Source: Quercus robur (taxonomy: Eukaryota > Streptophyta > Magnoliopsida > Fagales > Fagaceae). From it: a stretch of DNA of 64,000 nucleotides. The stretch is from positions 33,947,790 to 34,011,789 of the forward strand of contig NC_065541.1 of the NCBI RefSeq assembly GCF_932294415.1, read 5' to 3'. The position numbers and the translations under genes were made by a program. A model generated the notes under the pieces. That model was not told where the DNA came from. It saw only the letters and a program-made list of their open reading frames with translations, and ran no database searches. Shown here piece by piece: positions 1-64,000 of this stretch (position 1 is the first letter of the stretch; every line of letters begins with the position of its first letter).

Positions 1-2580
1 CTACAGTTGACCTATCCTTGTACATAAGTTGTTCATTAAATATCACATTTCTACTTCTGATGATTTTCCTGTTTTGTTCATCCCAAAACCTATAATCAAA
101 TTTCTCATCACCATAGCCAATGAAAAAACATATTTTAGACTTTGCATCAAGTTTACTATGAGCACCATAATCAATATGAACATAAGAAATACAACCAAAA
201 ACTTTTAAGTGTGAAAACTTTACCTCTTTACCGCTCCAAACCTCCTTAGGAAGTTTGAATTCCATGGGAACTGATGGTCCTCGGTTTATCAGGTAAGCTG
301 CAGTGCTAACAGCATCAGCCCAGAAAGTTTTTGGTAGTCCAGCATGCAACCTCATACTTCTAGCAAGCTCATTGAGAGTTCTGTTCATGCGCTCAACCAC
401 ACCATTCTGCTGTGGTGTCTCAGGAATGGTCTTTTCCATCCTAATTCCCTGTGCAGCACAATACTCACTAAACCCTCCATCTATGTACTCTTCTCCATTA
501 TCTGACCTTAAAAATTTTACTTTCAAACCTGATTCTGTCTCAACCATGGCATTCCACTTCTTAAAAGTTTCAAATACATTAGATTTATTTTTCAGAAAAT
601 AAACTCATACCTTTCTGCTTGAGTCATCAATAAAGGTGATATAGTACCTTGAACCTCCAAGGAATGCAACTGGAGAAGGCCCCTACAAATCAGTGTGTAC
701 TAATTCCAATTTTTCAACCTTCGGTGTCCTGCCAGTTTTCAAGAAGCTCACATTTTTCTACTTTCCTAAGATGCAACTTTCACACATGTCAAAATCAATG
801 GACTTCAATTCTGGTAGTTTTTCTTTTAACAGCAATATCTTCATCCCTTTCTCACTCATGTGACTAAGTCTGCGGTGCCATAAGATTGTGTAAGTACTTG
901 CATCAGCAACTGCAATTGTGTCTCTTGGACATGAGATCATATACAGAGTACCAGTCTTCTTTCCACGAGTCAATACCCTAGCTCCCTTTGTAACATTCCA
1001 AGTACTACCAACAAATAGTATTGCATGTCTTTCATCATCAAGTTGGCCAACAGAAATTAGATTCCTCCTCAGGTTAGGAATATGTTGAACATTCTGCAGT
1101 AACCAAACAGATCCATTGGGCAACAATATCCGAATGTCTCCCATACCTACAACATCCAAGGTTGAACCATCAGCCAAATACACCTTACCAAAATCAACTG
1201 CAACATAATTCTGCATGATTTCTCGGTGTGGAGTGGTATGAAATGAAACTCCTGAGTCCAAAACCCAATCATCATGTGGACTGTCTATTGCAAGAAGTAA
1301 TGCATCCTGTACCTCTTCTATTACAGCATTAGCAGAATCATCTTCATTCTTCTTCTTAGGACTTTTACATTGCCTCCTAAAGTGACCTGTTTTCCCACAG
1401 TTCCAACATTGTACTTGTTGGCCTGATCTAGATTTACTTTTGTTCCTATTAGAATTTCTGGATTTTGATCTGCCCCGGTTTGAATTTCTGTCATTACCTC
1501 TGCCTTTTGTCTCAAGGTTTAGGGCAGAACCAAATCCTGAGGTTTCGCCTACATCTCTTCTGCGAATCTCCTTAGCCAGAATAAAATCTCGGATGTCATT
1601 GTAATTCAGTTTTTCCTTTCACATAGAATTGCTTACTGCCATCCTCATTGCCTCCCAACTGTTTGGCAAAGAAGCCAAAACGATCAGTGCACGAATCTTA
1701 TCATCAAAATCAATTTCTACAGACGACAATTGATTTGTTATAGTGTTAAATTCGTTCAGATGTTGTGCTACTGATGCATTCTCTGCCATCTTCAAATTGA
1801 ATAGTTTCTTCATCAGATGTACCTTGTTGTTTGCTGACGTCTTTTCATACATACCGGATAAAGCCTTCATCAGATCTGCTGTGGTCTTCTCCTTTACAAC
1901 ATTATGTGCAATAAACCTAGACAGAGTTAACCTGATAACTCCCAGTACCTGTCTGTCAAGAAGAACCCATTCCTCAGCCTTCATTGCCTCAGGTTTTGTC
2001 CCCAAAAGAGGCAGATGCAATTTCCTCCCATAGAGATAATCTTCAATCTGCATCCTCCAATACGCAAAGTCTGTGCCATCAAACTTTTCTATTCCAGATG
2101 CCTTTCCTGCTTCCTCTGCCATTGCTCCCACTCAAACCTAACCCTAAGCTCTGATACCAGTTGTAGGGAATTTAATCAAAATCCCAACTTGTGAGAAACA
2201 AAAAAAAAATAGAGAAAACACACGCAAAAAAAAAAAACAATCACATGCACAAGACAATATTTACGTGGTTTGGCAATTTGCCTACGTCTACGGAGTTGCA
2301 GGGATTTCACTATTATTAGGGAAAAAAGAAAAAAAAAAAAGGTGCGGCTACACTATTCTCTATATATCAAAAACACAGCAACAACCCTATAAAACCCTAA
2401 TCACCAAAGTCGGTTCTACAATGGGCTAAACGGGCTCCGGCTTGGGCTGATATCAGCCCAAGCTTCCGCCCCATGGACTAAGCCTTAGTAAATCTCCCAT
2501 TAAAAACCATGCAATATTATTCGGGTCGGGTCAGGTCGTCGAACCAAATCAAACAAAATTAGGCTCCACAAAGCCCAACA
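1..2580 (-). mobile_element. Ty1/copia LTR retrotransposon, 5' part (runs off left edge)
   Basis: Fossil element read on the minus strand. From its 5' end: LTR (2162-2580), a primer-binding site matching the 3' end of initiator tRNA-Met just inside it (2148-2159), a gag region with a UBN2-like copia gag sequence (about 1619-2131), a CCHC zinc-knuckle region (about 1321-1515), and a pre-integrase/integrase region (about 1-1261) in which the conserved WHRRLSHMSEKGM block and a downstream CxxC pair are readable. Reverse transcriptase and the second LTR would lie left of base 1. The coding part looks broken in a few places. Age cannot be estimated because only one LTR is present. The family assignment rests on gag type and the order gag-integrase before RT. 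Confidence 0.9.
2162..2580 (-). repeat. 5' LTR of the copia element
   Basis: 419 bp beginning TGTTGGGCTTTG (at 2580, minus strand) and ending CCCTACA (at 2162), so it has the usual TG...CA ends. Two bases separate it from the tRNA-Met primer-binding site. It contains A-runs and a tract that gives a short AT-rich stretch near 2340-2360. The partner LTR is outside the window, so no target duplication can be checked; the outside flank is GGACC. Confidence 0.85.
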
Positions 2581-3195
2581 GGACCCATTATTATACTTCT
2601 TGTACCTTTTCTTTATTTAAATATATCGATTCTATCATCTTAGTCAAAAAAAAAAAAAAAAAAAACCAAACAAACAAACTACTTTTATATAGGATAAAAT
2701 ACTATTTTTGTTCCTAAATTTAATCAAAAGCTTGTTTTTCATTTTTAAACTTAAAAAAAATTTGTTTGTCACCCCTAGTCTATTGAAAAGTTTGTTTTTC
2801 ATCCCTAAATTATTGAAAATATTTCACTTTTATCCTTAAATTTTTAAAAAATCCTTTTTCATCCCTAAACTATTGAAAAAAAAAAAAAAAATTCTTTTTT
2901 CATCCTTATTTTTGTTTCAAACTATTGAAAAAAAATCTCTTTATAAAGTTTAAGGACAATAAAAAAATTATATTAAAAATTAAAAACAAGAGATACTCGT
3001 TTAAGAAAATCTCTATATTCCACTCAAAAATTTAATTTCTTTGTTTTTTTTTATTTTATTATATATATATATAAATCAGTTAAAACTTAAAAATCAAGTG
3101 AAGGTATACATATTCTTTATGCAATTCGAACTTTGACTACGAATAATTTAGCTAATTTAATCAAAACCTAATTATATAAGCCATGAGATTTATAG
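2581..3195. other. AT-rich intergenic stretch
   Basis: No gene seen. It holds an A-run (2647-2665) and a loose repeat from about 2690 to 2945 in which the phrase 'tttttcatccctaaa' with 'attgaaaa' recurs four or five times with changes. This looks like a decayed short-period tandem repeat or part of an old inverted-repeat element. A short (AT)n lies at about 3060-3075. Confidence 0.5.
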
Positions 3196-3312
3196 TGGAT
3201 TTTAGTTAGCTCAATTGGTAAAGTGTCTTATTGTTGAATAAGAGTTTTGAGATTCAATCTCTGCTTATATAAAAAACTAATTAGTATCTTAACCTGATGA
3301 TAAAAAAAAAAA
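3196..3312 (+). mobile_element. tRNA-derived SINE, copy 1
   Basis: The phrase TAGCTCAATTGGTAAAG resembles the tRNA A box and GATTCAATCTC the B box, 38 bases apart. This is the internal RNA polymerase III promoter layout. The body continues into a tail with 'cctgatgataaa' and an A-run. The same tail phrase, with 'agagctatcatca...cgccataggtt', appears in the copies near 8130, 39966 and 53361. No cloverleaf forms, so it is not a tRNA gene. Confidence 0.7.
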
Positions 3313-3461
3313 CAATTATCCAAAAGTGGACACCATAAATTTGAAATACTATCACATTTATCGAAATTATGAGAATTGTATGATGAAGGTGTTTATCTTC
3401 CAAATTTTCTCTAAATTGTTTATGTGGGGTATAGAAATTTAAATAAGGTAATAATGTCATG

Positions 3462-4105
3462 TGTTATACCCATGGTCAAGAAGGCCATTACCGTGCTGAG
3501 GAGTCCATGCACTTGGATGGTAAAACCAAAGGGGGGCCACACTGGGGAGGAAGAGGTTCAGAGAGGGGGTTAGCCTTGATGTGATTGGAGGGATGGAAGC
3601 TGCCACCACATTTATTGTGCCTCACCAAACCCCCCCTGGCCGCATTAATGTAGAGAATACATCTAAACAGTATTGTCTTGGTTGCCGCAACTCAATGAAG
3701 ACTAGGGAGGGCGTCTGATGGGACAAGCATTCGAGTAGTGGCTTACATAACCAACAAATGGAAGGCTAGGATCAGCCAAAAAAGGAAATATAATGTGAGG
3801 GATCCTCCAGGGATAGGGATTGGGAAATCTATAGAGAAAACACTGTAACAATAAGAACTAAAATTGTATCCAAGTTTAAAAGAAATATACTCAAGGACCA
3901 CTCTCCTCGGACTTTGCCGAGGAAGGCTTTCTTTGCCCAGAGTTTGTTTTTCTTTACTTTCTTACTATCTTTAATCCACTATGCACGTTATTCGATCCAT
4001 TGAAGCCTAGTCTTTAAGCCCACTCTCTACAAATTCATTGTGTTGGACTTTTTGGGCCTGAATCCTTCAACCTTTTGGGCTCAAGATCCAAACCCTGCCC
4101 CTACA
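3462..4105 (-). repeat. probable solo LTR (LTR retrotransposon)
   Basis: 644 bp of much higher GC than its surroundings. Read on the minus strand it starts TGTAGGGGCAGGG and ends GGGTATAACA, the TG...CA pattern of LTRs, and its start resembles that of the LTR at 37625. It contains a short hairpin (about 3905-3925, 'tcctcgg...ccgagga'). No primer site or coding sequence adjoins it, and no matching 5 bp target duplication is visible (TCATG left, GTTTC right). Family is uncertain, probably Ty3/gypsy. Confidence 0.55.
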
Positions 4106-4354
4106 GTTTCAATGAATATTTGAAATGGACAAGAGCTTCAATCTGGTAAATCCAAAAGGACAAATGTAATTTGTCTTTCAATATTATTTCCTTATGTGGT
4201 GTTCCTTGCGGCCAATTCTTTTGGCGAATTTTTAATCTTTATTTCTTTCATGATTTGGAGAAGCAATCAAGAAAGCTAGGCCATGAGGAGTCGTTTTATT
4301 TTGTTTTGTTAATATATGGTGGGAACTTGTGGTTCTTAAATTATTGATGACTTG

Positions 4355-4378
4355 ATTTCTCAAAAAAAAAAAAAAAAA
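4355..4378 (+). mobile_element. micro-retroinsertion: ATTTCTC-A17 between 14 bp direct repeats
   Basis: TTATTGATGACTTG occurs at 4341-4354 and again at 4379-4392. Only 24 bases lie between, and they are ATTTCTC plus 17 A. Direct repeats of this length around a poly(A) tail are the mark of LINE-type target-primed reverse transcription. The three bases AAA before the left copy also match, so the repeat may be up to 17 bp. Confidence 0.8.
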
Positions 4379-4603
4379 TTATTGATGACTTGTTATCCCT
4401 ATGTTACCCATTCTGCCTTCACATTTTCCTTTTTGGTTAATACTTAAAAAGGGCTTTTATTCAACTTCATCAAACAGTAACAAGACGAGTACAAACTACA
4501 AAGTACAATACACATCACTTTTATTATCGTAGTTATACAAAGACTCCACATCCGGAGGTGGAACATATATAATTAAAGGCCCTTTAAAAGCAAAATCCCT
4601 TTT

Positions 4604-4620
4604 CTAAAAAAAAAAAAAAA
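4604..4620 (+). mobile_element. micro-retroinsertion: CT-A15 between 18 bp direct repeats
   Basis: The 18-mer AAAAGCAAAATCCCTTTT is present at 4586-4603 and 4621-4638. The 17 bases between are CT followed by A only. There is almost no element sequence, so the source cannot be named. Confidence 0.75.
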
Positions 4621-4639
4621 AAAAGCAAAATCCCTTTTG

Positions 4640-6612
4640 GCTCTCCGACGAGTATGTGAGACTCTTATTTCTTTCACATTTATACATACATATTTCTTTC
4701 CCAAAAGAGCATGCTTAACAGTCCAATTCTTTCCAAGCCTAAACTGCCACAAAAACTATTACTCTAGTCTATAATTAGGCCTAAGACAATAATTTCTTAA
4801 ATGAGAATTTTTAATATTTAACTATTTATTAAATAGTATTTATATAATTTTCTAATATAATTTTTTGTTTTATTTTTTAATAATCCTTCTTCTTTCTTTT
4901 TGATATGCAAGCTTACTAAATAGGTTGTTGTTTTAGGTTTTAGTAACATCCTAAAAGGCTAAAACTAGTAGGTAACCCATGCAATGCATGGGCAAGTTCA
5001 ACAAATATTTATTTTTATTATTATTATTATTGTTTTATAAATGTGTGTGTGGGGGTTGGGGGGGGGGGGGGTGTTGCAAGATTCGATAAAAAAAATATTG
5101 GAGGGTATAAATAATTAAATATAGTTCAAATCCTTCCTACTTGTTTTCTGATTTTTTCCAGCTCAACCATAAAAAAAACCTGCTTCATGATATTTGCTAT
5201 CTATAATCCAGTGTTGGTTGAAATTGCAAATGGTGTGCAATGGGCTGTAATAGTGTTAGTTGTTGTTGTAAGGAGAAGTTGAAATTGAATGAGAAGCTTG
5301 AAACGTGTGACAAAGGAGGTGGGAGAAGTTTGGATGAATTAGAATTCTATTTGAGACTCTGTTTTAATTTAAATTGAAAAAATAATTAATAAAAAGAGAA
5401 TTTGAATATATTAAGTTATCGACATCAAAGAAAAAGAAAAAAAAAACACGCAATTGCGTAAAGTTTTACAATTTCATTCTAGGAGTTTTCTTATTTTGAA
5501 ATCATTACGTGATAGTTTATTATTAGTTGTCATTATCTATTTTCAATATGGGTACGTGTGAGCATTTTATTTTGTTAAGTTTATATAACATTTTTATTTT
5601 TATGCAATTTTTATTATCTATTTGTAATTGTTTTTATAAAAATATTTTAAACTAATTAACAAAACTCAACTCACTTGCATTGCAATAATTATTAAACCAC
5701 ATAGCCACACTCATCCATAAATAAATAATACACTCAGTGTCTACTTAATCAATCAAATGCTTGAACAATCAGTAGCTTTACTTCTTCTTCTTTTCTTGAA
5801 TCATTGATTTTATGACAAAAAGTTATTATAATATGATTACAATACACACACTTGTAACAAACCCTATGTATTTCCTAATTATTAAATTATATAAAGTTAT
5901 ACTATACTTATACTATACATTCACACATATCACAGTTCACACAAATAATATTACAACAAATAATAATAATAATAATAATAACAATAGCAACAACAACAAC
6001 GCACACAAACAACATCAAACACTCACTCACACACACACACACATATAATATAAATTTATAATAAAGAGAGAGACTCACAATTCACAAACACTTATTCTTT
6101 ACTCTTAGAGTTGGAGATACTGAGATAGTCTGTGATTTGTGGTGTTGTTTAGTTTTGGGATGGACTAGTTTATGTTGTTATTTGATTTTGGGCTGATTTG
6201 ATCTATGATCATAGTGTGTAAGATTTAAGTCAAGGTGTGCAAAATATATATTTTATAGGTAAATTAAATTAGTAAAAAAAAGTAGTATATATATATAACC
6301 CCCTAAAGTGTATGTGAGTAACCCATGCCTTAGTTAGTAATAGACATTTATTTATTATAATTGTGATTGTACATGAAATTATTATTGTTCTAATTAAGGG
6401 TGTATATAAAAGATTTTATAGGGAATCCATAGAGATTTTAAATTCAAATAAAAAATATTGACATGGAAAAATGTGAGCTTTCTAAAGTTTATGTGTCAAC
6501 ATTAGAAGAAGTCAAAAGTTTCGGTGTTAAATATACTAGTTGCTAATCCATGTGATGCACCCGATATTTAGCAAATGTTAAATTTCTTTACTTTGTTCGC
6601 TGCTACAATTAG

Positions 6613-6653
<41 letters not shown>

Positions 6654-6712
6654 AAGGAGTGAAGGAGGAAGTATGGTTTTGTGTGACAAATAAAAACAAG
6701 CTGGTCACTCTT
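4640..6712. other. gene-free AT-rich stretch with simple repeats
   Basis: No gene recognised. It holds a GT/G-run tract (5042-5072), AAT and AAC trinucleotide runs followed by (CA)n (5950-6042), and a long (AT)n microsatellite (6615-6651). The one reading frame of note (5812-6048) is built from these low-complexity runs and is not a gene. Confidence 0.6.
6615..6651. repeat. (AT)n microsatellite
   Basis: About 18 uninterrupted AT units; likely length-polymorphic. Confidence 0.95.
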
Positions 6713-6725
6713 TTATTATCATCTT

Positions 6726-6877
6726 TTTTTTTAAGGAGTAAATTTTATTAACATACCTTGACTAAGTTGGCTTTAGAGACCAAATTAGTAAGTTTTGAAA
6801 AATCTTGAACCTGGTTGGCATTAGCACAAATCTTAAGGTATGTGAATGTAATTTACCCTTTTTGTTTTTAAGGAAAA
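6726..6877 (-). mobile_element. 152 bp inverted-repeat insertion with 13 bp direct repeats
   Basis: TTATTATCATCTT flanks the segment at 6713-6725 and 6878-6890. Inside, the ends are inverted repeats: GTAAATTTTATTAACATACCTT on the left pairs with AAGGTATGTGAATGTAATTTAC on the right. A T-run directly follows the left direct repeat, so on the minus strand the element ends in A. The inverted ends suggest a MITE, while the long direct repeat and A tail suggest LINE-type insertion. Confidence 0.55.
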
Positions 6878-7118
6878 TTATTATCATCTTATAAATTAAC
6901 AAAGCAAAGTATAATATATTATTCATATCATAACAATTTTACCCAAAAAAATTACATTAGGTGCAACTTGATGATAACCAAAAGTAACTATGAAGAGAAA
7001 TTCATGTAAAAGATACCTTGAGATTTGAGGAAGAATAATATATTTGTAAAAACAAAGAGCAAAAACAACATAAATGGTTTTAATGTGGTGCTGAATATAT
7101 ATTGTAATAGGTCCGTTT

Positions 7119-7271
7119 GGTTTAAAACTCTCTAGATTGCTAAGTAGTAGTTGGTTTAAAACTATAGTAGTGATTGGTTTAAAACTTTTAATCGTAATAG
7201 TCGTTTAAAACTCTCCATGTTGCTGAGTAGTAGTTGGTTTAAAACTTTTCAATTATAATAGAAGTTTAAAA
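7119..7271. repeat. imperfect local repeat of GGTTTAAAAC phrases
   Basis: The phrase 'tggtttaaaac' followed by 'tctc.a..ttgct.agtagtag' recurs about five times at irregular spacing. Decayed tandem duplication; no gene. Confidence 0.6.
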
Positions 7272-7393
7272 TTCTCCTTTTGACATAATAAATAAAAAGT
7301 TATGTGGAAAATTGTGAAGTTACCAAAATTTATTACGTGGCAAAATATTAGAAGGTCAATTAATACTCAAACATCTTCGGCTATTATATATTA

Positions 7394-7751
7394 CTCTCTC
7401 CGTCCTAATTTGTTTGTCATGTTTGAAAAGGTAAACTTTTTAAGGGAACATCATTTATTGTGTTGTTTACCTTATAAAAATGTATAAGTTTACAAAACTT
7501 CCCTTAAATAAATTTATTAGCTTTTTTTTATAATTTTTTTAAAGAGTTATTCTTAATGAAGCAACTAAAAAGGTGCCCCAATTAGATTGATTTTTTAAAT
7601 ATTTGTTGTTTTCTTTTCAAATAGTTTTGAAAATAAAGTAGGGGTATAATAGGAACATTAGTAAATTAATAACTTTTACTTTTAGAAACAAGACAATATT
7701 TTTGGACATCCTAAAATGGAACATAGGACAAACAAACTAGAATAGAGAAAG
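7394..7751. mobile_element. Stowaway-type MITE (Tc1/mariner superfamily)
   Basis: 358 bp with terminal inverted repeats CTCTCTCCGTCCTAATTTG / CAAACTAGAATAGAGAAAG (imperfect) and TA on both sides (7392-7393 and 7752-7753). CTCCCTCCGT-like ends with a TA duplication are the known Stowaway pattern. It has no coding capacity. Terminal mismatches suggest an old copy. Confidence 0.75.
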
Positions 7752-7769
7752 TATATATCTAGATTATAT

Positions 7770-7908
7770 ATTGTAGACTTTTGGAACCATTTTGTACAAT
7801 GTTAGTTAGGGGACTTTATTTGCTAAGAGGGCCTTGATACCTTTGTATAAATTTTTGGGGATGGGGACCTGTTCCTATCAAAAAAGAAAAAGAAAAAAAA
7901 AAAAAAAG
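7770..7908 (+). mobile_element. 5'-truncated L1-type LINE 3' end
   Basis: The run 'gactttatttgctaagagggccttgatacctttgtata...ttttggggatggggacctgttcctatc' followed by A-rich tail (7877-7908) is the typical 3' untranslated end of plant L1 elements. No coding part remains. Its pre-tail sequence (CCTATC) differs from that of the L1 at 23595, so it is another subfamily. Confidence 0.6.
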
Positions 7909-8129
7909 CTTGTCCAGTTTCTTGAAAGTTTAGCCTACTTTTGATGTAAAAACAAATTTATATCCATCAATATTTTGAATTGATTTAATAATAAATATTA
8001 ATATGAAAATGTCAAGTATTTGTGCAATGGCAAATACTTTCCACTGAAAATAATAGATTACGAAATCGAGTTTGGGAATTATCATTTTTAATAATAAAAA
8101 AATGCAAGACTATTTACTAATTACTTTTT

Positions 8130-8267
8130 TTAGACTTAATTATCTCTGATGATTGAATAAAAGATTTGTGGTTCAATTTTTGTCTACATTAAAAATCAAT
8201 TGATGTCGTAGTCTGATAATAAAGAGTTATCATCACGAGCATACGACATAGGTTAAAACTCTCTTTT
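8130..8267 (+). mobile_element. tRNA-derived SINE, copy 2
   Basis: The 3' body 'gatgtcgtagtctgataataaagagttatcatca...catacgacataggttaaaactctc' matches the tails of the copies near 39966 and 53361 (minus strand). The B-box-like phrase TGGTTCAATTTTTG is seen at about 8170; the A box is decayed. Confidence 0.65.
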
Positions 8268-8334
8268 AATAATTTTTTTTAAGAAAAAAAACCTCTCTTT
8301 GACTTAATAAAAATAAGATATTTATGCATTGCAC

Positions 8335-8360
8335 TTTTTTTTTTTTTTTTTTTGGCTGAA
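8335..8360 (-). mobile_element. micro-retroinsertion (minus): TTCAGCC-A19 between 13 bp direct repeats
   Basis: TTATGCATTGCAC stands at 8322-8334 and 8361-8373. Between them are 19 T and GGCTGAA, which on the minus strand reads TTCAGCC-A19. The same pre-tail bases occur in the insertions at 48327 and 51970. Confidence 0.8.
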
Positions 8361-8373
8361 TTATGCATTGCAC

Positions 8374-10244
8374 ATTAACTTTTAATATGAATGTTAGACA
8401 AATTAGTAATTACTCTCGAAAGTCTAAGCACTATAGAAATCAATCATTCATAGGAGGAATCTACAAGCTTCAATAACTAAAGGCCACATCATGGTTACTT
8501 GACGTTTCGTTATCGATCACAACGTAGAAGCACTATTTCTAAATAATAGACAGCAATTGGTCCATACGCTCAATAGAATACCCCAAAAAAAAAAGTGGGG
8601 GGCCTAAGGAGCTGACCCTCTATCACATGCAATGAAACGTTACCGAATCAACAAGAAGAAACAAGAAATTCTATAAACGCACGATTCTACTCTTAAAGAA
8701 GGTTATTAAATTGTGTTTTTTGTTCTAAAAAATACTACAACCACAATTTTTGTCATAACTTACTGTCAGTTCATAATTTCACTACTTACAACTCGCTACG
8801 TAGATAAATTATGACAAAATTGTGTTAAAAGTTATAATACTAGTATTATTCGTTTGTTCTTTTCAATTGTTGAATTATGCCAAATCAAGCAAATCCCTTT
8901 TTTAGTAAAATTGAAAATTTATGAATAGCACTTATTTTTCGGGAAAAAAAATGAATATCACTAATATTTGAGAGGTAGTAATTTCACATTATAAATAAAG
9001 TGTTTTTTTTCCAGTGCAAGCAACTACATTACTAGTCACTTTAACTAGTCCTCAATTGCACTATAAAGATATTGCAGCAATATTGTGTGGGTTTGTCAAA
9101 TACTTATGTTTTTTTTTTTTTTTTAATAATCCAATTGGCCTCAATCCCTTTAAATTACAATTTCAAGCTGCAGACCAACGTTCTGTCTGAATTGTGTAGT
9201 ATATAAGAAAAATGAGAGAGAGAGAGAGAGGGAGAGATTTGCCATATTATTTGCTAAAATATAGGCTACTGTATTAGCTAGAATCCACCCGTGAACAAAA
9301 TTAATACGGTGGAAATAGCCCCCACGCATTGTCCATGGGGACATTTTACTCCAAGTACTTCATGCAAATACTTTTTTTAAGCTCATTACTTCATGCAAAT
9401 ACTATTCAGTTTATGTCGGTTAAAAATCAAATCAACACAATTTGTCATTTTACTCCAAGTAGACACTTCATCGATCGGTTTAAGTCCGTTACATCAATCA
9501 ATTTTGTGTTAATTTTCAAATAAATATAGAAAAATAGAAATCTATATTTTTAGAATTTGTACATTAAACTTTTCGGGTTCCGTCAAATTCAATAACATTA
9601 ACATGTATTGGCAGATAGTTGTCATATTGGGGACCATTTAGAGCTGATGGTGATCATGAATACGTTGAAGCCTGAAAACTGAAAAGAATTTGTTCACTCT
9701 GTGATATAACTTAAATTCTGAAATGATACCAGTAAAAAGGGATAATAGCTCCGAATGTTTTTATGATTTCTACAGTGAAAAACATCAAATGAAGCCTCTC
9801 CATATCACCAATGAACAAACAATAGTAATTATTTATATCATATAGGGTAATTAGCAACTGGGTATATGATCAAAGCCGACATGAAAAACATTGATTTCCT
9901 TTTTTCTGTTTTTGTTTATAAAGGCAATAAAGATAAGGATCTAGTTGTAGTTGATATGAAGGATTTGTCCTTTCTAAATTTTTTCAGCTGCAAGCACCAA
10001 AACCACAAGATTGTATAACTTTATAAGTAGACATGACTTACCTGTTCATGAAATCAAGCTACCCTTCCCCACTAAAAGTTGTGGAGGCTATTGCAAGGTT
10101 CACCCTAATCATGCACTCTTGTACTATTGCTTCCTTTTAAGCTCTAGAGCTGAAACAATACCACTACTCTTCCTCTTTGTCTTTCTCTGCCTCCCCTTCC
10201 CCCACCACCACCCCCCACTCCCCCACCCAAAAAAAAAAAAAAAA
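8374..10244. other. intergenic region upstream of the transporter gene
   Basis: No gene recognised. It contains a T-run at 9108-9124, a (GA)n at 9213-9230 and a small cluster of direct repeats at 9340-9470. The last few hundred bases must hold the promoter of the transporter gene; no clear TATA element could be assigned. A CT- and C-rich tract (10150-10230) runs into an A-run just before the start codon. Confidence 0.5.
9373..9386 (-). mobile_element. possible micro-retroinsertion between 17 bp direct repeats
   Basis: TACTTCATGCAAATACT occurs at 9356-9372 and 9387-9403 with only 14 bases between (T6 plus AAGCTCAT; minus strand ATGAGCTT-A6). A second direct repeat of 16 bases (CATTTTACTCCAAGTA, 9342-9357 and 9447-9462) overlaps the area, so simple tandem duplication is an alternative. 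Confidence 0.45.
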
Positions 10245-12687
10245 ATGGTAACAACTTCCTCAAACAAATCCAAGATTATAGTATACTGCTAAATTGAAAT
10301 AAATTTGTTAATGATTTCTCTCTCTCCTACTCTTAATTGTAACAGGTTTTGGTTGTTACACATGGTGACAAAGATGGTGCAAATGATGGAACTGTGGTAG
10401 ATTTCCGAGGAAACCCTGTGGACAAGTCCAAGACAGGAGGATGGTTGGCTGCAGGGCTCATCCTAGGTGATACTTGGTTGTTACTAGCATGATTCATGTG
10501 TCTTAACATTATTCTGAGGCCAGTTTTTGAACTCCATCACAATTTTTGTGCAGCAACTGAACTGTCTGAAAGGATATGTGTGATGGGCATATCCATGAAT
10601 TTAGTGACATATTTGGTTGAAATTTTGCATATTCCATCAGCAAAATCTGCAACCATTGTGACTAACTTCATGGGCACTCTCAATCTTCTTGGTCTCCTAG
10701 GAGGTTTCTTGGCTGATGCTAAACTTGGCCGGTACTTGGCAGTTGCAACCTTTGGAGCCATAACTGCTTTGGTAAGTTTTAAGCTACAATATGATCCCAC
10801 AAGTTTCAAATCTATATATAATATTACTGCTGATGCTCCTGACCTTGCACCAGGGGGTGACCTTGTTAACATTGGCTACAACAATTCCTAGCATGAGGCC
10901 CCCTTTATGCGATAGCTACAGAAATCAACAACATCTGTGTATTGAGGCCAATGGCCAGCAACTGGCTATGCTCTATGCTGCACTCTATATCATAGCACTG
11001 GGTGGTGGAGGAATAAAATCCAATGTCTCCGGCTTCGGATCTGATCAATTTGATCAGAACGACCCCAAGGAAGAAAAGGACATGATCTTCTTCTTCAATA
11101 GGTTCTATTTTGGCATTAGCATCGGGTCCTTATTCTCTGTAATAGTGCTTGTGTACATACAGGATAACGTGGGAAGAGGGTGGGGGTATGGAATTTCAGC
11201 AGGGACAATGGTCATAGCTGTTGCTGTATTACTCTGTGGGACACCATGGTATCGATTTAAGAGGCCTCAGGGGAGCCCTTTGACTGTAATATGGAGGGTA
11301 CTAATCTTGGCATGGAAGAAGAGGGGTCATCCATATCCTTCTCACCACAGCCTTCTGAATGAGTACCAAAGCTCCAGGGTTCCACACACTGAGAAGTTCA
11401 AGTAAGTATGCCTTCCCAGCAGTTAAAACTTAAATAATAACAATAATAATAATAATAATGAAGTGACACCATAATTCAGGCCTTCAGCATCTTTTCATAA
11501 TGTTTAACTGATTTTAGAGTAAATAAAATAATACATCATGTGTAAATCACATGGTATCTAAGAACTGAAAATTGCTAAACTTTATCATTTGAGAATGCTA
11601 AGTATTTGAACACACACACGCGGGGAGAGAAGAGAATGTCTTAAAGAAACTGACAATAGTGTATATCCAAAAGAAACTGACATTACTGAACTTGATAGAA
11701 CTTTACAAGTCATTTCATATTTCATCTGCAATGGAAGAAGCTATGAACTCTTGGGCAATATTTTCATTGATTTTAACAACAATAATTTTCCTGTGCATGT
11801 GAATGGTTAGATGTCTTGACAAGGCTGCAATCCTGGATGGTTTTGCCGGTGCCAGTGAAAACAAAAACAACCCTTGGATAGTGTCAACTGTGACCCAAGT
11901 TGAAGAGGTGAAAATGGTACTAAAGCTGATGCCCATCTGGTCAACATGCATCCTCTTCTGGACAGTCTACTCTCAAATGACTACCTTTACCATAGAGCAA
12001 GCCACCTTCATGAACCGTAAAATAGGCTCCTTTGATATTCCTTCGGGTTCTTTCTCTACTTTTCTTTTCATCACCATTCTCCTTTTTACTTCCCTAAATG
12101 AGAAACTCTTTGTCCCTCTTGCTCGAAAAATCACCCACAATGTCCAAGGAATAACAAGCCTTCAAAGGATTGGGATTGGGCTCATTTTCTCAATAGCAGC
12201 TATGGTTGCTGCTGCAGTTATTGAGAAACAGAGGAGGGAAATTGCAGTTCAACAGAATCACAAAATACGTGCTTTCTGGCTAGTACCTCAGTACTTTCTA
12301 GTGGGTGCTGGAGAAGCTTTTGTCTATGTTGGACAGCTTGAATTTTTCATCAGAGAGGCACCAGAGAGGATGAAATCCATGAGCACAGGGCTTTTCCTAA
12401 GCACCATCTCCATGGGTTTCTTTGTTAGCAGTTTGTTGGTGTCTATTGTGGAAAAAGTGACCAACAAGAGCTGGCTCAAGAGCGATTTAAATATGGGAAA
12501 GGTAGACAACTTTTACTGGCTGCTTGCAGTGCTCGGATTACTGAATTTCTTCATTTTTCTTACGTTTGCAATGAGACACCAATACAAAGAGAAGCAGCAT
12601 ATCAGTACTTATGACAATGGGGAAAAGGAGCTTAAGACTTTAAATGGTCTTACAGTTGATAAAACAGAAGAGAAGGTGAGTATTTAG
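10245..12687 (+). CDS. NPF6.4: NRT1/PTR family (NPF6.4/NRT1.3-type) nitrate/peptide transporter
   Basis: Proton-coupled major-facilitator transporter of the plasma membrane, POT/PTR2 family. Exons: 10245-10280, 10346-10466, 10554-10771, 10854-11401, 11811-12687. Every junction is GT-AG and in phase, giving 599 residues, the usual NPF length. The start lies in a 12-codon first exon after an A-run; the 65 bp first intron is short but usable. Readable marks: DFRGNPVDKSKTGGW (about 28-42), the ExxER proton-coupling motif as ELSER (55-59), LGGFLADAKLGRY (101-113), NVSGFGSDQFD, FFNRFYF, VPHTEKFKCLDKAAI in the central loop, and WLVPQYFLVGAGEAF near the C-terminal half. Identity to my memory of Arabidopsis NRT1.3 is high throughout. 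The residue equal to Thr101 of NRT1.1 (dual-affinity phosphosite) is Ala115, and that equal to its nitrate-binding His356 is Tyr361, as in NRT1.3. Substrate therefore cannot be assumed to be high-affinity nitrate. Confidence 0.95.
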
Positions 12688-12694
12688 GCAATGG

Positions 12695-12758
12695 AGGGAC
12701 CCTAGCATGTATGTATGCTTTCAAGGGACCCTAGCATGTCTGTATGCTTTCAAGGGAC
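12695..12758 (+). repeat. tandem 29 bp duplication in the transporter 3' UTR
   Basis: Two copies of a 29 bp unit starting AGGGACCCTAGCATGT (12695-12723 and 12724-12752, one mismatch) plus a six-base third start. It sits eight bases after the stop codon, so it is probably transcribed. Confidence 0.9.
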
Positions 12759-13229
12759 TTGCAGTACTATTTGGTCCCAGATATTGTTAAATTAATGTGT
12801 TTCACCCTCATAAATCATCACATGGTAATCGGTCATTTGATCCCTATTAAATATTTTGTGATTTATGAAAATGTCACATTAATGTGCGTTCTCAATGTTC
12901 ATGAACATTCTTAATTAACTACATCTGCAAATCAGGCATTCATCAAAAGAAAACCGTTCACTAAATTGCAGATATAAATTAAAAGGGTACCAGGTTGTAG
13001 GATTTCTCCATAGAGCAACTTCTAACCTGATAATGTTTCCAGCTGAGAATCACAAGACTCAAAACAAAATATAGAATTTAATAAACAACTGGGTCCATTG
13101 ATACATTAGTAAACTAGACAAAGCATCAAGCTTACTGAATTGGCAACGATTCTGGAAAAACTGTCTACTTAACAACAAATCCACATATAAAAAGCTTAGA
13201 GCTGACCACTGAAAAAAATGCATAGACCC
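12759..13229. other. convergent intergenic spacer
   Basis: About 470 bp between the 3' ends of the transporter (+) and uL30m (-). It must carry both polyadenylation regions. No repeat or extra gene seen. Confidence 0.5.
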
Positions 13230-13637
13230 TTACGAAGAATCACTTGCTGAAGCAGGTAGGTGATTTATGACCAATGGGGGACGTAAAGCCTGGTGGTTTG
13301 CCTCCTTTTGTTTGCGAGCCTTGTACATCTCTTCCGTCTCAATCACTATCAATCTCTTGACCTGATTGGGTTATAAAATTACTAAACAGAACAAGTATAG
13401 ATACGCAATTTCAAGCAAAGGATGAATTCAGTGTAATATTGAAACCTGTTGGAGCATTCCCCTGACAGTAGGAGTATTCCATCGCATGACAGTTCGGTTG
13501 CACTTGCGCAGACGCAATGCCTCTAAAGTGCGCCGGTGAAGTCTCCTTGTCCCTGGAATTCCCCTCACCAAAGTTATATATAGGTTAGGGCTCCATGCGA
13601 TTGGGGCACAGGCTTTGTAAGCCTTGAATGCATTCAT
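13230..13637 (-). CDS. mitochondrial-type ribosomal protein uL30 (L30 family)
   Basis: Large-subunit ribosomal protein of the bacterial L30 type. Coding exons on the minus strand: 13446-13637 (64 codons from ATG) and 13230-13361 (43 codons plus TAA), joined in phase through an 84 bp GT-AG intron. The 107-residue product has the L30 signature 'LYITLVRGIPGTRRLHRRT' (about 21-39) followed by LEALRLRKCNRTVMRWNTP and 'VRGMLQQVKRLIVIETEEMY', and a plant-specific tail rich in K, P and S. Length and sequence agree with the Arabidopsis L30-family protein of about 109 residues. A splice-acceptor-like CTGTGTAG just before the ATG suggests a 5' UTR intron, so the promoter is probably near 14100-14250. 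Organellar location is from the family; there is no long presequence. Confidence 0.92.
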
Positions 13638-15486
13638 GTCTTCACCTTTGATCTACACAGTACACGGTAATCTCTAAGCACTACTCCAATATCCTTCTGT
13701 ATATATAAAAATTGCGTGGAGCATAATTCACTTTCTATGCCATGGTTAAATATCACCATTATTCAATAGTAAGAAATTTGCTTAAAGTCCCAGACATTTG
13801 AGGACAAAGCCTTTGTTTAGTATAAAATAGCAAACATAAACACCACAGAAATTGCTAAAATAGTAAAATCAAGCATCCCAATCAAAGTACTGGCTACATT
13901 ATTATGCTCCTTGATGCACGATTAAGGGTTTCATACACATGGAATTAGCTTTAATGGATTTGATTCCGTTTTCTTTTTAAATTTATCTCTCGATGTGAAC
14001 TCAACCATAATTAACCAATAGTCCAAGGTAAAACAAAAAAAAAAAAAAAAAAAATATATCAGACTTCTGGAAACGACATAAAAGCAGATGAAGAAACTCT
14101 GAGAGAGAGAGAGAGAGAGAGACCTGGCTTGGGGGTGGGTGGGACTCGAGCTCGCAACTAAGCTCAAACCTTGCGATGATGGAGGCGAGGGCTTTTGGAG
14201 AATGAAGCCAAGAAAGAAGAGAGGTAAGCGTAACAGTGTGTGTTTTTTTTTTCAAGGCCCATTCAAATTTAAGCCCACTACTATCAAACCCAAACTTCTT
14301 TTTTTTTTTTTTAATAAATTAGTATTAATAATTTGTCTACGGTTTTTAACTAGTTTTTATTTTTTAACCCTTTAACCTATCTAATACTCAGGCAAATTTT
14401 GACGCAATAAAGTAGTAACAAGTAACTAGAAGTCAAGAATTTTGTAATTTAACTGGTTGAAATCTTCTAGTATTTCTAACATAGGTATCCATGATTGAAA
14501 TATTTTTTTTCTCTCAACTATCGAATTAAAAAAAGAAAAAGAAAATTACTACTAACTAATGAACTCTTTTCAAATGACATTGTTTTCTCTTATCAACATG
14601 GCTCTATCTTGCACGGATTTTTCCTATTTTAAAGACGTTAACGATGGCTTACCAATCAACGGTTGTTTGGTTGTAAGACAATGACAAGAGCAATGTAAAG
14701 TAGCAATTATAGAGACACTTATGGATTGTTCTTCAGGTTGATATACACAAGGGCTAGGAGGTACTGTACAACACTTATTATGCTAGTTAAATCAAAATTA
14801 ATTTTAGGTTGACTAATTTTTTTTAGTTAAGTCAAATACTTGAAAATTTGAAAAACATTTCATGGCGAAACAAAATATAATTAATTCATAGTATCTTCTT
14901 GGGAGGAGGACAATTCATAATATTCCATTCTATTAAATTGATAAATGAACATTTCCATACTTTTACCCAAGCTGGCCTAATAAAAAATTGGCCCAATCAG
15001 CAACAACCATAATCATTATTTTCTATCTCCTTACTCATAATTATAATAATTAAAAAAAAAAAAAAGTGAAACAAAGAAGAAGAAAAAAACAAACAGAAAA
15101 TGAAAAAAGTTATGACACTTCTTAATGTAACTAACAAAGATATTCAAGATTTAAATCTTCCTTCTCCGATGAACCATTGAATTAAAAAAAAAAAAAATGA
15201 TAGTGGTTTTTCAATTCTTGTACATATAAATAATAATAATAAAAAAAGGCTGGTTTTTAAGTTATGATAAGATTTATTACGGCAAACCTGTCGCCTTTAC
15301 AGTTGCATAACATGTCTTGAAAGAGTTGAGGTTAACAACTCGTCATTCCTCGTAACATTTTCTGGTAACTAAACTCACCGAACCCAGCCTCAACCTGAAC
15401 AAATCCCGATTGTGGACTGGCTCCATTCCATGTTTTGGTCTCAAAATCAAAATCATAAACAAAGCAAAGAAGGAAAACATTGAACA
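13638..15486. other. divergent spacer between uL30m and the RRM gene
   Basis: It holds the probable 5' UTR exon and intron of uL30m and the promoters of both genes. Simple tracts: A-run 14033-14052, (GA)n 14100-14122, T-runs 14245-14254 and 14299-14313, A-runs 15051-15065 and 15185-15196. Short reading frames here are built from these tracts. Confidence 0.5.
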
Positions 15487-16773
15487 ATGAAGAACGCTAT
15501 GGGTATGGTGTTCCTTGCCAGAAGAATACTAACAAAGGCCAACTGCCCAGCTTCAAAACTGCGATACTATTCTTCCCCACCCTCCTCTCCTCCCCCTAAC
15601 AATAAGCTCTTTGTTGGAGGTCTCTCTCTCTCTCTCTCTCTACAAACACATACTACATTTGTAACTATAACTCAATGTCCTAGTGCTTTTTGTTATGCTT
15701 ATATATATATTTATAATGATGGTGCCTTTTGGGTTTATCAGGTTTATCATGGTCAGTGGACGAGAAGTCCCTGACTGACGCTTTTTCTTCCTTTGGAGAG
15801 GTCACTGAAGGTAATGTGAAAACAATACTCGAGCGTATTCTCTTATGTTGTTCACAAGTTATTTGACAAAAAGTCTGACTGATCTCCACTGTCATTGGTT
15901 TTTGTTAAAGAATCAGTTTTTTGCTGTTAAATAATGGAAAATGTTCTTTAATTAAAGATGTATTAGCCAAATACATGTGTGTAAGAAGTAAAAACTGGAA
16001 TTATTATAATTTACTAGCATGCATATACTCTCATGTAGATATGGATGTTCTAGTAGTCACACAGTCAACTAATTAAGTTAGTCGCTAACAAGATTATGCA
16101 CTAGCACACGCTCGTTCAGACTTGGGTTTTCAAGTGCTTTCTTGATATGTGAAGGGAGCATCAATGGACTCTTTATAGGCGGTGGGTTTTTTTAAAGCAA
16201 GTTAAATAGTTACGCCTTTGCTGGTGAATGTAGCATTTAGGAAATATCTATGGTAATCCGGTACTGAAAAACTCATAAAAGTATTAGTGATTTAACTATA
16301 GTAATCTAAAATAAAATTATATGTTTACTCTCACTATATATGGTGATGATATCAGAAGTGGTTTCCTTTAGATGTACCATATAAGTATGTTGAATTTTTG
16401 TTCTTAAGTACTATGGTGTGTAAATTATGTGACTGTTTGAATTGTAGTGAATATACTTTATGATAAAGACACCGGAAGGTCTAGAGGCTTTGGGTTTGTT
16501 AATTTTTCAAAGGAAGATGATGCAAGATGTGCAAAGGATGCTATGGATGGGAAGGTTAGCTTGTGCTTATAAGAATCATATACCTTAAATGAAATTCCCA
16601 AAGTATCTTCTATGTGAGTTATTGATTAATACTGCTGATTGTGGTGGATTTGGTTTCAGGCATTGTTAGGTCGACCACTGCGGATAAGCTTTGCTCTTGA
16701 GAAGGTTCGTGGTGGTCCTGTTGTAGTTCCTCATCTTTCAAAAATTGGAGATATTGCAACTCGCAATACTTAA
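15487..16773 (+). CDS. small organelle-targeted RRM RNA-binding protein (S-RBP11-like)
   Basis: Single RRM protein probably imported into mitochondria and binding organellar RNA. Exons: 15487-15619, 15742-15810, 16448-16554, 16660-16773; phases fit and the product is 140 residues. Residues 1-39 form a presequence rich in R, K, S and A (ARRILTKANCPASKLRYYSS), typical of mitochondrial targeting. The RRM follows: RNP2 as KLFVGGLSW (40-48), RNP1 as RGFGFVNF (80-87), ending in GRPLRISFA. A short tail (VRGGPVVVPHLSKIG) lacks the glycine-rich domain of GRPs. The first intron is only 122 bp and opens with (CT)n directly at the donor. Best match from memory is Arabidopsis S-RBP11 (At5g06210), but other small organellar RRM proteins are close. 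Confidence 0.9.
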
Positions 16774-17570
16774 ATGCCCTGGTAATTTATGTCAATATCT
16801 TTGGTGAAAAATGACAAATGAGAGCTGGAATACCCTTAATTTGTATATGATGCTTTTCATCCTTAAAGTAAAATGAATGGTGAATGTGAGAAGTCAACTA
16901 TCAATCAGTTTATATGCTAATGTATTGAATTCTGAGATAATTGAGAATGCTTTTTTAATTGGTTTAGATAGAAGATTTTGTAAACTGGAATTCAGCGGTC
17001 TGATGAACTGCATCAGAACCATGGGTTTCACTTCCAGCTGCCAAGTGACCCCCTCCCTCCAAAACCCTTCTCTCTGTGGCCATTCAGCCTTGGCTGCCTT
17101 GGTTCTCCCCATAGGATAAACTGCCTTCCTGCTTTGGTTACTAAAACCCAATCCCTCCCCTAGTAAAGATGTCAATACCATTTGGGCTGAAGGCCATTGA
17201 CTCCATGTTTTTGTTTGGAGCAATTACAATGGGCTCTGTGTTTCTTTAGCTATTACTGTGAAACTTCTTTGATCAGTGTAAATCAACGAGAAAACAATTG
17301 ATCCGTATTTAGGCATGTCTGTGTGTGTTATTCTGTGGAGGTGGCAGTAAATAAAATGATATTATGGTGTCACTCGATCTTTTTTCTCATCCTTCTCCAC
17401 TTTTTAACTTATTTGAAAATTTGTGCACACACATTTCAGCAACCCTCTTCAACTGTCATTTTGTATCCCTGCCCCCCTTTTTTTGTTTTAGTTTTTCACT
17501 AGGAAACAATCAGGGGTGGAACTATGTTATGGCTTGGGGGCCATCCTCCCTCCCCCCCCTTAAAAAATGA

Positions 17571-17608
<38 letters not shown>

Positions 17609-18321
17609 GAAATTTCTGGTTCTGCCCTTGAAAACAATTTTCTGTTATCTACCACACCACAAATTTCTCTTCTTTGCTATAATAATAAATATTTTATTCT
17701 TGGATCCTTCCTGTATTATTTGTGTGCTTTCCTTGATATAAATTTAGAGACTAGTTTATCAAGTGAGACTTATTATCCCAAAGAAATTATTCTTAAGCAG
17801 GTTGTGAATTTCGTAAAAGTTCAACTTTTATTAGTCCTGGGTTCATTCACGCAAAGAACCCATAGCCTGGATAATGCCCTTCAGCCTTCTAGGTTCTAAA
17901 GTTTTAAAATTTCAAAAAATTTATGTTGACTTATCTCCTAGTTTCATGTTCTTTTCTTCTTGGAGCCCTATGAAATTATTATTTTTCAAAGAGGAGAGAA
18001 AATTTGGCTTTTGTGCCGATTGAGAACATTAAGCTTCACAATACTCCATTTTTTTCCCTCTATGTTTCTCTTTATGGATTGAAAAATTCTATAGAATAAA
18101 TATGCTTTGATTGTCTACATTGTGTATCTGATCTTTTTATGACCATTTCCCTGTTGAAGTGCTTATTGAGCACGCTCCTGAAATTTTTTGCTGTGTTTTA
18201 AAATTTTGGAGAACGATTATAATACTGGAGGGCCAAAGTAGTAAGCAGTGTTGCAGACATAACTACTTTGAATGGCTAGCAGGAAGTGAATAAGCCCCTG
18301 CCATATGTTTGAGGGAAATAT
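16774..18321. other. gene-free stretch downstream of the RRM gene
   Basis: No gene recognised. A (GA)n tract (17576-17606) follows a T/C-rich stretch with 'cccccccc'. Short reading frames on both strands here have no recognisable domain. Confidence 0.5.
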
Positions 18322-18806
18322 ACATAAAAAGGCATAAATTTATACCCTATTTCATATTAGGTCCCAAGTTTTTTATTTTTCAATTAAAGCCTTAACTTAT
18401 GACACTGTTTCAATTTGAAGCCCCTATCTATCTCTTTTATTCATTTCCAGTATTCTAGGCAGTAACAGAGTAGAGAAAAATGGAAAACTTTTGATAAACT
18501 TAATGTTTCACCTAGGTAATCAGTTTCAATAATTTGGCAACCATTGTCTCACTTTAAGCTCTCTCTCTCTCTCTTCAATGGCATCCAAATTGATTTATAA
18601 ACAAGCCCCAGTTGAGATATAGAGTTTAATTAATGGTTTTCCATTTTTCTCTATTCCGTTAAAGCCCAAAATAAATGAATTGCATAGTGAAGATGGACAG
18701 AGGCTTCAAATTGAAACAATTGCATAAATTTGGGACTTTAATTGAAAAAATTAAAATCGTGGGACTTAATCTGGAATCATAATATAATTGTTGAACCTTT
18801 TTATGT
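18322..18806. mobile_element. long-TIR non-autonomous DNA element (foldback/MITE)
   Basis: The left 160 bp or so and the right 160 bp or so are imperfect inverted copies of each other. For example 'tttcaattaaag', 'tgtttcaatttgaagcc' and 'agagaaaaatggaaaac' on the left all recur inverted on the right. The outermost match is ACATAAAAAGG / CCTTTTTATGT. The short centre holds (CT)n. No coding sequence. No clear target duplication could be fixed, so the superfamily is open (Mutator-type is likely from TIR length). Confidence 0.7.
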
Positions 18807-21500
18807 AATAAACAGTTTCCTTTTGCCTGGTCTCCGTGTGTATTAGAGTATATGGCACATTTGTATGGAGCACTATTGAGACTTGCTCAAGCCAATGATT
18901 TTATAATAACTAAATGGTATTAAAGGCTTTGTTGAGCTTTAGTCAAAGATGTAAGGAATTGAAAACCTTACTCTTACAATTCTAGTACTAATAGTGAGGT
19001 TCAAATACTATACTGAAGATGTTAATGTTAAAATAGGAGTAGAAAATGTTTGAGAGAAAATAGAACATTCACATCTTTAGTAACATATGATCATGCCTCT
19101 GAATTCAACTAAAGCTTAGATAGGCCTGCTTAAAGTACACTCATAAAAGCACAAAGTTATAAGGTGGGAGTTGGATGTTGGCTTTACAAGTGCCTAAACT
19201 ACCTTGGGAGTTGAGCACTTCTTTTGGAGAAGACTTGGGGCTTACACGTATAAGGCCTTCATCTACTCCTCTCCTTCTCCTTAATTACTTACCAAAAGTA
19301 CATACACAAATACATCTGCTGCCCCCAGCGCCCAGCCACACTTGGGAGGGAAAGGCAAATGCAATATTTTTTCTGGTGAACATATATAAAGTTTGTGTAG
19401 TTTAATGGGAGTTCTGAGAGTATGATTAGTATTTCTTTACTTTCTGGAAGGTATTATAGTTTCATTTATGTGTGACTGATTCACTGGTCTTTAGGATACT
19501 TGAACTTTATCAAGGAATTGAATCATTTAGAGAATACATCAACCATTGTTGTTGTTCCCTCTCAAGTAGTGTCATTAATAGAGGCAGTAAAGCTTATTCT
19601 TCTTCAGATTACTATTTTCATCAATAATCTTAGACTTACATAAAACATTTTTAGAGGTTAGTAGTTTGATTTATTAAATTACCTTTTTCTGTAATTTCTA
19701 TGCTTCTGTATCTAAGCTCATAGTCCCAATTTGCCTCCGCAGGTCTTTACAATCTTCAAATCACTTCATCGCTTTAACCTTTTTCCTTGGCCATTGCCAT
19801 AACTGGTATTATTTGTGCATGTTTAACAATCTGGACTGTGTTACCCTTTTATTGTATCCTACGCGAAAGCTACTAGATTGATCTGGTTGTATAATTTATG
19901 TTACGTTTTCTATTTCTCAAATTGTCCTAATCTCGCTTATGAAAGTTTGTCGGAACATTTTATGCCATAAAATGAAAACACTGTTTTTAATCTCACGTTT
20001 CTAATATAAAATCAGTGCCTTCTCACTCCATTGTCATATGCGCATGCTATAGTCATCTGTTTAATCCCTGATCACAATAGGCCACACGTAGTACCAGTTG
20101 TGATTTGGTCCTCTCCCATTTAAATCCTCAAATTTTCTCTGTTTTTTAGCTAGATGTAAGAGACAGTATTTATGTGATTTTGTGTTGTGTACTAGGGTTT
20201 TTTGAGACCTTTGACTTGTGCCCAACTATTTAATGGAGTTCTATGGTGAAGGGTTTGGTGATTGGAGAGGTGAATGTGGATGTTGATTATGGACAGCTAC
20301 ATATGAAGCTTTATCACTTGTAAGTAGTAACTCTGACCTGCCTTTTCTCTTTCAAGAGTGGGTGATTCAGCCCGAACTCCAATGATTGGGCCAAAACCAT
20401 AAACACCGAACTTCCTCACAGTTTAGATAACTAGATATTAAAGAGGTGGGTTGCTTCTATACATACTAGGCCCCGAGATCAATCATGATGTGCATAACGT
20501 CACATTGTATTGTACTGAGGCACTAATTATATTATTGAACACTAGTTTTGAATCACGTGTAAATTACAATTAGAGAATGTTAATAATAAACAATATTATA
20601 ATTCTCACATTATTTTTTAATTATAATTAATTTCTTTATATCATTTAGAATGTGCACTAATAATTTATATACAACGGTAGCTGGATGTGCATAATGTACA
20701 TGAGAGATCAATGTTTCAAAGATAGCTAGAAATCTACATTTCCTACAACATATAATAGTGAGCAAATACAAGACTTCTAAACTTAATTGAATCTAAAGAT
20801 GCTATAATTGATGCTTAAGTGGCGTCGATAAATGGAATATTTGAGCTTTGCCTAGAGGAGTAGACTCAATTCTCTTTGTTTTTACTAATCTTTTTGTTGG
20901 TTTGCAAAAGTAAAGTCATATTAGATTCCTGAGAAAAGATAAGCAACATAAATAAATGTCAAGTAAATTGACCAAAAATATATAAGTGCTTAAGTAAAAA
21001 GCATGTAATATTACACAGCATTATGAAAAATGAACTTACAAAAATGAAATAGGACCTAAAGAATATAGAATGTATTTCTTTTGAACTTATATCATCAATC
21101 TCACCCTGAAACCAGATCAAATATTAAAATAAGATTAAATTTCATAGACATAGAAAATTGATATGCATGATGAAATGAACAAATATACACCATGCAGAAT
21201 AGATTGAAAAAAAGTTATAAAGACTCTCTATCACATTTTAATTAAGTTTCTATCACCTTGTTTCTCCAAAGAAAAAAAGCTTCTATCCCCACAGAACCAT
21301 TCACAGTTCAGAATCCACCAAAGAGCTTGAAGATTAACTATCCAAGGTAACTTTTAAGCATAGGATTTCATTGAATTTTGGGGTTTATGGGGATAAAGGA
21401 AATGGACTGGTATCAATACCCAACAATAAAGTACAGAGAATGTTAACCCCTAAGAATAAATACCCAAAAAGTAATGTTAGTCTCTACAGATGTTTCAATA
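18807..21500. other. gene-free stretch
   Basis: Ordinary AT-rich sequence with no recognised gene or repeat family. A short frame at 19175-19405 has no domain I recognise. Confidence 0.45.
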
Positions 21501-21508
21501 CCCAACAA

Positions 21509-22175
21509 TAGGGGTGTTCGCGGTGCGGTGTAGTGTGGTTTTAGGTCATTTTCAGCACCGTACTTTGCGGTGCGGTTTAGCTAAAACCATAACTACACCG
21601 CACCTTATTTTTACGGTCACATACGCGGTGTGGTGTGGTGCGGTTTAAAATTTAACCAAAACCATAACAGTACCGCACCTCATTTTTGCGGTCACATATG
21701 CGGTGCGGTGTATAAAATGTGATTTGAATGATTTGAAATTGGTATATATTTCAAATTTTGGTTCAAAACTAGTTTTTCTACCCAGTCCAAAACTAGTTTT
21801 TCTCTTTATTTTGGTCCAAGTTTTAAACTATTAAGCTAGTTTTTCTTTATTTTGGGCTAGCTTTCTTAATCAACACTTGCTAGGGTTATCAACTTTTTTT
21901 TTTTTTTGGGGGAAAATTAGGGTTATTAAACTATTAATAATATATATAATATTAAAAATAATTAAATATATTAATATATAGAGAGGGTGCGGTGTGGTGC
22001 GGTGCGGTTTGTGCGGTTTTCTTATTATAAAATTACAAACCGCACTGCACCATGCGGTGTGGTGTGGTGTGGTGTGGTGTGGTGCACTATTATTTGCGGT
22101 GCAGTGTGGTTATGCTATTTTGCAGGTAGTTTTGGTGCGATCTTTGTGGTTTATGCGGTTTGTTGAACACCCCTA
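21509..22175. mobile_element. non-autonomous hAT-type element
   Basis: 667 bp with terminal inverted repeats TAGGGGTGTTC / GAACACCCCTA and a perfect 8 bp target duplication CCCAACAA (21501-21508 and 22176-22183). 8 bp duplications with these ends mark hAT elements. The inside is full of the phrase GCGGTGCGGTGTGGTG in both orientations, mostly near the two ends (21520-21715 and 21985-22160), so it can fold strongly. No transposase frame. Confidence 0.88.
21893..21917 (-). mobile_element. possible micro-retroinsertion inside the hAT element
   Basis: TAGGGTTATCAA (21881-21892) and TAGGGTTATTAA (21918-21929), one mismatch, bracket 25 bases made of C, a T-run and GGGGGAAAAT (minus strand: ATTTTCCCCC-A14). 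It is younger than the hAT element, since it lies in it. Confidence 0.5.
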
Positions 22176-22183
22176 CCCAACAA

Positions 22184-23572
22184 GTTGTTGAAAAAGCCAT
22201 CAACCAAAAAATACATAGACTGATAATGCCACAAATATTGAAAAATATTCAAAGAGAACCCCCCCAAAAAAAAAATCAATGTAAGGAAAACGGAAACAAG
22301 AATCACCTGGACTGTGGAATTTGAAAAGCATTGGATGATTTCTTTAAAACCTAAAGCAACAGCAAAGAATATAGAGACTGAGAATCAATATGACAATACC
22401 TTAATAGCAATGAAACTTTATATCACGAAAAAAAAAAGCCCCAAATAAGTTGCAAATATCAAACATTTCATTTTCTCTATATTCAATTTGTCAGCAACTA
22501 ATCAAATATTATAACCTAAAAATCAAAGATCCAATGTAAATTTTGAGCAAAAAAGGAAGTGTGGCGGCTTGAGTTGAGTGCTGATGCAAATCTTATCTCT
22601 AAAGTTCTTCATCTCTGTATAAAAATCAGATATACTGTCATTACACAACAACTCATTATACTGTCAGATATAAAATTTGTTTAACAACATAGTCAAAAAA
22701 AGTGTTAATTCTGATTTTATAATCTCTAAACCAAAACCTACCACTAAAAAGATATCTTTCATAGCAATCATTCAAATTGCAAATTTTTTTATACAAATTT
22801 AAATAATACTCATTGAACAAATTGAATAAGGAATCTTGTACAGCCAATATATAAAATGCACAATCATTAAAGATTTGATATCCAATATCCAAAGGTACTT
22901 ACTTGCTTCCTAATAACTTGAAATTGCTCCAATTTGATTGCATCCAAATATTGAAGAAACTACAACATAATAAACATTATGGGTGATTATTATTTCCTGA
23001 TTATCCAAATAACTACCTTTTACGAAATAAAATTAAACTGATATTAAAAAAATAAAAATAAAAAGCCCCAACACAGTCCACATGAGGAGACACAATATAT
23101 GTAGGCTTTTAACCTTAGAGAGGATATAGAGATGTGGTTGAAAGGACATATTGTTTGGACTAAAGAACTAAAATTCCAAACAATAAATCTAATTCGCGAG
23201 GTAATCCATCAACTACAAAACCCAATGGCAGTATCATCTGTTGGAATATTTTTACATAAAATACAATATTTTAAATATTGATTAATATTTGATTTAAGTG
23301 ATTTAATATTTATTCATTTTAATTAATTGGTTTTAACCATTGCCTTAATTGGCTTGTTAATGTCAAACGTTTTTTTTAAGGTGCACAACTATTTTGTTAC
23401 TGTTGATATATATATAATGTGTATTTGGTTCAATTTAACTGCCTTTTACTATCCATTTATAGGATAGTCAAAGCACATCAACGTTTGTATTGTATCATTG
23501 ATTTGATGAGTCAAATAATATATGGAAAGAAATTATGTCTAATTTAATTCCATTAAACATGGTTTGTAATAA
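22184..23572. other. AT-rich intergenic stretch
   Basis: No gene or clear repeat recognised. It contains an A-run at 22264-22275 and short AT microsatellite pieces. It ends at the left target duplication of the LINE. Confidence 0.45.
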
Positions 23573-25171
23573 CTAATGGCACTTTTTCTTTTCTTTTTTT
23601 TGAGAAACCAATCGTGAAAATTCATTAATTGGGGGTGGCAACCAATGAGTTGGATGAAAGTCTGCTTCATGCATCGGTGCTAGGTCCTGTGCCATATGAA
23701 ATTCATGAAGGCATTGAATAGCGTCGATATAAATTTTTCCAATGGGCACTGTCACCGTCCCAAATTTCCTTGCATTCCGATTGTGCCAAATACTCCATCC
23801 GAAATAAGCGAATTACTCAGCCACTCTCGGATTTTTTTTGCGCAAAGAATCATTAAAGCAAGTCACGGAAGCACCTGAATTTTTCCCACAAGAAAGGTCA
23901 GCATTGTTGCAGCTCCCACCAAGTATCTTTTACCAGCGGGCAGCCCCAGATTCCATGGATCGTATCCTCAGTGTCATCACCACAGCGCTCACAAGTCGAT
24001 TCCGAAATGATATTCCGTTTCTGCAAATTTTTCTTTGTAGGAAAAGAATCGTTGGAAGCACGCCATAAGAAATGCCGTATTTTATTTGGCACATTCAGCG
24101 ACCACAGCTGCCTCCAGAACTGTTTGTGCGCCGTCGGGTTAGATGGACCAGGTTCTGAAAGTTCGCCCTCGTTTGAGAGAAGATGATATGCGGACTTGGT
24201 AGAGTAACAGCCATTGCTTGTGGCAGACCAGATGAGCTTGTCCTCGGTGCCGGTGGTGCTTAGATGTATGCTGATAATTGCCTCTGCTTCGTGAGGAAGG
24301 AATTCCTCTCTCACTCTATCTTCTAACCACCTGCCACTTTCCTCGTCAATGAGAGCACAGACCCTTGTGTTGTTGGGGAAGTTTTTTTGAGGCGATATCA
24401 CACGGCTTGCTTGTAAATCCGGAAGCCATTTATCCCCACGGATCCTCACACATTTTCCATCTCCTATCCTCCACTTCGAACCCAACCAAACTACCCTCCT
24501 TACTTTTAGGATACTTTGCCAAGCGTATGACCCATTCAACTTCACCCCCTCCTCTAGGATAGTGAAATTCTAGAAATATTTTGATTTGAAGACTTTATAG
24601 AAAAGGGAATCTTTATTGTGGAGCAATCGCCATACCTGTTTGCCTAACATAGCAAGGTTGAAATTTTCACCATCCTTGAAGCCTAAACCCCCTTGGCCTT
24701 TCGGTTTGCATAGTTTCTTCCATCCCACCCAGTGTGTTTTCCTTTTATCTCCCTTGTAGCCCCACCAAAATTTCCTAATTAGAGCTTCAACATCTTTGCA
24801 TAAACTCTTTAGGATTTTGAAACATCCCATGGTGAAAGTAGGCATTGCTTGAAGGACCTCTTTTATCAAATCTTCTCTACCACCTTGCGACAATAGTCTT
24901 TCCTTCTAGCCTTGCATTTTATGTCAAATCAATTCCCAAATGTAACTGAAGCTTTGGTTTTTTGCTCTCCCCACAAATGATGACAGACCGAGGTATTTGT
25001 CATAATTAGAAGTGATCGCCACCCCTAGGAGGGTTTTGATATTTTCCTGCATGTGTGGGTTTGTATTGGGGCTGAAAAAAAGTTGTGTTTTGTCTCAGTT
25101 GATTTGCTGGACTAAAGCTTCTTCATATTGTTGCAGGACCTCCAAAATAGTGGCACACTCTTGAGCAATCG

Positions 25172-25305
25172 CCATTATCACCCTATCTATTTCTACTATC
25201 TACAAAGGAGGGTGACACTCCTTTGATTGAACCTGAATTTTCAACTTGTTGTATGAGAGAATGTATCCCTTCTGCACATAGTAGAAATAGATAGGGTGAT
25301 AATGG
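25172..25305. repeat. 28 bp perfect inverted repeat inside LINE RT
   Basis: 25172-25199 and 25278-25305 are exact reverse complements, separated by 78 bp. The right arm is part of the normal RT block GDPLSPYLFLLCAEG; the left arm is foreign to RT and sits where the catalytic FADD motif is expected. Confidence 0.85.
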
Positions 25306-26315
25306 ATCCCCTTGACGGAGGCCTCTGCTAGGGGTGAAATTACCATATGGTTCACCATTTACCAAAATAGAGAGAGAAATAGATCTGATACTAGAGCTGA
25401 TAAGTGAGATACACCTACTATTAAAACCCAATTTTTTCATTTATTTTTCTAGGAAAATCCATTCCACTCTATCGTAAGCTTTACTCATGTCAAGTTTTAG
25501 GGCCATCAACCCCGTTTTTCCTTTTCTCTTAAATTTTAGGTGGTGGAGAGTTTCAAAATCTACAAGGATTTTATCAGAGATCAATCTGTTTGACAGGAAG
25601 GCACTTTGTGATTCTGAGACTAAATTGGGGAGTACTTTTTTTAGATGGTTGGATATGGTTTTGGACACAATTTTATATAGGACATTGCAAAGGCTTATTG
25701 GACGGAAGTCCTTGGCTTTGCAGGCAATTTAGTTTTTGGGATCAGTGAAATGAATGTATGATTTAGGCTATTAGGCATGGACCTCGAATTTAAAATTTTT
25801 AGAGAAGCATCAATCACATCCTTGCCAATAAAATTCCAACAAGACTTGAAAAAAATTGGAGACATACCATCTGGTCTTGGTGCTGTTAATGACTTCATCT
25901 ATTTCAAGGCATGTTCCACCTTCTCTGCAGTGTAATCCCAAGTCAAGTCAGCATTCATCAATGGGGTAACCTTTGTGTCAATTCCTTGAAGAATCTGCTC
26001 AAAGCTTAAGGGAGAAGTGGAGGCAAAAATTTGCTTGAAATAATCCGCCAACACCTCTCCAATCTGCTTGTCACCAACCACCACTGCCCCTTAATCCAAA
26101 ATTAATTTGGAGATAAAGTTTCCTTTGTTGCATTGGGTAGCTCAGCTATGAAAATAGCTTGTGTTCATATCCCCACTCTTCAACCAATCCACCCTTGATC
26201 TTTGATGCCACAAATAATCTTCCTTCACCATAAGGTCATACACATCGCCTCTTAGAGACCGAACTTGTTCATGATTAGTCCCTGCCATCGACATGAGTTC
26301 TGCTTGTGCTAACTG

Positions 26316-26341
26316 TTTTTTTTTTTTTTTTTTTTTTTTTT
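26316..26341 (-). repeat. poly(A) expansion in LINE ORF2
   Basis: A run of about 26-28 A on the minus strand codes poly-lysine between the endonuclease and RT regions. Frames differ on the two sides. No direct repeat flanks it, so slippage from a lysine-rich stretch is more likely than insertion. Confidence 0.7.
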
Positions 26342-27242
26342 TGAGATAACAATCGGCGAATATTGTTGAAAGAAAGCCTGCTCCATTTTTGCAAACTCAA
26401 ATGGCAAGCATCAACCTTGTACATTAGCCTGTCAACCGGTTCCTTAACATTTTTTCCTTCCCATGCAGATTTGATAATCCCCTCACATCTTTCATCTTTC
26501 AACCATACCGCCTCAAAACGAAAAGGCCTAGATTTCTTGTAAAATCTAACACTTTCATCGTTAGAACATAACCACAATGGACAATGGTCAGATAATGTAC
26601 CTTCAATGTGGTGGATTCAAACCGTTGGAAACAATTCAGTCCATGATGGAGTTGCTACCCCTTTATCCAGCCGAATCCATATCATCTCTCCATCAAAGTG
26701 ATTATTACACCATGTGAAAGGTGACCCAACAAAACCCAAATCCCAGAATCCACAAAAATCTAAAGCATCCCTGAATTCTCTTATCTGATGTTCCTGTCGT
26801 AGAGCACCCCCCTTCTTCTCTTCGGCTTTGGTGATTTCATTGAAATCCCCCACACACAACCAAGGCAAATCCATCTTCAAACAAAGGTGTGCCCAAGAAT
26901 GTTCCCGGTTGGCCGTTACTGGGTTTCTGTAAAAACCCGTTAACTGCTAGGAGTCATCCATTCCTGGGTTAACTACTACATCAATGAATATTGGTGTTGA
27001 ATTTATTACTTTGAGATTAATTCCATCCTTCCAATAGAGTGCCAAGCCACCACTTGTGTTGACCCTTGGCTCAATGAAAACGTTCTCTATATGTAGCTTT
27101 GAACAAAGTTTCTTTAAGTGGCTGTCCTTTGATCTAGTCTCCATGAGAAAAAGTATAGAAGGGGAATATTTTTTCACCAACTCAATGAGCTCCAGAACTG
27201 CATGTGGTTGTCCCAATCCACGACAGTTCCAACTTAAGCAAT

Positions 27243-28744
27243 TCATTGGATTTGGCAGGGCTGATTAACAGCCTCCACCACTTTGGAATAATCATCATGA
27301 ACAACCTGGATTGTTTGTTGTCGTTTGGAAGGGGAATCTGATGAATATGTGTATTGGCGTTTTCTACCAAAGAGAAGTTCAGGTCCTGGAAGTTTTTGAG
27401 AGAGTCCAACGTCACATGTTTTACGAAACCAAGTGGGTAAAATTCGAAGTTTTGCTGCTAAGTTTGAAACACTAGCCAACTCTTTGGGGTTATGTGAGTC
27501 ATTTAAGTTGCCATGGTTTTGATTAATACTTGTGGCACGTGAGTTGGTTTTGTTTGAATTGGGATTGGACTCTTCAATGTTGTCGTATTTTGCCAACTCT
27601 GCATCAATTTCATTTAATCGTGTATTGAAATCCTTATCATCAGAGGCAACAACGGCTTGTGGAGTAAAAAAGGCTGTAATTGTGTTTGAAAGCAAATCAA
27701 CTACTTTATGATGGTTATCAAAAACGGCTTAGGGATTAAATGCTAACTCATTGCCACAGTTTGTACTCTACATTAATTCTGTTTGAGTCTTAATCGTATG
27801 ATTAATTCCAGGATGTGCATTATGCACTTAATTGTGACCGATCAAATTGCCTGAATCGTTTCCTTCCCCCCTACTCCAGTCACTGGCTTGCTTCGCTTCC
27901 CTGATTTTTAACGAATCTTGCCCTATTTCATTGAAGTCCATGGATGAGGATGATTGAGGAGCTGTAGATTTCTTCTTTGTCGAGTAGAAACCCGGGACTG
28001 TCATATCGGTCTTTCTAGTCATGATGAAGGCCAGAGCCTTAAACTTGAATCAAATTTTCTGTCCTCTGGCTTTAGCGTGCCCTTACTATCAATCCAAATC
28101 TCGCAATCCTTGTCATCATGAGTTAACCGACCACACCAATAACATAGGTTTGGTAAACGTTGGTACTTAAAACTTACCCAAATTTGTTTGCCATTCTCTA
28201 ATGAGATGAGGTGCCCACGACACAAAGGAAGGGATAAGTCTAGCTTCACCTTGAGCCACAGGAAATTTCCACCATCAACTTCCTTGAATTCCTTAGGTTG
28301 GAACACTTCTCCAATCATATTACTTATTTTTAAAGCCGCTTCCAAGGTCAAGTATTGTGGGGGAATGCCATGGAGTTGGACCCAAAAACTTGCATTGTCG
28401 AAATTGATTTCACCAACTGGAACTTCTTTGTCGTATCGCTGCATGACAACCAAATGCTTATCAAAACTCCATGGTTCACTTTAGAGGATTCTATCAACAT
28501 CCACCTTGTTGTCGAAAGTGAAAAGTATTATATGATCTCCATAATTTTGAATCTTGAACCCATTACATGACCTCCATAAAGGATTGAAAGTTTTTGCAAT
28601 AGCATCAATATTTAGGACTCTCTTTGTAAGAAACTTTGCGATGATGGAAAACTCCAAGGAGCAATCTTCATTGGTTAGATTGCATCCAGGACCCTCCCTG
28701 TCGGACAAGGTGAGACGACTCCAATTTTGAGTTAGAGCTTCCAT
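27243..28744 (-). pseudogene. LINE ORF1 (DUF4283 + CCHC zinc knuckle), decayed
   Basis: Nucleic-acid-binding protein of plant L1 elements. The N-terminal half has a DUF4283-like region (FSIIAKFLTKRVLNIDAIAKTF, then 'FWVQLHGIPPQYLT...KISNMIGEV'). The zinc knuckle CYWCGRLTHDDKDC follows near 28110. An in-frame TAA interrupts it at about 28481, and the frame changes near 28020 and in the 27700-27830 stretch. The last part (27695-27243) is low-complexity, rich in N and S. Its stop codon overlaps the ORF2 start as ATGA (27246-27243). Confidence 0.85.
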
Positions 28745-29018
28745 AGTCCCTAAAAGTAGAAGCTAACCAAATCTATTTTCTGTTTCCCAAGACCCCAAAA
28801 AAAAAAAACAATAGCCTAGGAGTACCCTTGATACTCCAAGGAACACACAAAACAACCTTCAAAATGAAGGGACAACCACAATTCTACTAGGCAAAAGAAA
28901 GTTGAAACCCAACTTTAGTTGCTATAGAGAAACCACTTCAGCCTTAGAAAAACAATGTCCCTCGTTTTCTTTATTTTTTAATAGAGTGGAGCTATACCTA
29001 ATGGCACTTTTCTTTTCT

Positions 29019-30285
29019 ATATATATAGCCCTATATCTATGTCCGGCTATGTATTATATATATATATATATATATAGGAGAACAACTTTTTTATCCTAAT
29101 ATATTTTCATATAATAGAAAACTATAATACATTTTATTTGTCTTTTTTCTTCGCTTGAAAAAATATATATCCCTACTACATTAATGTTGGGTAAAAGAAT
29201 GTACTATATTGAGAGCTTTCTATCCTACAAGTAGTGTAGGCTTGTAAGAATAATCAGCAAAAATGGCTAGGTTGTTGTATCTCGGGGCAACACACACAAT
29301 ATTTTAGTCTACTACATCGGAAACCCCGTAGACGCGTGTATCGTCTCAAGAAGTGACTTAGTCCACGCCTTAACCCCGCTATCTAAAGACATATGAATTG
29401 ACGGTAATTTGCTTCTAAAGTTATGAGATTAATTTGAAGCATCATCGAGGTAATATCTCTCCATTGTTCTCTAATTTTATAATAAATTATAATATAGGTG
29501 AATTATTATCATTTATATAATATGTTGAATGTTATGAAATTCAATTTATTTATTAATTATTGTTCTTTAGAACAACATCATCTATACTAATCCAACCAAT
29601 AATTGCACATGCATGAAAGAAAATTGTAATAAAAAAAAAAGTTCAATGCCAAAATAAATCAAAGTTGCTTGAAGGCAAGAGACAAACAGTTGAGAGTGGT
29701 GACTGGTTAAGAGAGGTTGCTGAAATGGGGACTGAGTGAGTGAGTGAGTGGGCTTCTCAATGGAGGAGGAAATATGGGTTGATACTTGATACTATACTTC
29801 TTTCTCCCAAACTTTCTCCCTCTTTATGTATTTGTCTCGTTCTCCTTGTCTCTCGTCTCTATCCATTCTCTCTCCTCATATCTATAGGAGTAATTAGAGA
29901 CCACAATTCTTATCTTTTGACTTCCATGTCTATCAAAGCAAGTGCACTGGATAAGTTAAAAAATGTGAACAAAAAGACAAAACAACCTTCAGAAAGAGCA
30001 ACAACAAAACGCAACACACATGACTCATGCCGTTTAATCCTTTTTGTAGTCGTTTTGCCAAACACAAGCACATCAACTGTCCTTTTTTATATAGAGTATG
30101 GATATGGGGATTTAGAACTTCTTATGTTCCTACATTGATCGTTTTTTATTAATTGGAAAGTATAGGAACACTTTTTTCTACCATTTTTAAGTATGTAGTA
30201 GTTAAGTGATGATTACTTTTCACCTAGTACTAATGGTGGACCCATGAGTAAGTGATGTAATTCAACTATAAGTTAAACCCCTTTT
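29019..30285. other. gene-free stretch with an unexplained GC patch
   Basis: It holds a (TA)n tract (29056-29076) and an AT-rich region. The patch 29275-29400 is clearly GC-richer than its surroundings and contains no frame or family I recognise. A frame at 29740-30138 begins in S/W-rich sequence but shows no domain. Confidence 0.4.
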
Positions 30286-30356
30286 GTAAGTGATGTAATT
30301 CAACCATAAATTAATTTTTTTTCTCAAAAAAGAAAAAAGAAAAAACCATAAGCTAA
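30248..30356. repeat. 38 bp tandem duplication with a micro-retroinsertion in its second copy
   Basis: GTAAGTGATGTAATTCAAC starts at 30248 and 30286. After the second copy, AACCATAAATTAA (30302-30314) and AACCATAAGCTAA (30344-30356) bracket 29 bases (30315-30343): T8 CTC A6 G A6 G A4. This has the TTCTC-A(n) end and the interrupted A tail seen in the L1 at 23595. Two mismatches in the bracketing repeats make it an older case. Confidence 0.6.
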
Positions 30357-30649
30357 CTTATGTACTAGTTGTGACAAAGTATGTGTTCCCTAGATTGGGA
30401 CAAAGCCAATTGAGTTCCTAATAACCCAGCCTAAAAGCCCCCTATTGTCCTTGAAAAAACCAAGGTTTTATATATATAAGGTTCTAGTCTTCTAGATTCA
30501 AAAATCAAAATTTCTTTACAATATTCCGAACTTTTCTAATATATGTTCATGAAAAAAAAATCCTTATATCTATTATTCAGCCTTAAATTTTAAAAATGGT
30601 ATAATATTGCACCATCCCAACAAATGCACCAAATTTTGTGTTATCATTT

Positions 30650-33018
30650 TGTGAGAGACCTCGACAAAAGCATCCCTCAAAAAAAAAGATTCGGGTACCT
30701 TATGGGCCCCTCTCTTTTTAAGTAAGTGGTATGGAGTCGCCACTTATTTTCTTTCATACAAAAAATAAGAAAAACTAAATATATTCAAATACATGACTGA
30801 ATTGTTCTCTTCATTGATTGAATAAATATTACATATCTTGAAAAACTTTAAAATTACATAGCTTTGGGGTCCTAGTTACAATCTACCAAAAATACATGGC
30901 TTATTGTCCTAGTTACATTCTACCCAAAAAACAAACAAAGACAGTGTTATATCTACTTAACCAAAGACCTAAATCTGAATGCTAGGTTATGAAATGGGAA
31001 GGTGTTAGACACTCATTCTATCCAGACAGAGTCTGGTCTTCTAGACTCTTGTGACCAATATACTATGTTATGCATGTCATGAATGATATGTTGTACATGT
31101 GAAACAAAAATTAAATCACACAAATTTATTTATGAATGTATCCTCCTTTTGTTTAAAAAATTTTAGATCTGTTTTAATGATTAAAAAAAATTGATTTTGA
31201 CTTATAAAAAAATTCATATGTGTTTTTATATGCGTGAAAAAAAAAGGTTTTTGAAGAGAAAATTCAGATTTGTTTATATTAATAAAACACAAAGTCTTTT
31301 GGTTTGTTAAAAAAATTCAAATTTGTTTTTTTAAGAGATAGAAAAAAATGGTTTTGAGTTTTGTAAAAGATCAGATCTGTTTTGATGATGATAAAAAAAA
31401 AAGGTTTTTTATGTAACAGAAAAAATCAGATCTATTTCTATATTTGAAAAAAGACATATTTTTTATGAAGAGGATCTCATTCACAAAATAATTTCATGTT
31501 ACATGACTCAAACAAAACAACAATTCATGATCTTTTTCTTTATTTCAAAAATCTACATGCGTTAAAAAATCAGATCTGTATCTAAAGAAGATACAAAATT
31601 CGTTCTTTATTTTAAGAAAAATTCAGATCTACATCTAATAAAGATGTAGATCAGTTTTTTTGATGAAAAATTCAAATCTACATCTAAAAAATGTAGATCT
31701 ATTTTATTTTGATGAAAAACTCAGATCTACATCTAACAAAGATGTAGATCTGTTTTATTTTGATGAAAAACTTAGATCTACATCTAAGAAAGATGTAGAT
31801 CCATTTTATTTGTAGATCCGTTTTATTTATTTTTAAAAATCAATTTAGTACATGCAGATCTCTAAAACTAAGAAACAGATTATAGTAATGATAAAAGAAT
31901 CAAGAACATATTTTGATAATCTGAATTAACAAATCAGAGCATGAATATTTAAAACAAGAAAGCATGCATCATCATGATGAAAGAACATACAAACAAAAGG
32001 GTTAGAAAGCAACTTCTTGCATTAGCACTCTTCTACTTGAGAGGATGTTTTAGGGTTCAAAGAAACTTGTTTAGCTATCTTTGAAACCTAAAAACCCTAA
32101 TTCTTCTAGCAAATCTCAGAGAGGATCAATTAACCTCAGCAATTTGTGAGTCTCCAAAACGCATGCCTCTCAGAGTGTAAAAAAAAAAGGGTGCTGAATT
32201 TTGAGGTTCAGTTTCTATTTATAGAGGCCAGAAGACTCTAAAAAATTGGTATGGACGATTAGGGTTTGAATCCGAACACATCCTTTTGCAAAAAGATCGA
32301 AAAGGGTATGCATAATTGTCACTCGAAGGCCGTTGGGCCAAAGCCCATCAAGGAAATTCGGCCCCTTTAGAGTGTCATTCGGCACTCCAAAAGTGTTGAA
32401 TTGGCCCTATGGCTCCGAGTGCACTTTCGTGTTCGGGTGCCGTTTGGACTCCTCTTCTAGGGTTTTTTGGCCGATCCTTGTACCTAGATGCGTTTTCATC
32501 CTCCGTCTATGATTTTTCATCTATTTTTTGGATAATTCAGGATATTTAAGGACAATTATCTTGTAGATAAATATCCTAAAATAAATCTTGATAAAGTTCA
32601 GATTATCCACAATTTTATTGTTATCCAATCATCCATTTTATTCCCATGCATGCATCCCTATTTTAAACACTAATTATCAATCAATCACAAAATTATTTAA
32701 TTAATTTTAATTGATCATGTGTGGTCGATTCTACCTAGACACAATGCATGTTGACCGTGCAAACTTGATCATGCGATATTTTTCAATCTGATAGTCCGAT
32801 TTGATAACCGGAAACACCGCTGCAATTGTTAAAATCTCAAGATCATTTTTATGATATGCAATGAATGAATTAATGCATGTAATGCAAAGACAAAATGATG
32901 TAAGTAATGCAAGAACAAATTGATGCATGTAATGCAATTATGATTTTGGGGGTACATGGATTGGTCATTCAAGTCATTCTCCTTGATTAAATCATGAGTG
33001 CAAAATTAAGTATCTACA
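30650..33018. repeat. large solo LTR (probable Ty3/gypsy)
   Basis: 2369 bp starting TGTGAGAGACC and ending GTATCTACA, with a perfect 5 bp target duplication CATTT (30645-30649 and 33019-33023). No primer site, polypurine tract or coding sequence lies inside, so it is a single LTR left after LTR-LTR recombination. It includes the phrase 'gtatggagtcgccact', which I know from LTRs of large plant gypsy elements, and an internal array of 'cagatctacatctaa..aagatgtagat' repeats (31430-31810). The intact duplication suggests moderate age. Orientation not fixed. Confidence 0.8.
31430..31815. repeat. degenerate tandem array inside the solo LTR
   Basis: A unit of about 50 bp built from GATGAAAAACTCAGATCTAC and 'atctaa.aaagatgtagatctgttttattt' recurs five to six times. 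Each unit has an internal inverted repeat (AGATCTACATCT / AGATGTAGATCT) able to form small hairpins. Confidence 0.8.
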
Positions 33019-33023
33019 CATTT

Positions 33024-33610
33024 TATTTCACTCTTCTACAATGTAATACTCCTATACTCTTTTAGGTATTTTGCAATAAAGACAATCTAAGATAGAAATA
33101 ATATACATTGATACTTTTTAATTGATTTAAAAATAAAAATAATAATAATGAAAAAAGTCATACAATCTCTTTAAAAAAAAATATCAATTTATGCATAGAA
33201 CATTTGAAAAAAAAAATGAGTATATTAACATTTAATTTAATACTTCTAAGTTAAATTAATTTTTTATTATTTTCAAACAATCAAATGATTTTTTTGATAT
33301 CTAAGTTTAGATTAATCTTTTAATTTCGAATACAAATTAATATATATTAATAACTTTTATTTATATGTTTTATTTGTGTGAAATATACTTATAGTGAACA
33401 CAAATTATAAAGTACTTTAAGCACAACCATGATTACATTAACTCTAAAACTAAACTTGGAAAAATAAATTGAAAATAGGCACAAAAAATAAATTATCTTA
33501 CATTTACATCATATAAGGGAGTCAAAATTTTTATTTAATCAATTAAATTTTTTTCACTTATATAAATTAATTTTGTCTTCAACCCCTCCCCCCTCCCCCC
33601 AAAAAAAACC
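33024..33610. other. AT-rich intergenic stretch
   Basis: No gene or recognisable element; it ends in a C/A-run (33583-33608). Confidence 0.45.
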
Positions 33611-33741
33611 CTTAACTCTACTGTTATTTGAAACTTTGAAGGCAAAAAATACATTTTTGGTCTTTATATTTTGGCCATATTTTCAATTTGGTCATCAACT
33701 TTTTTTAACTTTATTTTGATCCTTATATATTTAAACTTGTC

Positions 33742-36700
33742 TATAGAGGGAATGAGCTCAATTTTGGGCCAAGGCCTAAAGGGCTTGAAAGATCACACTT
33801 GAAAGGATGAGCTAGGCCCATCTTTATAAGTAATAAAGGGAAATATCCCCAGATGATTCCCCCGAAGTTCTAGGTATACTACCAACATTGAAACTCTTGT
33901 CCGAAGTCATAAACATGGGTGACCCTATAGTAGGCAAAAGAAGGATCCTAGGAAACTAATTCCTCTTTTAGTCGAGATGCCACTCTTACCAGGTATACCT
34001 CGGAAAACTTCCTGAAGTAATAAGGATCACAGAGACTGTTATCTCCGTATTAAAGAGAGGTTTTCTACCTAATTTCTTCTGCATTAAATACAAATAGGAC
34101 AACTGGAACAGTACAAACATCCCTCAAAAATTCCTGTTTCAAGATAAGAAGGGGGGGAAACCAGTCGAAGAGGGGACAAGTATCCCCAAAAAATCCAGCT
34201 GGGAGCAAGCCAGTTGGAGAGATAAGGGAAGGAAAAATTCCTATAAAAGGGGAGAAGGCTGCAACAGATGGGGGATTGAGAAATATTAGGAAAAAAGCCT
34301 AAAGAAGAGAGAGAAAGAGTGAGTTGATTGTATTTTTCTTCTCTTGTTAACTCCCTACACCTCGGGAAATAAGTTGTATTACTTGGCTTCTCATTTTTGT
34401 AATCTTGCTTTGCTAAGTCAGTTGTTTGAGCTTCCTGTTGTGGAATTTCCACCCTGTTCTTATGATAAATAAATTGTGCAAGTCAGTTACCTAAGGATTA
34501 AGTCATTCTTAAACCAGACGGTGTTTCTTTTATTGAGTATCTGAAGCCCACAATTAGCGCCATCTGTGGGAAATTCCACCAAGGAGTAGGCTTGATATTT
34601 GGTTTTGAGAAAAGCATGACAAATCAATCAAGGAGTGGGCCTGCCCATTTCTCTCATCCAAGTGTCTCAGAGGAATCTGTTCATGAGGACCGGTGTTTGC
34701 GATCTGAAGTTCACAAGGAGAATCAGGGACAATCTTCACAATGCTACAATTGGGAACCTGTATCTCCTCCTAGGGGGAAAGGTTAGCCACCAACACCGTA
34801 GGACTGTCTCAATCCAGCAATGACAGGGAAATGGATAGGTTGAAAAAGTAGGTACTGGCCCTACAACAGGAGGCTATGAAGGAATGAAGACCGTCTCCAA
34901 AGAAGGGATGAAGAGCTCCTCCACCGAAAGGGTCCCAGTCCTACATCAAATCATTCTTAAAGGGAGGAAAATAACACGGGGGAACCAGGATAGGAGGCAA
35001 TTCCCACCTCCATAGAGAAAGAATAGCTTCCCCGTCACAGAGGAGCCGGGATAGGAGGCAATCCCCACCTTATAGGGAGAGAACGGTTTCTCCTCCCCCT
35101 TGGAAAGATAGGAGGGAAGAATCCCTGTTGCATAGGGAGAGGTCTAGGATGCCACCTCCTCAGCGTCTAGTATTTCAAAGCCTTGGAGATCCCATCATAC
35201 CCTGGGCCTCAGGGAGCGACACCATAAATAGAGCCTTACAGCAGATATCTCAATCTCCATTCTTAGAAGAGATAGAAGACACAGATTTGCCGCAAAGGTT
35301 CACTAGGCCCGCCTTCATCATCTACAATGGCAAGACCGACCTTGTGGAACATGTTAGCCATTACAACCAAAGTATGACCATTTTTTCTAAGAATGAGACA
35401 TTGATGTACAAGATATTCCCTTCTAACTTAGGGCCTACCACGATAAGGTGGTTTGATGGGTTAGAGAAGGACTCTATTCAAGGTTATGATGAGTTGATAA
35501 GGGTATCCAGAGCAAGATTTATAACATGTAGTAGAACTCCTAAACCATTCCTCACCATGTCCATGAAAGAAAGCGAAACTCTTAGGGTATAATCAGATCG
35601 TTATTGGGAATTGTATAATGAAATAGGTGGAGATAATGGAGAAATTGCGACCAGTACGTTCAAGGTGGGGCTCCCCATTGATTCTGAGCTAAGGGCTTCG
35701 CTTGCCCTAAAACCAGTCACGGATATGCATAAGTTGATGGAACGAGTAAAAGAGTATAAGAGGTTAGAAGATGATCAGCTATAGGATAAGGCTAAAGCCA
35801 AGGCGCCTATGAGGGAGAAGAAAGAAGTCAGGGTGGACCATCCTCCCTGGCTAAGAAGGGACTTCTTCCCTTAAGTACAAAAGTCAAGATCCGAGATGGT
35901 AAGTTCACTATATAAAGAGCTGGTCTATTGAATCGTGGAAAAGATAAAGAACGACCCTTACTTTCGATGGCCGAACAAGATGAGTAGTGATGTCTCATGG
36001 AGGAACCAAAGCCTTTTTTGCTCTTATCATCAGGATAGGGGTCATACGACTGAGGACTGTCGAACCTTGAAGGATCATCTAGGCCAGCTTGAAAAAGCAG
36101 GGCATCTTAAGGAATTCATAGCTCGGGATGGTCCTTGGCCCTAGGAGGGAAAGGGGGCAAGTTCATCGTGGGCCATGGCTCTCACTCTAGGGCTTATAGA
36201 GGTTATCTATGCTACTAAGCCCACAACTGCGCTGGGGCCAACTGCTTCTTGAGTCCTAACTGTGGCCCCAGTTTTGGACTCTAACATAGGTCTCTCTCCC
36301 TCTAAAAAGGCCCGATAGAAGGATGAACATATAAGTTTTTCGAGGAAGGACAAAGATGGCACTACTCAACCCCATGATGATGCATTAGTAATTACCTTGT
36401 AACTTGTGGGGTTTGCTATCAGGAGAGTAATGATAAACCAAGGAAGTGGGGCTGAAGTTATGTATCCAGATCTATATGAGGGGTTAGGTTTAACCCCCAA
36501 GGATTTGACCCAATATGATACCCCTCTGGTTGCTTTTGATGGCACCGTGGTCACACCTGTCGACCAAATAAGGTTAGCCGTAGAGGTAGGAGGAAGAAAG
36601 GAGTTAGTAGATTTTATAGTGGTTCACTCTTATTCCCCCTACACAGCCATCCTCGGTCGTCCATGGATTCATTCTATGGGGCTTGTCCCTTCTTTCTTGC

Positions 36701-38437
36701 ATTAGAAGGTGAAGTTCCCAACCAATCAAGGCATCTTTAAGCTACATGGAGATTAGAGTGTAGCTCGATGGTGCTAGATAGCGACAATTGGGTGCAAACA
36801 AGCAGAAGAGGCTGAGCCGTCCAATCTATTATAGCAGTTACAGTCTCACCCAAAGGATCTGTGTAAGCAGTTGGAAAAGGTATATCTAGACCTTGGAGAT
36901 AGGTACTTTCATGTGGGAAAAAGCCTCCCAATCACAGAAAAAGTCAAACTTCTACTATTTTTGGTGAGGAATGTAGATGTGTTTGTTTGGAATCTGTATG
37001 AAGCTCCCATGATGGACCCCGAGTTTATATACCATCGGCTTAATGTAGAACCCAACCACCCACCTATAAAGCAAAAGCCTCATAGGCCCTCAGATATTCA
37101 TGTTGATGTAGTAAAGGAAGAGGTGGAAAAACTAAAAGAGGTTGGGAATATTCAAGATGTTTTCTACCTCGAGTAGCTAGCTGGCAAGTGTGTGTAGATT
37201 TCACGAATTTAAATAAAGCCTATTCAAAGGATCCATTTTTGGTACCAAAAATTGGTTAGCTTGTCAATGCTACTTTCAAGCATCTGAGAATAAGTTTCCT
37301 TGACACCTTCCAAGGTTACCATCAGATAACTCTAGCTCCCGAAGACCAAAAGAAAACCTCGTTCATTACCCCCAAGAGTAATTATCACCATAGGGTCATG
37401 CCATTTGGATTGAAGAACGCGGGGTCGGCGTATCAAATGGTGGTCACTAAAATGTTCAAAAGGTAGTTGGGAAGGAATATGGAAGCCTAAATCCTAACTC
37501 TACTGTTATTTGAAACTTTGAAGGCAAAAAATACATTTTTGGTCTTTACATTTTGGTCATATTTTTAATTTGGTCATCAACTTTTTTTAACTTTTTTTTT
37601 TATCCTTATATTTTTAAACTTGTCTGTAGGGGGAATGAGCTCAATTCCGAGCCAAGGCCTAAAGGGCTTGAAAGATCACACTTGAAAGGATGGGCTAGAC
37701 CCATCTTTATGAGTAATAAAGGGAAATATCCCCAGACGATTCCCCCAAAGTTCTAGGTATGCTACCAACATTGAAACTCTTGTTCGAGGTCATAAACACG
37801 GGTGACCCTATAGTAGGCAAAGGAAGGATCCTAGGGAACTAATCCATCTTTTAACTGAGATGCCACTCTCACTAGGTATACCTCGAGAAACTCCCTAAAG
37901 GGATAAGGATCATAGAGACTATCACCTCCACATTAATGAGAAGTTCTCTACCTAATTTCTTCCGCATTAAATACATATAGGACAACCTGAACAGTACAAA
38001 CATCCCCCCAAAGTCCTGTTTCAAGATAAGAAGGGAGGGGGAAACCAATGGAAGATGAGACAAGTATTTCCAAAAAATCCGGCTAGGTGTAGGCCAACTG
38101 GAGAGATACGGGAAGGAAAAATGCCAATAAAAGGGGAGGAGTCTGCAACAGATGGGGGGTTGAAAAATATTAGGAAAAAAGCCTAGAGAAGAGAGAAAGA
38201 GAGTGAGTTGTATTGTATTTTTCTTCTCTTGTTAACTCCCTACACCTCGGGAAAGGAGTTGTATTACTTGGCTTCTCATTTTTGTAATCTTGCTTTACTA
38301 AGTCAGTTGTTTGAGCTTTCAACTATGGAATTTTCACCATGTTCTTATGATAAATAAATTGTGCAAGTCAGTTACTTAGGGATTAAACCGTTCTTAAACC
38401 AGACGGTGTTTCTTTTATTGAGTATCTAACTCTCACA
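33742..38437 (+). mobile_element. Ty3/gypsy retrotransposon fossil (Tat/Ogre-like), LTRs 33742-34553 and 37625-38437
   Basis: Two LTRs of about 812 bp, TGTAGGGGG...CTCACA, with 5 bp target duplication TTGTC at 33737-33741 and 38438-38442. A primer-binding region (GCGCCATCTGTGGGA) follows the left LTR. Inside: gag (about 35128-35592), a CCHC-like gag tail with YHQDRGHTTEDCRTL (about 36030), protease (about 36406-36705, ending AILGRPWIHSMG) and the first part of reverse transcriptase (about 36871-37490). The coding part is incomplete and broken in many places. The LTRs differ at roughly one base in ten (counted by eye over the first 400 bp, mostly transitions). That suggests an insertion several to perhaps twenty million years old, depending on the rate. 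Confidence 0.88.
37494..37624 (+). repeat. second copy of the left host flank, in front of the right LTR
   Basis: 131 bp nearly identical to 33611-33741: 30 bp of host sequence, the left arm of the split DNA element, and the TTGTC target duplication. It lies directly before the right LTR of the gypsy element. About 8 differences in 131 bp. Confidence 0.9.
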
Positions 38438-38630
38438 TTGTCATTTTGATCCCTACTGTTATCTCACTTATAAAGAACACCTACATGAATAATGGACTGC
38501 ATTAATAGCTTAAAATTGTGTTTGTTGTAAGTGAGATGATGGGACCAAAATGACAACAAGTTTAAAAATATATGAGCCAAAATGAAGTTATAAAAACTTA
38601 ACGACCATATTGAAAACATGTATTTTTACC

Positions 38631-39965
38631 TCTAATTAACCTTAATATACTGCAATTAATATACTGTAACTAAGTTTTAGACTCGTCTTAATATTGTGCA
38701 TATGAATTGTAATGTCTATAATTCACAATAGTTTATTTACCAAATATTTGGGTATTCATTAATGGGTGAGAAGTTGAGGAATATGTTCATTGTGATAGCG
38801 AGGTATCTTTCTCTTTCATTGTGAGTAACGGAGTAAACAACGACGTTATTAACTTGGGTCCCATAACCAAGGCCGTGGTGCATGATACGAAGCCCTTCGG
38901 TGTCTTGAATGGGGATAAGAATCTCTAACGCGTGTATTAGTAGGAGTCCAATATGCCATGATTGGAGTTAATTCCTGGTTTTTTTTTTAGATTACAGTAA
39001 CCAATAGATGAAACGTGCAAGTTACTTCCTTTGTGGGAAAAGTATTGTTATATGAGTCCTGCTAATTAATGCCTTTATGGCTTGTTAATGATACTCTAAG
39101 GGCATTAGTTAATGAATTATTTTAGAAAAATTTTTATAGAAAAAAAAATTAATGTTTTGACATTTTTTTTCCCATAAAAGTAGTATAAAAAATTTCTTAA
39201 AATAATTTGTTAACCTTAAGGACACCTATTAACATGACCATTTTTAATGCTCAATTTTAGTTATTAAGAGTAATGAGTTTGTTTTAATGAGAAACTGCTA
39301 CATCATCCACTAACTAAATAAAAGGTGGTGATTAAAATCGACTACCACTTGTCATTGTATATTTAAAATAAAAGGTTTAAAGTCTGTCCTGTGTATCCAA
39401 GAGTTAGGTTCTTTTGGATATACACCACTGTAAGTTTCTTTTAAAAACCTTCTCTCCTCTCCCCGTGTGTGTGTATTAAAAATACTTAGTATTCTCAAAA
39501 AAAAAAAAAAAAAAAAAAACAAACATAAGGACATATCTAGTTAAAAAAGTACTGGAGGTAAGCCAAACCCGAGAGCAATTGTGTGCACCCCATCTCCAAT
39601 CCATTTACCTTAATACAACAAGGGTAAAGTTAACGATGCTCTAATAGCATTAATTTTGGAACTATTTTTAGAAATTTAAAAAGAAAAAAAAAAGGAACTG
39701 AATTTTTTACAATTTTTTTTTATATTTCTCATAAAAGTTGTATTAAAACTTAGGAAAATGTTTTACTGCATATAGGGGTATGTGGCAGTAAAAGAGAAGG
39801 GACATGTGTTCAAAGGTCATGTTAATAGTAAATTAAAAATTAAAAAGGGGTGTATACAATTACTCTCAATAATTAAAATTGAAAGTTAAAAAAACAACTT
39901 TCAATTTTAACCACTAAATTAAAAAGGTTAAAAAGTGAAGAAGTAAAAATTTTATGAAAGATAAA
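38631..39965. other. gene-free AT-rich stretch
   Basis: No gene recognised. A GC-richer patch of unknown origin lies at 38836-38935. A run of about 22 A (39499-39521) preceded by ATTCTC is like the tails listed elsewhere but has no visible direct repeats. Confidence 0.4.
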
Positions 39966-40113
39966 AGAGAGGAATTGTATCAGGGGCAATGCCATAGATA
40001 TTGCACTTGATTTCAATCCCCGTATACACTAAAAACCGATTAATATCTCTGTGTAATAATAAAGAGCAGAATCATCAGAAACAGTAGCCATAGGTTGAAA
40101 ATTTTTATAATAA
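39966..40113 (+). mobile_element. tRNA-derived SINE, copy 3
   Basis: B-box-like GATTTCAATCCCCG followed by 'taaaaaccgattaatatct...taataaagagcagaatcatcagaaacagtagccataggttgaaaa', the family tail also seen near 8130 and 53361. A box decayed. Confidence 0.65.
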
Positions 40114-40264
40114 AAAAAAATCACTTTATTAAAATACTTAACCTTAACTCTATTTTTTTAAACCTTCATTTTATTAACAAATAGAAGATATCTTTAAACT
40201 TAGAGGTCAACGTACTTAAATAACATATCTATCAGTATCTATACATATATTAAGTCACTTATAT

Positions 40265-40286
40265 GTTCCTCACAAAAAAAAAAAAA
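40265..40286 (+). mobile_element. micro-retroinsertion: GTTCCTCAC-A13 between 13 bp direct repeats
   Basis: AAGTCACTTATAT at 40252-40264 and 40287-40299 brackets 22 bases, GTTCCTCAC plus A13. Confidence 0.78.
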
Positions 40287-41112
40287 AAGTCACTTATATA
40301 GTTAAAAAAATAATTTAAAAAAAAAACTATTTCCATATTTCAATACTAAAATAGTATTAAGTATTTTATTTTTATGCTCGGTTGAGACTTTTATTTTTTA
40401 TTTTATCTATGGTACGTGTTGTCTTTGCCGTTATTTTTAAAATGAAAAAAAAATAAAATATATATATATATATATATATATAGAATTGTGGAGGTCCACT
40501 ATTTTTTTTTATTGCTTGATTAAAATATAATTTCGTTGAACTATGAATTGTATTTAATTGAATTTCCAAATTATCCATCAAATTAGTTTAGTTCTTAAAT
40601 GAGTAAATTTTATGGGTTATTTAGTTTATGTATGTGGGGGATAATTGTTAATGAAAAAAATTTATATATGCATAATTTTAAGGGCTATGTAAAGACAATC
40701 AAATGAATAGTTAGCTAGGAGTAGTTGAATTATATTTTCTTTTTGGTTAATATAACAATTTGTTGAAAGTGTGTAAAACTATAGTTATATCTAAAAAATA
40801 TGAGGGATTTAAAAAGTTATATATACTCAAATATAATACAATTAAATAAAAACCATTTAACCATTTGCTAAATTTTTTTATATAAAAAAAGGATAATTAT
40901 TGGGAAAATTACACTCCATCTCCAATTTGAAGGAAAATAACATTTTTCTCCCTTGACATTTTTTTGACCAAACTCTATTAAATTGATGTTAAAAATGTTG
41001 TTTACTAACTTGCATTTTGCTTTATGGGAGAGTTTCCAAAATTATCTTCCCTTTCAAAATTAAAATATATTAATTTAAATTTTTACTAAAGAGTATTTTA
41101 AAATATTTAGTG

Positions 41113-41357
41113 GGCAAAAATGCAAAACTGACCCTCTAATTTTTAACTTTTGTCATTTTAGTCCTCTAACTTTCAATGTTATCATTTCAGTCCTCTAAGT
41201 TTTAATTTTTGTCAATGTAATATTCTATTAGGTCTCAGTTACTTCTGCCATTAAGTTTGACCTTTTTAAAAAAAAAAAAAATTGTAATTAAAAGAAAATA
41301 ATAAAAAGCTGAAAAAAGAAAACATGGAAGGTCCGCCCCTCCAATTTCCATCCTCAG

Positions 41358-41451
<94 letters not shown>

Positions 41452-42290
41452 GCATACCAAAAATACCCGTGACCAAAACCGAGTAAACTTTAACCCTGAT
41501 AAAACTTAACCCGGCTCTAATTAAACCCATGGCAAAGTAATATCCTCACTCCTCAGCCAAAAAGCCCTGAATAGATTCCGCAGCTTCTCGAATCCAACCT
41601 CTCACATCGGCCACCACCGGCGGGGTTTTTTCCGGCGGAACTGTAGATGGTTTTGGGCTAGGTCTGGGTTAGGCAAAAAAACTGAGTTGGTTTTTTGTTT
41701 TTGGTCGGGTCTAGGTTTTGTTTTTAAGATGGGTCGGTTAGGATCATCTTCATAAGCTAAAGAAGGTGGGTAACTCAAATGGAGCTATATTAGGTTACCT
41801 TCTGTGAGCATGGGTCGATAGGCTTGGTGGTGCTATGCCAGATCGCGACCGTCGATGGGATTGCGACTCTCTTTGGTGTGGTATTTGCTTTGGGGTTTGT
41901 TTGTGTGTGATGGGTTGGCTTGTTGAAATTTTGAGGTTTGGTGGTTGTCTACTTTAAAACATATGCATATATGGTGGTGGATTTGCGAGAGAGACTGATC
42001 TTGAGAGAGAGATTGAGATTTTTCTGTTTTTCGGTTTTGATTTCAGGGGAAGGGGAACAACGTTTGTTCCCCTTACCTTTTTTTTTTTTACAATTATTTT
42101 TTCTTTTTAATTACGAAAATTATTAAAAAAAAAAAAAAAAGGCCAAACTTAATGGGAGGAGTAACTGATACCTAACTGAATACTACATTGACAAAACTTG
42201 GAACTTAGAGGACTGAAATGACAAAACTGAAAGTTAGAGGACTGAAATGACAAAAGCTAAAAATTAGAGGGTTAGTTTTGCATTTTTACC
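41113..42290. mobile_element. Mutator-like long-TIR element (1178 bp) carrying GC-rich filler and (CT)46
   Basis: Ends GGCAAAAATGC / GCATTTTTACC, with inverted repeats extending about 160 bp inward on both sides (including repeated 'cctctaacttt' and 'tcatttcagtcctctaa' phrases). A 9 bp target duplication TATTTAGTG / TATTTAGTA (41104-41112 and 42291-42299, last base differs) fits Mutator. Between the arms are a (CT)46 microsatellite (41359-41450) and about 600 bp that is GC-richer and reads like a genic fragment ('cgaatccaacctctcacatcggccaccaccggcgg'), with no frame I recognise. No transposase, so it is non-autonomous. Confidence 0.82.
41359..41450. repeat. (CT)46 microsatellite
   Basis: 92 bases of pure CT, just inside the left TIR of the Mutator-like element. 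Confidence 0.97.
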
Positions 42291-42642
42291 TATTTAGTAT
42301 GACCTTTTTTCTTTTTTTTTTTCTTTTCTTTTTTTTAAAGAGTTGAGGAGAGATTTGTTGTTGCAAGTCTTTTGGTGCTTGATAAAATTAAAATTATTAA
42401 TATAAATTTATTTATGTTTTTACTAGTCATGGTTAAACTTTGGTAAAAAGAATTTTATAAAAATATAGAATATTTTGTCACTAACATAAACCAAAGGAGA
42501 GTGCTATTTTTTCAAACCTAAAGGAGGAAAGTATTTTTGACTTTTCCCCCCCTTAAATTTGGGGTGGAGGATCATTCTCCAAAACCTTAAAAGAGGAAAA
42601 CGTAATTCAGAAATGCTATATTTACAATATTTTCACAATAAT

Positions 42643-43251
42643 GGTCCGTTTGGTTGGGATGATGAAAAAATAAAATGATAGAAAATAGAGAAATGATGAA
42701 AAAGTAGGAGGATAGAAGAGATTTTAGTTTCCCTTGTTCGTGTTTGGTTGGAAAGACGGAAAAGTGAAGGGATGAAAACTTTTTTATTTGATTGAGAAGA
42801 GAAATGAAAAAATAGAAAATAAAGTTTGTATAAATTTACTTATATGTCCTTATTAAAAATGATGCTCAATAAAAAAAGGCAAACAAGCAACTAAAAAAAA
42901 AAAAAAAGCCAATCACCCAAGTTTATTAAAAGGGAAAATTCATGACCAATAAAAAATAAGAAATAAAAATAATAATAAAAAACGTAAAGAAAAAGAAAAA
43001 AAAAGGTTGTGTGTAACAGTATCATGCTCATCATCATCACCAAAAAAAAAAAAAATAAATAAAAAGAAAATGTGGATAATTTTGTCTAAATATTTTTGTG
43101 TTTTGGTGGGGTAGAAGAGAAAACTTGTGGGTCTCACCAAAATCTCTGCCCTTTCCACCCTCAACCAAACCAAAAATATAATTTTCTCTCAACTTTTTTC
43201 TCCTTTATTTTCTATACTCCTTATTATAATTACTCCAACTAAACAAAGTCT
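42643..43251. mobile_element. MITE-like element with GGTCCGTTTGGTTGG ends
   Basis: Left end 'ggtccgtttggttggga', right end 'actccaactaaacaaagtc' (its imperfect inverse), about 610 bp. The inside is A-rich with a second GTTTGGTTGG at 42748. It directly adjoins 'aaatgctatatttacaatattttcacaataat' (42614-42645), an end of the MITE family seen at 52009, so it may be nested in that. Target duplication not resolved. Confidence 0.6.
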
Positions 43252-43508
43252 AAATATTAAATATCAAATTATTGTTTTTTTTTAGTAAACAATAATACTT
43301 ATTAAAACATACATGAAAATAGTAATACTATTATTTTAAACCGGTTTTATAAAACATTACAAAATGACCTTATTGTTGAATGTTATTTATGGGTAAAAAA
43401 CATTCATTTAAATAACCTCTTTCAAAGTAATATCTCTCAATGTAATTACCATAAAAAAAAAAAGGACTTGGTTTAAGTCCAGTGCATCTAGTGTAATGGA
43501 CCTGGTCA

Positions 43509-43556
43509 GATGATGACACATGTCTAAAACTTGATACATGTCATCATCTCAACGGT
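43509..43556. repeat. hairpin 430 bp upstream of PUX5
   Basis: AGATGATGACACATGTC and GATACATGTCATCATCT are inverted copies with one two-base bulge, separated by about a dozen bases. Could be a MITE relic or an upstream regulatory fold. Confidence 0.55.
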
Positions 43557-43970
43557 TCCAGTATTACTGACTCCAAACCTAAGCCTAACCCAAAATAAAA
43601 AGGGAAGAATTCCAAAACGGTGCGTTCCTCCGCGACTCTGTTCCATGACACGTAATACCTTCACGTGAAGTGGAAATACCAAAAATAGCCGCACCGTAAT
43701 AAGGGATTTATAAAAGAAAAGAAAAGAAAAGAAAACGACACCGTCTGAGAGAGTCGTACACTGACTATATATATATTATTATAAAATAAAAGTAGTGTAC
43801 TAGTGTATAATAACATACTAACATATATCTTGTTCAGATTCAGAGAAAGCTTAGCTAGCAAATATGTTATTCTTTTAAAGCTCCTCCTTGTCCAAGCAAA
43901 GCAAAGCAAAGCAAAGCGAGCAAGCAATCCGAAACACAAACACATTCTCTCTCTTTTGTAAAGATAAAAG

Positions 43971-46900
43971 ATGGAAGCCGAAGAAGCGAATCCAAGCAAC
44001 ACCAACAACGAAGACCTGATCACCTCATTCTGCGAAATCACCTCTTCCACCAGAGAAGAAGCTCTCTTCTTCTTAGAGAGCCACAACTTCCACCTCGACT
44101 CCGCCGTCTCCACTTTTCTCGACAACGACAACGACAACGCCAACGCCAACGCCAACGAAAACATCGACGTCAACCCCGCCGCCGCCGTTGCTCACCCAAT
44201 CATTCCTTCCGACTCTCCTTCTCCGTCGCCGTCGCCTTCAAAGTCACCCGACTACTCTCCCTCTCGGTCGCGATCCCGCTCGCCGTCTCCTACTCCGTCT
44301 CGGCCTCCCTACCAGCTCCGCTCCACCAGGCGTGGCCCGACCCCAAACAATAATGACCGCACACGTGGCAACGTCCGTACTCTCGCCGATCTCAACCGTC
44401 CGGCTCGGGAAGACCACGGTAGCGACTCCGATGAGCCTCAGGAGTACTACACCGGTGGCGAGAAGAGGTACCTACTCTACTCTTTTTCTATTCCTAGGGT
44501 TTCTATGTTTGGTTGCCGAGAAAACCTAATTAAGAAACTTGCAAACAATAACAATCGAATTATTAATTTCTGTCAAATTGAAGATAATTTTTTTTGTCAA
44601 AACTTCAAAATTGGAAGCCACTGCAATGCAATGTTGGAGTGAAATTACGTGTTGATTATAATAGTATCTGTGATTGTAAAGGAAGTTTTAGTTTGTACTT
44701 TAATTCAGATATATTGCTGAAACTTACTGTATTTATTGGCATAATAGCAGTTTTCGTTGAAGGTGAGATTTGTTTGTTATATTTAATCATCAAATGGTTG
44801 TGTTTGTGATAATCTCTCAGTGTGTTTGGAGTTGGAGGGAGAGGAGAGAATGAGGGGAGCAGAGTGGAGGGCAATGGTTATCCCTTCCGCTTATCTTATT
44901 TTCAATGTTTTAAAAATCAAGTAGGGGGACAGTGTGTGTACATATCCCTCCTCACCTATGCTTGGATGTTAATGGGAATCAGAGATGGTAAATTACTGAA
45001 TTCTCCAAAAGCTTATTAGGAAATGGCGAATTTAATAATTTATTCTAACAAGAGAAAATGATAGGACATCATACAAATTGATAATTATATATATATATAT
45101 ATATATATATTAGTGGAACCCCTCCCCTCACCCTCCTCTCAATTTGGGAGCCCCTCAAACCCCTTTAAAAAAAAAATCCGCATAGGGCCCCTCTCCTCCT
45201 CATCTTTCCAAACACATGGTAAGTTGGGGTATTAAGACCTGTTTGGTGTCAAAGTATGGAAGAGGGAGTTTCTTTATTATCGTATTCTTACATGGTTGGT
45301 TGGTATCTGATCTCTAGCTCATTCTATAGATTGTCTTGTCAAAATAAATTGTCTTTTGTTAAAATCAAAATAATGGCTACAAGGTAATAAGAATTGAAAT
45401 AGAACCGGCATTGGTGGTTTATTTTATCAAACGAAGCATCTTTCAATTAAAAAAAAGGAATGAATGCATTGAGTAAGCATGTTTGAAATTGTTTATAAGA
45501 TAGGCCTCATTATAATTGCTTGGTGCTTTCGATATGTTTGGTTTACCACTAGGTTCTGGAGGAGATAAAAAGAAGAGAAAATTTTTAAATTCTATTGCTT
45601 GATGTTTTCAGTACGTTCGGTTTACCCCTTGGCTCTAGAGGAGATATTTTGGTTTTTTAAAGAAGAGAAAAAAGAACAGAAAGCGTGAGAATAATATTTT
45701 GGCATCTCTTTCATCACCCCACTAGGATTTTGTCTATGAAATCGGTGAAATTTGGAGAAAAGTTAGGTAAAATGAAGAAAGGACACTATATCTTTCTATC
45801 ATAACTTTACTTTCTCCTAGTTAGAAGAGTATCCAAAATCGGAAATGCGCGTGCATATATTGAATGTGAACCGAAGTAACCTCTGTTAAGCTATGAGAAA
45901 GGGAAATTATATTATGAAGTGAACACCCACTTTTTATAAGCCATAAAGAGCAAAAGCTTCTTATGCAAATCCATTTCTATATCTGCTTGCTTGTACGCCC
46001 ATTGTTTAGAATCATAAGCCATCTTGTATCGAACGCTGAAGTTATATCTCTGCATTTTGTCTGACTTCTCTATATTAGGAAAGAGGGGTCCTTTGGGAGG
46101 GTTGGTATCGATTCTTTATCCACAAGATTAAGCCTTAGGTGGACCCAGAGGTCCCAGACCCAGTTGAAGTTGTCTTGTTGATGAGAACAAATTGTTTCAC
46201 ATAGCTTATATTAAGCATACTCGAGCATTGCAGACTCTGTTGTTGCCAAGCTGGTGTTATATATATATTCTCTTTCTCTTTGACCAAAAAATTTATATGT
46301 TTTTTGTTTGGTTTGGTTTGGATTTTTTTTTTTTTTGGACTAATTTTATTTAACAAAATCATGAGCTGTCTTAGTCACTGAATCTGAAAATTGTTGTTAC
46401 ATCCTTGATAGCAATGATGGCTAATGTTGTTCTGTTTCACTTTTGGTTGTAGTGGAATGCTTGTCCAGGATCCAACCAAAGGTAATGAAGTGGATGCAAT
46501 TTTCAATCATGCCAGACAGGTTGCTGTAGACCCTGATCACCTTCAACCATCTTCAAGCTCAAAAAGCTTTACTGGAACAGCAAGATTACTCTCAGGCGAG
46601 ACACTGCCATCTGAACCTCAGCACCCTGAAGTTGTCATTCATACCATCACTTTTTGGAGCAATGGTTTCTCTGTGAATGATGGACCTTTGCGGAGGTTTG
46701 ATGATCCTGAAAATGCTTCATTCTTGGAGGTAATTTTTCGATGAAGTGCCATTCATTGTACTGATGGTAATCGTAATATTTTATGCTGCATTTTTGTGTT
46801 TGTGCTACCATGGTTTATCGTAGCATTCCCTTTCCACACTTCCTGCCCTGGTGTCTTTTCTTTTAAGGGATTCTATGCATTCAACAAAATTTAAAATGTG

Positions 46901-47543
46901 CCATTCTATTAGCATTTCTGTTTTATTAGAGATGTGTGCTTATGATCAGTTGTATCTCAATGCAGAGCATCAAGAATTCTGATTGTCCTAAGGAGCTTGA
47001 ACCAGCAGATAGGAGAACTAGTGTCCATGTTGAACTCCTGAGGCGGGATGAAACCTACCCTGTGCGACCCTTTTTCTCCCCTGATCTCCTGTTTATTTGT
47101 TCCCTGTTTGCATGTGTTTCTTATTGTTTCCTTGCCCTGTTAATTTAATGTAGGAGCCAGTGAAGAGCCACGTAGCTTTTCATGGAGTGGGAAGAACTTT
47201 AGGTAGCGGCACCTCCACAACAACCCCTGCTGTCTCTGAACCCACAGTTTCTGCCACTCCCCTCAACACTGCTCCATTGCCATTAACGGGTTTAGTTGTC
47301 GATGAGTCATCACCATCAACTTCAATTCAGCTAAGATTGGCTGATGGTACACGCATGGTCTCTCGCTTCAACCACCACCATACAATCAGAGAAATCCGTA
47401 ATTTTATTGATGCATCAAGACCTGGTGGAGTAACAACTTACCAGCTTCTGACGATGGGGTTCCCTCCCAAACAACTAACTGATCTGGACCAGACAATAGA
47501 GCAGGCTGGCATAGCCAACTCAGTTGTCATCCAGAAATTCTAG
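43971..47543 (+). CDS. PUX5: PUX5-type UBA-SEP-UBX protein (CDC48/p97 cofactor)
   Basis: Plant UBX-domain protein that binds CDC48 through UBX and ubiquitin through UBA; animal p47 is the counterpart. Exons: 43971-44467, 46453-46729, 46966-47061, 47154-47543, all GT-AG and in phase, 419 residues (Arabidopsis PUX5 has 421). UBA-like fold at about 12-52 ([39 protein letters not shown]). Next a linker rich in S, P and R (80-125), then VRTLADLNR and [19 protein letters not shown] domain at about 218-283 ([17 protein letters not shown]...KELEPADRR). UBX domain at 343-419 ([22 protein letters not shown]...[11 protein letters not shown]...NSVVIQKF), where the p97-contact loop is GFPPK instead of FPR as usual in plant PUX. 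Intron 1 is 2 kb and holds a MITE. Confidence 0.96.
44817..45222. mobile_element. MITE-like inverted-repeat element in PUX5 intron 1
   Basis: Left 'gtgtgtttggagttggagggagaggag' and right 'ctcctcctcatctttccaaacacatgg' are inverted copies (TGTGTTTGGA core). An (AT)n of about 24 bp (45087-45110) lies inside. Transcribed as part of the intron. Confidence 0.6.
45517..45680 (+). repeat. imperfect 80 bp tandem duplication in PUX5 intron 1
   Basis: 'ttgcttggtgctttcgatatgtttggtttacc...ggttctggaggagata' (from 45517) recurs with changes from 45596. Confidence 0.7.
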
Positions 47544-48326
47544 CTGGTTGCATTGGTGCTAACCCCCATTTGTGTTAGCTTGCCTACATATATATGATAA
47601 AAACTTGACTGATTTCATGTTATACATAAAAGAGTTTGATTAATAATTCAGTTCAGAAGTGCTTTCATCGTGGACGTGTTTTTCGAAGCAGAGACCTATC
47701 CAAATGCAAAAACACAGTTCAATTTGAGATAGTAAATCACAGTTGGATGTATCTATGTTTCAGTGGTTTTCTGTTTTCCTTTCTTATATTCTTTTGCTAT
47801 GGGGTTTTAGACGGATTGATAGTTCTCCTTTCTAAGCTCTGCACCAAATATGAGTCGACTGGTTGGAGAATAGTGAATCTTTAGTACCCCTTAACAAGAG
47901 GGGCAAATGCCAAAATCTGCATTCAATCCCATCTCCTTTTTAAGACAAAGAAAACCTGTTTTGGATGGAGCGGGATTGATCAAAGGCTATCCCCACTCAA
48001 TTTTCACTTTTTTAGTTAATATATGTACAGGTTACATGAGTTAATATGTTTTGCCCTGGTGGTAATTGCAGCAGTTGATAATGAGCCTTTCAGAAACCAA
48101 TCTGGCAACTGGATTTTTCCCACCTGTATTGGGGAATATGGATGGGGCTAAAGATACATAGGCTAAATTGTTTATGAGTAGGCTTTCTTCCTAGATTTTA
48201 TTTATCATCGTAAATGTAAGAAAAATTAAATTTATTCTGTCTTCCAACTATAATAATTAGATTAGGTACACTAATATGGTGCACTATAAATAGTCTCTCA
48301 AACTCTCAAGTCTTACATTCACAGTA

Positions 48327-48339
48327 TTCAGCAAAAAAA
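48327..48339 (+). mobile_element. micro-retroinsertion: TTCAGC-A7 between 19 bp direct repeats
   Basis: AAGTCTTACATTCACAGTA (48308-48326) and AAGTCTAACATTCACGGTA (48340-48358), two mismatches, bracket only 13 bases. Confidence 0.72.
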
Positions 48340-48713
48340 AAGTCTAACATTCACGGTACAAGACTTGTCATATGATGACAAGACTGCATTGGTGGCCGGA
48401 TTATATTCTTGGATTTCACATCAGAAGCAGGGTTTTACATCCTGCTCAGCGCTTGTTTTAGAACATTTGCCCTTCTCCATTTCAATTAACATTATAAACA
48501 GGTGTACACCTCATTTAACAACGTATATTGAAAACACGGTATAAGGGAATTTTGAACACGTTTTGGGGTCATCTTTGCTCTTTTAAACTCTATAACAGTC
48601 CAATACTCCATATTTCTTGTATTTCATCCACAACATTATTTATTTTCTCTGAATTATATATAACTCATTGTTAACGTCAAGTTTCACCCACAGTATATGT
48701 GATAAACACAGCT

Positions 48714-48715
<2 letters not shown>

Positions 48716-48750
<35 letters not shown>

Positions 48751-48757
48751 GAGAAAC
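48716..48757 (-). mobile_element. micro-retroinsertion (minus): GTTTCTCAAAAATTT-A27 between 12 bp direct repeats
   Basis: AAACACAGCTGA (48704-48715) and AAACGCAGCTGA (48758-48769), one mismatch, bracket 42 bases. Read on the minus strand the inserted bases begin GTTTCTC, the same pre-tail bases as the L1 at 23595. Confidence 0.75.
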
Positions 48758-50245
48758 AAACGCAGCTGAAATTAAGAGCACTAAAAAACAATGATGAATG
48801 AACCAGAACAATTAGCGTGCATTTAACATATATGAGTAGACAACCAGTTTGAGATCATGACCACTGAATTGTGATTGGAGACAGTCTAATCTTACTTTTT
48901 GAAAGCTATGGCGAGTACATAGAAAAGTTGCATGTGCAACTCCTTTGCCAGATCCACAACTAGCATAGGGTCTAGATCACCTATCAATTTTAACATTATG
49001 AGTTCGTCTAATCATAATTTTTTTTTTCTTTTTTTTCTTGAGAGGCCTCCGAAGTCTGAACATGTTCTGGAGAGAGGTAGTCCTTTTCTTTTCTTTTTTA
49101 TTATTATTTTTATGAACAAAAACGGAGGCCGGGTGACTATTGTGTCTCACGTGTGACCATAGGCGCGTTCTCTGTTAGAAAATATTGGATTAAGTTATAA
49201 TTATTATGATTGATGGTGACCACAAACATCACTGAGAGAACTAATAAATCAGAGATTAGTTACAAGATCTCACTTTCTACTAGAGTTGGTACAGAGGACC
49301 TCAAAACAACTATCACACACTTTGACTACTCAGCCACCCCGTCGGTGGTATCTTTTATACTTTTATGACTTTGTCTGGATTTATATATTATTAGTTGGCC
49401 AAGGGGATTATGCTTAATTGGACTACACCGTCCCTGTAATCACATAGTCTACGTAGGTAAAAAGTAGGACACTTATGGAATTGATTTTTATTGTTAGTAC
49501 TATAATCGTATTCATGTGATACACAGTTTAATAAAAATATATATATTATATGCAAACAAAAAAAAAAAATATTTTGATAATATAATTAAAAAGTAAAATA
49601 ATTTAAGTTACATAATGTATAAGTTCAAATTTGTAACGAAGACCAAATATAATATTAGAATAGGTTATAAAATAATTTAAAATAAATAATAAATTTTCTT
49701 TTAAATATATTGAAACTTATGATAATTGAGGTTAATCAAAATAATATTTTGATAATATTTGGTAATATATTTTTTCACTTTTTTTTTAGAAGAAAAACTT
49801 AGAATTTCACTTATGTAAACTATGTTAATAATTTTAATAGACTTATAATACAAACGCAAAGTATACAACCCAATTTTTATTATTAAAAAAATTATAAAGA
49901 TTATTAAAATAATATGAATGATGAAACTTCTTTTAAATTTAACTAAACCATTAATGGTAGAATTTAATGGCATTATAATTTTTAAAATTTTTGGAACTTT
50001 AGTATTAGAGTTTCACTGAGAGGAAAATATATTAATTATTTTAATATACTTAATTAAAGTAGTTTAGGATAACTTGTTTAATAAAAAAAGCAGTTATATT
50101 TTGTGGTGGAATAAAATATATATATATATATATATATATAGTTAATAGTAACTTTAGGCAAGCCATGAGATGACTAGAGGGCAAGGGGCGTTGGAGTTGG
50201 ACCTTTATTTTATCCTTTGGTCTCACCTCAAGTTGTAAATACAAA

Positions 50246-50312
50246 TTCTCTCAACAACAACAACAACAACAACAACAACAAAAAAAAAAAGGATAAAAAA
50301 AAAAAAAAAAAA
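50246..50312 (+). mobile_element. micro-retroinsertion: TTCTCTC(AAC)n-A between 16 bp direct repeats
   Basis: AAGTTGTAAATACAAA at 50230-50245 and 50313-50328 brackets 67 bases made of TTCTCTC, about ten AAC units and an A-rich tail with one GGAT. The AAC run probably grew inside the tail after insertion. Confidence 0.75.
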
Positions 50313-50463
50313 AAGTTGTAAATACAAAAGTCCTTGAAAGGGCTGGCCATGCTATTATTCATTGAAGTCACACACATTGAGTTTTGTTGGGTAGAGATCG
50401 AACCCTAAGTGGTGGCTAGGCTAAAGAGAATGGAGAAAAATAATTTTCTTCTTCCTCTTAGTG

Positions 50464-50657
50464 TCTGTTTGGCATAATTAATTTTGTTAATTTATTTTAC
50501 TATTCAGCTTATTTTTTCTATTATTAATGGTTCCCACTACACTTTTTGATACTATTCATAGGTCTCATTATATTATTTTAATTAACTTTTACCTTTATTT
50601 ACAGTACTTTTAATAAAAAATTTTCAGTTTCAACAAAATAAATAGATCCCAAACAGA
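50464..50657. mobile_element. hAT-like MITE, 194 bp
   Basis: Ends TCTGTTTGG / CCAAACAGA with 8 bp flanks TCTTAGTG (50456-50463) and CCTTAGTG (50658-50665), one mismatch. The body also carries 'attattaatggttcccactacac', part of a common tree MITE family. No coding. Confidence 0.75.
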
Positions 50658-51565
50658 CCTTAGTGCATACACAGTTTGGAGTTTTTCAACCATAAATAGC
50701 CCCACTCTTGGCCTATCTTATAGTCATCGAGGTGAACATCAAGGTCGTTCAAGAAGTTGCTTGCTGGAATTTTAACAATAAATAGCCTCAAGTTTGTAGC
50801 ATTGAGGTATGTGGTTCTTTCATTAGAAGTTTTAGATTTAAGGTAACATGTGATTTGTGCAAAATATGAAGATCATAATTTTTATTCCACTAGGTATTAC
50901 ATTACATGTATGTGATGTGATGCATGTTATTTTCCAAAAAAGCCAGTTGTCTTGTATGAGCTAGCTAGTAATGGAGCTGAATATGTGCCATGATAATAGG
51001 ATTTGGGTGAATTGAATAGATGATGTGCATGATGCATTTGGTTACATTTGTATCAACTATCAAATATCATGTTATTTCCCTCTCTTTAACTCCCAGATTA
51101 TGGCTTATGGGTGTGGAGCAACCAAGCATGCTGGATATGAGATTTACACAAGATTTGGTCGCAACCCCCTATTGACTATTGGAGCATGGCATGTGCTAAG
51201 ACAAGAAACCTTGTCTCGACAATGGAGTATGTCATCATGTCTTTCACTTTCAAAACGTTTTCCTTCTTTTCTTTTCTCAACTCTTCCGCTTGCGTTTGTG
51301 TAAATACATAATGACAAAAATAATTTTCAAGTTTCGATCTCCTTTTGGTAGTGTTACATATTGCCGTTTAGTTTGTGTCAAACTGTATAGGCAAGTCGCA
51401 CTTCAAAGATTGATGGGATGGGAATTTAAGCGTACAGCGTCCCGTTTAGCTGCAAATAATTCATTACTTCAATAGCAAGTCATGACAAAAGTGAAAACTG
51501 AAAAGAAATTAGGAACAGGTTCGGAAATAAGGTTTGTTCAGCGGGACATGTTACTAGAAGAGAAA

Positions 51566-51613
51566 TTTCAGATTTTTATTCTCAAAAAAAAAAAAAAAAA
51601 AAAAAAAAAAAGA
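51566..51613 (+). mobile_element. possible micro-retroinsertion ending ATTCTC-A29
   Basis: AGAAGAGAAA (51556-51565 and 51614-51623) brackets 48 bases ending ATTCTC and a long A-run. The bracketing repeat is short and purine-rich, so chance is possible. Confidence 0.4.
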
Positions 51614-51969
51614 AGAAGAGAAAATGTGGACACAATTTCTGTAGTGATGGAAAATTATACAACTGAGTGTATGTGAAAATAATAGACACACGCTTACTGT
51701 CTTTCGCATCAAAATTTATGACAAAAATTGTAATAAAGGAGTAACTCTTTCTAAATTCATAGGGAAGCAACGCTACTCAAGAAAACGCCCAAAGGAAAGA
51801 AAAAGAACTCATAGATTTTTGGTGACCAAAGGAAAAAAATGAAAAAAAAAAAATCATTATTTTCATGAAATAATAATTACATACTTTAAAATTTTGAGGG
51901 GCCTTGGCCCCACCCTTAAATGTGATTATGCACTTGTCTATCTCATTAATGTCAAAATTATTTAATTAT

Positions 51970-51991
51970 CATTCAGCAAAAAAAAAAAAAA
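51970..51991 (+). mobile_element. micro-retroinsertion: CATTCAGC-A14 between 16 bp direct repeats
   Basis: AAAATTATTTAATTAT at 51954-51969 and 51992-52007 brackets 22 bases. Shares TTCAGC-A(n) with the insertions at 8335 (minus) and 48327. Confidence 0.78.
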
Positions 51992-52008
51992 AAAATTATT
52001 TAATTATG

Positions 52009-52175
52009 AGAAATGCTATATTCAAAATATTTTCACAACAAATTTAAAGTGAAAAGTTGTTGTGAGTTGTTATTATTGGGGTAAAAAAGTAATTTCAGTA
52101 GTAGGTTCAAATTATAATCAATAACAACTAACCACTTATGAATATATTATGAAAATGTTATGAATATAGCATTTT
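52009..52175. mobile_element. short MITE with AAATGCTATATTCA ends
   Basis: Left 'agaaatgctatattcaaaatattttcacaac' and right 'gaaaatgttatgaatatagcattt' are inverted copies, and 'gagttgttattattgg' pairs with 'aatcaataacaacta' further in. The same end sequence stands at 42614. No coding. Confidence 0.72.
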
Positions 52176-53360
52176 TTTTTTATTATGGATGATAAAATAC
52201 TTTCAATCTGTCATGTTCTCAACCTATCTTGCTTACATTCTATGTGGGTGTTTCTCATTCAATAAAAAAAATAAAATAAATAAAAAATAAAAAGAGGAAG
52301 AAGAAGAAGCTAGATTAAACAATGCTTGAACTTGACCTACTACTTTTTAATGAATTATTTCATTCCTCATTGAATTTTTAATATATTATGGAAATCATTT
52401 GAAAAATTCAAATTCTCACCAACTATTTCTATACAAGGTGTGGTGTACCATACCAGTTCGGTGTGATTAGTTTGGTACCCAAAAAAAAAAAAAAAACCCA
52501 AATACTTAAATAAATAAATAAACCCAAACCACATCAAAATAATCAAACAACCCAAATATTAAATAAATAAATAAAAACAAACAAACAAGACATATTCACA
52601 ATATTTTTCTAATACCCACATAAAATATCTCAAACAAATTCACATTCTTTCTAAAAAGCATAATAAGGAGAAGAATAGTAGCTTAGATATTGAACATCAA
52701 ATACATTTTCATACCTAGTAGAAAATATAGCAAAGACAAGTATAGTAGCCTAGATATTGAGCATCAAAACCTTCTCTAAAAACTTCCAGAGAATAATCAT
52801 GACAAAAGGGAGTGAGGAGGGAGGAGAGAGAAGAAAGAGAAACTTGGAAAATGGTGGCATAGAGTGACAAAGGATGGTGGCAATGAGTGGGGGAAGCTGA
52901 GGAGTGAGAGAGAGGAGAGGAGAGGGGGAGACTTCTTGTAAGGAAGCAGACGAGATGAATTACTTTGTTGTCTGATATAAATAAATCTAACTTAGGGATC
53001 AAAATTGAAACAAAAATGCCATCACGCAATTAGTGTGCAAAACCAGCAATCAGTCAATGCATCGCCTGTCTTGGTTCACCCAAGTTTCCGCTAACCACCA
53101 TGCTCAAAACATTCGGTGGAGCCTTGCAAAGGCTTATTTCATCAGTGCTGGTCAGATTTTGCATAGCCCTAGCAAAAATTGTGTTTTTTCGATATTGTGA
53201 ATGACCTTTGTAAGGTGAATTTGTGAAAGAATATGTAAGTATTTATGTGAAAATTTAATGTTTTTGTGATAGAATTGATGTTATTTATGAAAAAAAAATT
53301 ACACTATTTTATGCCACAATTTTGATGTGTCAAGTTATAAGTGTTAAAAAAAATAACAAT

Positions 53361-53513
53361 TTTTTTTAGAGAGTTTTAAATTTATAGCGTTCGCTCTTAA
53401 TGATAGAACTTTATCATCAAATCAAAACACTAGTCAATTTTTGGTGTAGATAGAAATTAAATTCCAAATCTCTTTTTCAACTAAAATTTTTTTTACCACT
53501 TAAGCAAACTGAA
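53361..53513 (-). mobile_element. tRNA-derived SINE, copy 4
   Basis: On the minus strand: A-box-like GCTTAAGTGGTAAAA, then 'tgaaaaagagatttggaatttaatttctatctacacc', 'gtttgatttgatgataaagttctatcat...gcgaacgctataaatttaaaactctc' and an A tail (53361-53367). Family as at 3196, 8130 and 39966. Confidence 0.7.
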
Positions 53514-53542
53514 ATCCATAATAGCAAATTCATTTAAAAGTG

Positions 53543-53558
53543 TTTACCCAAAAAAAAA
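53543..53558 (+). mobile_element. micro-retroinsertion: TTTACCC-A9 between 17 bp direct repeats
   Basis: AAATTCATTTAAAAGTG at 53526-53542 and 53559-53575 brackets 16 bases. It lies 30 bp beyond the 5' end of SINE copy 4. Confidence 0.78.
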
Positions 53559-54292
53559 AAATTCATTTAAAAGTGAGTTAATAATCTACTGCATAAAACA
53601 TATATAAAAATAAATAAATAAAAGATGTGGTCTAAAATAACTCATCATTTGTAATATGCCTTGCACATGGCATTGTTATAAATTTCAAAGGATAAATAAA
53701 AAGACTTGTTTGGAGAAGACTAGAGGAAAAGACATTCGGAGTGTCCCACCAACTTTCTATCAGCTCTCTCTTTTTTTCTCTCAGCTCCCAAAACTCACTT
53801 TTTCTACTATAAATTATTATTGATTAGACCCATATGGCTGAGATTGAATGGTTGACAACAAAATGAGAACTATATTTGAAGAGGTAGAGATAGAGACGAT
53901 GTCGTTTTGCATGAATATAACCCAGCAAACGGTGTCGTGTTTCCAGGCTTGCCTTTGTTGTTTTGCCCTAGAAAGGTTAAACACTCCCAAAAGTGAAACA
54001 TAAACACTGTGCCTACCTGTGTGTATGAGAGAGGACAACGTGAAATCACAAAGGGAATATTAATAGTATTAATTAATATAATGGAAGGAGGGGCTGTGAT
54101 TGAGAGGGCAGTGGGTACCATCAAATGGACGGTTGAGATTGATTACCATCAATCACTAACACCACGAATTAAGCTTCGAGCACCAGAGCAAGAAGTTTTC
54201 TTTTTCTTCCCATCAATTCAACCCCATTAACTTGATTATCCATATGATCCTCTCCATAATTAAGCAACATCAAATAGTACCTTTTTCTCTCT

Positions 54293-54380
54293 CTCTTTCT
54301 CTGTCTCTCTCAGAGTGAACCAGTAAAATAGTAAGTTCCTCTTTCTCTGTCTCTCTCAGAGTGAACCAGTAAATAGTAAG
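54293..54380 (+). repeat. 46 bp tandem duplication upstream of the KNOX gene
   Basis: A unit with CTCTTTCTCTGTCTCTCTC and CAGAGTGAACCAGTAAA occurs at 54293-54338 and 54339-54380, with one A missing in the second copy. Near identity means it is recent. It lies about 500-590 bp before the ATG. Confidence 0.9.
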
Positions 54381-54514
54381 TAGATCAGTGGCAGTGCAAT
54401 AAACGAGGAGGTGATAAGGGCTAGGTTTCATCGGGAAGGAAAGGGTCTCAGACTCTCAGTAGAACTTGCAAAATCGCACGTTAACCCCGCGTGCAACCTT
54501 CTGTTCATCTTAAA

Positions 54515-54516
<2 letters not shown>

Positions 54517-54553
<37 letters not shown>

Positions 54554-54847
54554 AGCTAAATATTATGTACATATATATCTGATACGGAGAGAGTGAGGAA
54601 AGAGAGAGGGAAGAGTGAAATACTGTTTGCGCACAGGAAGTAAAGAAAATACCCATTTCCAAGAGAGACTGATTCTACTTTTTACAGACAGCCAAGAAGG
54701 GGATACGAAAAAAAACCCTATTTTCTGTAAAAAGACTAAGTTTTTAAGCTTGAAAACCGGGAGTGCTCTTTAGGGAGACCAATAGGCTTTATAAAAACTA
54801 GTGTGTGAGAGTGCTGAGACACACCGAAAGAGATTTTTATGGGTTTT

Positions 54848-54880
<33 letters not shown>
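54517..54880 (+). promoter_or_regulatory. KNOX leader with (CT)17 and (GA)n tracts
   Basis: (CT)n at 54517-54550 and (GA)n at 54849-54880, the latter ending three bases before the start codon. GA/CT repeats are bound by BBR/BPC proteins, which are known to act on KNOX genes (barley BBR on Bkn3). Whether they do so here is inference. Confidence 0.5.
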
Positions 54881-54882
<2 letters not shown>

Positions 54883-54883
54883 T

Positions 54884-57800
54884 ATGGAAGGAGGAGCTAG
54901 TGGAAATGGCACTTCTTGTATGATGGGGTTTGAAGACAACAATATGATGATGCCTCTAATGAATTCTGGTCATGAAGCAAATAGTAATTTTAAGCCATTT
55001 CTTCCTCTACCTTTGAACACCAATTCTTATGGCCAAAAGACCTCTGGTTTGATGCCTCCGCAAGATATTGTGAACCGCATGGAGACCAACAATAGTAGTT
55101 GTATGACTATGAGGGCAAAGATTATGGCTCATCCTCTCTTCCTTCGACTATTGGCAGCTTATGTCAATTGTCAAAAGGTGATGAATTCTAACTTCTACAT
55201 AGTCAAATTCAAACCTCTCTCTCTTTCTCATCAGAAGCCCAGTTCATGGAAAAGTTTTGGTTTTTTATTTTATTTTATTGTCTCTCTTGCTCTTTCTTAG
55301 CAAAGGCTTATAAACAGATAGAATTTTCAGAATCTCTTTTTCATTATAATTGGCAGTGGTTTTTGTAGTCCACGAAAGAATAATCAGAAACCTGCTCCTA
55401 GTTTAAACCCTCAACTGTCCCTTTCTTCATGTTGGTTTCTCTCTCACTCTCTCCAATAAAACCATTTGTTGGATTCTGTGATGAAGGGTTCCTTCAAGAT
55501 TTTATAGTGGAAAGCCAAATGTCCCCTTTTTCTTTTTATTTCTTAAATGGTTTTTTTCTTTTCCCACTAGTTTTATTTGCATGGCGTTGTTATTTTGATG
55601 CTAGAGAAAATGCTAATGATCGTAGGTTGGGGCATCTCCTGAAGTGGTGGCTAGGTTAGAGGAGGTCTATGCTAATTCTGAAGCTGCCATGGGTGGTAGG
55701 TCAGGAACAGTTTGCATAGGTGAAGACCCTGGACTGGACCAGTTCATGGAGGCCTATTGTGAGATGCTCACCAAGTACGAGCAAGAACTCTCTAAACCTT
55801 TCAAAGAGGCCATGCTTTTCTTCTCAAGGATCGAGTGCCAGCTCAAAGCCCTAACAGTTTCTTCCTCAGATTCAGCTGGTGGTGACACTCTTAATCCTCT
55901 TTTCTTGATCATCTAAACCTTTTTTAATTGAAATCTAAAGTAACTGTTTTGTTTTTTGTCTTTTTCCCTTCAAAGAGGTCATGTTTTTTGTTTTTGTTTA
56001 TCAGAGGTAGACAGATAGGTAGAGGGTCAATCCATGTGCTATGGAAGTGCCAGACGAATAATTGAGCTTGATCAGTCTATACAAAAGGAAATTTCTTGTT
56101 TGGAGGCTAGAGTAAAGGGGTACCAGATGGGGTATAGATGTCTATAGATTTAACTCTCTTCTGTTTGTCTGTGTCTACAATTGGATATTTGCCATCTTAT
56201 TGTTAGTCTTTTCTGGCCTAAACTGTCTGAACTTCTGAACCCTTCTAGCCTTTTAGGGTTTCTTTTATAAGTTATTTGAGAGGTTTTTAAAATTATTAAA
56301 GAAACAATGGAGAAAGGTTTCAGGCTGGAGAGAGACAAATGTCACTTTTATGATAAATGTTTGAATGCAGTTGCTCGAACATCTAATATTTGATTTCAAC
56401 TGAGAAGGAAAATAAAATGGTAGATATTGTAGAAATGTGAAAAACGGATATTTAATTCGTAGTTGTAAGTTTATTACTGTTTGTATGTTACTGGTAAAGA
56501 GAGGAAATTGCATCTCAAGTTTATGAGGTTGCTGTTCACTTTCAATATGGCGGAAAGGGATATATGTGAAAGAACAATCAAAACCTTGTAGCGTGAGGGA
56601 GAGAAACACAAGTGAAGAACTCATGAAATGATCTTCTCCATATATCTTCTATTGTAATGGAATTGGGGCTAGGCTTGAATATGGAAAGTTCATTCGTTGA
56701 AGGTAGGTGATCATCATGGTTGCCTGTTTTGGAACAAAAGAGCTACTTTGACATCAACTGAATGTCTTAGCGTAAATTGAAACCGTACATTTTGCTATTG
56801 ATCGTAGAAAGAGGGAAATGGTCTTCTCATATAAAAAAATGCAGTTGATCGGATGAACTCCACTTGGCATATTAATGCACCATATATAGTTTTCAGCACA
56901 CAAAAATTCATGTATTAAAATGCTCGGGTTATCATAGCTTCTTATTTACTTGTATGAGTCTTTCTTTTCTTCTCTCTTTTTAAATTTAGATAGCTTCCAT
57001 CCCTATTTTATTTTCAGATAGCTATTCCTAGAGTCCAGGAAAGACTTTTCTCTAGCCCTTTAAAAAAATTATATATTAATTTAGTCCTCCAAGCTTGATT
57101 AAGTCGGGGTCTGTATTCATTTTGTAGAAGCAAGCTTTGTCTTGCTAAAAAGGGATCTCTACCCGTATTCAGATAGTATTGTGAAGTGCATGCATTGAAC
57201 TCTTGCTAGCCTTTTGCTGAAAATAGATTAGCAAAGTAGCGCTTTTAAACTGTATTAACTACCAAAATTGAGCAATTGTTATTAGTAAATTTGTATTCAA
57301 TTATCAGTTGTGCCTTTTCAATTGTGAATTTTTAATGCTGAGTTTTTCTACTCTAGCTATGCATATGATGGATTGATGTAACATGATCAATCCAAGTATA
57401 TTATCATATATGTTTATAATAATGAAAAATAGCTCCTTTCGAACATATCTATGTGATCTAACAGTTGGAAGAGTCTACCATATGTATAAGTAGTAGTATA
57501 TTAGGCAATCGCATATCTATGTGATCTAACAGTTGGAAGAGTCTACTATACGTATAAGTAGTCGTATATGAGGTAATCTCACATCGGAAATGGTGGAATT
57601 AACTTAAAAGATTGAAAGTTAAAATGGTTTGATTTTCAAAAGCTCTCTCGAGCAAGCCTCGCGAAAGAATTAATTGAAGGTTCTGTTTGAGGATCGTGCG
57701 GGTGAGTTGTCGTGCTAGATTGAGTGAAGTTTCAGTTTTCAATGACTTTTCAATTGTGACTAAATTAATTAACAAGAATACAAGAAAATCCTAAGAATTC

Positions 57801-60229
57801 TCTAAGATTGCTATTTGTAGAAGTAAAAGGGGCTTTGTTGTATTCTAAAGGTGATTTGTCACTATCCCATTATTAAACTCTCAAAGAGTGGGAGCAAATA
57901 TTTTCTTAAAGACAACAATTCAACGCACCTCAAAGGTAAAACTTTGATTGATTCTTTTTCTTTTCATCTCATATTCCTAACATATTTAGCTGACATTATG
58001 GATTCATTCCTTAAACTGTATAAAGTACTGATATTTTCAATTAGAATACCCATCTCACTATAACACTTTGAATGTTATTTATCAATCTATCTCAAATTCT
58101 TCATTAATGGTGACATTCTTTGTTGCTCCAACATAGGCTTGATTTTTTACAAGTAAACAAACATTGATGGTAACAAATTCTATAACACGATAAAGCTAAT
58201 TAATGGACACTTGTATCTACACTTTTCTTCTTAAAAAGACTTTCAGATATTGTGATGCACTAGCTTGACTTGAACTCCCATAGATCATGTCTAGACAAAT
58301 AGAAGCAGGGTGGCGAGCAGGCATCTACTGAGTTGATTAGGATCATAATGTACCACCAAGTTCTACAGCTGACATCCACGACGGCTCACTCTATCGGAAC
58401 TGACGTGATGGTAGCCCTTTCTCTTTCTTTTTTTGGCGGCTCGACTTACCTATCAGTTATTCAATGACTTAGTAAGTCATTATAATCTAGCCTCTAGGTC
58501 ACCCCTACGAGAACTGATCACAAAACCACAACTCATTTGATCCCATAATCAATGAGTTGTGTCTAATTACTCAATGTGGTAATTAGCTCTGATACCAAAC
58601 AATACAAACCTATTCAATGACTTAGCCATTTTAATCTAGCCTCTAGGTCGCCCCCTCCAAGATTTGACCACATACTCGACGTGGTGGTTGGCTTCGATAC
58701 CAAATGTTATAAACCCATAGGTAGAACTCACCCTTGAAAACCGGCTTGTAAGGAAATGGTGCCCAAGAGCTTTTATATATATATATATATATATATACAT
58801 ATGTTTAAGCTTACACTTAAGTAATGTGGGACACTAGGATTATAATAGTGGTATAAGCAGACATGGCTAACGCTTTTTCTTGGATCATTCAAAGCCAACC
58901 CTGTAACCTCATGTGGGTTCAGACACTGTCCTACAAATTGGGCCATGATGAGGATGTCAGCGATTTAAGTGGGAGAGTTTATAATGCTCCATATTGATTG
59001 GATATTGATTGAGTGTGTTGTGTGGGTGTGTTTTAAGTCTCACACTAGGCATATATTAGGTTGAAATGGGATTTATAAACAATTATAATGAGACTTAATT
59101 GTAAGCAGACTAGCCTTTTTGAGATTTGGTGCAGATGCTACTAGCACTTTCCTTTGAAAATTACACATACTTTATTTAGTGATTCATCATAATAATTATT
59201 TGTATTATAATTGTTCCTGAACACTGATTGAAGTCCTGAAAAACTCCGGAGTTGAAAATATTATTTAGTTTTTGCATAAAATATCTTTAGGAACTATGAA
59301 TGACTCCACATATTTCCATTATTCAGTGATTTATCAGAGTCTCTCTCTCTCTCCCTTCATACTATTACTTTGAATTGATGTGATTACTGTCTCAAATTTT
59401 TAGCCATCCTACAAGCATTTGATATGAGTTATTGATGAAATCAGTTATAATTTATTGTTTTAAAATTCCTCAATCTTTGTATTATGGTATTTTTGTAAAA
59501 TGAATCAAGAATGCCTACCTGCACCTCTAGTAATTTTCTTATCTGATCTCTTGGCCTCCATTATAGGTCGAAATGGATCTTCTGGGGAAGAAGTTGATCT
59601 GAATGACAACAGCATAGATCCTCAAGCTGAAGACCAGGAACTGAAAACTCAGCTTCTGCGTAAGTACAGTGGATATCTGGGCAGTCTAAAGCAGGAATTT
59701 CTGAAGAAGAAAAAGAATGGGAAATTACCAAAGGAAGCCCGGCACCGGTTGCTAGACTGGTGGAGCAGACACTACAAGTGGCCATACCCATCGGTATGTA
59801 TATATAGCCTATATCCTTGTTCATTTTACATTAGTTCTGTGCCAAAATCAACCACACATTGATGTTGATTCTATCCTAGAAGTTTATAAGTTTGCATTTT
59901 AACCCTAGAACTCTTTGAAATGAAATATTAGAAAGTGGCCATGTTAGAAATGGTTTGTTGACCATCCCATAAGAGATTGATTTGTTCTTGTTGGGATAAT
60001 TCAATTTGTCATGCTTATTCAGGAGTCCCAGAAGGTGGCACTTGCAGAATCAACGGGTCTGGATCTGAAACAGATAAACAATTGGTTCATCAATCAGAGG
60101 AAACGCCATTGGAAGCCTTCAGAGGACATGCAATTTGTTGTGATGGATGGTACTCATCCCCACTACTACATGGACAATGTTATGTGCAATCCCTTTCCAA
60201 TGGATTGCGCAAATATGCTCCTTCAATGA
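54884..60229 (+). CDS. STM: class I KNOX homeodomain protein, SHOOT MERISTEMLESS type
   Basis: Nuclear TALE homeodomain transcription factor that keeps shoot meristem cells undetermined; KNOX I proteins pair with BELL proteins. Exons: 54884-55177, 55626-55878, 59567-59793, 60023-60229, GT-AG and in phase, 326 residues. KNOX1 about 78-119 ([21 protein letters not shown] + [13 protein letters not shown]), KNOX2 about 130-176 ([32 protein letters not shown]), ELK 207-228, TALE homeodomain 229-290 with PYP at 255-257 and recognition helix [11 protein letters not shown] at 279-289. The C-terminus ([18 protein letters not shown]...NPFPMD) is the STM/SBH1 type, not KNAT1 or KNAT2/6. It is shorter than STM (382) because the N-terminal H/Q/S-rich region is reduced. 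Intron positions match KNOX I genes; intron 3 is 3688 bp and full of small repeats. It could be the main STM or an STM paralogue. Confidence 0.95.
57444..57579 (+). repeat. 68 bp tandem duplication in KNOX intron 3
   Basis: 'catatctatgtgatctaacagttggaagagtctac' begins at 57444 and 57512; the copies differ at a handful of sites. Confidence 0.9.
58560..58870 (-). repeat. LTR-retroelement (TRIM-like) remnant in KNOX intron 3
   Basis: AGCTCTGATACCA (58586-58598) is the inverse of the tRNA-Met primer site. A second, changed copy (TTCGATACCA, 58693-58702) stands directly before TGTTATAAACCCATAGG, which continues as 'tagaactcacccttgaaaaccggcttgtaagg...atgtgggacactagg', the LTR text of common small non-coding plant retroelements. 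An (AT)n (58774-58796) lies inside. Broken and old; boundaries are approximate. Confidence 0.55.
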
Positions 60230-60833
60230 CATTTTACTGTCACTGTAACAATATTGATGCAACTCTGTTAACCTATCAAAAAATATTTATATTGATGCAA
60301 CTCTGTTATGTATGAGAATGAGACGCTCTAATATTTATATTTAACTGCTTGACGTTCCAGAACTGCTATTCAAGTACATGTTTGTACCAGTTTTCCATTG
60401 ACCAAAATTACCTTGGTTTATATTTAGCTTACCACCTTCAAGCAGGGGTTGGCCAAGTGTAGCAAGGCTTAATTACTTTGCTAGATGTGACACACTGACA
60501 TGGTTGAAGCACATTGAATTGATGCTTAGAATGCACAATGCTCACCATTAAAGTTTTTCTGAAGTACAGTAGGACTAGTTCACTAGTGGCATATCATACA
60601 GATTTGGTTTGCCTCCCTGTCCCAATTCCCTTTTTTATGATAGGTGTTGGAACGTCATGAATCATGTAGCCTTTGGTGGCCACAACGTCGCCTAGTCAGC
60701 TAAGCATATGTTGTTCGATAATGTCAACCCCTATTTTGCCTCACCAGTATATACTCCACAAAAGTTGGTAGTGTTGATGCCAAAAAGGCTGTAACAGCGC
60801 AGTGGCATGTGAAAGTCGTGTTCTAGACTTCTA
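60230..60833. other. KNOX 3' UTR and downstream spacer
   Basis: No further gene. AATATT-rich sequence with probable polyadenylation signals around 60280-60400. Confidence 0.45.
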
Positions 60834-61300
60834 GAGGGTGTTTGGTCACTAATTTCAAAACATAGTGTTCAGTGTTTAAACACTGAACACTATTGTTCAA
60901 AAACAAAAAACTACGTTCGGTAGACCATTCCGGAACAGGGGTGTTTGAAATATATTGTTCAAAACATATGTTTAAAACAATGGTTTTTGAAATCACCTTC
61001 GAACTGATTTTTAACAACAAAAATTAGTGTTGAGTGTCACTTTCGTAATTAGGTTGAACACTATTATGGGCCCACTGGTCAGCTTTTTGAAAGAATTGTC
61101 TACTCTCTCACCCACACAGACAGCAACCCAGCAGCTTTTAAAAAATATTTTATATTTATTTTGTACTTTGCTGATTTAAAAAATATTTATTTTGTACTTT
61201 ACTCAGCTTTTTTTACCATCTAACACACACATACCAAACACATATTTTATATTTTTGAATACTGAAACATGTTATTTAAACCATGATACCAAACACATTT
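60834..61300. mobile_element. probable MITE with a 32 bp palindrome
   Basis: It starts GGTGTTTGGTCAC and has ACCAAACACATTT near 61286, a likely pair of inverted ends. Inside, 60862-60893 is a perfect palindrome (half-site ATAGTGTTCAGTGTTT), and 'gtttgaaatatattgttcaaaacatatgtttaaaac' repeats related words. Ends and target duplication are not certain. Confidence 0.45.
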
Positions 61301-62217
61301 TTTTGTTTTATAAACAATAAAAACATGTATTTCAATAACACTTTTTAAACTACAATTTTCACATCTTTTTAAATAACAATTTTTGAACTCTATAACACTA
61401 CAAATTAGCTACTTTTAACTTTCAATTTTTTAGTTTATTCACCTGTATACATACATTTCTTGAAACATTCAAAATTCCCATTATCACTTGCACAAAATCT
61501 CTAAATCAATTCAACCCCCCCCCCAAAGAAAAAAAGAAAATAGAGCCTGGAAGTGGAAATCCTCAAAATCAATTCTTCATTGATATTCTCAAGTTGCCCA
61601 AAACTTAATTCTCCATCATTATTGTCCATGAATCCAAGATGCTTTTTTTTATTTTTTTTTCTCAATAAAACTTTTTTTAGGGATTATTAATCAATGCCTT
61701 GAGGGCATTCGTTAGCATTTTCCATAATTAAAATCAAAATTTGACATTGCAAGGGAAAACTGTTGTTAGCCAACAAAGCCGTTGTCAATGACACGTGAGG
61801 TGGTAGTGGAGGCCGGAACAACATCATCAATAGCCTTATCGTCCCCCATATGGCCAATGAAATGCCAAAATCTCTCTCAATATTGATTTATTTTATTTTA
61901 TATAATTTCGTTTGTTTAAATTTGATCAGTCTTTTTGTTTTTGTTTTGGGTTTTGTGTAAAGAAGGGTTTATATTTCCATGGGTGTATTGTACTAATTAT
62001 GAGAATTCATTTTTTTGTTAAAAAAATTTGAATTTATCGGAAAGTATTAAAATAGGGGCTATTGCATATTTCTAATAAATCAAGGGGGACATTACTCAAT
62101 TTTAAAGTTTAGAAGGGGGTTCCATAATTAAAAATTAAAAAATAAAAAAATAATAGAGGGGGTTATAGTGTACCCCATAGTTAAAGGGGGAAATTACAAT
62201 TAACCCCAATATTAATC
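61301..62217. other. AT-rich intergenic stretch
   Basis: No gene. C-run at 61517-61526; T-runs near 61642-61680. Confidence 0.4.
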
Positions 62218-62475
62218 TTAGCCTTCGTTTGGATAGTGCTGAAAAGCACGCATCTGCATCTGCATCTGCATTTGCGCTTTTTTTTTTTTTGAGAAATGTA
62301 TTTCTATGGTTTTTATGCTTTTTCAGTGGGTTCCGTGCACTATTCATGGGACCCATAAACTTCTTTTTTCAGCAAAACTTTCATTAAAAATGGGTCTCAC
62401 AGTACCATTCATACATTTAAAAATTATTTTATTATAATATTTTCAGTAATAAGCGGTATCTAAATACACCCTTAA
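62218..62475. mobile_element. MITE with TTAGCCTTCGTTTGGATA ends
   Basis: Left 'ttagccttcgtttggata' and right 'ggtatctaaatacacccttaa' are imperfect inverted copies. Inside, CATCTG repeats (62252-62270) and 'gggttccgtgcactattcatgggaccc', words shared with other MITEs of the GTTTGGAT group. Target duplication not resolved. Confidence 0.6.
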
Positions 62476-63145
62476 TATATTTAGAATGGTTTAAAGATGA
62501 AAATAAACCAGTTTAAGGTCAAATCCCCTATGGTATAAATAGAAAAGAATACCCAAAGCTCGCACAAGTAGTAGCCCACCAATTCTTCAAGAAATCATTC
62601 CATACTAGCTTTATAGTCTAAAAATTCATCTTTCACATGCTCACTTTTATATATCATATCACTACACCTTTTCAGCGATATCACTAGTTTTAAATTCCCC
62701 TTTTAAATTCTAGTAAAAGAAATGAACTACCATAAAATAAAAATAAAAACACATTATTTTAGAATCGTGTTCTCCCCCTCCCTAATCAGATTCTTGCTTA
62801 CTTTTTCAATTGGTTGTTAGTTTGCTCAAATATTATTATTATCTATGCTAGAAATTATTTATTTGAATAAATAAGCTCGTTAAGTAGATTTACCATTTCT
62901 TTTTGTTAAAGTGTTATATAAATCTATCCCAATAGAAAAGTAGGGGATAAAAAATATTTAATTTTCCTTTCACATATTTGTAAAAGAAAACCGAGACATA
63001 AAACAAAAACAAAAAAACTTTTTGTCTTTTCCCAAGTGCACACATAAGTTTCAAAAATCTATTTATTTTAAGTATAATTATATGTTTACACATTAAATTA
63101 ATAAAAACGCACAATATGATTGGGAAATTAGAACTTACCGAAACC
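62476..63145. other. AT-rich intergenic stretch
   Basis: Nothing recognised. Confidence 0.4.
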
Positions 63146-63562
63146 ATTTTAGTAAGGACAAAATTTAGCTACAAAATTGTTAGAGCCTGAAACTACAATC
63201 TTACTCAATAAAATAAATATTACTTCATATTTTGAAAATCTAACCGTTAAATTACATGTTCTTTAGGCTTTTAATACATTTGTCAAATTTTGTATCAATC
63301 AGATATTATTTGTTATATGATCTATAAGCTTATATTTTATGCATAATTTTAAATTACAAAAAATTACAATTTAAACAATTTATTGATGATATAGCTATGA
63401 ATCTTTAATTTTCTAGAAATTTTGTAATCATGGAGGATTTAAGAAAAAGATGTAATCCAATAGTGAATTTGTCAAAATTCACCTCCAATAAAAAGTTATT
63501 AAGTAAGGTTGTAGTCTTAAACTACAACAAATCTTGTAGCTAAATTTTGTCTAGTAAGTAAA
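63146..63562. mobile_element. long-TIR MITE, about 415 bp
   Basis: The left 70 bp (with GACAAAATTTAGCTACAA and 'aactacaatcttactcaataaa') recur inverted at the right (63488-63562, with TTGTAGCTAAATTTTGTC). No coding sequence. Confidence 0.72.
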
Positions 63563-63696
63563 AGGAATGTGATAGTACTGGATCTCAACCACCCGCAACC
63601 GCTACTGCTGCCACTATCATCGTCGCCACCGACTCTTCCACCGCTGCCACCGCCGCCACTGACTCTTCCGTCGCCGCACCACATAATAGCAAATAA

Positions 63697-64000
63697 TCAT
63701 CTAGTGTTAACAAGTGATTTCCTTAACCCCAAATTATACTTATACATTACTGCGTATTTTGTGAAGTATTCCCAAACTTTTTGACGAAATGTATTTTGTG
63801 TTTGTTCATTACTATATATGGCATCAACACTAATATTGAGCCATGTTGACACTAGGAGTTGATCTTCCTCTACACTAAAGAGTCTAAAGTTAGAGCCCTG
63901 TTTTCCTTTTTGTAGAAGAGGCATTTTCAACTTGAGGTAGAGAATCAGAAACTGACATAGGACTATTTTGAGATGTTCCCAAAAGTTGTGATTCAATTTC
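63697..64000 (-). pseudogene. PIF/Harbinger-associated Myb/SANT-like protein fragment (off right edge)
   Basis: On the minus strand, residues read [28 protein letters not shown] and then [14 protein letters not shown]. This is the Myb/SANT-like domain of the large plant family often called NAM-associated or 'glutathione S-transferase T3-like', which belongs to PIF/Harbinger transposons and genes derived from them. The domain ends at a stop after 'SLVNTR'. The remainder would lie beyond base 64000, so whether it is a live gene, transposon ORF1 or remnant cannot be decided. A short P- and L-rich frame on the other strand (63569-63784) is a shadow of a CCG-repeat. Confidence 0.6.

Follow-up and report, generated by a model that had tools for sequence, protein, structure and literature searches.

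Copies of L1-type LINEs that are truncated at the 5′ side carry a target site duplication (TSD) and poly(A) and keep their 3′ end, and the reason for the truncation is an old question. A-rich microsatellites reportedly arise from retroposon tails, a proposal ascribed to Nadir and colleagues (in 1996) in which a longer retrotranscript is the source or the companion of the A-run. In human disease, an L1-endonuclease-dependent poly(T) insertion of about 120 bp in NF1 exon 25 was described as one of 18 insertions; the authors suggest that it may be what remains of an Alu, L1 or processed pseudogene after severe truncation (PMC3219598).

Here we analyzed the window, that is the whole 64,000-nt stretch of Quercus robur NC_065541.1 (forward strand, 33,947,790-34,011,789), for near-empty insertions, in which a body of a few bases and an A-tail are enclosed by a TSD. 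Ordinary repeat annotation misses scars of this length, which are a source of A-runs, small duplications and indels; they also serve as markers in which the direction of change is known, and a remnant equal to a LINE 3′ end points to the element behind the scar.

Near-empty insertions in the window

The original prediction listed ten good and three weaker cases, and all 13 places were inspected base by base. TSDs in the window span 10-19 bp.

4338-4392, plus strand: near-empty insertion; exact TSD of 17 bp, body ATTTCTC, A-tail; ending matches LINE family A
4586-4638, plus strand: near-empty insertion; exact TSD of 18 bp, body CT, A-tail; score at least 10
8322-8373, minus strand: near-empty insertion; exact TSD of 13 bp, body TTCAGCC, A19; resembles the family B end plus C
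9356-9402, minus strand: probable near-empty insertion; exact TSD of 16 bp, body ATGAGCTT, short tail A7
21881-21931, minus strand: near-empty insertion within a dispersed repeat; TSD of about 14 bp, body ATTTTCCCCC, A14
30302-30356, plus strand: probable near-empty insertion; TSD of 13 bp with 2 mismatches, body ending in TTTTCTC, interrupted tail
40252-40299, plus strand: near-empty insertion; exact TSD of 13 bp, body GTTCCTCAC, A-tail; score at least 10
48308-48358, plus strand: near-empty insertion; TSD of 19 bp with 2 mismatches, body TTCAGC equal to the LINE family B end, A-tail
48704-48769, minus strand: probable near-empty insertion; TSD of 12 bp with 1 mismatch, body GTTTCTC, tail A5-TTT-A27
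50230-50328, plus strand: near-empty insertion with patterned tail; exact TSD of 16 bp, TTCTCTC followed by AAC repeats and A-runs
51556-51623: doubtful site; TSD of 10 bp
51954-52007, plus strand: near-empty insertion; exact TSD of 16 bp, body CATTCAGC, A-tail; ending like LINE family B
53526-53575, plus strand: near-empty insertion; exact TSD of 17 bp, body TTTACCC, A-tail; score at least 10

Eight of the ten good cases passed the score threshold, whereas 30302-30356 and 48704-48769 fell below it; both of these bodies nevertheless end in TTTCTC. Of the weaker cases, 9356-9402 has an exact 16-bp repeat, 21881-21931 is supported by empty paralogs, and 51556-51623 remains doubtful. The site at 9356-9402 escapes a scan for A8 or more because its tail is only A7. 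The run at 2846-2905, one of nine scoring at least 10, overlaps a tandem array and was excluded from the insertions. No Rfam family reached its gathering score in a scan of the window.

Direct repeats against chance, and density

Among the 101 A-runs of at least 8 on both strands of the window, nine carry a direct repeat scoring at least 10. Swapping the flanks gave a mean of 0.5 and a maximum of 2 (40 shuffles), and dinucleotide shuffling with the A-runs kept gave a mean of 0.4 and a maximum of 2 (60 shuffles), so that the direct repeats are commoner than in shuffled sequence, the opposite of what would have refuted the original prediction.

The original prediction considered that the density of the window might extend to the whole genome, which is not simply the case. 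A further 50 kb, taken as ten 5-kb stretches elsewhere, contained no near-empty site and only one site with a 66-base body. On contig C1, six of the first 60 plus-strand A14 runs (a non-random sample from one contig end, out of 100 listed) score at least 11, against 0.56 expected, and about 4 of these 60 were judged near-empty by anatomy. The genome holds 248,779 A14 runs, most of which are something other than near-empty insertions.

Two LINE families whose 3′ ends often recur in the bodies

TTTCTC or ATTCAGC often precedes the A-run. Two LINE families in this genome terminate in these sequences at the 3′ side, so that in the corresponding bodies a LINE 3′ end lies beside the poly(A). A member of family A lies in the window itself:

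23573-29011, minus strand: degraded L1-type LINE, family A; 5.4 kb, TSD AAAAGTGCCATTAG, 3′ end GGTTTCTC, A-rich tail

This element matches the Pfam families DUF4283, zf-CCHC_4, Exo_endo_phos, RVT_1 and zf-RVT; its EN, RT and zf-RVT domains sit in broken frames, and about 480 bp present in relatives are absent from it through an internal deletion. The A-run at 26316-26342 inside it showed by eye no flanking repeat and was not counted as a further insertion. The family A terminus GGTTTCTC was read from 9 relatives and the family B terminus ATTCAGC from 8 longer copies, including the locus of L014 itself. CTTTCTC, carried by several bodies, differs at the sequence level from the family A copies read. 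Six bases make a short identifier. For other bodies, such as TTTACCC and GTTCCTCAC, a LINE origin is putative.

Genome-wide, TTTCTC-A14 occurs at 5,880 places compared to 378 for the reversed pattern, and TTCAGC-A14 at 565 compared to 17. The permuted motif CTTTTC-A14, used as a control for TTTCTC-A14, occurs at 433 places, itself about twice its own reversed count (212). In samples of these places a direct repeat scoring at least 9 lies beside 33 of 50 for TTCAGC (1.8 expected) and 24 of 40 for TTTCTC (2.1 expected), and no repeat of that score was present at the other 17 and 16, respectively. A few repeat-bearing places are not near-empty (L061) or lie within a simple repeat (L069, L077). 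Requiring six further LINE bases, i.e., 12 end bases in all, shrinks the 565 family B places to 17; nine of these are long copies, and the remaining eight may include a few of intermediate length.

Other classes of retroinsertion were compared as well. A plant SINE with the same GTTTCTC-A(n) end accounts for 7 of the 40 sampled TTTCTC places. The near-empty bodies themselves do not show the Pol III-derived structure of a SINE, and this reading fails because 0-15 bases leave no room for boxes A and B. As for processed pseudogenes, which have mRNA before the tail, two groups of bodies are LINE ends and the remaining bodies are too short for their source to be named.

Body and duplication lengths

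A strict set was defined as the 35 of 90 motif places with a score of at least 12 and a body of at most 15 bases, one of them with a body of 0 (L024). The median body is 6 bases and the median TSD 16 bp (range 12-25, the 25 at the tandem double L024); like the window sites, these agree with the target duplication of roughly 7-20 bp of L1-type elements. The base before the TSD is T or C in 28 sites, A in 6 and G in 1. Body length does not vary with tail length (r = 0.03).

The lengths were also measured in a motif-blind sample of 321 runs, which leaves out L001 (inside the window), loci numbered L165 and higher, the central runs that had been chosen by motif, any run lying too near an end and one duplicate; it overlaps slightly with the strict set (L009:482 is L097, and L067 is L142). 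Eleven of its 17 bodies of 0-15 bases measure 5-8, and none was found at 16-25. Copying thus mostly stops 4-9 bases beyond the poly(A). The earlier claim that it halts within a few bases holds as to short bodies and needs correction in that the stop clusters at 4-9 bases, with no random spread.

Long insertions whose interior was deleted later could also leave short bodies, and the window LINE is itself short of about 480 bp known in its relatives. Under such a history, however, the deletion ends would have to fall repeatedly 4-9 bases from the tail and leave a clean repeat junction in the 35 strict sites, and the motif-blind length peak already speaks against it; we consider it very improbable.

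Empty sites

The original prediction called for empty sites in related species or haplotypes; here, empty sites turned up among paralogs of the same genome, in which the target is single-copy. Of 21 joined sites, 7 have an empty paralog, the five that come from the window not being among these 7, and 8 empty paralogs of these joined sites were aligned base by base. In the window, the insertion at 21881-21931 (listed at 21893) is missing in paralogs L193 and L194 and present in some form in L197-L200; for 11 of the 12 window sites no paralog was found in two candidate lists, of 377 and 499 entries, from each of which 40 were scored.

These data bear on slippage during replication, or A-runs that lie between repeats by chance, as an explanation in place of insertion. 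Most A14 runs have no repeat, which is in its favour, but the repeats of 12-19 bp, the LINE-specific end bases and the empty paralogs contradict it; it is refuted at the sites with empty paralogs and extremely improbable as a general explanation.

Discussion

The sites are insertions with poly(A) and a target duplication into targets that are single-copy in paralogs, and two groups of them carry LINE-specific end bases. Target-primed reverse transcription (TPRT), the reading first put forward, gains support from the repeats above controls, the empty paralogs and the bodies equal to LINE 3′ ends, and each site is very probably a finished TPRT event by L1-type LINE machinery. The enzymology, and the reason why copying ends early, we infer as follows. 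The endonuclease would nick the target before AA, the AA at the TSD start being partly forced by the way in which the A-run is delimited. A LINE RNA, or a SINE sharing its end, would prime at the nick through its poly(A) tail, and the reverse transcriptase would copy the tail and then, in most cases, just 4-9 bases of the 3′ end next to it. Joining of the short cDNA would finally leave the target duplicated over 12 to about 20 bp.

The cause of the stop that we prefer, although we give it slightly less than an even chance, is that the enzyme often falls off soon after the poly(A), before long-range copying sets in. Human ORF2p is described as highly processive (PMC10830420), a point against simple drop-off. 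A somewhat less probable explanation, which we still take seriously, follows the same route with a template shortened beforehand: decay from the 5′ side would trim the LINE RNA to its protein-covered poly(A), with 4-9 bases left, and the remainder would be copied to the end. The similar body length across unrelated 3′ ends fits a protein footprint, and the lack of correlation with tail length is in keeping with it, but drop-off accounts for both equally well. The same article considers RNA cleavage likelier than an inefficient polymerase as the cause of 5′ truncation, and places most ORF2p in particle preparations on poly(A) (PMC10830420).

It is unlikely that the reverse transcriptase is halted at the base of a hairpin formed by the LINE 3′ end. 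Family A copies L169, L171 and L175 fold with a helix closing beside GTTTCTC, and the last 7 bases of family B are able to pair upstream. Across 9 family A ends, two subfamilies together, the named helix nevertheless pairs in 66.7% of cells, the shuffled control reaching 69.0%; a single pair shows a change on each side, and bodies of other origin are similarly long. The stem adjoining TTTCTC in the window LINE was rejected as a stop signal, as it spans the deletion junction not found in relatives.

A two-state distribution of lengths (4-9 bases or long), if true, would mean that most failures occur at one early step. The commonest LINE TPRT product in this plant might be a 25-50 bp scar instead of a truncated LINE, a checkpoint 4-9 bases past the poly(A) ending most attempts and those that pass it running for hundreds of bases, a generalization that we put forward tentatively and give slightly less than an even chance. 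If it is true, abortive products in the order of ten thousand would form a fossil record of initiation apart from elongation.

With 5′-truncated L1-type copies the near-empty sites share the TSD, the poly(A) and the 3′ end, the truncation here being extreme and narrow. Between copies of the plant SINE, tens to about 200 bases are common, whereas near-empty sites retain just the end. The origin of A-runs by reverse transcription is common to these sites and to the proposal of Nadir and colleagues, the longer retrotranscript belonging only to the latter. Insertion of poly(T) alone is already known from human disease; the abundance and the narrow length class found here look new, on a narrow literature search. 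The NF1 case and the plant sites are alike in having a poly(A/T) stretch without element sequence (PMC3219598), for instance at 4586-4638 with its body CT, a likeness to one human case and not homology. In comparison with that single human insertion (PMC3219598), the plant has many sites, short tails and a 4-9 base remnant from which, in two groups, the source LINE can be told.

Near-Empty Sites and Their Excess Over Chance

By its proteins, namely a POT-family transporter, Copia proteins and LINE proteins of plant type, the window (C37:33947790-34011789, 64 kb of a 785.7-Mb genome in 42 contigs) reads as plant DNA. At 758-2131 on the minus strand it carries what is left of a Copia-type element (Retrotran_gag_2, gag_pre-integrs, Pol_BBD). 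The original prediction listed ten good and three weak near-empty sites, in which a target direct repeat (TSD) flanks a body of a few bases and an A-run. All 13 places were read: eight of the ten good sites passed the threshold, with repeats of 13-19 bp, and the other two showed weaker repeats but a body of the same kind. Among the weak sites, 9356-9402 is supported by an exact 16-bp repeat and 21881-21931 by empty paralogs, whereas 51556-51623 is doubtful as an insertion. A-tails fused to CAA or AAC arrays were seen in window 50230-50328 and at L108, L128 and L162 elsewhere in the genome, perhaps as the tail type of one element family.

The window was scanned for A-runs of at least 8 on either strand, each scored for the strength of the flanking direct repeat. 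A score of at least 10 was reached by 9 of 101 runs, against a mean of 0.5 (maximum 2) expected from flank swapping; the proposal that the pattern is commoner than in dinucleotide-shuffled sequence was borne out as well (mean 0.4, maximum 2, with the runs kept in place). In 149.7 kb beyond the window, made up mostly of stretches picked because of a motif and counted without their central part, 14 of 207 runs scored at least 10 against 0.4 expected. No near-empty site was found in ten evenly spaced 5-kb stretches. On another contig, C1, six of the first 60 runs of 14 A (A14) listed scored at least 11 against 0.56 expected, L111 and L115 being other repeats, and four of the 60 were near-empty by anatomy (L113, L119, L139, L144). 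Since the genome holds 248,779 A14 runs, this proportion points to some 10,000 near-empty sites as an order of magnitude, and the margin is wide (about 4,500 to 42,000, a Poisson range on 4 calculated by hand, the 60 runs representing one contig end).

Paralogous Empty Sites

For 21 near-empty sites, of which five lie in the window, the two flanks were put together without the insertion and sought in the genome. Seven (L046, L055, L057, L058, L083, L084, L089) matched contiguous paralogs roughly as long as an empty site would be, among the best 40 of 377 candidates, L046 with at least 14 such rows among the matches listed; the same 40 contained no paralogs of the five window sites. Eight paralogs, one or two for each site, were aligned. 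All of them are without the body, the A-run and one copy of the repeat, which are absent together; those of L057 and L084 also differ by small gaps elsewhere. When seven more window sites were searched, one, 21893, proved to sit in a dispersed repeat (best 40 of 499 candidates). Of its four short-form copies that were read, L193 and L194 carry a clean single target, L195 is less clean and L196 disturbed; L197-L200 carry a form of the insertion. Empty sites, which the original prediction proposed to look for in related species or haplotypes, exist as paralogs within this genome, at seven of the 21 joined sites and at 21893, where filled copies are the majority, so that the direction of change depends on the direct repeat. 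Single empty paralogs could formally also have arisen when the two repeats recombined and removed the insertion exactly, a route that hardly fits 14 concordant ones. In the dispersed repeat of 21881-21931 (L193-L200) many copies share one near-empty insertion, a scar seemingly multiplied by its host repeat.

Sources of the Bodies

In the window, TTCAGC or TTCAGCC makes up the body of three sites, and further bodies end in TTCTC or TTTCTC. Genome-wide, TTCAGC-A14 occurs 283 + 282 times versus 9 + 8 for the reversed pattern, and TTTCTC-A14 2,919 + 2,961 versus 187 + 191; the permutation control CTTTTC-A14 gave 211 + 222 versus 106 + 106. A repeat close by, scoring at least 9, was present at 33 of 50 TTCAGC places (1.8 expected) and 24 of 40 TTTCTC places (2.1 expected), not all of which are near-empty: the matching repeat of L061 lies 45 bases off, L069 and L077 are paralogs of each other within a simple repeat, and in L081 and L095 the second repeat copy lies 12-13 bases past the A-run.

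These motifs match the 3′ ends of two LINE families, A and B, the first of which is represented in the window:

23573-29011, minus strand, degraded family A LINE with a 14-bp target duplication and domains in broken frames (DUF4283, zf-CCHC_4, Exo_endo_phos, RVT_1, zf-RVT)

When 518 bases of the 3′ part of this copy served as query, relatives aligned to about 471 and then over about 469-518, carrying some 480 more bases in between; the window LINE therefore retains the family end and is without an internal stretch of about 480 bp, which in relatives separates the zf-RVT region from the final 50 bases. RNase H often sits at that place in plant LINEs. The family A end, in nine relatives, is GGTTTCTC followed by an A-run. 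Family B ends in ATTCAGC; a 431-base query from L014, by sequence a longer LINE copy, gave at least 40 matches (best 40 of 70 candidates scored), and eight copies, including L014's own locus, extend to TATTTATTCAGC or a close variant. A SINE ending in GTTTCTC-A(n), like family A (ATTTCTC in L071), occupies seven of the 40 TTTCTC places (L070, L071, L072, L096, L101, L102, L104). One further place, listed as both L067 and L142, holds an element of 85 bases that has a tRNA-like GGGTTCGAGC box and ends in TTTCTC. Bodies CTTTCTC or CCTTTCTC (L033, run at 1359; L075, L079, L085, L086, L089) differ from the GTTTCTC of the family A copies read, and their source is likely a further family or subfamily.

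Length of the Body and Mechanism

Among the 90 motif places, 35 strict sites (score at least 12, body at most 15) had a median body of 6 and a median TSD of 16; one tandem double excepted, bodies measured 4-9 bases, independently of tail length (r = 0.03). Because the motif itself requires six bases, a motif-blind count over 321 A-runs of at least 9 weighs more. Its bodies numbered 2 (0-2 bases), 1 (3-4), 5 (5-6), 6 (7-8), 1 (9-10), 2 (11-15), 0 (16-25), 2 (26-50), 4 (51-100) and 2 (101-230), those above 25 being partly, by eye, tandem repeats, a SINE-like element (L142) and the patterned tail of window 50230; in the swapped null, all bins up to 15 stood at 0 and none exceeded 0.25. For family B, TATTTATTCAGC-A14 occurs 17 times versus 565 for TTCAGC-A14, and at least nine of the 17 are longer copies among the matches listed; GATTGGTTTCTC-A6, a pattern of one family A subfamily only, occurs 12 times. 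In L024 (minus strand, runs at 1506 and 1544) two consecutive near-empty units have a common target repeat; either the site was hit twice or the first insertion was duplicated in tandem.

These observations are consistent with target-primed reverse transcription carried out by enzymes of the L1 type. As copying stops mostly 4-9 bases past the tail in unrelated 3′ ends, the distance appears to be fixed by a protein and not by the template sequence. Quite possibly, though we hold this tentatively, the enzyme comes off soon after initiation: it would initiate on the poly(A) tail and depart 4-9 bases on. That the template had instead been trimmed as far as a tail-bound particle is a somewhat less likely alternative. 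Human ORF2p is reported to contact 15 nt of single-stranded poly(A) (PMC10830416); PMC10830420 describes it as highly processive and mostly resting on poly(A), and favours RNA cleavage as the cause of truncation. These human properties may, by analogy, apply to plants. A hairpin as stop signal was not supported by a helix test on nine family A ends.

Comparison With Known Insertions

A literature search, mostly within freely accessible journals, listed no earlier account of such a class across a plant genome, of remnants of 4-9 bases specific to LINEs or of a body-length peak of this type. The kind of event is already known from human NF1, where one of 18 insertions is a stretch of poly(T) and may, in the view of the authors, be a severely truncated retroelement (PMC3219598).
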